Source: a virus. Taken from it: DNA of 31,683 bases. The stretch spans positions 1 through 31,683 of IMG/VR virus record IMGVR_UViG_3300047386_000170. One strand, given 5' to 3'. Below the pieces are notes generated by a model. That model did no database searches. It was given only the letters and a program-made list of their open reading frames with translations, and had not been told where the DNA came from. Positions 1 to 31,683 of the stretch are shown in pieces; within the stretch, counting starts at the first letter, position 1; each line of letters starts with the position of its first letter. A program made the translations under genes and the position numbers.

Positions 1-1662
1 CTTGTACTGGTTCTGTGGTGTGTACATGGAAGACAGGGTTGGATCACCTACCATCAACGTATGCAGCGCCAGGTACTTCTGAGCCTCTTGCTCTTGCTCC
101 CCGTAGCCAAGGTGCATCTCAACGACCACATCACGCTTGCTGCTCCACTGCCCTGGGCTCACTGGTACAAACTGACCAGCAATCTCAACGACCTTATCTT
201 CAGACTCATTCTCCACGACCAGCTGGTAGATGCGCTGGTACAGAGGTTTTAAGAAGTTGTTCGCAAAGTTACGTGCAATGATCTTCTGGCGTTGCTGAGA
301 CATGGTTGCCAGCTGTTCCACCATAGCAGCTGAGTTCTGCTTACTGATGGCATCCTTGTTGAGGCCCTGAGATAACCGGGAGACGCCTGTGGTGTCCTCC
401 TTGTCATCATCGAGCATCTGGATGGTCTGGAAGATAAACGGGTTCAAAGGTGCCTGGGGCATCGCATTGATTGCATCAGGGCGTGATACATTGACCACCC
501 CGCCTACCCGGTTGTCTATCAACTCGCGTGGGTTCGTAAGACCACCTTTAACCACTGTGTAGCGTGGGTTGTTAGTGATCATGGCGTGATCGAGAATCGA
601 CCGGGTCAGTACCGTCCGAGCATTCTGGATAGGGACAACCTTGGAGCCAAAGTTATTACCAAAGAAGGCATGGGGGATGGGCAGTGGGATAAACGGGATG
701 AATGGCTTACGGTCTGCCAGTTCACACTCCAGAACCACATTGCCAGCCTTGATAACCCGGTAGAGCTCGGCGGTTCCTGTCGCTTCCTTGTCTAGCATTA
801 TGTATGCTTCGTAGACAGTCACGGAGCGCACCTGATCTTGGTAGCCTTTGGTGTTAAAACCACGGTCACTACCGATCTCTTCGTGTCGGCTGAGGACCTC
901 TGGGTCTGTCTCCATGTCTACGTCTTCGTGGTCACCGATCTTACTGATGATGTCCTCGTCGTAGCCCATCTCACGTAGCTCTGAGATCGTCTTGGTGGTC
1001 CTGTGGGCACAGAAGCTAACCGAATCCAGATCCTTGCTCTGGGGCTCAATTAGGAACTCCTCGGGGGCTACAGCCTCAATGATGACTTGGCTGGTATCTT
1101 CAAAGACACGCAGTTCACCTGAGTATAGGCCCAGCGCATCCTCTTCGATTTCCTCGATCTCTACGTTGTCTTGTGCAAGCAGGGTATCAAGCTCTTCCTC
1201 AGTAAGGTCTGAGACGGTCTCTAGGTGGCTGTCTTCCTGTGTGGCCCAGAATACCTTGGCAATACCTACGCGAGCCACAAGACCATCGTGGATGACGGTG
1301 TTCATCGTGTTGTAAAGGTTGTTCTGGCGATTAGCCACGTAGTCACAATAGCTGGTGCTAATCTCTGCCAGGGGGACGTCTTCTTGAGACTGGGCTGCAA
1401 AGCGAACCGTACGGAATCCCGTACTGAATGTTTCTAGCAGCGCTGCCTTCATGCTCTCTACTGCATCATAGACATCCATAGAGACATACTTGCTGTTGCC
1501 GTCATGTGCTGGCCTAGGGAGTGAGGCATTGTAGAAGTCTACGACACGCTTACGCTCTCTAGAGATCTGTGAATCATAATAGCCCACACTGCGTCTGATG
1601 TTGTCATCAAGTATCGTGACAATCTTATCGTCATCCAGCTTAGTGTATTCATCTTTATTCAT
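1..1662 (-). CDS. Portal (head-tail connector) protein, 3' end cut by window edge
   Basis: An uninterrupted frame runs from an ATG at 1662 to the left edge, giving 554 residues with no stop, so the C-terminus is missing. The start lies 2 nt after the large terminase stop. The protein begins MNKDEYTKLDDDKIVTILDD. It has an acidic, charged middle section and a late segment of the type GVSRLSQGLNKDAISKQNSA followed by a long helix rich in Gln and Arg. That pattern is typical of large portal proteins of P22-like and related marine podoviruses, not of the T7 gp8 connector. Portals form the dodecameric ring through which DNA is packaged and ejected. Position next to terminase supports the call. The family assignment is from motif memory only. 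No strong Shine-Dalgarno is seen, so translation is probably coupled to terminase. Confidence 0.8.
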   Translation of the reverse strand, partial: MNKDEYTKLDDDKIVTILDDNIRRSVGYYDSQISRERKRVVDFYNASLPRPAHDGNSKYVSMDVYDAVESMKAALLETFSTGFRTVRFAAQSQEDVPLAEISTSYCDYVANRQNNLYNTMNTVIHDGLVARVGIAKVFWATQEDSHLETVSDLTEEELDTLLAQDNVEIEEIEEDALGLYSGELRVFEDTSQVIIEAVAPEEFLIEPQSKDLDSVSFCAHRTTKTISELREMGYDEDIISKIGDHEDVDMETDPEVLSRHEEIGSDRGFNTKGYQDQVRSVTVYEAYIMLDKEATGTAELYRVIKAGNVVLECELADRKPFIPFIPLPIPHAFFGNNFGSKVVPIQNARTVLTRSILDHAMITNNPRYTVVKGGLTNPRELIDNRVGGVVNVSRPDAINAMPQAPLNPFIFQTIQMLDDDKEDTTGVSRLSQGLNKDAISKQNSAAMVEQLATMSQQRQKIIARNFANNFLKPLYQRIYQLVVENESEDKVVEIAGQFVPVSPGQWSSKRDVVVEMHLGYGEQEQEAQKYLALHTLMVGDPTLSSMYTPQNQYK

Positions 1663-1664
1663 GA

Positions 1665-3242
1665 TTAGACCATTTCAATGTAAAATTCATCGCCACTCTC
1701 TATTGGTTCCCAAGCTCCCTGGTGTACGTGGTTGGCTAGGGCGAGAGACATGACACAGTCATCAAAACATCCGGGTTCAGCTTCCATAGAACCGCTTTCT
1801 GTGACGATGTATGTCAGCATCTCTCTTATCGTTACTTTGTCGTTGAGCTCGATCTTTCCTTCACGCACTTCCGCACGTAGCTGATCGATGACTAGGGGCT
1901 TGGTTTTGGCTGTCGTAGTGAACCCAAGCTTGATCGTCTCTCGATCTGTGAGCTTGTCCACTTGGACCTCGGTGTAGAAGTTTGGGTAGGCCATATCCTT
2001 GCCTAACCGGGTACACGTTAGAATGCCGTGGCTGTTATTCTCGACAACAATGTGGGCCTCGTTGTAGTACTCACCTAAGTGATAGAGGACCGTAGCAAAG
2101 TGGTCTGGGTGGACATGAGCTCTCCAAGTTGCAACCTGTCGCTTCTTACTATCGAGCACCTGAGCGACACTGTAGTCACCACCCCGGACGCCCATAGCAA
2201 CATCGGCACCTATGACATAGAGCTCGCCTGGGTCATGGGGCCGGTAGGTTGTTAACTCACCTCTGCCATTCTCCAGCCACTCTTCGGCCTCTAATGCTAG
2301 ACGCTGCTTGACGTCCTCAGCCTCAGGTAGACGCTTCTGTAGAAGCTCTGGGTTAAACACAGGGCGCCCAGTTGTCAGGAAGGCCTCTTCAGGCTCTGCA
2401 GGGTACTCCTGTCTAAAGAGATCCAAGCCGTTCTGTGCAATCTTCCTACGTCTGAACATCAGCTGCTCATCGTCTAGGGTATACTGCTCGGCCAAGTCTT
2501 CTTCTTCTGGGGTGCGCTCAAAGTTCTCTGGGACTTTCTCCCGATACTCTGGATCAGCAAACCAAGGTATAAACACTGGCACGTAGCCATTAGACCCATC
2601 AACAGCACCCTTCCATAGGTCATAGAAGATACCCGTGACACCGTTTGCTGTACTTTCGACAAAGACAGCTGTGCCAGGTGCATTAGGGACAGCCTGTGTT
2701 AGGCCGTTCCAGTTCTCTTGGGCTGTACTCTTAGGCCAGAAGGCAATCTCTGATGCGTGAACGTGTGTCAGGGTTTCCCCTCGACCAACAGCCTCGCCAC
2801 CAGCCGTAGCAACCACATAAGAACTGTCCAAGACATCGAATGAAAGCTCTCGTCTAGAAGAATACTTTGTGTGGGGCTTCAAGATGTCTGGACAGTTCTC
2901 ATGGTAACGCTTGGTCATATCAAAGAGCGCACGGGTGGAGTCTGCGTGGTGGGTAATCACCAGAGACTTACATGCTGCCCTCTGAGACACAGCGAAATAC
3001 AAGTAGCCGCCAACGTAAGTACTTAGGCCTTGCTGGCGAGCCTTAAGGATAATCACGCGCACCTTGCCCTCGTCAGCCATCTGTTTGCAGACAGCATCGT
3101 CTAGGATCTCTTGGGCTGGCTTAAGTTTTAGGGGAGCTATGTCCCCTTGCTTGGTGCGGATCTTTAGTGCTGAGTTGGCGTAAAAGCTAAAGTCTTCATA
3201 CAGACGTTTGCGTATCGCCTTCACTTGCTTCTGGGTTGGCAT
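1665..3242 (-). CDS. terL: Terminase large subunit
   Basis: This 525-residue protein is the DNA-packaging motor ATPase and nuclease. It shows a Walker A-like KARQQGLST at residues 67-75, an acidic Walker B region around THVHASEIAFW with Glu165, and a C-terminal RNase H-like nuclease with Asp347 (IGADVAMG), Asp356 (GGDYSVA), Glu401 (VVENNSHG) and Asp494/495 (CFDDCVMS). The start is ATG at 3242, preceded by GAGGAAGAG. It overlaps the small terminase frame by 47 nt. The length is usual for the family. The ATPase loop differs from the T7 gp19 sequence I remember, so the packaging module does not look T7-derived. The portal follows immediately. Confidence 0.92.
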   Translation of the reverse strand: MPTQKQVKAIRKRLYEDFSFYANSALKIRTKQGDIAPLKLKPAQEILDDAVCKQMADEGKVRVIILKARQQGLSTYVGGYLYFAVSQRAACKSLVITHHADSTRALFDMTKRYHENCPDILKPHTKYSSRRELSFDVLDSSYVVATAGGEAVGRGETLTHVHASEIAFWPKSTAQENWNGLTQAVPNAPGTAVFVESTANGVTGIFYDLWKGAVDGSNGYVPVFIPWFADPEYREKVPENFERTPEEEDLAEQYTLDDEQLMFRRRKIAQNGLDLFRQEYPAEPEEAFLTTGRPVFNPELLQKRLPEAEDVKQRLALEAEEWLENGRGELTTYRPHDPGELYVIGADVAMGVRGGDYSVAQVLDSKKRQVATWRAHVHPDHFATVLYHLGEYYNEAHIVVENNSHGILTCTRLGKDMAYPNFYTEVQVDKLTDRETIKLGFTTTAKTKPLVIDQLRAEVREGKIELNDKVTIREMLTYIVTESGSMEAEPGCFDDCVMSLALANHVHQGAWEPIESGDEFYIEMV

Positions 3243-3738
3243 CGGTTTGCTCTTCCTCTTCTTCGCTATCCAAGAGCGAACTTAAGAAGGCTTCTGCCTT
3301 GCCGATTGTTACTTCGCTTTTGGCAGCTGGTTTAGACCGGGTGAAGTCTAGGATCAGACGCGCAGCCGTGAGTCGATCCCGTGCTGATGCCGGTGCTGTA
3401 CGCATGATTTCGACAGATGTTTCCAATGCTTCTACGGAATACTTGTCATCAATGTTGTACTCTGGGTTATCAGACATGATCTTTACTACCTTCTTGGCTT
3501 CTTGTTTTGCTTTATCCCTTATTGGCTTCATACCCTCAGCCGTGTGGCCGTCATGGGTCCCCCAAGGTCTACCGACATTCGGTCCCTTAGGTTTCTTCAT
3601 CCAAGACCTATGAAGTGCTCGGCCCTCTGGCGTCTTCTGGAGACGCGCAAAGTAATTGGATTCACCCGTCCTTGAGTTGTAGTGAGTTCCCTTTGGTGCT
3701 TTTGCGACCTTTTTTCGGGGCTGGTTTGGCTTGGGCAT
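3196..3738 (-). CDS. terS: Probable terminase small subunit
   Basis: A 180-residue protein directly upstream of the large terminase, overlapping it by 47 nt. The N-terminal 75 residues are very basic (MPKPNQPRKKVAKAPKGTHY), fitting DNA binding. The middle (about residues 95-140: YSVEALETSVEIMRTAPASA, then DRLTAARLILDFTRSKPA) is helical and resembles the central region of phage small terminases that select DNA for packaging. The C-terminus is strongly acidic (SEEEEEQTD). The start is ATG at 3738 with GGAG 7 nt upstream. The function is inferred from position and helical pattern. I see no diagnostic catalytic motif, as expected for this non-enzymatic subunit. Confidence 0.7.
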   Translation of the reverse strand: MPKPNQPRKKVAKAPKGTHYNSRTGESNYFARLQKTPEGRALHRSWMKKPKGPNVGRPWGTHDGHTAEGMKPIRDKAKQEAKKVVKIMSDNPEYNIDDKYSVEALETSVEIMRTAPASARDRLTAARLILDFTRSKPAAKSEVTIGKAEAFLSSLLDSEEEEEQTDANPEASEGDTQTSV

Positions 3739-3928
3739 CTCTCGTCTCCACTAGTGAGTTTATGATAGAGAGTGTCTCAGGACACTTTTTGCAGAAGACA
3801 GGGGCTGGGATGTCTTTCTTGAGTTCATCCAGCATGATTTTGCGCTGGGCATCGGTCAGAAGCGTAGACGTCTTAATGACCTCTATCGTCTCCATGACCT
3901 CGACCAGGTCTTGGACTGTAAGTAACAT
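3662..3928 (-). CDS. Small hypothetical protein with a CxxC motif, upstream of terminase
   Basis: An 88-residue frame starting at an ATG behind a clear AGGAGAG. Residues 1-45 are helical and acidic (VQDLVEVMETIEVIKTS), residues 46-49 are CKKC, and the tail is Lys/Pro/Ala-rich (KPAPKKGRKSTKG). The last 77 nt are read in a second frame by the small terminase gene, so the basic tail and the basic terminase N-terminus share DNA. The good ribosome site and the roughly 190 nt of sequence not shared with another gene argue that it is real. No family is recognised. The position suggests a packaging or head-assembly accessory protein. A lone CxxC could bind metal only as a dimer. Confidence 0.7.
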   Translation of the reverse strand: MLLTVQDLVEVMETIEVIKTSTLLTDAQRKIMLDELKKDIPAPVFCKKCPETLSIINSLVETRDAQAKPAPKKGRKSTKGNSLQLKDG

Positions 3929-3947
3929 TTGCTCTCCTTGGGTGGTC

Positions 3948-6900
3948 TTAGGCGGCTGTTAGTGCGCCCGGTGGGGGCGTTAGAGCCCCTGGTGCCATCT
4001 GTTGTTGCTTCTGGCGTTCTTCTTCTTCAGCTTGCTCTTGCTTCATGAGCATTGCCATAACGACAGCAAAGGCCATCGCTAGTGGGTGGCTGTAGAATTG
4101 AACCTTTGTGCTGTTCTTAAAGAACTCACGTACTGCCTTTGCCGCATGAGGGTATTCTTTTTTCATGCGCTTAGGTTCCATTCCGTAGAAAGTAAGGGCG
4201 TCAACGGCAAGCTCAGACACAGACCTTGAATACCTCTCGAACCTGTCGATTTCTGCTTGAACCTCGGCCCTTTCAGCCATGTCTGGTATTACTCCCAAGA
4301 TACGCTTGGCTGGGCCACTTATTCTCACAGGTTGTACATTGTCACCGTTAGTAAATACTTCTTCATCTTGGATCTTCAGAATATCTTTGATGACTTTGTT
4401 ACTGCTAACACTAGGGGTATTTACCAGCTGACCTATAAGACCGTCAAAAGTCTTAGGTGCAGCATAGTCTACTTCACCTGTTAGGTAGTTCTTACTAATG
4501 AGAGCTTCTGGGACATCTCTGCCATCTAAGTCTGTACCAGACAGGCCATGCATAGTTTCATGGAATGCAGTAACGTATGCTTCAAAGTCTGAAATGAAAC
4601 GGTCTGAGCTAGGTAGCTTAGATCCAGGCTTCATTACAAAAGCACCGTACTTGTTATAGACCCCAGATGCATTCTTTCCTGCATCACGGTCTTCTCCAGT
4701 TATTCTGGCAGCATCAAGCATCGCCTCGTTGTCTTCAACAAGCTGAAGTGTGATGTCCACGGCTTTCGCAAACCTTTTGGCGTTCTCTAAACCTTGTGGA
4801 ATCCCGTTCTCAAATGCGCCCCCAGGTTTGCCAATTTCAATTGCGGCTCGAACTGTAGGTGCTTCAAGTTTTACTTCCTGGGTAGTGGGGACAGGACGCC
4901 GGGCGGTGGATCCATCTTGAGATCCCTGAATCCGCTGGGCGAGGATGCCTGCGACTCCTGTGGGTTGCTGGTTGAACCTTGGGCTCTCTTGGCTTGGGCC
5001 ATCGCTACCATCCCCTCGATAAAGTCCTTCATCGCCTCTGGGGGTACTTGGCTGATTATTGACGGCTCCGTCTCCGTCTGCATCGGGGAGTGCTTCTTGG
5101 ATTTGGTCATTTGCTATTCCTTCGCCTTCCGCAAGCATGATTGCAGCATCTAGATAGTCATTATCTGAGCCTCTTCCAGGGGCTACGCCTAAATGTCTGA
5201 ATAATTGTTTCTCAGGATACCACATCAGAGCTTGGAAGTCAGCTGTTTCGATATTGTAACCAAGATCACTTAGTTTTGCTATTGCAGCCTTTGTAACGTC
5301 ACGCATGTACGCACGTTCACTTGGGCCTTTTGGCTGTGCTTGTAGCTGTGGTTTAAGGTTTTTTACATGGGTTCCAGTCTTCTTAAAGAAGTTTGGCTTA
5401 GTGTGGTTTACACCATTTTCCTCTTTGTACTTCTTGTAAAACTTCTGATATCTCTTCTCAACCTTGGTGACAAAATCGTCAAACAATGCTGGGTCTTTGT
5501 TAATATCACGCTTACCGACACCCATTTCCTTGAGCGTCTGGTTTATCATCTTCTGCTCAAGTTTACCTGCAGTCTTCAAAGCGCCTTTGACGTTAGATCG
5601 ACCTTGGTCAAGATCTGGGTCTGCAACAAATGGACGCCCCACCAAGCGGTTCCACATACGCATCCACCAAATGTCCATCGTAAGTGGGTCGTAGTTACCA
5701 CGGATGTTCTGGTAGAAACCTTGGCCGATCTTAGGTCCTATTATGTATGAACCTTTGACTTGCGCGTTTGCACCTTCTGATGATGGTACTTTGATTTCTG
5801 TACCATATTGGGCGTTGAACCGAGATATGTAGTCATTGAGCTCGTTGACAGTAAAGTCTTGATCCATGAAGTCTTGGATGGGCATATTTGCACCAGAAGA
5901 CTGATAGGCATTAAAGAAGTCAAAGGCCTCAAGCATAGCGGCGTTCCGCTCACCACCTTTAATCCAGGTGTCGGTAGGCATCTTGCCGTTGTCCATAAAG
6001 TGACGGAAAACCTCTAGTGCATACTGGAAGTTGTCGGCCACGGCCTGGCCATTAGAAGTAACAGCTAGAGCAAAATCAAAAGCTGCTTCTGCGTCTGGTG
6101 ACTGGGTTACGCGGGGATCAACAAGAGATACAACACGTTTTGCTGCTTTGAGCTTACGGTCATACCATCCGATGGCGTTAGCGTCACTTTGTAGTGCGTT
6201 AGCAGCCTCAGTTGCCATGTAAGTAGATATGATATCCACGTTCTCAGGTGTGTACTCAAAAGGCTCACTACGGCCTGTGGCTTCTTTCCACTTTTGGTGC
6301 ATGTAATCTGCAGCTTCAACTAGATTACGCTTTTTAGTAGGCTTATATGAACCTTCACGCATCTTTTGGATATCAGCTTCGCTAGGTGACTCATTAAGGC
6401 GAGTAGCGTTGATTTCAGACTGAGGTACGTTCAGAGGGTTTACATATGTCTGTAATGTAGGCTCTTGAGACGCAGAGTTTAGGTCTTTAGCAAACCTAGG
6501 ACGATCCTCGGTCTCAGGGGCTTGCATACGTCCCACACGGGCTTGCTGGAGCGCCACACGGTCTCTGTAGGGCTTGAAGTAGGTGTCTATGGTATCTTGG
6601 TTAACACCGATGTTCTGGAGCTCTGTGGTGATCTCATCGAGTGCTGCAACAGGGTCTGGGCCTAGGCTAGACTGTACGTCTTCTAGGGCGGTCATCAGCT
6701 GCGCTTTGTCAGACACAGATACGCCGGCATCTTCGGATACTTGGGATGCTAAGGTTCTGGCGAAGCTGTTGTTGTCGATCTTGCCTGCCTGGTAGTTCTC
6801 CGGGGTTGTGAACTGGTTGCCAGACAGAGGCTGACTAGGTGCTTCAGTTTGTACATCAGTCTGCGTTGGAGACTGTTGCACACCGCGAGCCAACAAAGGG

Positions 6901-9068
6901 TTGTCTGGGGTTGCCACAATGAGTTCTGGGGCAGTCATCTGAGCGTATTGGCCGATGATCGGGATGATCTCGTTGAGCTCTAAGACGGGGTTGGTGTCCC
7001 CATCCATATTCTGTTGGATGCTCTCTAAGACAGGGGCTAACTCAGGTTGGCCTGCGAAGTCTTGGGCCATACTGTTGATTGTCTGCGATAGACCATCCCG
7101 TGAGAGGCCAGTGCCAGACAGGATGGTTCCTACCGGGGAGTTGGCGTTGGGTGGGGCATCGATCTGGGTAGCTATGCTAGCTAGAGCTTCCCTACGGACC
7201 TTTGCATCCGCTTCAGCTGTCTTGGCCTTGTCTACTAGAGATAAACCAGATGGCGAGGGTAGGCCCTGTGCATTGACGTTCTTGTTGACGAACCTTGATA
7301 GCTTATTGCGGCGACCAGTGGCTGCATCAACCAGGCGACCTAAGCCTACTATGCCTGCTTGGATTGGTACTGACTGACCTAGGGTAGCTGCAGCTGCACC
7401 ACCACCGACAATGATGTTACCAATGCGCGTTGGATCATAGACAGCACCAGACGTTCCAAAGGGACTGAAGTAGTCAGTGAATTGGCTAACGCCGCCCTTC
7501 ATACCACCTTTGAATAACCCGGTGATTACATTAGATTTGGCTAAAGCATTCATGAGGGCAGCGCCCTCTTGGTAAGGGCCCACCAGGCGAGCTAATGCAG
7601 CCATCTGTGTTTTGCTTACATACCCAGATACTTTGTTCTTGCCTGACTTAATGCCAGCATTGGCAGGGGCAAAATCAGATATCACTTGATCGAGGGAGCT
7701 AGCGTTCTTGCTGTTTAGTTTACCCTTGAGAGCCTTCACTAGTTCTGTGATTTCACCGTTGTTTTGCTCACGGACAGCTTCTAGGGCACCCTTAGCTCCA
7801 AACTGGGCAGTGACGTCTACATTGGAAAGCTTAAAGCCTTCCGCTCTAGCAATTTGCTGTAGTTCTCTAGCGACATCACCAGCTGCAAGCTTGGTACTGT
7901 TATTAAGGTTGTTGACGTCAAGTTCACCATCAGAGGTAAACAGTTTATTTTTACCGGCAATCGCTGCTTCTGGGATAGTTGCGCCAGCACCTACAGCGCC
8001 CTCTGCCAGTGCTTCTTTTATGCTTACATCATCACCTACAGACGCAGTAGCTGCAGCTTCCCCGCCACCTTCTGTAGTTGCTTGGGATACTGTTCTGCGA
8101 GCCAGTGTTTTACCGAACAGGTTTGACGCAACAGCACCCTGACCAGCAAGCTCAAACATGGCTATTACTAAGCCTCTAGTGAGTCCACGCTGGTTAGCCT
8201 CACCCATTGCCTGGGGGTTGTTTAGTAAAACCTTGGCTGAGTTAGGGTCTGATAGGTCAACACCTTTTTCTTCTAGAAACCGGTTTACTTCATTGGAGTA
8301 CTCACGACTCAAACCACCCAAAGCTAAAACTGAGGATCCAGCAACAGGGCCAGCAACTGCAGTTGTAGCTAGACCCCCCGCTATAGATGGACCACTTTCA
8401 GACAAGGTTTCACCTGCCCAAGCCATAAAGCCAACAGGGTCGTTGGTGATTGAACCCAACCAACCTTTAAAGGAATCAGGAGCTTCAGCTAAAGACTGCT
8501 CATACCGGCTAGCTGTCGATGACTTAGGTAAGGCAGCTGCTTTATCTTGAAGAGCGCCAGCGGCTTCTAAATTAGACTGGGCTCGCTGTGTAGCGGCAGC
8601 TGTGTCTACCTGAGAAGCATTGTCTAAGCGTTTCTCAACAACCTGTGAGAAGTTTGCTTGAGCAGCTGGGGGGACACTATATTGCTGCATAAGGGCAACA
8701 ACATTCTGTGGGTCATCTAAGTTTACCCCGCGTGATGCAAAAGCTTGTGTAGGGACTCCAGCCCTCTTGAGCTCATCGTAGATGATGCCACGTTTTTCTT
8801 CTGCAGACGCAAGTCTATCTTGATCACTAAGCGCTCTAATGTCAGCTGTAGCGGCCATAGTTGGAACTGCAGCGGCAGTCTGTAAGACACCACGTTGGAT
8901 AGCGCGGGATACACCAGTACCCGCTGGGTTAACTTCTTTTGGTGGGGGTTGCGTTGGTTGCTGTGGGCCTTCTAGCTTAGACTTCAGTGCTGCTAAGGCA
9001 CCTTCTTTAGTCGCACCAGTAACCTTATACCGCTTCCCGTCAGGGGCGGTGATTGTAAACGTAGCCAT
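3948..9068 (-). CDS. Giant internal virion (ejection) protein with HExxH zincin-like motif
   Basis: A 1706-residue protein. A GTG at 9071 directly precedes the preferred ATG at 9068, which has AGGAG 6 nt upstream. The N-terminus (MATFTITAPDGKRYKVTGAT, then a KEGALAALK stretch) is a short module I associate with large phage internal virion proteins. Hydrophobic stretches at about residues 223-255 and 505-530 could insert in membranes. The second half resembles multi-domain polyvalent phage proteins, for example LAVTSNGQAVADNF near residue 1000 and QALMWYPEKQLFRHLG near 1280. A zinc-protease motif, FHETMHG, lies near residue 1502, followed by GTDLDGRD. The C-terminus has a short hydrophobic helix, a Glu/Gln-rich segment and a PGALT repeat. 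It is probably packaged in the capsid and injected with DNA to cross the envelope or act on host targets. Structural context is solid; enzymatic activity is inferred. Confidence 0.75.
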   Translation of the reverse strand: MATFTITAPDGKRYKVTGATKEGALAALKSKLEGPQQPTQPPPKEVNPAGTGVSRAIQRGVLQTAAAVPTMAATADIRALSDQDRLASAEEKRGIIYDELKRAGVPTQAFASRGVNLDDPQNVVALMQQYSVPPAAQANFSQVVEKRLDNASQVDTAAATQRAQSNLEAAGALQDKAAALPKSSTASRYEQSLAEAPDSFKGWLGSITNDPVGFMAWAGETLSESGPSIAGGLATTAVAGPVAGSSVLALGGLSREYSNEVNRFLEEKGVDLSDPNSAKVLLNNPQAMGEANQRGLTRGLVIAMFELAGQGAVASNLFGKTLARRTVSQATTEGGGEAAATASVGDDVSIKEALAEGAVGAGATIPEAAIAGKNKLFTSDGELDVNNLNNSTKLAAGDVARELQQIARAEGFKLSNVDVTAQFGAKGALEAVREQNNGEITELVKALKGKLNSKNASSLDQVISDFAPANAGIKSGKNKVSGYVSKTQMAALARLVGPYQEGAALMNALAKSNVITGLFKGGMKGGVSQFTDYFSPFGTSGAVYDPTRIGNIIVGGGAAAATLGQSVPIQAGIVGLGRLVDAATGRRNKLSRFVNKNVNAQGLPSPSGLSLVDKAKTAEADAKVRREALASIATQIDAPPNANSPVGTILSGTGLSRDGLSQTINSMAQDFAGQPELAPVLESIQQNMDGDTNPVLELNEIIPIIGQYAQMTAPELIVATPDNPLLARGVQQSPTQTDVQTEAPSQPLSGNQFTTPENYQAGKIDNNSFARTLASQVSEDAGVSVSDKAQLMTALEDVQSSLGPDPVAALDEITTELQNIGVNQDTIDTYFKPYRDRVALQQARVGRMQAPETEDRPRFAKDLNSASQEPTLQTYVNPLNVPQSEINATRLNESPSEADIQKMREGSYKPTKKRNLVEAADYMHQKWKEATGRSEPFEYTPENVDIISTYMATEAANALQSDANAIGWYDRKLKAAKRVVSLVDPRVTQSPDAEAAFDFALAVTSNGQAVADNFQYALEVFRHFMDNGKMPTDTWIKGGERNAAMLEAFDFFNAYQSSGANMPIQDFMDQDFTVNELNDYISRFNAQYGTEIKVPSSEGANAQVKGSYIIGPKIGQGFYQNIRGNYDPLTMDIWWMRMWNRLVGRPFVADPDLDQGRSNVKGALKTAGKLEQKMINQTLKEMGVGKRDINKDPALFDDFVTKVEKRYQKFYKKYKEENGVNHTKPNFFKKTGTHVKNLKPQLQAQPKGPSERAYMRDVTKAAIAKLSDLGYNIETADFQALMWYPEKQLFRHLGVAPGRGSDNDYLDAAIMLAEGEGIANDQIQEALPDADGDGAVNNQPSTPRGDEGLYRGDGSDGPSQESPRFNQQPTGVAGILAQRIQGSQDGSTARRPVPTTQEVKLEAPTVRAAIEIGKPGGAFENGIPQGLENAKRFAKAVDITLQLVEDNEAMLDAARITGEDRDAGKNASGVYNKYGAFVMKPGSKLPSSDRFISDFEAYVTAFHETMHGLSGTDLDGRDVPEALISKNYLTGEVDYAAPKTFDGLIGQLVNTPSVSSNKVIKDILKIQDEEVFTNGDNVQPVRISGPAKRILGVIPDMAERAEVQAEIDRFERYSRSVSELAVDALTFYGMEPKRMKKEYPHAAKAVREFFKNSTKVQFYSHPLAMAFAVVMAMLMKQEQAEEEERQKQQQMAPGALTPPPGALTAA

Positions 9069-9082
9069 CACGTACTCCTGAT

Positions 9083-9970
9083 TTAGGTTGGATCTTCTAC
9101 GACTGTGTAATCGCCTGCTCCGTTAGAGAGGCCACGCTCAAAGGCGATAACCTTAGACAGGACGTCCATGCGTTCAGTGATGTAGAGACGCCAAAGTCCC
9201 TCATCATCAGTGATCTTCGGTAGTGGGCTCTTGAACAATTCCATCTCTTTGTCTGAGATTGCACCTTTGGTATTGGCAGTCTTCAGAAGAGTATCGTCCA
9301 CCTGGATATTTGCTAGGATTGAGCGCATGTAGGCGCGTTTAGCCCCTTCATCATTACCATTGTAGTAATCACTGAGGCCACTGGCATCGAGCCATGCACC
9401 CAGGCGTCCAGCAAATGGTCCAGTGAGGTTGTCTTTCTTCAAGGCAGTTAATGCTTCAGACATCTGGTCATAGGATGCCTGCATTCCAATAAGGTTTTCT
9501 GAAGGGTCACCCTTGTTTGTCTTAGCTGCAGCTGCCTGAGCTCTAGCTTGGCGATCAGCAATGGCCTTCCTACGTGCCTCTTCGATCTCAAAGGCTTCCA
9601 TCTCACGGGCACGGTTGTAGTCTTGGATCTGACCATAGCTATCGCTCATTGCACCTAGGCCAGCTAAGGCACCCTGAGAGCTAGCTGCCATCGTGGCACC
9701 ACCCATGCGCATCATAGCTTCGCCTAGGCCAATCTTCTGGTTGGGCATACGGCTTGAGCCACGGGCGTTTCCAGTGGCCGATGCTAAGACAGGTTGCTGG
9801 GGCTGTGGTTGCGATGGATTAATTAAGGCTGGCCCTTGTGAGGGCATGGGGAGGCCTGAGTGCGGGTTTGGCCCTTGTGGAGGCATGGGTGGCCCCGGTT
9901 GAGGGTTGGGCATTTGAGTAATAGGTGACTGAGGCTGGAATAGGGTGGGGTCCATCAAGAGTGGGTCCAT
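9083..9970 (-). CDS. Internal virion / DNA-ejection protein
   Basis: A 295-residue protein whose ATG overlaps the TAA of the preceding gene (TAATG). The first 65 residues are Pro/Gln/Met-rich and low complexity (NPQPGPPMPPQGPNPHSGLP). Residues 85-150 are Ala/Arg/Glu-rich helix with coiled-coil character (EMEAFEIEEARRKAIADRQA). The C-terminal 120 residues are compact, with LTGPFAGRLGAWLDASG and TANTKGAISDKEMELFKSP, a pattern I recognise from virion proteins of many alphaproteobacterial phages, where it precedes the larger ejection protein. It probably forms part of the ejected internal complex. The exact role is not visible in the sequence. Confidence 0.65.
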   Translation of the reverse strand: MDPLLMDPTLFQPQSPITQMPNPQPGPPMPPQGPNPHSGLPMPSQGPALINPSQPQPQQPVLASATGNARGSSRMPNQKIGLGEAMMRMGGATMAASSQGALAGLGAMSDSYGQIQDYNRAREMEAFEIEEARRKAIADRQARAQAAAAKTNKGDPSENLIGMQASYDQMSEALTALKKDNLTGPFAGRLGAWLDASGLSDYYNGNDEGAKRAYMRSILANIQVDDTLLKTANTKGAISDKEMELFKSPLPKITDDEGLWRLYITERMDVLSKVIAFERGLSNGAGDYTVVEDPT

Positions 9971-11055
9971 TATGCAAACCCTCCCCGCGGAGCCGTGGGT
10001 GGAGCTCCACCACCGTAGCTTCCATAGCCGCCAAAGTTAGTTGGCAGCATGTTCATAATCTGGGATCCATACTGGTCGCCAAACCCAAAGCCAGACTGCA
10101 TTCCACCCAGAGTCGCTGTAGTTGGGCTAGCCATGTTGGCTGCAGCTTGGTTGTTAGTGCTGGGTGCCCGGTTTAGCATATTACCCATGTAATCCTTGTA
10201 CATGTTGTAGCCAAAGTCTCGGTTACCCTCGAATCGGTTGCGCGCATCGTTAAGAGCAGCTTGGTCATAACCTTGAAGAGCTTGACCACCCTGCATACCG
10301 TAGCCAAACCCTGAGCCCATCGTGTTGAGGCCAGTGTTGTAGGCATTGGAGATCTGGTTGTTCATATTGCCTGCACTGGTGAGTGCATTAGACTGATCAG
10401 TGAACTGTTGTTGTTGCTGGTTAAGTGACCTGTCGATCAGGTTGTTCGTGATGTTAGAGGTAACATCGGAGCGTCTGTCATCATAAGAGCGCTGGGCAAT
10501 AGCATCGGCTACACCAGCACGGCTTGAGTTGACATTACCAGACCCAGAAGCAGCTGTGTTGATACCGGGGAGCGTTTGCTCTTGCAGCTGTCTGGTGCTG
10601 TCACGCATCACTGAATCAACCAAGGATCCAGCGTTGTCACCAGCATAACCAATAGCCTTAGACAAGCGGTCTTCTTGTGCTGCATCAGAGAGGCCTTGGA
10701 ACTGGTTATACATGTTGTTGGCGTTGGCACCAAAGCCTGCGTTGTTGGCCATCATGTTGTAGCCACCGCGCTGCATGTCGAGGCCGTAGTTGCCCATGTT
10801 GCCAGCTGTGCCTGTCTGGAATGCATTAGGTCCAGCGTAGGTTGGGCCTTGGTAGTAACCAGTGTCTAAGACGCCATTGAAGGCATCTTGACCACCTGAG
10901 AGGGCTTGATCAACGTAAGGCTCATACTGACGAAAGCCAGCCATGTTGGCATCGTTCATGGCCTTCATATTCTTGCGGTCTTCTTTAGCGGCCTTGTTGC
11001 CCATGATGCCGCCTATGACGGTTGGTGCAACGGCACTAATGATACTGCCCCACAT
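9970..11055 (-). CDS. Gly/Asn-rich virion protein, probable ejection component
   Basis: A 361-residue protein starting at ATG 11055 behind AGGAG. The N-terminus (MWGSIISAVAPTVIGGIMGN) is a glycine-rich amphipathic or membrane-seeking helix. The remainder is rich in Gly, Asn, Gln, Met and Tyr, with many Asn/Gly turns (NNAGFGANANNMYNQFQG) and a Gln run (LNQQQQQFTD). It ends in aromatic/Gly repeats (FGGYGSYGGGAPPTAPRGGF). This composition and position, between tail genes and internal virion proteins, match ejection proteins that form or line a conduit through the host envelope. No enzyme motif is present. The stop codon overlaps the next start, so the two are probably made together. Confidence 0.6.
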   Translation of the reverse strand: MWGSIISAVAPTVIGGIMGNKAAKEDRKNMKAMNDANMAGFRQYEPYVDQALSGGQDAFNGVLDTGYYQGPTYAGPNAFQTGTAGNMGNYGLDMQRGGYNMMANNAGFGANANNMYNQFQGLSDAAQEDRLSKAIGYAGDNAGSLVDSVMRDSTRQLQEQTLPGINTAASGSGNVNSSRAGVADAIAQRSYDDRRSDVTSNITNNLIDRSLNQQQQQFTDQSNALTSAGNMNNQISNAYNTGLNTMGSGFGYGMQGGQALQGYDQAALNDARNRFEGNRDFGYNMYKDYMGNMLNRAPSTNNQAAANMASPTTATLGGMQSGFGFGDQYGSQIMNMLPTNFGGYGSYGGGAPPTAPRGGFA

Positions 11056-11116
11056 GCTGGATACTCCTTTAGCCTTTGTTGGCTTTTATTTTTATTAGTC
11101 TTCTGTGAGAGATGGC

Positions 11117-11395
11117 TTAAACTTGAACCCAAGCTGTCCCATTGTAGACAACCAGTCCCTGGTAGCTGTTACCCAGTGGGTTCCAAGGTGACACGGCATA
11201 GCGAACCATGCCCTTCCGAGGGCTGCTAGGTGCATCCTCAGCCACCTGGGGTGCTGCGTCAGCTATGGACTTTACGGATGCCTCAATCTCCCTGAGCTCA
11301 TCTTGGATGAAGTTCTTGAAGCTAGCCTCTAGGGCTGGCGTGGGTCGCCTAGTGTAGACCCTAGTTAGTATGTTGAGCTTATCTGACAAAGACAT
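11117..11395 (-). CDS. Small tail-associated protein
   Basis: A 92-residue protein. The start is the ATG at 11395, not the in-frame TTG two codons earlier, because GGGAGG sits 9 nt upstream of the ATG. It begins 3 nt after the stop of the 539-residue tail gene. The N-terminal half is helical (KLNILTRVYTRRPTPALEAS). The C-terminal 35 residues (GMVRYAVSPWNPLGNSYQGL followed by VVYNGTAWVQV) form a short beta-type repeat often seen at the ends of phage tail-fibre or collar proteins. It is likely a minor virion or tail-assembly component. Confidence 0.6.
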   Translation of the reverse strand: MSLSDKLNILTRVYTRRPTPALEASFKNFIQDELREIEASVKSIADAAPQVAEDAPSSPRKGMVRYAVSPWNPLGNSYQGLVVYNGTAWVQV

Positions 11396-11397
11396 GG

Positions 11398-13017
11398 TCA
11401 ACGCCTCCCAGTGGCTACAACCTCGACGTCCATGCCTGACAGGGTGAAGTCTTTAATCTCTGAGGTCTGCACCTTGTAGCTTAAGTATCGACCACTGATA
11501 CGTGTATCCACTTTGTACTCAGTTGAGCTATCGAAGGTCACCGAGGCATCATAGAGAGGTACGTTAGGTGGCAAGTCGGCAGCACCAAAGGTGAAGTCAA
11601 AGAACTTGTCAGTGGATGGCGTGGATATCTGAGGATAAAGCCTCTTGATGATCTTGTAGCTACTCAAGGGAAGCTGGGCTTCTTGGTCTAGGTCAATACC
11701 TGTGCGCTCTAGATAGACAGGTTTGTTGACCTCGGTGGTCTCAGGTAAGTTCAAGGACCCAGAGTCTACTAGGTCGAGGCCTAAGAGACGGGGGCTGGTG
11801 ATACCGGCGGCGGTGTCCTTCTTGGAGACCATGACTGGGTATCTGGTGAACTTAGATTCCTGAGCGTGATAGGTGCCGCCCGTGCTATCATAGGTTAACC
11901 CTGTGGTGGCATAGGTAGCCACGGCGTCTAGGTTAGCTAGGGATCCTGAGGTTACATTAGGTAGATCCACGAAGGACCATGTGTCCGATCTGTAGTTATA
12001 GACAGCTGCCCTGTTGCAGCCGCTTACGTCATCATAGACAGCTAGGTCATCACCTGTGTGGTAACAGAAGTAGATCTCTTCTAGGTCGGCCACATGCATA
12101 ACAAAGCAGGCCTCTTGTAGAGACATATCGATACCATTGAAGATGTAGTCTCGAACACGGTTGTCACAGATGGATTGCCTGGTGATGCCATCGTTGACAT
12201 AGATGTCATCTGTATCAAAGACGTAGTGCTTACCTTCGACCTCTAGGATGCAGTTCTGGTTAATTACACCAGCATCATCAAAGACCTTACGGAAGTTAAA
12301 TATGAAGGTGCCACCTACGAACTCCATGTTCCACACTTGGTCACTAGAGTAGATCAGGAAGTTGGAACCTAGGGTGGCCCCGTCCACGATGGGGGTCCTA
12401 AGCTGCACAAGATCATTGAAGCCTGCAGACTTGGTGGTGTCTGTAGCATCCCAAGATCCGGGTACATTGTTGGCTAAGGTTATATCTGAGAAGCGCACTC
12501 GGTTGGGGTAACTGGTGCTGCCCTCGGTTAGACCTAAAGCTAACATGAAGTCACCAAAGGACCTCAGGGACCTAGTGCGCCAGGTGCTATCCCAGTTGGC
12601 TAGGTTGCTGAAGGTACTGGCGGTAGGGGTTCTAGCGATTGGTACTCTAGAGGGCCTGTTGAGGTACTCTACTGAGGCTAAGGTGGTGCCGGTGACTGGG
12701 GCGGGGGATGCAGACTGGGTGTCTGTGTGTACTGAAGACACAGCACCATTGGCAAACTCTTCCACTGAGAAGTCATCGTTGACTATAAGCACTGTGTCGA
12801 AGGTGCCGGGGTTACTTAACCCAAAGACAAAGGATGGGACCTTGGTGCTGGAGCTAGTGTAGTCATAAGCAGTCCTGAAGACTGGTGATCTCTCTACGTT
12901 GCCATCTGAGAACCTGACGTTCTTAGCTCTAGTGAAGGCATTAAACGGGAGGTTGAAGGGGTCAACGTCAGTGATTACCCCTGCAGCACCTAGGTTTCTA
13001 ATGGGGAGCAGGGGCAT
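11398..13017 (-). CDS. Tail/neck structural protein, possibly P22 gp10-like stabilisation protein
   Basis: A 539-residue beta-rich protein that begins MPLLPIRNLGAAGVITDVDP. A conserved-looking N-terminal sequence (NLPFNAFTRAKNVRFSDGNV) is followed by repeating aromatic/Asp-rich segments such as FLIYSSDQVWNMEF and HYVFDTDDIYVNDGITRQS, suggesting a beta-propeller-like fold. The start overlaps no gene and lies 11 nt after the collar-fibre gene. Similar proteins in marine podoviruses are annotated as tail, stabilisation or neck proteins that plug the portal. I judge virion structure likely and the P22 gp10 comparison tentative, because I cannot align sequences here. Confidence 0.65.
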   Translation of the reverse strand: MPLLPIRNLGAAGVITDVDPFNLPFNAFTRAKNVRFSDGNVERSPVFRTAYDYTSSSTKVPSFVFGLSNPGTFDTVLIVNDDFSVEEFANGAVSSVHTDTQSASPAPVTGTTLASVEYLNRPSRVPIARTPTASTFSNLANWDSTWRTRSLRSFGDFMLALGLTEGSTSYPNRVRFSDITLANNVPGSWDATDTTKSAGFNDLVQLRTPIVDGATLGSNFLIYSSDQVWNMEFVGGTFIFNFRKVFDDAGVINQNCILEVEGKHYVFDTDDIYVNDGITRQSICDNRVRDYIFNGIDMSLQEACFVMHVADLEEIYFCYHTGDDLAVYDDVSGCNRAAVYNYRSDTWSFVDLPNVTSGSLANLDAVATYATTGLTYDSTGGTYHAQESKFTRYPVMVSKKDTAAGITSPRLLGLDLVDSGSLNLPETTEVNKPVYLERTGIDLDQEAQLPLSSYKIIKRLYPQISTPSTDKFFDFTFGAADLPPNVPLYDASVTFDSSTEYKVDTRISGRYLSYKVQTSEIKDFTLSGMDVEVVATGRR

Positions 13018-13028
13018 CTATGTGTATC

Positions 13029-13766
13029 CTATGTCTTCATGATGTAGGCTAGTGCATAGTATGGGGGTCTGTTCTCGTGACTAGAGTTACCACCCTTATA
13101 ACCAATGCTTGTAGACACAGAGATACCTGTGGTTGAACTACCTGTTTGTTGGGTTTGGGGTTCAGAGTCTCTACTACTTTTCCCAGTACCAGAGGATCCA
13201 GTAGCACCCTTAAATGAGTGAGAGTGACCTGGGTCACTTACGCTGGAACTAGCACTGTGGTTGTGTGAGGGCATCTGGGCGATGCTGAGGGTCACACTAC
13301 TGGCACCGCCTGTGTTACCTGTGCTGTAGCTAGAGCCAGAACCAACGATAAACCTGTTGCGGAGGTCGGGGGTTCCATTACTACCGTTACACAGGACAAA
13401 ACCTGATGGAATGCTACTGTTGGACCCAGACCACATCATGATAACACCAGAGGGTACGCTGGATATATTGTTTATCTGGCTCTGGATGGAACTGGTGACA
13501 CCATTAAGACGGTTGAACTCAGTACCAGTGACACCAGCTGCAGCTGCACCAGACAAGATGTTTAGGTCAGCTGTGTTACCGGTGTAGCCATCTAAGGTGT
13601 TAAGCTCATCTTGGGTGCCAGTGATAGCCCCAGTGATGTTGGGGAGAGTAGCCTTGATAGTACTCTTGACTAGACGGATGTGGTCATCAGCCTGGGCGAG
13701 ACCATCAGTAGCTACTGGGTTGCTAGAGTTGAGGTCACTGATGTAAGTGCCGGTTTCTAAGGCCAT
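13029..13766 (-). CDS. Tail fibre protein with phage tail-collar domain
   Basis: A 245-residue protein. The N-terminus (MALETGTYISDLNSSNPVAT, then DGLAQADDHIRLVKSTIK) is a common attachment module of short tail fibres. Residues 45-100 contain short repeats around ELNTLDGYTGNTADLNIL. From about residue 105 the collar domain shows GVIMMWSGSNSSIPSGFVLC, GTPDLRNRFIVGSG, a Ser/His-rich loop (MPSHNHSASSSVSDPGHSHS) and the terminal NRPPYYALAYIMK. The paired His-X-His groups in such domains bind metal. It probably contacts the host surface. It is the first gene after the repeat-rich region and would head the late transcript from P3. Confidence 0.85.
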   Translation of the reverse strand: MALETGTYISDLNSSNPVATDGLAQADDHIRLVKSTIKATLPNITGAITGTQDELNTLDGYTGNTADLNILSGAAAAGVTGTEFNRLNGVTSSIQSQINNISSVPSGVIMMWSGSNSSIPSGFVLCNGSNGTPDLRNRFIVGSGSSYSTGNTGGASSVTLSIAQMPSHNHSASSSVSDPGHSHSFKGATGSSGTGKSSRDSEPQTQQTGSSTTGISVSTSIGYKGGNSSHENRPPYYALAYIMKT

Positions 13767-13808
13767 ACTGGTGTCCTATCTATGGTTACTTTGGTGTCCT
13801 AGGTGTCT

Positions 13809-13885
13809 TAGGTGGACCTAGGTGGGCCCCCAGGGTCTACTGGGACGCGTAAGAACCAGAAGATACCTAGGTGGACCTAGGTGGG
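13809..13885. repeat. 18-bp direct repeat, two copies
   Basis: The sequence TAGGTGGACCTAGGTGGG occurs exactly at 13809-13826 and again at 13868-13885, 59 bp start to start. Each copy is itself two overlapping CCTAGGTGG-like units, and further degenerate copies (CCTAGGTGT near 13798) flank them. The repeat lies just upstream of the collar-fibre gene. Confidence 0.8.
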
Positions 13886-13891
13886 GCTAGG

Positions 13892-14056
13892 TTATGCGAT
13901 GTGGAGCCATGCGCCATACCCCAGCCACGCTAGCTCAACACTGGTGAGACGTAGGCGGGTAGACCCCATGTCATCCGGGGGTCCCCAATAGAGGTTCAGG
14001 GATGGGAAGACATGGATGCAGTTGTCTAGGTCTGGGGTGATGACGCTTAGGTACAT
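13892..14056 (-). CDS. Possible 54-residue small protein in the late leader
   Basis: An ATG at 14056, preceded at about 10 nt by AAAGGT, opens a 54-codon frame ending in TAA at 13892. The product begins MYLSVITPDLDNCIHVFPSL and contains NLYWGPPDDMG, ending WLGYGAWLHIA. The mix of hydrophobic, acidic and aromatic residues looks protein-like. The codons favour C, A or G in third position, like the neighbouring genes. It lies between P3 and the collar-fibre gene, in the transcribed direction. It overlaps a competing proline-rich frame (13971-14210) that looks spurious. No homologue is recognised. Confidence 0.4.
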   Translation of the reverse strand: MYLSVITPDLDNCIHVFPSLNLYWGPPDDMGSTRLRLTSVELAWLGYGAWLHIA

Positions 14057-14410
14057 GCTGGGGGACCTTTGATGGCCGGGGAACCTTTGTTTTCTGAGGT
14101 GGAGCCTCTGTTAACTGAGGTGGGACAACAACAACAACAACGAAGGTCTTTAACGGACTTTTGAAATCTATTGATTGATTTGGGTACTGGGGGCCACAAA
14201 AGCTGGGCATGGGACCCGTGAAATCACTGAGACATTCCTAAGTCATTGATATCATTGGATGCGTAGGTCAACGGATAGTGTATCCGATGACAAAACCTAG
14301 GATAGTGAACCCAGATCTAAGACATTAGATCCATTGACGTCAGAATTGTTAGGCTAACAGTCATAATCTTTAAGACAAATCGGGACCTAAGCCCACCAGA
14401 GTAAACCTCA

Positions 14411-14470
14411 GTCTACCTCAGTCTACCTCAGTCTACCTCAGTCTACCTCAGTCTACCTCAGTCTACCTCA
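14411..14470. repeat. Six-copy 10-bp tandem repeat
   Basis: GTCTACCTCA (plus strand) is repeated six times with no mismatch from 14411 to 14470. A degenerate seventh unit, GTAAACCTCA, sits at 14401. The unit length is close to one helical turn, so any bound protein would sit on one face of the DNA. It is downstream of P3 in the non-coding region. Units are identical, without unique spacers, so this is not a CRISPR array. Confidence 0.95.
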
Positions 14471-14484
14471 GTTGATCCACGGAA

Positions 14485-14552
14485 GACCAAACCACCCTGG
14501 GAGAAGACAGGAGACAGTCTGGGAGGGGACTGTAGTGTCAAGGGGTTTGGTC
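14485..14552. repeat. Nested inverted repeat
   Basis: GACCAAACC at 14485-14493 is the exact complement of GGTTTGGTC at 14544-14552. Inside it, ACAGTC at 14514-14519 pairs with GACTGT at 14528-14533. The two stems are concentric and lie between the tandem repeat and P3. An RNA started at P3 would therefore begin with this structure about 40 nt from its 5' end. Confidence 0.65.
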
Positions 14553-14584
14553 ATCGGTAGATCACAGGTCGTCGTCACTGGTAG

Positions 14585-14609
14585 CTTCCTTCGTATAGGG
14601 GTCTCTTAG
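14585..14609 (-). promoter_or_regulatory. Predicted phage RNA polymerase promoter P3 (late genes)
   Basis: The minus strand reads CTAAGAGACCCCTA (14609-14596) followed by TACGAAGGAAG. The 14-bp core is identical to P1 and P2. With its downstream purines it resembles SP6-type promoters (…ACACTATAGAAG). It is the only promoter-like element I find before the structural genes, so it is assigned to late transcription. Predicted from repetition and placement, not measured. Confidence 0.75.
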
Positions 14610-14637
14610 TACCTAGGTATCAAAAGGTGACTAAAGA

Positions 14638-14669
14638 GGCATCGGATACATGGGAAAAGGCATCGGATA
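14638..14669. repeat. Twin GGCATCGGATA repeat
   Basis: GGCATCGGATA occurs at 14638-14648 and 14659-14669, 21 bp apart, about two helical turns. A reverse-orientation partial copy, TATCCGATG, is at 14281-14289 on the other side of P3 and the tandem repeat. The twin copies lie just upstream of P3 with respect to its direction, where an activator or repressor could sit. Confidence 0.6.
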
Positions 14670-14689
14670 AGGGGCATATAGTGAACATC

Positions 14690-14720
14690 GGTTATCATGT
14701 AACAAAATACCTTGATAACC
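14690..14720. repeat. Inverted repeat upstream of P3
   Basis: GGTTATC (14690-14696) and GATAACC (14714-14720) are exact complements separated by 17 AT-rich bases. It could be an operator or a weak RNA hairpin. No T-tract follows, so it is not a standard intrinsic terminator. Confidence 0.5.
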
Positions 14721-14765
14721 ATAGAACTAAGGCCTATGTGCGAATCAAGGACCTAGGTCCTAGGT

Positions 14766-14816
14766 TGGTGCGGGAGAGCTAACCTTAACTCCGGTTTTAG
14801 TGTTACCCCCGCACCA
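14766..14816. other. GC-rich stem-loop downstream of the RNR genes
   Basis: TGGTGCGGG (14766-14774) pairs perfectly with CCCGCACCA (14808-14816). The 33-nt interior can form a further TAAC/GTTA helix and an AAC-CGGA-GTT tetraloop hairpin on the minus strand. No T-run follows. It is better explained as an RNA processing site, a transcript-end stabiliser or a factor-dependent stop than as a rho-independent terminator. It lies 14 nt after the 25-residue zinc-knuckle ORF. Confidence 0.6.
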
Positions 14817-14829
14817 GCTGCTTACCTAG

Positions 14830-14907
14830 TTATTCCTCAGTAAGACAGAAGCCACAGAAGTCATCCTTAGATGGGCTTCCACAGCTGACACATGTCTTCC
14901 ATATCAT
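14830..14907 (-). CDS. 25-residue double-CxxC (zinc-knuckle-like) microprotein coupled to RNR
   Basis: The ATG at 14907 overlaps the ribonucleotide reductase stop as ATGA, with AGAGGA 7 nt upstream. The frame has 25 codons and ends in TAA at 14830. It contains CVSC at residues 6-9 and CGFC at residues 18-21, separated by eight residues (GSPSKDDF), then ends LTEE. This is the spacing of a minimal zinc ribbon or of a redox-active dithiol pair. The reductase itself ends in a peptide with Cys577 and Cys588. Class II and other RNRs use C-terminal cysteine pairs to re-reduce the active site, and some carry a C-terminal CxxC…CxxC element. The microprotein may be a detached version of that tail. This role is an inference; the frame, motif and overlap are seen directly. 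Confidence 0.65.
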   Translation of the reverse strand: MIWKTCVSCGSPSKDDFCGFCLTEE

Positions 14908-16673
14908 TCACATGTCCTCTGGCCTGTCTGTGGGTCGTAGTAGCAAGCCTCAGCACCCTCAGCACCACCGATGTCAGTACCTGTGTCTTCCTCAGCCTGT
15001 GGTTCAGCTGTGTCCTCACTGGTTGATGCATTGAGGATACCGTAGCGTTTACCTGATGCTCTGAAGGTTGTGCAGCCGCTAGCACCGCCATCATAGGCTT
15101 GCATGTAGACGTCCTTGAACTGTTCCCAGGTTACATCAGCACCTACGTTGCATGTCTTAGAGCAAGCAGAGTCCACGTAGTGTGATGCTAGGTTGAGCAC
15201 TGCCACATGGTCAAACACAGAGAGGTCATCGGCCTTCTCTCCTTCGATCCCATGTACCCGGTAAGCATAGTCTTCTACTCGTTCTATCCTAGGTCCATCA
15301 AAGGTTTGGATAGTGCGGTCGTAGTAGTGGCTGAAGACTGGTTCTATCCCTGAGCTTACGTTGTCAGCTGATAGACTGATTGTCCCGGTTGGTGCTACAG
15401 ACAACAGATGACTGTTGCGGATCCCATGCATACCGATGGCTGCTTGGATGTGGTCTGGTAGTGTCTTGACGAAGTTAGACTCCAGATACTTGACGTTGTC
15501 ATAGAGCGGGAAGCTACCCTTCTCAGCTGAGAGTGCCACCGATGCCATGTAGCATTGGTCTCTGATGATAGCCATAACTTCACCCAGCTTAGCCAAGAAG
15601 CCTTCAGAGCCATACTTCAGACCCAGCGTCTCTAGGGCATTGGCTACCCCAGTCACACCTAGGCCCATCCTACGTTTATCCTTAGCTTCCTTCTCTTGGG
15701 CTGGCATCGGGTACACTGCACGGTCCACTACGTTGTCCATCGCTCGGACCACTGAAGGGATGTCTGCAGACAGCTGCTTAAGATCTAGGGAGAACTCATC
15801 TGTGTAGGGGTCTTGTCTGATGTACTTGGTCAGGTTGAATGACCCCAGCAAGCAAGCTCCGTTAGGTGGTAGTGGTTGCTCACCACATGGGTTGGTGGCT
15901 GCTATGGTCTCACAGTACCAGAGGTTATTCTTCTGGTTTATACGATCGATGAACAGGATGCCTGGCTCTGCCCAGTCCCATGTAGACCTGAGTATATCAT
16001 CCCAGAGGGCTCTGGCATCCACTGTCTTATACACTTGGCCTTCAAATGTAAGATCAAAGAAGTCACCAGTCTTAACTGCATTCATGAAGGCATCAGTGAC
16101 CCCGACACTGATGTTAAACCCTGTCAGTGTGGTGCTGTTGTTCTTTGCTCTGATGAACTCCTCGATGTCTGGATGGTCTACACGTAAGACACCCATCTGA
16201 GCCCCTCTACGGTGCCCAGCGCTGGCTATAGTCTGACAGACAGCGTCAAAGATACCCATGAAGCTGATAGGGCCTGATGACTTACTGTCGAGGCTTTTGA
16301 TCAAGGCACCACGGGGTCGTAGGGTGCTGAAGTCGTAGCCTATGCCACCCCCAAGCTGCATGGTTCTAGCTGCATTGGTAGCAGCCGCCATGATGCCTTC
16401 CATGCTGTCCTCAATGGTAGGAGACACAAAGCAGTTGTAGGGCGTCACGGTTCTGGGTGCGCCCATAGCGCTCTGTACCCTGCCAGCTGGTAGAAAGCGC
16501 TGGTTGTACAGTATGTTTCTGAAAGTATTGAAGTGATCGTCATCGTCCTTGAGGGCATTGGCTACCCTTGTCATGGCCTCTTTGAAGCTCTCGCCTACTG
16601 AGCGATACTTCATCTTATGTATTTCTTCTGAGATTGGCAGGGCTGGGCCAAAGTCGTTCTTCATGTCATTCAT
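14904..16673 (-). CDS. nrdJ: Class II (adenosylcobalamin-dependent) ribonucleotide reductase
   Basis: The protein has 589 residues from the ATG at 16673. A TTG 18 nt upstream is in frame but has no better ribosome site. It reduces ribonucleotides to deoxyribonucleotides for phage DNA synthesis. Hallmarks are Cys81 in TPYNCFVSP, the radical-site signature NPCGEQ with Cys263 and Glu265, Cys274 in NGACLLGSFNL as the likely partner, and APTGTIS at 427-433. It is a single short polypeptide with no R2 subunit gene nearby, as in B12-dependent class II enzymes of marine podoviruses such as roseophage SIO1. The acidic linker at 551-576 leads to a C-terminal peptide with Cys577 and Cys588. The start overlaps the DUF3310 stop by 8 nt; the stop overlaps the zinc microprotein. 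It implies a host that makes or imports cobalamin. Confidence 0.93.
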   Translation of the reverse strand: MNDMKNDFGPALPISEEIHKMKYRSVGESFKEAMTRVANALKDDDDHFNTFRNILYNQRFLPAGRVQSAMGAPRTVTPYNCFVSPTIEDSMEGIMAAATNAARTMQLGGGIGYDFSTLRPRGALIKSLDSKSSGPISFMGIFDAVCQTIASAGHRRGAQMGVLRVDHPDIEEFIRAKNNSTTLTGFNISVGVTDAFMNAVKTGDFFDLTFEGQVYKTVDARALWDDILRSTWDWAEPGILFIDRINQKNNLWYCETIAATNPCGEQPLPPNGACLLGSFNLTKYIRQDPYTDEFSLDLKQLSADIPSVVRAMDNVVDRAVYPMPAQEKEAKDKRRMGLGVTGVANALETLGLKYGSEGFLAKLGEVMAIIRDQCYMASVALSAEKGSFPLYDNVKYLESNFVKTLPDHIQAAIGMHGIRNSHLLSVAPTGTISLSADNVSSGIEPVFSHYYDRTIQTFDGPRIERVEDYAYRVHGIEGEKADDLSVFDHVAVLNLASHYVDSACSKTCNVGADVTWEQFKDVYMQAYDGGASGCTTFRASGKRYGILNASTSEDTAEPQAEEDTGTDIGGAEGAEACYYDPQTGQRTCE

Positions 16674-16908
16674 TGGGGTTGTTACCTTCAAGCATATTGA
16701 TACGCATCTCGCAGTAACGGATGCACTTCTCTAGATCTGTGATTTCTGATTCATTCTTGGTTAGGCCATCGTAGGTCTTGCTGCCTGCGCGGCTGGCGTA
16801 CTTGATGACATTTCCACGCCAGAACTCCATGCCGTTTCTCATGATGTATCTGACTGGCTGTATGGGCCACTGGGTGTAGTGTGATGGGTTCTTTACTGAG
16901 TCAGTCAT
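16666..16908 (-). CDS. DUF3310-like protein
   Basis: An 80-residue protein. I prefer the ATG at 16908, which has GGAG 8 nt upstream, over an earlier in-frame codon at 16944 that would lie deep inside the preceding gene. The sequence (SVKNPSHYTQWPIQPVRYIM, then GNVIKYASRAG and TDLEKCIRYCEMRI) matches the DUF3310 family, small phage proteins with the signature NPSHY…YI…GNxIKYxxRAGxK. Family members are common beside phage nucleotide-metabolism and replication genes, but I know of no established activity. It overlaps both neighbours by a few nt. Confidence 0.85.
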   Translation of the reverse strand: MTDSVKNPSHYTQWPIQPVRYIMRNGMEFWRGNVIKYASRAGSKTYDGLTKNESEITDLEKCIRYCEMRINMLEGNNPNE

Positions 16909-17107
16909 TGGCTGTCTCCAGTACTTTCCTGGGGCGTCCACCACGCTTGTTGTTTAACTCAGAGAGCCGTGCCATTGAGTTCTTTCCACCGTTACGCAAA
17001 AGGAACCTGTCGTTGTCTCTTTTGCACACCTCAAGATAGCGATCCCACTGGGATAGCACTGAGGCTTCAGTCATCCCTGTGCTACGTTTTCGTGGCATTA
17101 GTTTCAT
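16901..17107 (-). CDS. Small basic protein with AT-hook-like RGGRPRK motif
   Basis: A 68-residue protein from ATG 17107, which has GGGAG 8 nt upstream inside the end of the exonuclease gene. An upstream in-frame codon at 17158 is less likely. The product is very basic at both ends (MKLMPRKRSTGMTEASVLSQ; NNKRGGRPRKVLETAND). The GGRPRK segment resembles the minor-groove-binding AT-hook core (R/G-GRP). The middle is helical. No family is recognised. Nucleic-acid binding is a reasonable inference from charge, motif and position among replication genes. Confidence 0.65.
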   Translation of the reverse strand: MKLMPRKRSTGMTEASVLSQWDRYLEVCKRDNDRFLLRNGGKNSMARLSELNNKRGGRPRKVLETAND

Positions 17108-17870
17108 GTCTTGGCTCCCATAGTTTGATTGTGTTGTTGTCCAAGTCCCAATCCTCATACCTGAGGATCCGCGCTAGCCGGGCTTGGGTTAACGCATAGT
17201 TGGCGTTTAGTTTCTGCTTGGCATATGCGTTGACCACTGTGGGCCAACTAGGGTTTTGCTTGAGCAGTTTCTCGGCTGTCTTAGGACCGACCGAGGGACA
17301 CCCAGTGTAGCCATCAGTGACATCACCAGTGAGTGCTTGGGTGTAGAACCATAGATCCGCTTGGGCCTTGTTGATCGTTTGAAACTCACCAGACATAGGT
17401 CTGAAGAGCTTGCATGGCACCGACTTGAGATCCTTATCATCACTGATGACGATGGTTTGATGACCCGGTGCTGAACCTAAGATGCCCATGACATCATCGG
17501 CTTCCAGCATCGGCTCTATGTGCCATCGGTAAGTCTTCTTGACCCACCTCAGCATCTCCAGGTAGCCAACGGGCTTCCTGACTTTCTTACGTCCACCTTT
17601 GTATGTGGAATCTAGTTCTTTTCTGAAGTTACCTTTATCAGACAAGCAGACAATGAAGTTGCCGGTGCCTAGGTGGTCACAGAAGTCATCTATAGTCTTC
17701 TGGAATACCTTCTTGGCTTCCTTCAGATCGATAGAGAGGGACCAAATGTCATCACCCCAGTCTATCTCAGTCTCACAGGCCGCACAGGCTCTGTAGAGGT
17801 ACAAATCACCGTCAATGAGGAGTACTGTCTCTGCCTGAGGCGACTGCAAATACTTCTTTAAGTAGCTCAT
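17082..17870 (-). CDS. T7 gp6-like 5'-3' exonuclease (FEN family)
   Basis: A 262-residue protein with the metal-binding pattern of the flap-endonuclease family: Asp20/Asp22 (LIDGDLYLYR), Glu123/Asp125/Asp126 (MLEADDVMG), Asp144/145/147 (VISDDKDLKS) and Asp183/Asp186 (TGDVTDGY). A helix-three-turn-helix DNA-binding motif follows (GCPSVGPKTAEKLL). In T7 this enzyme removes RNA primers, degrades host DNA and acts in recombination and concatemer processing. The start has AGGAGA 6-7 nt upstream. It overlaps the previous small gene by 59 nt and follows DNA polymerase, as in T7. Confidence 0.92.
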   Translation of the reverse strand: MSYLKKYLQSPQAETVLLIDGDLYLYRACAACETEIDWGDDIWSLSIDLKEAKKVFQKTIDDFCDHLGTGNFIVCLSDKGNFRKELDSTYKGGRKKVRKPVGYLEMLRWVKKTYRWHIEPMLEADDVMGILGSAPGHQTIVISDDKDLKSVPCKLFRPMSGEFQTINKAQADLWFYTQALTGDVTDGYTGCPSVGPKTAEKLLKQNPSWPTVVNAYAKQKLNANYALTQARLARILRYEDWDLDNNTIKLWEPRHETNATKT

Positions 17871-18075
17871 CTAATTCTCCTTTAGCTTCCATTCCGTATT
17901 CCGTGATGATCCACTTATGGGCATAGGTTTCGTCGCCGACATTGGTTGTGATCAGGCCCTCACTGGCAGCTATGGCAACGTAGAAGGCACCTTTGCGTGA
18001 GAAGTCACCACTGATGCTGAAGGGCTGTCTCCACGCCCTGTCCAAGACCAAGTAGAAGCACATGAAGTGTGCCAT
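17812..18075 (-). CDS. Hypothetical protein between DNA polymerase and exonuclease
   Basis: From the ATG at 18075, with GAGG 10 nt upstream and just beyond the polymerase stop, the product has 87 residues. It runs MAHFMCFYLVLDRAWRQPFS, then GDFSRKGAFYVAIAASEGLI and DETYAHKWIITEYGMEAKGE, and resembles a small winged-helix or helix-turn-helix fold with a beta-hairpin. The frame stays open upstream to an ATG at 18201, which would give 129 residues beginning MSVISLEEWRKKQG, a natural-looking N-terminus, but would overlap the polymerase gene by 113 nt. I chose the shorter form. No family is recognised. Confidence 0.7.
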   Translation of the reverse strand: MAHFMCFYLVLDRAWRQPFSISGDFSRKGAFYVAIAASEGLITTNVGDETYAHKWIITEYGMEAKGELDELLKEVFAVASGRDSTPH

Positions 18076-18088
18076 CTGGGGGTTAACC

Positions 18089-19855
18089 TCAGTGTGTAGC
18101 AGCCCAAGTTGCTCCCACGGAATGTTCTGAGGTGATGGGTATTTTAGTTTTGAGAGCAACCCCTGCTTCTTGCGCCATTCTTCTAGTGATATCACCGACA
18201 TCAGTAGCTACCTCTTCTGTTTTACATGCGATTTGAACTTCATCGTGGATCCAACCAACGATGTATGCGTCACCTTCGTGATGCTTGGTTAACTCAGCAT
18301 CGACCAAGTCTACCCACTTCTTGCAGATGACAGCGCCAGATGACTGTAGAAGCTGAGAGAGCAGCTTGTGCTCACTACGGACATTCAACAGACGTCCATC
18401 GAGGCCTTTGAGGTGGCCGCGCTGGTATGCCCTGCGTAGGTTTGTCTGAAGCTGTGCAAAGGCTGGGATAGCCTTGTTGAAGTTGTCCTTGAGCTTCTTG
18501 CCTTGCGTAGCGTTGCCCCCAGCAATCTTACCGATCAGCTGATCACCGCCGCCATACATGGTGGCATAGATAAACGTCTTGGCTTGATCTCTGGTGGCTA
18601 ACCCAGCTGCCTTCTGGTTGTGCGTATGGATATCACCATCAAGCACCTGTCTTGCATACTCACCACCGTCATCAAGGTAATGCGCTAGACACCTAAGCTC
18701 TAACCCAGACAGGTCAGACCCAAGTAAACACCATCCCTCAGGAACCGTGAATAGACTACGACACTCTGAGCCGTACGGTAGGCCACACTTGGGTACCTGG
18801 GCTAGGTTGGGCCCTCGATGAGCCGCTCTTCCGCTGACAGTACCGCCAGACACGATTGTGTGTCTTATGCGGCCATCGTCATCGACACGCTTGAGCCACG
18901 CTTGTGGACCCTCAGCTAACTGGCCGATGCGCTTCTGTATTAGGAAGAACTCAGCCAACGCCTGTGCCTCAGGGTAGTGCAGCCCAGCCAGCACTGTCTC
19001 GTCTATCTGGGCGTGTCCGTTGTCCGTAAACTTCTTAGGTTTCCAGGCGTACTTCTGCTTTAGACAGAACTCTATGTGACGCCGGGAGCTAGGGTTGAAA
19101 TGGATGGCCTTACGTTTAACAAAGAGCTCACCCTTCTTGTAGCCACGGGCCCTGTTGTTGACCTTAGGATAGAAGTCTTCAGTGATCTCCCAGGGCGGGA
19201 AGAGCTCATGCAGACCATCCTCTAACTCTTGCCGCTTCTGTGCCAACTCAGAGTAGAGCTTAGTGGCCCCAGCCTTGTCGAAGGTCCAACCGTTGTTGCC
19301 AATACGGAAGCAAACCTCAGCTAACCTGTGCTCTAGGTCTATGCTTTCTTGGCTGAACCCGCTGTCCATAAACACTTGGTACAAAGTCATGGTGACAGCG
19401 GTGTCTTGGAGACAGTAGTCCAGCATCTCTTGGCTGAAGTTCTCCCAGCCACCAACGTATTCACCTTTGTATATACCGATACGATAACCCCATGCCTTGA
19501 GGCTGTGGCTACCTATGAGCTTCCGGGGGAACTCATGAGGCTTGAGTTGATGTTTGATTGTATCTGTCTCGGCTAGGGTTGTTCTCATCAACCGGGACAT
19601 GACTAATGTATCTGTGACTTTGCCTTGGATGCTAAAGTCTGGATACAGCTTCTGAAGAACAGGAATATCATAAGCTATGATGTTGTGACCGATGATTTCC
19701 TCGGCATTCATCAAGACGTACAGCGCACGGTCTATCTCATCGGGACCAAACGATAGCTTCTCGTTGGTCTCAACATGTCTCAGACAAATGCAATGTACGG
19801 TGCTTACAGTATCGAGTAGGCCGTTGCTCTCCAGGTCAAAGACCCAGCGGCTCAC
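18089..19855 (-). CDS. T7-like family A DNA polymerase with proofreading domain
   Basis: A 588-residue protein starting at a GTG within a GTGA overlap. The 3'-5' exonuclease residues are present: Asp7/Glu9 (FDLESNGLL), Asp63 (GHNIIAYD) and Asp151 (CLQDTAVT). Polymerase motifs are Asp381 (GSDLSGLELR), Lys426 and Tyr430 of the O helix (AKTFIYATMYGG) and Asp538 (WIHDEVQ). It aligns by eye through NPSSRRHI, RIGQLAEGPQAWL and the terminal WAATH with T7 gp5, which is 704 residues. Much of the shortfall is between about residues 218 and 256. In T7 that region of the thumb carries the thioredoxin-binding insertion; here it is roughly half as long. The O-helix position equivalent to E. coli Pol I 762 is Tyr. 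It is the replicative polymerase. Confidence 0.95.
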   Translation of the reverse strand: MSRWVFDLESNGLLDTVSTVHCICLRHVETNEKLSFGPDEIDRALYVLMNAEEIIGHNIIAYDIPVLQKLYPDFSIQGKVTDTLVMSRLMRTTLAETDTIKHQLKPHEFPRKLIGSHSLKAWGYRIGIYKGEYVGGWENFSQEMLDYCLQDTAVTMTLYQVFMDSGFSQESIDLEHRLAEVCFRIGNNGWTFDKAGATKLYSELAQKRQELEDGLHELFPPWEITEDFYPKVNNRARGYKKGELFVKRKAIHFNPSSRRHIEFCLKQKYAWKPKKFTDNGHAQIDETVLAGLHYPEAQALAEFFLIQKRIGQLAEGPQAWLKRVDDDGRIRHTIVSGGTVSGRAAHRGPNLAQVPKCGLPYGSECRSLFTVPEGWCLLGSDLSGLELRCLAHYLDDGGEYARQVLDGDIHTHNQKAAGLATRDQAKTFIYATMYGGGDQLIGKIAGGNATQGKKLKDNFNKAIPAFAQLQTNLRRAYQRGHLKGLDGRLLNVRSEHKLLSQLLQSSGAVICKKWVDLVDAELTKHHEGDAYIVGWIHDEVQIACKTEEVATDVGDITRRMAQEAGVALKTKIPITSEHSVGATWAATH

Positions 19856-20043
19856 TCTTCAGTTGGCCTTGCTTTGGGGCGTAGGCTACTCATGGGTGCT
19901 AAGTTCTTAGCAGGCTGTACCAGTTGCGCCTTGAAGCACTGGTCTAGCGAATGTTGATATAGGTCCTTCTGGTGTGCCCAAGACACACAGTCATCAAAGG
20001 ATTCAAAAGCCACAATGGCTACGAATGAGTTTACTAGGTTCAT
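19852..20043 (-). CDS. Small hypothetical protein upstream of DNA polymerase
   Basis: A 63-residue frame coupled on both sides: its ATG overlaps the MazG-like stop (ATGA) and its stop overlaps the polymerase GTG start (GTGA). AGGTGA lies about 6 nt before the ATG. The product (MNLVNSFVAIVAFESFDDCV … HSLDQCFKAQLVQPAKN) has an alternating N-terminal strand and two cysteines, and ends Arg/Pro-rich. No family is recognised. The tight double coupling is the main evidence that it is translated. Confidence 0.7.
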   Translation of the reverse strand: MNLVNSFVAIVAFESFDDCVSWAHQKDLYQHSLDQCFKAQLVQPAKNLAPMSSLRPKARPTEE

Positions 20044-20411
20044 CTGTTATCACCTGACCCTTCCAGCTTCCCACGCTCCTGGCGTGACTTAAGCTTCTCT
20101 AGGTTCATGTGGGCGACCTCATTAAGGCTGATGCCTAGGTCCCGTGACAGCGCAGCGATATACCAGAGGCAGTCACCAAGCTCACTAGCTATAGCAACGC
20201 GCTGGGCGTCTTTGAGGTCCTCTAGACCACTTTGGTCGATCCCGTGATCTCGGATCAGCTTCTTGATCTTGTCACAGACTTCCCCGGCTTCTGAGGCTAA
20301 CCCTAGTGCTGGGTAGACAACCTTCCACTTGTAGATGGCAGTGGCAGCTGTGTCTGCCTGGTAGTCGTTCATGGTCAGGGAATACAGATAGTCTGTCTCT
20401 CTATTTCTCAT
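20040..20411 (-). CDS. MazG-like nucleotide pyrophosphohydrolase
   Basis: A 123-residue protein with the all-alpha NTP pyrophosphatase signature: Glu41/Glu44 (ASEAGEVCDKIKK) and Glu77/Asp80 (ASELGDCLWYIAAL), which coordinate Mg2+. It then has NEVAHMNLEKLKSRQERGKL, typical of single-domain MazG-like enzymes that hydrolyse (d)NTPs or alarmones. Marine phages often carry such genes, with proposed roles in nucleotide-pool cleaning or ppGpp control. The start at 20411 has GGAGAG 5 nt upstream, so it is preferred over the later in-frame Met14, although family members usually begin near there. It overlaps the preceding gene by 11 nt. Confidence 0.88.
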   Translation of the reverse strand: MRNRETDYLYSLTMNDYQADTAATAIYKWKVVYPALGLASEAGEVCDKIKKLIRDHGIDQSGLEDLKDAQRVAIASELGDCLWYIAALSRDLGISLNEVAHMNLEKLKSRQERGKLEGSGDNR

Positions 20412-20670
20412 GTTGCTCTCCTTTTTCTAGATCCATTAGCCTCAATGCTAGGCGTGCCATTTGCTTACCCATGCCCTCTTGGACGTAACCTGTGAACAAC
20501 GGTCGGCGGTCCTTGGCGCTCAGTGCTTCGCCAGCAATCAGAGCAAAGGTTTTACCGTCATCTGGGTGGTCTATGACCTCAAAGGTTATGTGACCGACCT
20601 CATACTGCTCACGCTTGAAGGTGGTTGGCTTGGGGTGCCTTTGTTTGCTTTTGTGAGAGTGTGCTCCCAT
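20401..20670 (-). CDS. Hypothetical protein between primase-helicase and MazG
   Basis: An 89-residue protein with AGGAG before the ATG. The first 20 residues are basic and His/Lys-rich (MGAHSHKSKQRHPKPTTFKR). The centre has two short strands (VGHITFEVIDHPDDGKTFAL) and the C-terminus is an amphipathic helix (MGKQMARLALRLMDLEKGEQ). I do not recognise a family. It starts 16 nt after the primase-helicase stop and ends inside the MazG-like start, so it belongs to the replication operon. Confidence 0.75.
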   Translation of the reverse strand: MGAHSHKSKQRHPKPTTFKREQYEVGHITFEVIDHPDDGKTFALIAGEALSAKDRRPLFTGYVQEGMGKQMARLALRLMDLEKGEQHEK

Positions 20671-20686
20671 GTTTCTCTCCTCTTAG

Positions 20687-22303
20687 TTAAAATGGTGCGT
20701 CGAAGGCATCAAAGTTACCTTCGGCGTCTTTAAGCCTGCCTGTGCTCTGGCTGTACTCAAGCACCCCAGCTGCGCCGACTTCCCCGGTGTGTCTGTTCTT
20801 CAGAACCACTAGGTTACGAAGGCCAGCTGTGGGTTCATCTGGGTCTACTTGGATGCCAATGCAGCAATCAGCCAGCTGGGCTATTGCATGGGATCCACGT
20901 AGTTGGCTGAGGCTTACCTTGGCACCGCCTTCGTGCCCTGTGTCGCCCTGAGGGCGGCGTAGGTGGCTCACGACGATCAGACAGATGTTGAGCTCTTGAA
21001 CCAAGACACGCAGCCTGTTCATGATGTCATCTACCAGGCGTCTTTCGTCTGACACTTGCCCCGTTAGCCCAGACACTAGAATGCTGATGTGGTCTAAGAA
21101 GATGACCTCAGCGCCCAGCGCCTTGTTCATGTAACGGATGCGATTCAAGATGATGTCTATGTCGGTAGAACCAAAGTGATCGAACAGGTAGAACTGACGG
21201 TCTTTGACTAGGTCATCAAAGGATGCCTCGATCTCTTCCTTGGTGGTGCAGTCAGGGTCCACACTGATGTTCTTACTCATGTGTAGGCCAACCATGCCTT
21301 GGGCGGTTCTCTTGGTTGTCTCTTCTAGCATCAACATGCCGATCTGAAAGCCACCCATGTGGACATGGTAGGCAATCTCTCGGACGAAGGTTGACTTACC
21401 CACACCACTACCAGCGGCTATCGTCACAAGGGATCCAAGCCTCAACCCTTTGGTGATCTCGTTGAGCCGCTGATAGGGGTATTGAATGGGAGACACGGCC
21501 TCTTGTTCGCCTATGGTCTCCCGTAGATCTGATGCGCTAACGATGCCATCCGGGCGGTACTCACGCGCCTGCCAGATAGCATCCATGATAGCCTTGGCAT
21601 TACCGTCCACCAGAGCCTCTGAGGCGTCCTTGTAGGAGCCTAAGTTAGCTATCTTGGCCATGCCTATGGGAAGGGCCTCAGCGCACTCCAGAGCCGCCTC
21701 TTGGCCTGCCTTGTCGTTGTCAAACATCAGTATGATCTCTTTGAAGCCACACAGGTAATCGTAGTTGTTCATGAGGGCTTTTTTGGCTGACTGAGACCCG
21801 TTGGGGACGCTGACTGTCGGCCACTTGTTACCTTGGGCCTGAGACACCGACATGCAGTCTATCTCACCCTCAGTAATCACCAGCTTGTTGCCGTTGGACC
21901 AAAGGTGAGACCCAAACAGGGTCATGGCCTTGGCATCACCGACAATAGAAAACTTCTTGTCCTTCGTGCGTACCTTCTGTGCGCATCGCTGGCCGTGCTT
22001 GTCACGGTAGGTCGCAAGTTGCACCACTTGACCACCGTGCTTGCCGACACTGTAGTCAAACTTTCTGCATGTTGCCTCGGTCAGCTTGCGTGACGCTAGG
22101 TGCAAGTGCTCGCCGGGGATCAGGTCACGGTTAGGTGGCGCCTTGTTACTTATAGTGCGCTCATATCCAAACTCTTCCTTGCCATAGGACGCACAGCCAA
22201 AGCAGTAGGTATGACCATCGTCATACAAGGCGGCGTTGTCTTTAGATCCACAGGTTTCGCAGGGGACATGGGCAACAAAGTCGCTTTCAATAAGCTCAGT
22301 CAT
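20687..22303 (-). CDS. T7 gp4-like primase-helicase
   Basis: A 538-residue protein from the ATG at 22303, which overlaps the previous stop (ATGA) and has GGGAGA 6 nt upstream. An in-frame GTG at 22330 is rejected. Domains in order: Cys4 zinc-binding primase module (Cys15, 18, 34, 37), TOPRIM primase core with Glu145 (VITEGEIDCMS) and Asp195/Asp197 (LMFDNDKAG), then the DnaB-type hexameric helicase with Walker A GSGVGKST (298-305), Walker B EVIFLDHIS (399-407), and SHLRRPQG and SQLRGSHAIAQLAD motifs. It unwinds DNA and makes primers for lagging-strand synthesis. The C-terminus is acidic and ends in Phe (DAFDAPF), like the T7 gp4 tail that docks on the polymerase. Confidence 0.95.
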   Translation of the reverse strand: MTELIESDFVAHVPCETCGSKDNAALYDDGHTYCFGCASYGKEEFGYERTISNKAPPNRDLIPGEHLHLASRKLTEATCRKFDYSVGKHGGQVVQLATYRDKHGQRCAQKVRTKDKKFSIVGDAKAMTLFGSHLWSNGNKLVITEGEIDCMSVSQAQGNKWPTVSVPNGSQSAKKALMNNYDYLCGFKEIILMFDNDKAGQEAALECAEALPIGMAKIANLGSYKDASEALVDGNAKAIMDAIWQAREYRPDGIVSASDLRETIGEQEAVSPIQYPYQRLNEITKGLRLGSLVTIAAGSGVGKSTFVREIAYHVHMGGFQIGMLMLEETTKRTAQGMVGLHMSKNISVDPDCTTKEEIEASFDDLVKDRQFYLFDHFGSTDIDIILNRIRYMNKALGAEVIFLDHISILVSGLTGQVSDERRLVDDIMNRLRVLVQELNICLIVVSHLRRPQGDTGHEGGAKVSLSQLRGSHAIAQLADCCIGIQVDPDEPTAGLRNLVVLKNRHTGEVGAAGVLEYSQSTGRLKDAEGNFDAFDAPF

Positions 22304-22500
22304 TTGTATCTCCCAAACAAAGCTTCCCACTCGGAAGGGACGATCCCAGTCATGATAAACTCACGCTCATCTACCGTCAGATGGCTGAAGACGTTCTGTG
22401 ATAATTCGCCTTCCATCCAGCGAGACATCTGATCTTCAGTGACATCCAAATCGAGCGTTAACTCTTTGCCTGTCAAAGGTGACTTGCGTTTGATTTTCAT
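22300..22500 (-). CDS. Small acidic hypothetical protein before primase-helicase
   Basis: A 66-residue protein with GGGAGA before the ATG and an ATGA overlap with primase-helicase. The sequence runs MKIKRKSPLTGKELTLDLDV, then SQNVFSHLTVDEREFIMTGI and ends EWEALFGRYK. I have the impression of a conserved small family next to the helicase in marine T7-like phages, but I know no function. It sits just after an intrinsic terminator, so its expression depends on readthrough or on phage RNA polymerase ignoring the signal. Confidence 0.8.
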   Translation of the reverse strand: MKIKRKSPLTGKELTLDLDVTEDQMSRWMEGELSQNVFSHLTVDEREFIMTGIVPSEWEALFGRYK

Positions 22501-22517
22501 GTGGTTTCTCCCAATAA

Positions 22518-22545
22518 TAAAAAAGGGGCGACCTAAGCCGCCCCC
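22518..22545 (-). terminator. Intrinsic terminator / attenuator inside replication operon
   Basis: On the minus strand GGGGCG (22544-22539) pairs with CGCCCC (22530-22525) across an 8-nt loop, followed by TTTTTTATTATT. The hairpin includes the last codons and stop of endonuclease I. It would attenuate transcription between SSB/endonuclease and the primase-helicase onwards. Confidence 0.85.
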
Positions 22546-22991
22546 TTGCTCTCCTTTGTTGTGGCTTCTTTCAGCCAGTCATCAGGTATGACCTTGTTGG
22601 CATACCTAAAGCCATGCTTCTCGCAGTAGGATGCGTAGGTGGTCTTGGACCCTTTGTAGAGCTTTGCATTCTGATTGCTGAACACGAACCTGATGTCTAA
22701 GTCAGGCTGTTGCTTTTGAATCAGAAGGTGCTTGGCTCTATCCATGACAGTCCAACGCCCCTTGGTTTCGACATAGAAAAAGCCGCCGGGTTTTGGCAGC
22801 TTAAAGTCGGGGGTGTACTTGGATTGTCTGGCGGGGATCACATAGAGGATCTTCTCGGTCTCATAGAGTAGCTCGATGCCAGCTTCTTTGATTTGCTGGG
22901 CGACCTTGTCTTCAAGACCAGAGCGGAACCCATACTTAAGACCAACCTGTTTAGAAGTCGTAGTTATCTTCTTCAGCGTCTTTGGTCTCAA
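22533..22991 (-). CDS. T7 gp3-like endonuclease I (Holliday-junction resolvase)
   Basis: A 152-residue protein. Catalytic residues of T7 endonuclease I are all present: Glu27 (FRSGLEDKVAQQ), Asp62 (YTPDFKLP), Glu75 and Lys77 (YVETKGRW). The downstream HLLIQKQQPDLDIRFVF and YCEKHGFRYANKVIPDDWLK also match the family. In T7 it cleaves branched DNA and degrades host DNA. The frame has no suitable ATG before the conserved core. The best start is a TTG at 22991 with AGGAG 9 nt upstream, inside the SSB gene (41-nt overlap). That gives an N-terminal extension of about seven residues relative to T7 gp3. Confidence 0.92.
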   Translation of the reverse strand: MRPKTLKKITTTSKQVGLKYGFRSGLEDKVAQQIKEAGIELLYETEKILYVIPARQSKYTPDFKLPKPGGFFYVETKGRWTVMDRAKHLLIQKQQPDLDIRFVFSNQNAKLYKGSKTTYASYCEKHGFRYANKVIPDDWLKEATTKESKGAA

Positions 22992-23499
22992 AGCTTTGAG
23001 CTCCTGTTACTGTGTTGGCTACATAGCCGCCCTCGACAGCATCAAAGCCACCCCCGTCACCACCGCCGCTAGACACTGGGTCAATCACTTGAACGGCACC
23101 TAGGCGCAGGCTGATGCCCTTTTTGCCAGCCGAGGTATACCCATCAGCAATGCCAGAGACACGAAGGGTAGACCCACCAAACATGGATGGTACTTGGTCG
23201 CGGGGGATAGGGTTACCTTTGGCATCAAAGTACTTAGGTTCGTACTTGGATTGGAACTTAAAGACGATCTCGCCGGTCTCTGGATCTTGATCCATAGGCA
23301 TCATCACCTTGTCCTTAGCGCCAAAGCTTTCGCTTTTGACGTTCTCTAAGATTTCCTTGAGGGACCCGGCGTTCTCTGGGGATATCTTGAGTTGCACCTT
23401 GTATTTACCCTCAGCATCAAAGGCTGTGTCTGGGCGCCCTGGTTGCAGCCACGGGTATTGTGCTGTTCCAGCTGGGCTTGTAAATCTAGCTTTGCTCAT
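22951..23499 (-). CDS. T7 gp2.5-like single-stranded DNA-binding protein
   Basis: A 182-residue protein beginning MSKARFTSPAGTAQYPWLQP, typical of the podoviral gp2.5-like family. It has an OB-fold-like beta-rich core (residues 30-140: FKFQSKYEPKYFDAKGNPI and TLRVSGIADGYTSAGKKGIS), a glycine linker (SSGGGDGGGFD) and an acidic C-terminus ending in Phe (KDAEEDNYDF). In T7 the acidic, Phe-ended tail recruits polymerase and primase-helicase. GGAGA lies 8 nt before the ATG. It is followed by endonuclease I, the T7 order, and is near the start of the transcript from P2. Confidence 0.9.
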   Translation of the reverse strand: MSKARFTSPAGTAQYPWLQPGRPDTAFDAEGKYKVQLKISPENAGSLKEILENVKSESFGAKDKVMMPMDQDPETGEIVFKFQSKYEPKYFDAKGNPIPRDQVPSMFGGSTLRVSGIADGYTSAGKKGISLRLGAVQVIDPVSSGGGDGGGFDAVEGGYVANTVTGAQSFETKDAEEDNYDF

Positions 23500-23650
23500 C
23501 TTTTTTAGTCTCCTGATTGGTTTGGTTTGATTTAGCCCCAGGCAAAGTTACCTTCGCCTCTTTGGCTTGCTTAAGAAGCCAGTCGGGGATGTCCTGCCCT
23601 TTGTTTTGGAACAGGCTACACAACCCCAAGATTTTCTCTCTTGGGTGCAT
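23486..23650 (-). CDS. 54-residue hypothetical protein upstream of SSB
   Basis: The ATG at 23650 has AAGGA 8-9 nt upstream and the frame ends at TAG 23486, overlapping the SSB start by 14 nt. The product starts MHPREKILGLCSLFQNKGQD, continues IPDWLLKQAKEAKVTLPG and ends in a hydrophilic Lys/Gln/Glu tail. The first 40 residues look like a folded helical unit. It is the first gene of the transcript from P2 (predicted start 23678, 28 nt upstream). No family is recognised. Strong ribosome site, position and overlap make it convincing. Confidence 0.75.
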   Translation of the reverse strand: MHPREKILGLCSLFQNKGQDIPDWLLKQAKEAKVTLPGAKSNQTNQETKKDEQS

Positions 23651-23671
23651 TTCGACGATCCTTTTCTGTTA

Positions 23672-23696
23672 CTTCTTCGATAGGGGTCTCTTAGTC
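23672..23696 (-). promoter_or_regulatory. Predicted phage RNA polymerase promoter P2 (replication genes)
   Basis: The minus strand reads GACTAAGAGACCCCTAT then CGAAGAAG. It contains the exact 14-bp core shared with P1 and P3. The ending CTATCGAAGAAG closely parallels the SP6 promoter end CTATAGAAGAAG, which would put the start at about 23678. It lies directly behind a strong terminator and before the SSB operon. Confidence 0.8.
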
Positions 23697-23703
23697 CCAG
23701 ACG

Positions 23704-23728
23704 TAAAAAAGGCCCCACTTGGGGGCCT
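23704..23728 (-). terminator. Strong intrinsic terminator after the RNA polymerase region
   Basis: On the minus strand GGCCCC and GGGGCC form a 6-bp GC stem around a 5-nt loop (23727-23711), followed by six T. It would stop transcripts from the early region immediately upstream of P2, as at the T7 early/middle boundary. Confidence 0.92.
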
Positions 23729-23742
23729 CTTTGGTTTGTCAA

Positions 23743-23780
23743 AATCCCAACCTAAATTAATTTAGATGGGCATTGGGATT
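23743..23780 (-). other. Hairpin preceding the terminator
   Basis: AATCCCAA and TTGGGATT are exact 8-bp complements enclosing the palindrome CTAAATTAATTTAG. It begins 3 nt after the stop of the 80-residue gene and stands in series with the terminator at 23704-23728. It could protect the early mRNA 3' end or be an RNase III site. Confidence 0.7.
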
Positions 23781-23782
23781 AA

Positions 23783-24025
23783 CTAATTACCGTGAACTGG
23801 TTCTCTAATCACTGTGACCAAACGATGTAATATCTTCCAGTCAACACACTGGCACCAGTCTTCTCTCATGAGTTCTAACTGTGACATGGCTTCTTCAGCT
23901 GACTTTGGTGGGTCGAAAAGTTCTGTCTGTGACTCCATGAACTCTTCCCAGTAATATATCCCGTCACCTTGGTATACCTGACCAAAGATGACGTACTCTT
24001 CATATGTCCTTAGTTTAGGCTCCAT
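23783..24025 (-). CDS. Hypothetical protein downstream of RNA polymerase
   Basis: An 80-residue acidic protein from ATG 24025, which has AGGAG about 6 nt upstream inside the polymerase stop region. A GTG ten codons earlier is rejected. The sequence has YEEYVIFGQVYQGDGIYYWE, a run of acidic helices (SAEEAMSQLELMRED), then CQC, and ends VIREPVHGN. No family is recognised. T7 phages often carry small inhibitors of host enzymes just after gene 1, so a host-takeover role is possible but unsupported. It is the last gene before the early terminator. Confidence 0.7.
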   Translation of the reverse strand: MEPKLRTYEEYVIFGQVYQGDGIYYWEEFMESQTELFDPPKSAEEAMSQLELMREDWCQCVDWKILHRLVTVIREPVHGN

Positions 24026-24035
24026 GTCTTCTCTC

Positions 24036-26519
24036 CTAAGAAAAACAGTATTCACTGTCGCGGATAGCGCTGATGTCTAGGTTACCTTTGGCTGGCACCG
24101 GGGGTAGGTCCATGTCTGGGTTAGACAATCGATCCCGGCATTCCTTCTCAAAGTTCGCAAAGACGCACTGGTCCTCATACATGTTCACAAAAGCATCTCG
24201 GATGCAGTGGTAGAACTTCCATGTCTTATCGATAGACGTCCCAAAGCTGTCATGGATCATAAAGAAGTCTTCCACGCCATTCTCTAAGCCCTCGCAAATA
24301 GACAAGTGCATGTGGGCGGCATCTAGACTGTGGATGGCATTAGGACTAACCCCATTCCTAGATTTCCTTGTGTCAAACACAGAACCAAAGCTACTCACGT
24401 TAACCCTAGTCTCTTTCCGCAGCTTGGCCTCTCGATCCCAAAGGAAGATCCTCACACGCTTAACGTCAGCCTTAGTGTAGCGCTGGACAACAGGAAAGCC
24501 TGAGGGTGACGTCCAACGTACCGACTTGCTTTCCCTAGCCAGAGCATCCGCATATGCTTGGTAGAACTCCATGCCAGACGCCACTGACTTAATGACTGTC
24601 TGCACCGCCTGGTAGTTAACCTTAGCCAAGAACCTAGCATAAGACTCTTGTTCTCTACGGCTTACACCAAACGGATGCTTATTAAGCTCACCATAGCTCA
24701 CAGCCTTCTGTAGGGGCTGCATGAGGTCCTCTATCAGTTGATCACCAAAGCCTCTCTCAGCTGAACTGTAGCCATACGTCATGACGTTACGTTTGACCGT
24801 AGATCGACCGACACCAAAAGACAGCCAGACCTTAGCCTCTTCAGAGTCATCTAGCTTAAGTAGCCTGTTAACTTCATCAGCAACCACCTGGTAGACGTCT
24901 TGGCATTCGTCTGATGGTGTTAGGTTAACCATAGCTCCGTCTTCGTGACGCAAGGCAGCTGCATAGTGTTGCACCCCAGAGTTAGTGCCATCCAAGCTTA
25001 TCGGAAGGTGACAGACGTAATCCTCAATGCCTTGGTCTTGAAGCTTCTTGTATTCCACGCAGGCAGCTAAGAACTGGAAGGGCTTGTCAGCCTTAGACCA
25101 GATGTCGAAAGAAGCCTTGAAGTCTGAAGCCACACTTAAGATCATAGGCTCGTTGTCCAAGCACCATTGGATCCTGTCTTCTAAGGACTTCTTAGAGATC
25201 TTATCAAAGTCACCTACGTTGGCTAAGTGAATAGACAACCAACCAGCATCACTCTCCTCGATCTTCTTGCCTCTAGCAAACATGAAGAGCGACTTTATGT
25301 GATCATTGCGATGGTAGTTGAAGCTGGAGACAGGATACATTCGGCCTCTAAAGTCCAAAGACCAACCAATGTAGAATTCGTCAAACTTAGACATCTCCCT
25401 AGCATCATGTAGATCACAGGCTATGACTTGGACGTTGGCCTTAGCCTCAATCCTTTTGACATGCCAAGCCTTCTGGTCTTTCCTGATTTGCTGAATGTAT
25501 TCCTCAGAAAAACCAGAGGTGTCCTCAGGGAGCCTAGGTAACTCTGGTGGCTCCATCTCTGGAAACTTACCAAAGCGCTTCCCTTCTTCAGAAACCCATT
25601 CCAACGCAGCTAAGGTAGTAGGGTTTACCTTAAGAGGGGTGGCTTGGAGTGCGTTCAAAGCTTGTAGATACTTAGGTTGACCATACTTCAGACTGTTGTC
25701 TATAGCCCTGCGCTGTTCCCCGGTAGACTTACGCACCAGGGGCACCAGCGAGGACAAGACGTCATCAAGGTAGACACCAGTGTCAAAGTCTTCCCAAGGT
25801 GTCGGGGGAACCACCATTGGCCCAAACATAGGTGTGGCCCAAGCCTCTCTTTCAGTCATCGACAGAAGATGCTCGCTGGCCTCATCGGTCAACTCAAGTG
25901 ACCTCAGCGTCTTAAGGTTTACTGTTGTCTCAACAAGGTTGAAGACACCAGAATACTCTAGGATGGCGCTTAGGATTGGAGCAGCAACTGCTACTCGCTT
26001 TCTCATAGACCACTTGCTGACACTATAGCCTTCCTTATCTGCAATGATACGCATGGCTTTGAAGCGATAGCGTTCACTTGAGTGAGCCTTAGTGACTTGG
26101 GTAGACAAACGCTTAAAGAGATCCTTGTCATGTGTCTGCAGGCCTTCAGCCCACTTCTCATGCTCGACCCTAGAACCAATGTTGCTCAGGGCACCAGTGA
26201 GTAGGTTCGTATGTAAGACAGCGTCAAAGCAACAATTGAGACCAATGTATGCTAAGACGTCAGGATCTTGGTTCTCTAACTCCTCGTACCAAACTGATTT
26301 CTTACCACAGCCACTAGAGAACCTCTGTAAGTCTTCTTGTAGTGCTAATGTTATTGCGTCTGATACCTTCGGGAGTGCCTCTACGATGATCCGATGTGGG
26401 ACCTCTTGTTGGCTTGGTTTTTGTTTCTCTTGTCTTCCCTGGTATCTCTCGAAACCCTTAGATTTCATTTGCTGCTCGATGCGAGTCTGATGCTCGCTTA
26501 GGGTATTAAGTGTATTCAC
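24036..26519 (-). CDS. Single-subunit T7-like RNA polymerase
   Basis: An 827-residue protein (T7: 883) from a GTG at 26519 that overlaps the leader ORF stop (GTGA). Catalytic residues are visible: Asp510 (ISLDGTNSGVQHY), Lys576 and Tyr584 (STVKRNVMTYGYSS), His756/Asp757 (FMIHDSFGT). The DFRGRMYP motif and the terminal NLDISAIRDSEYCFS (T7 ends ESDFAFA) also match. It transcribes phage genes from its own promoters. The presumed specificity-loop region (about 685-715: VKRVRIFLWDREAKLRKETR) differs from T7's, consistent with a different promoter sequence. The next in-frame Met is codon 18 and lacks a ribosome site. Confidence 0.96.
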   Translation of the reverse strand: MNTLNTLSEHQTRIEQQMKSKGFERYQGRQEKQKPSQQEVPHRIIVEALPKVSDAITLALQEDLQRFSSGCGKKSVWYEELENQDPDVLAYIGLNCCFDAVLHTNLLTGALSNIGSRVEHEKWAEGLQTHDKDLFKRLSTQVTKAHSSERYRFKAMRIIADKEGYSVSKWSMRKRVAVAAPILSAILEYSGVFNLVETTVNLKTLRSLELTDEASEHLLSMTEREAWATPMFGPMVVPPTPWEDFDTGVYLDDVLSSLVPLVRKSTGEQRRAIDNSLKYGQPKYLQALNALQATPLKVNPTTLAALEWVSEEGKRFGKFPEMEPPELPRLPEDTSGFSEEYIQQIRKDQKAWHVKRIEAKANVQVIACDLHDAREMSKFDEFYIGWSLDFRGRMYPVSSFNYHRNDHIKSLFMFARGKKIEESDAGWLSIHLANVGDFDKISKKSLEDRIQWCLDNEPMILSVASDFKASFDIWSKADKPFQFLAACVEYKKLQDQGIEDYVCHLPISLDGTNSGVQHYAAALRHEDGAMVNLTPSDECQDVYQVVADEVNRLLKLDDSEEAKVWLSFGVGRSTVKRNVMTYGYSSAERGFGDQLIEDLMQPLQKAVSYGELNKHPFGVSRREQESYARFLAKVNYQAVQTVIKSVASGMEFYQAYADALARESKSVRWTSPSGFPVVQRYTKADVKRVRIFLWDREAKLRKETRVNVSSFGSVFDTRKSRNGVSPNAIHSLDAAHMHLSICEGLENGVEDFFMIHDSFGTSIDKTWKFYHCIRDAFVNMYEDQCVFANFEKECRDRLSNPDMDLPPVPAKGNLDISAIRDSEYCFS

Positions 26520-26629
26520 TCCACGCCCCCCTCAAATGACCACTCAGTCTTTGGTGGAGCCTGGTGTGGGTCACTCCAACTACTTGCGCTGCGACCGTGG
26601 CAGCTACCGTCCAAGTTAGGCTGTTTCAT
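26516..26629 (-). CDS. 37-residue leader ORF coupled to RNA polymerase
   Basis: The ATG at 26629 has GGGAG 8 nt upstream. The frame ends with TGA at 26516, overlapping the polymerase GTG as GTGA. The peptide begins MKQPNLDGSCHGRSASSWSD and ends TEWSFEGGVE. It is polar, with Pro and Trp and no membrane segment. It lies about 25 nt downstream of P1. Since the polymerase uses a GTG start, reinitiation after this peptide may set polymerase dosage. Coding status rests on ribosome site and overlap, not on homology. Confidence 0.6.
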   Translation of the reverse strand: MKQPNLDGSCHGRSASSWSDPHQAPPKTEWSFEGGVE

Positions 26630-26653
26630 CTTTAGTACTCCCGTGTATTTCTC

Positions 26654-26672
26654 TTTTAGGGGTCTCTTAGTC
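26654..26672 (-). promoter_or_regulatory. Predicted phage RNA polymerase promoter P1 (own gene)
   Basis: The minus strand reads GACTAAGAGACCCCTAAAA, including the exact 14-bp core of P2 and P3, followed by the purine-rich GAGAAATA. It sits between integrase and the leader ORF/RNA polymerase, so the polymerase would transcribe its own gene. The bases after the core are AAAA rather than TATC/TATA, so strength may differ. Confidence 0.75.
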
Positions 26673-26717
26673 AAACCCTTGATATCATTAGTTTATTTTA
26701 GAGGCCAAAATGGGCCC

Positions 26718-27539
26718 CTAAGATAGCATCTGATGTGCTATTTCTTGCAGCGTCTCTGGTTTTTCGTGGACGTACTTAGCGGTCGTTTGACCACTACGGT
26801 GACCTAAGATCCTTCCGATCAGCACCGTGTTTACTTGCAGGTCATTAGCCATGTAGGTGGCGGCTGTGTGACGTAGGGTGTGAAAGACAAAGCTACTGTC
26901 GTTTGGTGCAATCTGTCTACGTGCTTCAGCCCACGAATTGTAAAACTTACGGTGCGAGTGATGCTTTTTTGGGCAGAAGTCTAACTCCTGTAAAGCTGCG
27001 TAGACACTTTTGGGGCACGGGACCATTCTATCGTCCCCGTTCTTAGTATCACTCAGGGATATCCAAGTGCCAGCCGAATCGGTGACAACCATTTCTGGGG
27101 TTATGCTGAGGATCTCACCAAGTCTCATTCCCGTGCCGACACCGATGGCAACCAAGTGCTTCATCCACCAGTGCTGGTGCCCATCAAAGAACGCCTTAAG
27201 TAAATCAAGCTCACCAGCATCCATCCAGCGCACCCGGCCACCCTTGATCTTAGCGAAGGTAATCTTGGGTGCCTTCTCGACAATCTCTAGATCCAAGGCT
27301 TGCTTATAGACGCGGCTGATAGCTGCCTTGTAGTGGTTGATGGTGTTCTCACACAGCCCCTGCTCTTGTAGGTGGCCCACGTAGTCGTGGATGTCCACTG
27401 CAGTGATCTTGTCTAAGGGCTTCTTCCCGATACCTTGGAAAGCACTGAACCGCGCCAGTTTGGCTGTCGTTTCTGCTAGGTGTTTCCCAGACCACATCCG
27501 GGTGGCCTCTTTGTTAACGAAGTCAATAAAAGTAATCAT
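26718..27539 (-). CDS. int: Tyrosine-family site-specific integrase
   Basis: A 273-residue protein with the complete catalytic set: Arg139 (GTGMRLGEI), Lys166 (SDTKNGDDR), His220/Arg223 (FHTLRHTAA), His247 (LGHRSGQTT) and Tyr256 (AKYVHEKP). The N-terminal 90 residues form the core-binding SAM-like domain (AETTAKLARFSAFQGIGKKP and ENTINHYKAAISRVYK). It catalyses integration and excision between attP and a host site; the tRNA-like core lies 440 bp upstream. The ATG overlaps the preceding stop (ATGA). It marks the phage as potentially temperate. Confidence 0.96.
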   Translation of the reverse strand: MITFIDFVNKEATRMWSGKHLAETTAKLARFSAFQGIGKKPLDKITAVDIHDYVGHLQEQGLCENTINHYKAAISRVYKQALDLEIVEKAPKITFAKIKGGRVRWMDAGELDLLKAFFDGHQHWWMKHLVAIGVGTGMRLGEILSITPEMVVTDSAGTWISLSDTKNGDDRMVPCPKSVYAALQELDFCPKKHHSHRKFYNSWAEARRQIAPNDSSFVFHTLRHTAATYMANDLQVNTVLIGRILGHRSGQTTAKYVHEKPETLQEIAHQMLS

Positions 27540-27727
27540 AGCGCTGGGCCTTTCTCACAAAAGTCAACTCTACGAATATAAACTTTGAGATGGTGACCTA
27601 GACGCCCCCAAGTTTTGGCTGAACGCGTTATAGACATCATATCAACATCACTGTCGCCATCATAAGATTTACTTTTATGGATAGTCTCGCCATCCTTGTT
27701 CATCACAATTAAACAATAGTTATTCAT
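27536..27727 (-). CDS. Small hypothetical protein coupled to integrase
   Basis: A 63-residue protein from ATG 27727 with GGGAG 8 nt upstream; an in-frame TTG at 27742 is less likely. It runs MNNYCLIVMNKDGETIHKSK, then SYDGDSDVDMMSITRSAKTW and HHLKVYIRRVDFCEKGPAL. Predicted strands and one helix suggest a small alpha/beta fold. Its ATGA overlap with integrase means the two are made together. That raises the possibility of an excisionase or directionality factor, but no helix-turn-helix is evident, so the role is open. Confidence 0.7.
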   Translation of the reverse strand: MNNYCLIVMNKDGETIHKSKSYDGDSDVDMMSITRSAKTWGRLGHHLKVYIRRVDFCEKGPAL

Positions 27728-27743
27728 CTGTAAGTCTCCCAAC

Positions 27744-27926
27744 TTATGACGCTATGACGTTGTGTGTGTCCCAGGCGGCATCCCTGATCGCTTGGTCTAT
27801 AGCCTCATCGCGGCTAAGAGTGGTCTGGTAGCTATCGAGGCTGCAGACACGGCAGTACTCAGTGACGGTAACGGCGTTACCCCAGCGGCTATCGTCAACG
27901 TAGGTTATGCAATTGCAAGTCATCAT
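27744..27926 (-). CDS. First early-gene protein, Cys-rich N-terminal half, unknown
   Basis: A 60-residue protein starting at tandem ATGs (27926, 27923) behind AAGGAGA. Four cysteines fall in the first half (MMTCNCITYVDDSRWG and EYCRVCSLDSYQ), compatible with a small zinc site or redox pair. The second half is an acidic helix (RDEAIDQAIRDAAWDTHN). It is the first gene after the attachment site. Its ribosome site lies inside an inverted repeat at 27934-27948. No family is recognised. A regulator or anti-host factor would fit the position but is not shown. Confidence 0.65.
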   Translation of the reverse strand: MMTCNCITYVDDSRWGNAVTVTEYCRVCSLDSYQTTLSRDEAIDQAIRDAAWDTHNVIAS

Positions 27927-27933
27927 CTAGTCT

Positions 27934-27948
27934 CCTTGTTGTACAAGG
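27934..27948. promoter_or_regulatory. Inverted repeat over the ribosome site of the first early gene
   Basis: CCTTGT-TGT-ACAAGG (plus strand) is a perfect 6-bp inverted repeat with a 3-nt centre. It overlaps the AAGGAGA of the gene starting at 27926. It could be a repressor operator, or an mRNA hairpin that masks the ribosome site. Confidence 0.5.
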
Positions 27949-27977
27949 GTGCTGATGTTTCCGATGATGACTTTGGT

Positions 27978-28032
27978 TGGTAGCGGAGGAGGGACTTGAA
28001 CCCCCGACACGCGGATTATGATTCCGCTGCTT
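27978..28032 (-). other. Predicted attP core: 3' part of an elongator tRNA-Met (CAU) gene
   Basis: Read on the minus strand, this segment has an anticodon arm GCGGA-ATCATAA-TCCGC with anticodon CAU, a variable loop, a T arm (GGGGG-TTCAAGT-CCCTC), a 3' acceptor strand CTCCGCT, discriminator A and encoded CCA. I recognise it as the 3' part of alphaproteobacterial elongator tRNA-Met. The 5' part is not a tRNA: the D arm does not pair, and the first two acceptor positions of CCCGGAG (28050-28044) mismatch. A tRNA 3' half next to a tyrosine integrase is the usual form of attP for phages that integrate in tRNA genes and restore the gene on insertion. The exact crossover point is not determined. Confidence 0.85.
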
Positions 28033-28116
28033 ACCCCTGTCATCTCCGGGCCATCGACCCTTGATCATCAGATAGTAAATCCCGATGCATAAATCAAGAA
28101 GTTTTTGTCTCAAATG

Positions 28117-28134
28117 TATATAGGGGGCTCTTAG
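28117..28134 (-). promoter_or_regulatory. Predicted variant phage promoter P4 upstream of attP
   Basis: The minus strand reads CTAAGAGCCCCCTATATA, one mismatch from the 14-bp core of P1-P3, with TATATACATTTGAGAC downstream. The flanking GGG makes GGGCTAAGAGCCC a small hairpin, so a terminator or operator role is possible instead. It would drive leftward transcription across attP into the early genes. Confidence 0.5.
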
Positions 28135-28213
28135 CCCAACCCCAGTTGAAAAAACACCGATCACTTCGTCAGCGTAAACTGATGGAAGCTCCGATGTTAG
28201 TTGGGTCATCTTC

Positions 28214-28294
28214 CTAAGTTTTCTTAATTAGTAAGACAACCAGCATACCGATCATAATGGCGTCAGTAATGGGGACAGGAAATCCAGAGATCAT
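28214..28294 (-). CDS. 26-residue single-membrane-span peptide
   Basis: The ATG at 28294 has AGGGGG 5 nt upstream and the frame ends at TAG 28214. The peptide starts MISGFPVPITDAIMIGMLVV and ends LLIKKT, a short hydrophobic helix capped by two lysines, as in tiny phage lysis or membrane peptides. It follows the endolysin gene after 62 nt. It could be an auxiliary holin/antiholin or a membrane modulator of early infection. Coding status rests on the ribosome site and the clean membrane-peptide pattern. Confidence 0.55.
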   Translation of the reverse strand: MISGFPVPITDAIMIGMLVVLLIKKT

Positions 28295-28320
28295 GAATAC
28301 CCCCTTTCTCTTGTGTTGAG

Positions 28321-28347
28321 GGTGACCGGGGATCGATCCCAGCCACC
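28321..28347. repeat. Palindrome / hairpin after the lysis genes
   Basis: GGGATCGATCCC (28329-28340) is a perfect 12-bp palindrome, extended by GGTG…CACC flanks into a longer imperfect hairpin. It lies between the endolysin stop and the small membrane peptide. No T-run follows on either strand, so it may be a protein-binding site or mRNA-end structure rather than a terminator. Confidence 0.6.
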
Positions 28348-28356
28348 ACTGTAGCC

Positions 28357-28866
28357 TCAGAGCATTCTTAGTGATTGCTCCAAGGTTTCCTTGTTGCGCC
28401 GGGTCCAGCCACGGCCAAATGTTTCAAAGGTACTGAGGCGCTCATAGAACCTCTGGCGCGCATCATGCATCTTCTCAATGATCTCGCGGGGCTCCATGTC
28501 AGCCACAGCCTGCAGGGTCTTAGGACCGATGGCTCCATCAGCTGTGGATCCTATGATCCGCTGTAGTGCTTTGGCTGCTCTCCCAGGACCTGAGTTTACA
28601 CCCCAGTCCACAACCGACCAATCGACGCCGCTGGGGAGATCATCAAAGCGCACGCCATCAAAGTAGTTCTTTCGGTAAATCGGGGCCACCTTGGTGAAGT
28701 CTAGGTTCTTCATGTCCTCGATGGTCACCTTATGCCCGACCCACTCCTCATAGACCTTCTGGGTCACGCCGAGGTTAGTGGCTCCACCGGGGTCATCTAC
28801 ATGATTTACGAAGCCTCCTTCGTGGTGCAAAAGCATAGACAAGCATTTATCAAAGTTCTTCTTCAT
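28357..28866 (-). CDS. Endolysin, GH108-type N-acetylmuramidase with peptidoglycan-binding domain
   Basis: A 169-residue protein. The N-terminal domain has the family's catalytic Glu16 in LLHHEGGFVNHVDDPGGATN, then LGVTQKVYEEW and KNYFDGVRFDDLPSGVDWSV, followed by DWGVNSGPGRAAKALQR. The C-terminal half holds the PG_binding_3-like segment (DGAIGPKTLQAV) and ends in FETFGRGWTRRNKET. It cleaves the cell-wall glycan to release progeny. There is no signal peptide, so export needs the holin, whose gene overlaps the endolysin start by ATGA. Confidence 0.93.
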   Translation of the reverse strand: MKKNFDKCLSMLLHHEGGFVNHVDDPGGATNLGVTQKVYEEWVGHKVTIEDMKNLDFTKVAPIYRKNYFDGVRFDDLPSGVDWSVVDWGVNSGPGRAAKALQRIIGSTADGAIGPKTLQAVADMEPREIIEKMHDARQRFYERLSTFETFGRGWTRRNKETLEQSLRML

Positions 28867-29207
28867 TTCTTAAGGCCCTTCATGGTGCGTATTCCAAAGC
28901 TGGCAGCGATTGAGGCGTACATGGCCCAGCTGAACCAGCTTGGTGCTGCTTGGAGATTGATGAACCCTTGTTCGACATAGGGTTGGATACCGGGGACAAA
29001 GGACCCAAGAACGATAGCAATGAAGCACAAGGTCCAAGCCTCATCTTTCCAGCTGTCCTTAGATGCCTCTATGGCTGCTTGCTCCCAGGAGATCTCCCCG
29101 GTTGCTATTTTCATCTTGGTCTCAGCTTCAGCTTTCTTAACAGCTGTCTTCCCATCGATGTAGGAAGCTGCCAGTCCACCTAGGCTTGTCAGTATGGTCC
29201 CAATCAT
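28863..29207 (-). CDS. Holin, three-TM (GTA-type) family
   Basis: A 114-residue membrane protein. After an N-terminal glycine-rich hydrophobic segment (MIGTILTSLGGLAASYIDG) and a charged helix with SWKDEAWTL, hydrophobic stretches lie at about 57-75 (AWTLCFIAIVLGSFVPGIQ) and 91-107 (WFSWAMYASIAASFGIR). The pattern SWKDE…PxWFxW…ASFGIR is that of the three-TM holins found in gene transfer agents and alphaproteobacterial phages. It opens the membrane to endolysin. It is ATGA-coupled at both ends. Confidence 0.85.
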   Translation of the reverse strand: MIGTILTSLGGLAASYIDGKTAVKKAEAETKMKIATGEISWEQAAIEASKDSWKDEAWTLCFIAIVLGSFVPGIQPYVEQGFINLQAAPSWFSWAMYASIAASFGIRTMKGLKK

Positions 29208-29410
29208 TTCTCAGACCCCAGCCAGACAGCAAAGGCTCCCGTCATGGCTCCTGTGACCGTCGCAGTCAGTGCGGTTGCCTGGGACGTCATGGCTTCTGGA
29301 GTTAGATCCATGAACCACCACAAGACGTCTAGGTAGGCGTAGGTCATGGTGAGCATCATGATGCGGGGCAGTAGCTTCCACGCCAGTATGCGTTCCATTG
29401 CTATAGTCAT
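29204..29410 (-). CDS. Small two-TM membrane protein, holin-like
   Basis: A 68-residue protein with two hydrophobic segments, about 13-33 (LLPRIMMLTMTYAYLDVLWW) and 41-64 (SQATALTATVTGAMTGAFAV), a short periplasmic or cytoplasmic turn and a charged end (WLGSEK). GAGGTAA precedes the ATG. It overlaps the holin start by ATGA. Size, topology and position suggest a second holin or antiholin. I cannot tell which from sequence. Confidence 0.75.
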   Translation of the reverse strand: MTIAMERILAWKLLPRIMMLTMTYAYLDVLWWFMDLTPEAMTSQATALTATVTGAMTGAFAVWLGSEK

Positions 29411-29411
29411 T

Positions 29412-29615
29412 TTAAGTTACCTCAATATCTACTGTGTCACCCATGAGAGGTGGCGGGGGAATGATGCGCCCGTTCTTGTCGTATCTGGTGTATGTCGAGT
29501 GAATCGGGTTGGGTTTATCATTGTCTTGGTGGGCCTTAGGTGGCTCAGGCTGGATATCCTGGTATGGCTTGAAGACAATGTTCTGGTGTGTATGGAAGGG
29601 CATAGAGACTTTCAT
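29412..29615 (-). CDS. Small proline-rich hypothetical protein
   Basis: A 67-residue protein rich in Pro, His, Gln and Asp (MPFHTHQNIVFKPYQDIQPE … GRIIPPPPLMGDTVDIEVT) without membrane segments or cysteines. It starts 3 nt after the preceding stop with no clear ribosome site, so translation is probably coupled. It looks largely disordered. A structural or lysis-accessory role is possible. No family is recognised. Confidence 0.6.
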   Translation of the reverse strand: MKVSMPFHTHQNIVFKPYQDIQPEPPKAHQDNDKPNPIHSTYTRYDKNGRIIPPPPLMGDTVDIEVT

Positions 29616-29618
29616 AGG

Positions 29619-30086
29619 CTAGCCATTCACGGCCTTGTCGAGACCCCAAACCATGAAGACGCAGCCGGCTACAAAGATCAGGACACCAGCTGTCATGGAG
29701 AGGCCCCAGAACAGCTTGTCTCTGGCAGCTGCTTGAGCCTTCAGTGCGTCTGCGTGTCTCTTCCTAGCTGCGCCCATTTCCCGGACAACGGTGTCCCAAG
29801 TCCCTGGTCGGCCATAGAGCCTGCAGACAGACTCCAGTTCCTTCATGGTCTCATCGTATTTTAGTTTACTCTGGGCTATCGCTAGGCCCTCTTGCTCGGG
29901 GCTAGAGAGACGCCCGAGCGGGCCCTTGTGTTTCCCAGACTCGGCCAGCTGGATCTCACTATCGATCTGCCCAAGTTTACCAAAGTGCGGTAGTAGGTCG
30001 TTGATGTCTCGGCCTGCCTTAATGGCCGTGGAGATGCCGCCGCCAATCTTAGCGACAGCACCCGCCAAGGCGAGTACTTCGATCAT
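29619..30086 (-). CDS. Virion-associated protein with C-terminal membrane segment
   Basis: A 155-residue protein. The first 30 residues are Gly/Ala-rich (MIEVLALAGAVAKIGGGIST, AIKAGRDINDL), the middle is charged helix with coiled-coil character (SSPEQEGLAIAQSKLKYDE), and residues 125-150 form a membrane segment (LFWGLSMTAGVLIFVAGCVF). This layout resembles small proteins found between tail-fibre and lysis genes of marine podoviruses, sometimes annotated as structural. The function is unknown. It might also be a spanin-like envelope protein, though no lipobox is present. Confidence 0.65.
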   Translation of the reverse strand: MIEVLALAGAVAKIGGGISTAIKAGRDINDLLPHFGKLGQIDSEIQLAESGKHKGPLGRLSSPEQEGLAIAQSKLKYDETMKELESVCRLYGRPGTWDTVVREMGAARKRHADALKAQAAARDKLFWGLSMTAGVLIFVAGCVFMVWGLDKAVNG

Positions 30087-30129
30087 AGGTTGAACCCCAT
30101 GTTATTACATTTGTTATACGGGTGGGGAG

Positions 30130-30369
30130 CTAGTGACGCACTTCGATGAGGCGGTCTATCTTAGCATCCAGGGTGTCCAAGCGGTCCATGACGCGAGACA
30201 TGGCTTGGTTCACTTCGTCGCGCCGAGCATAGTCACGGGCGAACTCTTCGCGTGTTCTTGAGAGTAGTATGGATATTCTATTGATTTCTTCATAAGCGGA
30301 TCTGAGGATCCAGCCTACTAAGGCTAATACGACTGTGAGGGCTCCCGACCAGATGACCTCTGTCTCCAT
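30130..30369 (-). CDS. Small membrane-anchored coiled-coil protein
   Basis: A 79-residue protein with one N-terminal membrane segment (residues 6-24, IWSGALTVVLALVGWILRS). A long charged helix with heptad character follows (EEINRISILLSRTREEFARD and MSRVMDRLDTLDAKIDRLIE). The topology fits an inner-membrane spanin-like or DUF2730-like phage protein. The start overlaps the preceding stop (TGATG). It belongs to the lysis/membrane cluster. Confidence 0.7.
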   Translation of the reverse strand: METEVIWSGALTVVLALVGWILRSAYEEINRISILLSRTREEFARDYARRDEVNQAMSRVMDRLDTLDAKIDRLIEVRH

Positions 30370-30551
30370 CAGTCTGCCTCTGCAATCGTTAGCGTTCCAG
30401 CCTCAACCTGCCGCATGATTTCTGCGTAGTGGCGGTTGGTCTCGTCGAGTGGGACAAACCACTCCTGTCCGTCAATAATGGCTTGAATGGAGCATTTGTT
30501 GCCTTCAAGGTTTTCTTCATACTGTGCTGATGTGATTGTCATATTGTACAT
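30369..30551 (-). CDS. Small tail-region hypothetical protein
   Basis: A 60-residue acidic protein with GGAG 9 nt before its ATG. It begins MYNMTITSAQYEENLEGNKC, has a beta-hairpin-like IQAIIDGQEWFVPLDETNRH and ends in a helix with GTLTIAEAD. Short proteins of this shape follow tail-fibre genes in many phages and are thought to help fibre assembly. That role is inferred from position only. Confidence 0.7.
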   Translation of the reverse strand: MYNMTITSAQYEENLEGNKCSIQAIIDGQEWFVPLDETNRHYAEIMRQVEAGTLTIAEAD

Positions 30552-30553
30552 AG

Positions 30554-31585
30554 TTATAACTCCGCTTCCAGCTTTAAGGAATGAACATAAGAATGATTTG
30601 AGCTAGAGTAGCTATGTTGGACATACCGAAAAAAACTGTTTGCCGTAAGAACTGAAGGTGAGCTAGTAGTGCCAAAAACACCATATGACACAGAGGGTAT
30701 TGCCCTCATAGTGACGGGAAATTTATACGACAGCCCTCTGTAGCTAGTATGGTATTGAACGGCTGTTATTCTATCATTACTACTTAATTGTTGATAATAC
30801 CTTTGGCACTTCGCCAATGTATCCCCGTAGCTTTCGTCGTGCGGGAAGTCGATAGCGCTGTCGCCCACGTTCAGGCAGACGCCTGTGATTTGCCATGTGG
30901 CATTAGCTGTAGTCATAACAGCATTAGCTGCGTCAGTATGGCCGTAAGCAAGTTTACCACCCGCATAAGCACTCCAAGACGTATTGTCTGTGGTTCTCAT
31001 ATCAGAACCCGCAGCTAAAACAAAAGATACGTCTAAACCATTGCCATTATCGTCATTTATTGTTCCACCCGTATCCCCAGCAAACGTAATCGTTTTATAT
31101 TCCCACGTTGAGGCTGTATTTATCGTGTAAGTGGAACCAATAATCCTAATTCCATCAGATGCATATAAATACACAGCATAAGTTGCAGCTATTGAGGACT
31201 TAACCCAAAAAGAAAATGTAATTTGTTTAGCGTTAGAAGTACCGTATTTAAGGTGCTGTAAGTTTTGGGCTTCTAATTTTTGTTGACAAATAACATATTC
31301 GGTAGAGTCTATTGCCGTTTCAGCCGTAGTTGTTTCAATCTTCAATGAATTACTGTAACCTTCCGGCCCATCGGAAGCTTGAGATATACTCACTTGAAAT
31401 TGATCTCTCCCGCTTTCATTTAGTGCAAAACGATCTGGCCCGTAAAAACCTGACGCTGTTACGCCAGTTACATTCCCACGCTGCGCCACGGTCATCGCCC
31501 CGTTCACTAACATGTTGGTGCCAGTGATAGCCCCATCGTCAACCTGATTGCCAAGATCGGCTAGTTGCCTTGCCTTACTGCTCAT
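30554..31585 (-). CDS. Tail fibre / receptor-binding-type protein
   Basis: A 343-residue protein. The N-terminus is a short helix (MSSKARQLADLGNQVDDGAI). Then comes the tail-protein signature TNMLVNGAMTVAQRG…FYGPDRF, a long jelly-roll-like beta domain (SFWVKSSIAATYAVYLYASD; WQITGVCLNVGDSAIDFPHD) and ESYGDTLAKCQRYYQQL, a motif common in marine phage fibre proteins. The last 90 residues are Ser/Tyr/His-rich and variable-looking, as expected for a host-binding tip. Its base composition is visibly more AT-rich than the rest of the window. AGGT precedes the start at 31585. Confidence 0.8.
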   Translation of the reverse strand: MSSKARQLADLGNQVDDGAITGTNMLVNGAMTVAQRGNVTGVTASGFYGPDRFALNESGRDQFQVSISQASDGPEGYSNSLKIETTTAETAIDSTEYVICQQKLEAQNLQHLKYGTSNAKQITFSFWVKSSIAATYAVYLYASDGIRIIGSTYTINTASTWEYKTITFAGDTGGTINDDNGNGLDVSFVLAAGSDMRTTDNTSWSAYAGGKLAYGHTDAANAVMTTANATWQITGVCLNVGDSAIDFPHDESYGDTLAKCQRYYQQLSSNDRITAVQYHTSYRGLSYKFPVTMRAIPSVSYGVFGTTSSPSVLTANSFFRYVQHSYSSSNHSYVHSLKLEAEL

Positions 31586-31596
31586 AAACTAATACC

Positions 31597-31683
31597 TCAC
31601 GGTTTTGTAGGCCAAGTCACATCATCTAGTGATGTCGCACTTGCAGTTATATCTCTGAGCGCTTGGCGATACGCTGTCTGCTC
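31597..31683 (-). CDS. C-terminal end of a tail-assembly-type protein (5' end outside window)
   Basis: The last 28 codons of a gene enter from the right edge and stop at TGA 31597. They contain YRQALRDITASATSLDDVTW followed by PTKP. That ending (YRQALRDIT…WPTKP) is typical of small phage tail-fibre assembly/chaperone-type proteins lying before fibre genes. Only the terminal part is visible. Confidence 0.7.
   Translation of the reverse strand, partial: EQTAYRQALRDITASATSLDDVTWPTKP

Follow-up and report, generated by a model that had tools for sequence, protein, structure and literature searches.

Four Motif Copies Mark the Gene Modules of the Viral Genome

The viral record analyzed here (referred to as the window, i.e., the whole stretch of 31,683 bases, which is linear in its present form), a phage genome of marine type, encodes a T7-type RNA polymerase (RNAP) and carries four copies of a short motif between its genes. 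This arrangement raises the question of whether the motif represents the promoter recognized by the encoded enzyme, as had been proposed in a sequence-only reading of the same DNA, and how the genome would be divided into transcription units. Based on comparison with related loci, the four copies are very probably promoters of the phage-encoded polymerase and would serve a module-by-module transcription scheme.

Scanning of the record recovered CTAAGAGACCCCTA exactly at three sites (P2, P3 and P4) and with one mismatch at a fourth (P1), which reproduces the positions reported before (Table 1). As previously claimed, all four copies share one orientation, namely that of the recognized genes, which are all encoded on the minus strand. 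No further copy with up to two mismatches was found in the record, and none on the plus strand; accordingly, the motif is equally frequent neither within genes nor on both strands. With three mismatches allowed, eight matches were obtained versus 3.2 expected, so that the weaker matches represent noise. Among 14-mers occurring at least three times on one strand of the window, only the motif with its one-nucleotide shifts and a 10-nt tandem array were observed, whereas none of 200 first-order Markov resamples contained any 14-mer three times. The copies are intergenic in substance. P1 and P3 overlap only mechanically called ORFs (28209-27895 and 23742-23548, respectively), which are not credible since the former reads through the tRNA-derived attP core and the latter through the terminator hairpin and the motif. 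The 104-aa mechanical ORF at 27895-28209 (minus strand) holds the translated 3' half of a tRNA (NPRVGGSSPSSAT) and represents an annotation trap, not a gene.

In gene direction, P1 is followed by the attP core, two small ORFs, the integrase gene, P2 and the RNAP gene. Downstream of the latter, a small ORF, an intrinsic terminator conserved in clade A, and P3 are located, followed by genes for a single-stranded DNA-binding protein (SSB), endonuclease I, primase-helicase, DNA polymerase, exonuclease and ribonucleotide reductase, and finally by P4. Approximately 0.8 kb of mostly non-coding DNA lies between P4 and the first long late gene. The position of the SSB gene matches that of the annotated SSB gene in phage CRP-125. 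As had been assumed, each copy precedes a functional block; for P1, this block consists of attP and the integrase gene rather than of the early genes assigned to it.

Table 1. Features of the window discussed in the text.
Feature	Position	Strand	Remarks
P1, variant motif copy CTAAGAGCCCCCTA	28121..28134	-	one mismatch; upstream of attP and integrase module
attP core, 49-nt 3' half of alphaproteobacterial tRNA-Met(CAT)	27978..28026	-	
Tyrosine integrase	26718..27539	-	Pfam PF00589, E 1.2e-17; PHROG integrase
P2, motif copy upstream of RNAP gene	26657..26670	-	exact motif
Single-subunit T7-type RNA polymerase, 827 aa	24036..26519	-	Pfam RNA_pol; T7 RNAP match
RNAP residues 56-82 (codons), aligned to T7 AT-rich recognition loop	26274..26354	-	
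RNAP residues 193-210 (codons), beta hairpin aligned to T7 intercalating hairpin	25890..25943	-	
RNAP residues 678-716 (codons), specificity loop	24372..24488	-	hairpin 682-695/700-715
Intrinsic terminator, boundary of RNAP block and P3	23706..23732	-	11-bp stem and T run, -19.1 kcal/mol
P3, putative promoter of SSB/replication block	23681..23694	-	exact motif
SSB, first gene 3' of P3	22951..23499	-	Pfam PF10991, E 1.8e-5, just under cutoff
P4, putative promoter of late (tail, packaging, portal) genes	14596..14609	-	exact motif

Being repeated, non-palindromic, intergenic, on the gene strand and ahead of modules, the sites show traits of T7-type promoters. That family is characterized by a conserved core CACTA at -7 to -3 (PMC13029058), whereas the core found here is CCCCTA, and other clades feature CACCC, CCCCC or CCACC. 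Judged by its bases, the motif family is a diverged T7-type promoter that lies outside the CACTA class. Among copies and clades, the assignment of +1 carries an uncertainty of 1-2 nt. P1 has no G at +1 and carries the recognition core GAGCC in place of GAGAC, and it is probably a weaker promoter than the other copies for these two reasons. A parallel to the SP6 promoter (CTATCGAAGAAG) had also been drawn. It held for P3 only and was confined to -5 to +7, that is, mostly to initially transcribed bases; SP6-like recognition bases upstream of the start were absent, and the other copies did not follow it. As far as sequence comparison indicates, the likeness is superficial.

The mostly non-coding stretch downstream of P4 contains an approximately six-unit tandem array of the 10-nt sequence TGAGGTAGAC (14400-14470, minus strand), and related arrays occupy the equivalent place in several relatives. 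Between the ribonucleotide reductase gene and P4, a long GC-rich hairpin (GGTGCGGG..CCCGCACC; 14755-14825, minus strand) without a T run was observed, which has tRNA-like ends yet received no tRNA call. Neither an Rfam family nor a tRNA gene was detected in the window.

The phage shares the RNAP gene and the order of the T7-like replication module with the Autographiviridae. It was not assigned to this family since a clear likeness to T7 is lacking in the genes for packaging and virion structure. The terminase large subunit is nearest to that of roseophage CRP-7 (41%), and T7-like phages are absent among the matches listed; the portal protein matched phrog_1216, a different portal family, best and phrog_332, a head-tail adaptor family, weakly. 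The structural and packaging genes within 1-14000, located beside the T7-like replication module, give the genome the appearance of a mosaic podovirus. The late block also encodes a 1707-aa protein (3948-9071, minus strand), possibly an ejected internal virion protein.

The Encoded RNA Polymerase Possesses the Promoter-Reading Elements of the T7 Enzyme

The RNAP was identified by Pfam (RNA_pol, E 2e-88) and by a phmmer search of PDB sequences (T7 RNAP, E 6e-92). Its AlphaFold model (pLDDT 86.8) retrieved T7 RNAP structures as top Foldseek matches, including the T7 RNAP-promoter complex 1cez (TM 0.68). Alignment and model together revealed the specificity loop, the AT-rich loop and the intercalating hairpin, the latter with predicted strands 193-200/203-210. 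The specificity hairpin is long, exceeding that of T7 by a few residues (3-residue gap in T7 in the alignment). These features identify the enzyme as a T7-type single-subunit RNA polymerase. Among phage records, the best level of identity is approximately 30%, observed for the enzyme of pelagiphage Eistla.

The specificity loop of T7 RNAP (residues 739-770) reads promoter positions -11 to -7, with N748 contacting -10/-11, R756 contacting -9 and Q758 contacting -8 (PMC5937735). Furthermore, the T7 substitution N748D switches the enzyme to the T3 promoter, and R746A is inactive (PMC11477551).

Motif Variants Differ between Polymerase Clades

Scans of viral contigs yielded 115 distinct polymerase loci. 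The motif, with up to two mismatches, was detected in 22 of 30 contigs tested, in nearly all cases on the polymerase strand. Copies within one genome mostly share a single variant, and the variant changes from one polymerase clade to another: L016, L017 and L023 carry CTAAGGGACCCCCA in every copy, and L019-L021 carry CTAAGAGACCCC(T/C)T. In remoter clades, a different repeated pair flanks the RNAP gene (e.g., ACTTCTGTCCCCCTATCG, TTTGTCCACCTTTAG, GATCAGGTACCCTATTG and CCTTCTGTCCACCTACC), and clade-specific pairs bracket this gene in most lineages. Around the RNAP genes of L033 and L034, whose products are 45% identical to that of the window, no convincing promoter pair was found. An unrestricted search for repeated 22-mers was swamped by coding repeats and was replaced by direct comparison of the polymerase flanks.

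The four-site layout recurs in relatives, among them a longer one (39.9 kb) in which all four sites are retained with at most two mismatches. Copies distant from the polymerase gene precede late or integrase blocks. At P4, the motif is kept while its upstream flank diverges among relatives. In 16 contigs, many of which are closely related and from which the consensus itself was derived, 50 copies with up to two mismatches were counted on the polymerase strand and two on the opposite strand. Both exceptions stand at the late blocks of G028 and G029 (L097-L100), where the late block is inverted relative to the replication genes and the late promoter is inverted with it. The proposed tracking of gene direction by the promoters thus holds even in rearranged genomes.

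For Limnohabitans phage YIMV22061 (L119), an aspartate was noted at the RNAP position corresponding to T7 N748, and the repeat flanking its RNAP gene (ATTAACCCCCACT) resembles the T3 promoter; T3 polymerase likewise has D748.

Polymerase and Promoter Change Together

In order to relate polymerase residues to promoter bases, a set of approximately 104 polymerase-promoter pairs was used, most of which are related (about 32 effective sequences at 90% identity). A mutual-information scan of 806 alignment columns against 17 promoter positions ranked residue 697 and position -11 first. A tree-based count of co-changes over 206 branches, comprising 10,848 column-position tests, placed the same pair at rank 1 (residue 697 aligned to T7 Q758; p = 2.8e-9), followed at rank 2 by residue 682 (T7 R746) and position -10 (p = 2.5e-7); both remained below 0.05 after multiplication by the number of tests, and all p values, which assume independent columns and an equal chance of change per branch, are best read as rankings. 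Covariation of the motif with the specificity loop, suggested as a check in the sequence-only reading, is therefore present, the top two tests falling into this element. Together with the clade-specific variants, it supports the motif family as the promoters of the encoded enzyme. Residue 697 pairs with -11, whereas T7 Q758 contacts -8; the alignment near the loop tip is uncertain since the loop is longer than that of T7.

At the level of regions, the AT-rich loop was associated with -17 to -14 (p = 8e-7; wide definition, T7 85-110), the specificity loop with -13 to -9 (p = 2e-10) and, weakly, the intercalating hairpin with -4 to -1 (p about 1e-3). This diagonal stayed significant even after a 1-nt shift of two clades with an ambiguous start. 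Sliding windows without pre-named regions identified residues 56-82 as best for -17 to -14 and residues 677-698 as best for -13 to -9; the hairpin window ranked only third for -4 to -1. The promoter segments thereby line up, in the order expected, with the elements by which T7 RNAP contacts its promoter.

Moreover, individual residues could be linked to bases. The residue pair 682/684 accompanies the base at -10, and residue 699 that at -7, with zero exceptions in the set: G-10 is found with R682 or A682, T-10 with E/K682 plus K684 as well as with K682/R684, and C-10 with Q684 or Y684; at -7, A accompanies Q699, and C accompanies K699 or R699. G-11 is found with K684 or Q684, and for R684 and Y684 the base at -11 depends on residue 697. 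Rules based on a single residue are incomplete, as all four bases occur at -11 among polymerases with R684. The pair 684/697 supersedes an earlier rule, according to which residue 684 alone sets -11 (K=G, R=A) and to which L152 and L156-L160 did not conform. The rule table is partly fitted, as the register of clades C and D was shifted for it after the sequences had been inspected. For L267 and L268, which lay outside the scan and whose RNAPs are 75-77% identical to that of L058, the rules predict from E682, K684, R697 and K699 exactly the G-11, T-10 and C-7 observed; the sister L058 (A682, R684) has G-10. The single candidate promoter of L042 also agrees with the rules, which hold only in part for the distant isolates CRP-125 and Eistla.

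Even with genuine promoters, the residue-to-base rules could reflect shared ancestry instead of direct contacts, a reading we consider unlikely but the most serious of those competing here. The set comprises few deep clades in which many residues are fixed, and neighboring columns correlate, as shared ancestry would predict. The tree-based test, on the other hand, counts branches and not taxa, the best columns lie in elements corresponding to those by which T7 RNAP contacts DNA, each with its own promoter segment, and switches recur among close relatives (L037/L038, L035/L045, L060/L063, L019/L016 and L058/L267).

The Attachment Site and a Proposed Transcription Scheme

An integrase gene and an attP core matching a host tRNA gene are traits of temperate phages. 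P1 is conserved in clade A relatives, and matching copies are present in clade B and B5 genomes; in those checked from clades A, B and B5, the attP core lies 97-108 nt downstream of P1. Relatives of clades A and B that possess P1 have an identical core (49/49), and one B5 genome matches it at 45/49 positions. Of 385 genomes of Alphaproteobacteria, the class of a Rhizobiales genome, 77 contain the tRNA 3' half with at most one mismatch, and ARAGORN called tRNA-Met in all four alphaproteobacterial loci tested. The tRNA core thus suggests a host among the Alphaproteobacteria. In one scan of genomes for an integrated copy, the sole match was an RNAP of 27% identity from a Rhizobiales assembly; the respective contig of a Rhizobiales bacterium (L249) is possibly a prophage.

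For the promoters, a recognition sequence of approximately -16 CTAAGAGACCCCTA(T/A)N -1 is proposed, after which transcription would begin at a nearby purine. The polymerase would read -17 to -14 by its N-terminal AT-rich loop and -13 to -9 by the specificity hairpin, and the intercalating hairpin would melt the DNA at -4 to -1. Host RNA polymerase would make the first RNAP molecules. With P2 placed on the RNAP gene itself, the enzyme would then boost its own production by positive feedback. The terminator would end the RNAP block and keep it apart from the replication unit, for which P3 would restart transcription, and P4 would drive a single long late unit; this succession may also set a temporal order. 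On the free genome, the presumably weaker P1 would drive the att/int segment. Given that the attP core is the 3' half of tRNA-Met, integration at this gene would place int next to the host tRNA sequence and separate it from P1, which would come to sit at the other prophage end, facing outward.

Four intergenic copies in an integrase-bearing phage, with P1 on one side of the att/int segment and P2 on the other, could also suggest that the motif serves a phage repressor or another DNA-binding regulator, e.g., of lysogeny, as its operator and merely lies near promoters. This explanation is very improbable, as the motif is non-palindromic, keeps a fixed orientation to the genes, is inverted where genes are inverted, and differs between clades in step with the contact regions of the polymerase; an operator may nevertheless overlap the promoter. 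A promoter for a host sigma factor, or an element for RNA processing or termination, is more improbable still: the sites are intergenic and directional, P3 follows a terminator hairpin and P2 is predicted to form a small hairpin, but this hairpin is not common to the other copies folded, no sigma-70 type hexamers at the sites and no clear host promoter were found in the scanned region 23500-31683, and uniformity within genomes with clade-specific change alongside the phage polymerase would be unexpected for a host factor.

Returning to promoters of the encoded RNAP, a more far-reaching version combines a largely readable loop code (682/684 for -10, 684/697 for -11 and 699 for -7) with a P1 that acts as an integration-coupled switch losing int. 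This combination is put forward as a tentative possibility. If the code is true, promoters could be predicted from metagenomic polymerases, and new specificities would arise via coordinated swaps.

Comparison with Known Systems

Phage RNAP-promoter pairs are workhorses of biotechnology, but few natural pairs are known and their joint change is little documented. The group described here offers approximately fifty distinct loop/promoter combinations and may be a source of orthogonal promoters. Some combinations involve closely related polymerases with differing promoter bases and represent natural experiments by which the specificity code is directly testable. T7-type polymerases with their own promoters are known, as is a promoter at the RNAP gene in phages LUZ100 and KP34. 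No earlier description was found in the literature consulted of these promoter families with a C-rich core, of RNAP gene bracketing across many marine lineages, of the attP-proximal promoter or of the residue-base pattern.

With T7, T3 and SP6, the phage has in common the polymerase fold and its motifs, a promoter strand that follows the genes, and a conserved promoter of approximately 17-23 bp read by the AT-rich loop, the specificity loop and the intercalating hairpin. It differs from them in its CCCCTA core and GAGAC recognition bases, and in the pair of own promoters bracketing the RNAP gene; such a repeat pair is absent around the RNAP genes of T7 (82 bases upstream compared), T3 and SP6.

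The T7-like Pseudomonas phage LUZ100 possesses an integrase gene and a phage-specific promoter upstream of its own RNAP gene, and positive feedback on RNAP synthesis was proposed for it (PMC10134795). The integrase gene beside the RNAP gene and the phage-type promoter upstream of the latter are shared with the window. In LUZ100, a MarR-like regulator gene transcribed from a host promoter precedes int; no such regulator was recognized here, and a phage-type promoter precedes attP and int instead. In Klebsiella phage KP34, too, the RNAP gene was described as having a phage promoter linked to it (PMC6834552), but that phage has two unrelated promoter classes, whereas every copy in the window belongs to one class.

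Similar in organization are Roseobacter phage CRP-125 and pelagiphage Eistla, which have the gene order RNAP, SSB, endonuclease I and primase as here and DNA polymerases 46-47% identical to that of the window. In both, the RNAP gene is flanked by a repeat pair of their own, a feature also found in a Limnohabitans phage. CRP-125 additionally encodes its integrase ahead of the RNAP. Both isolates differ from the window in their promoter sequences, and CRP-125 in its T7-type structural genes. These comparisons suggest that in many marine T7-type phages, unlike in T7, the RNAP gene is under the control of its own promoter, with an integrase gene alongside in several of them.
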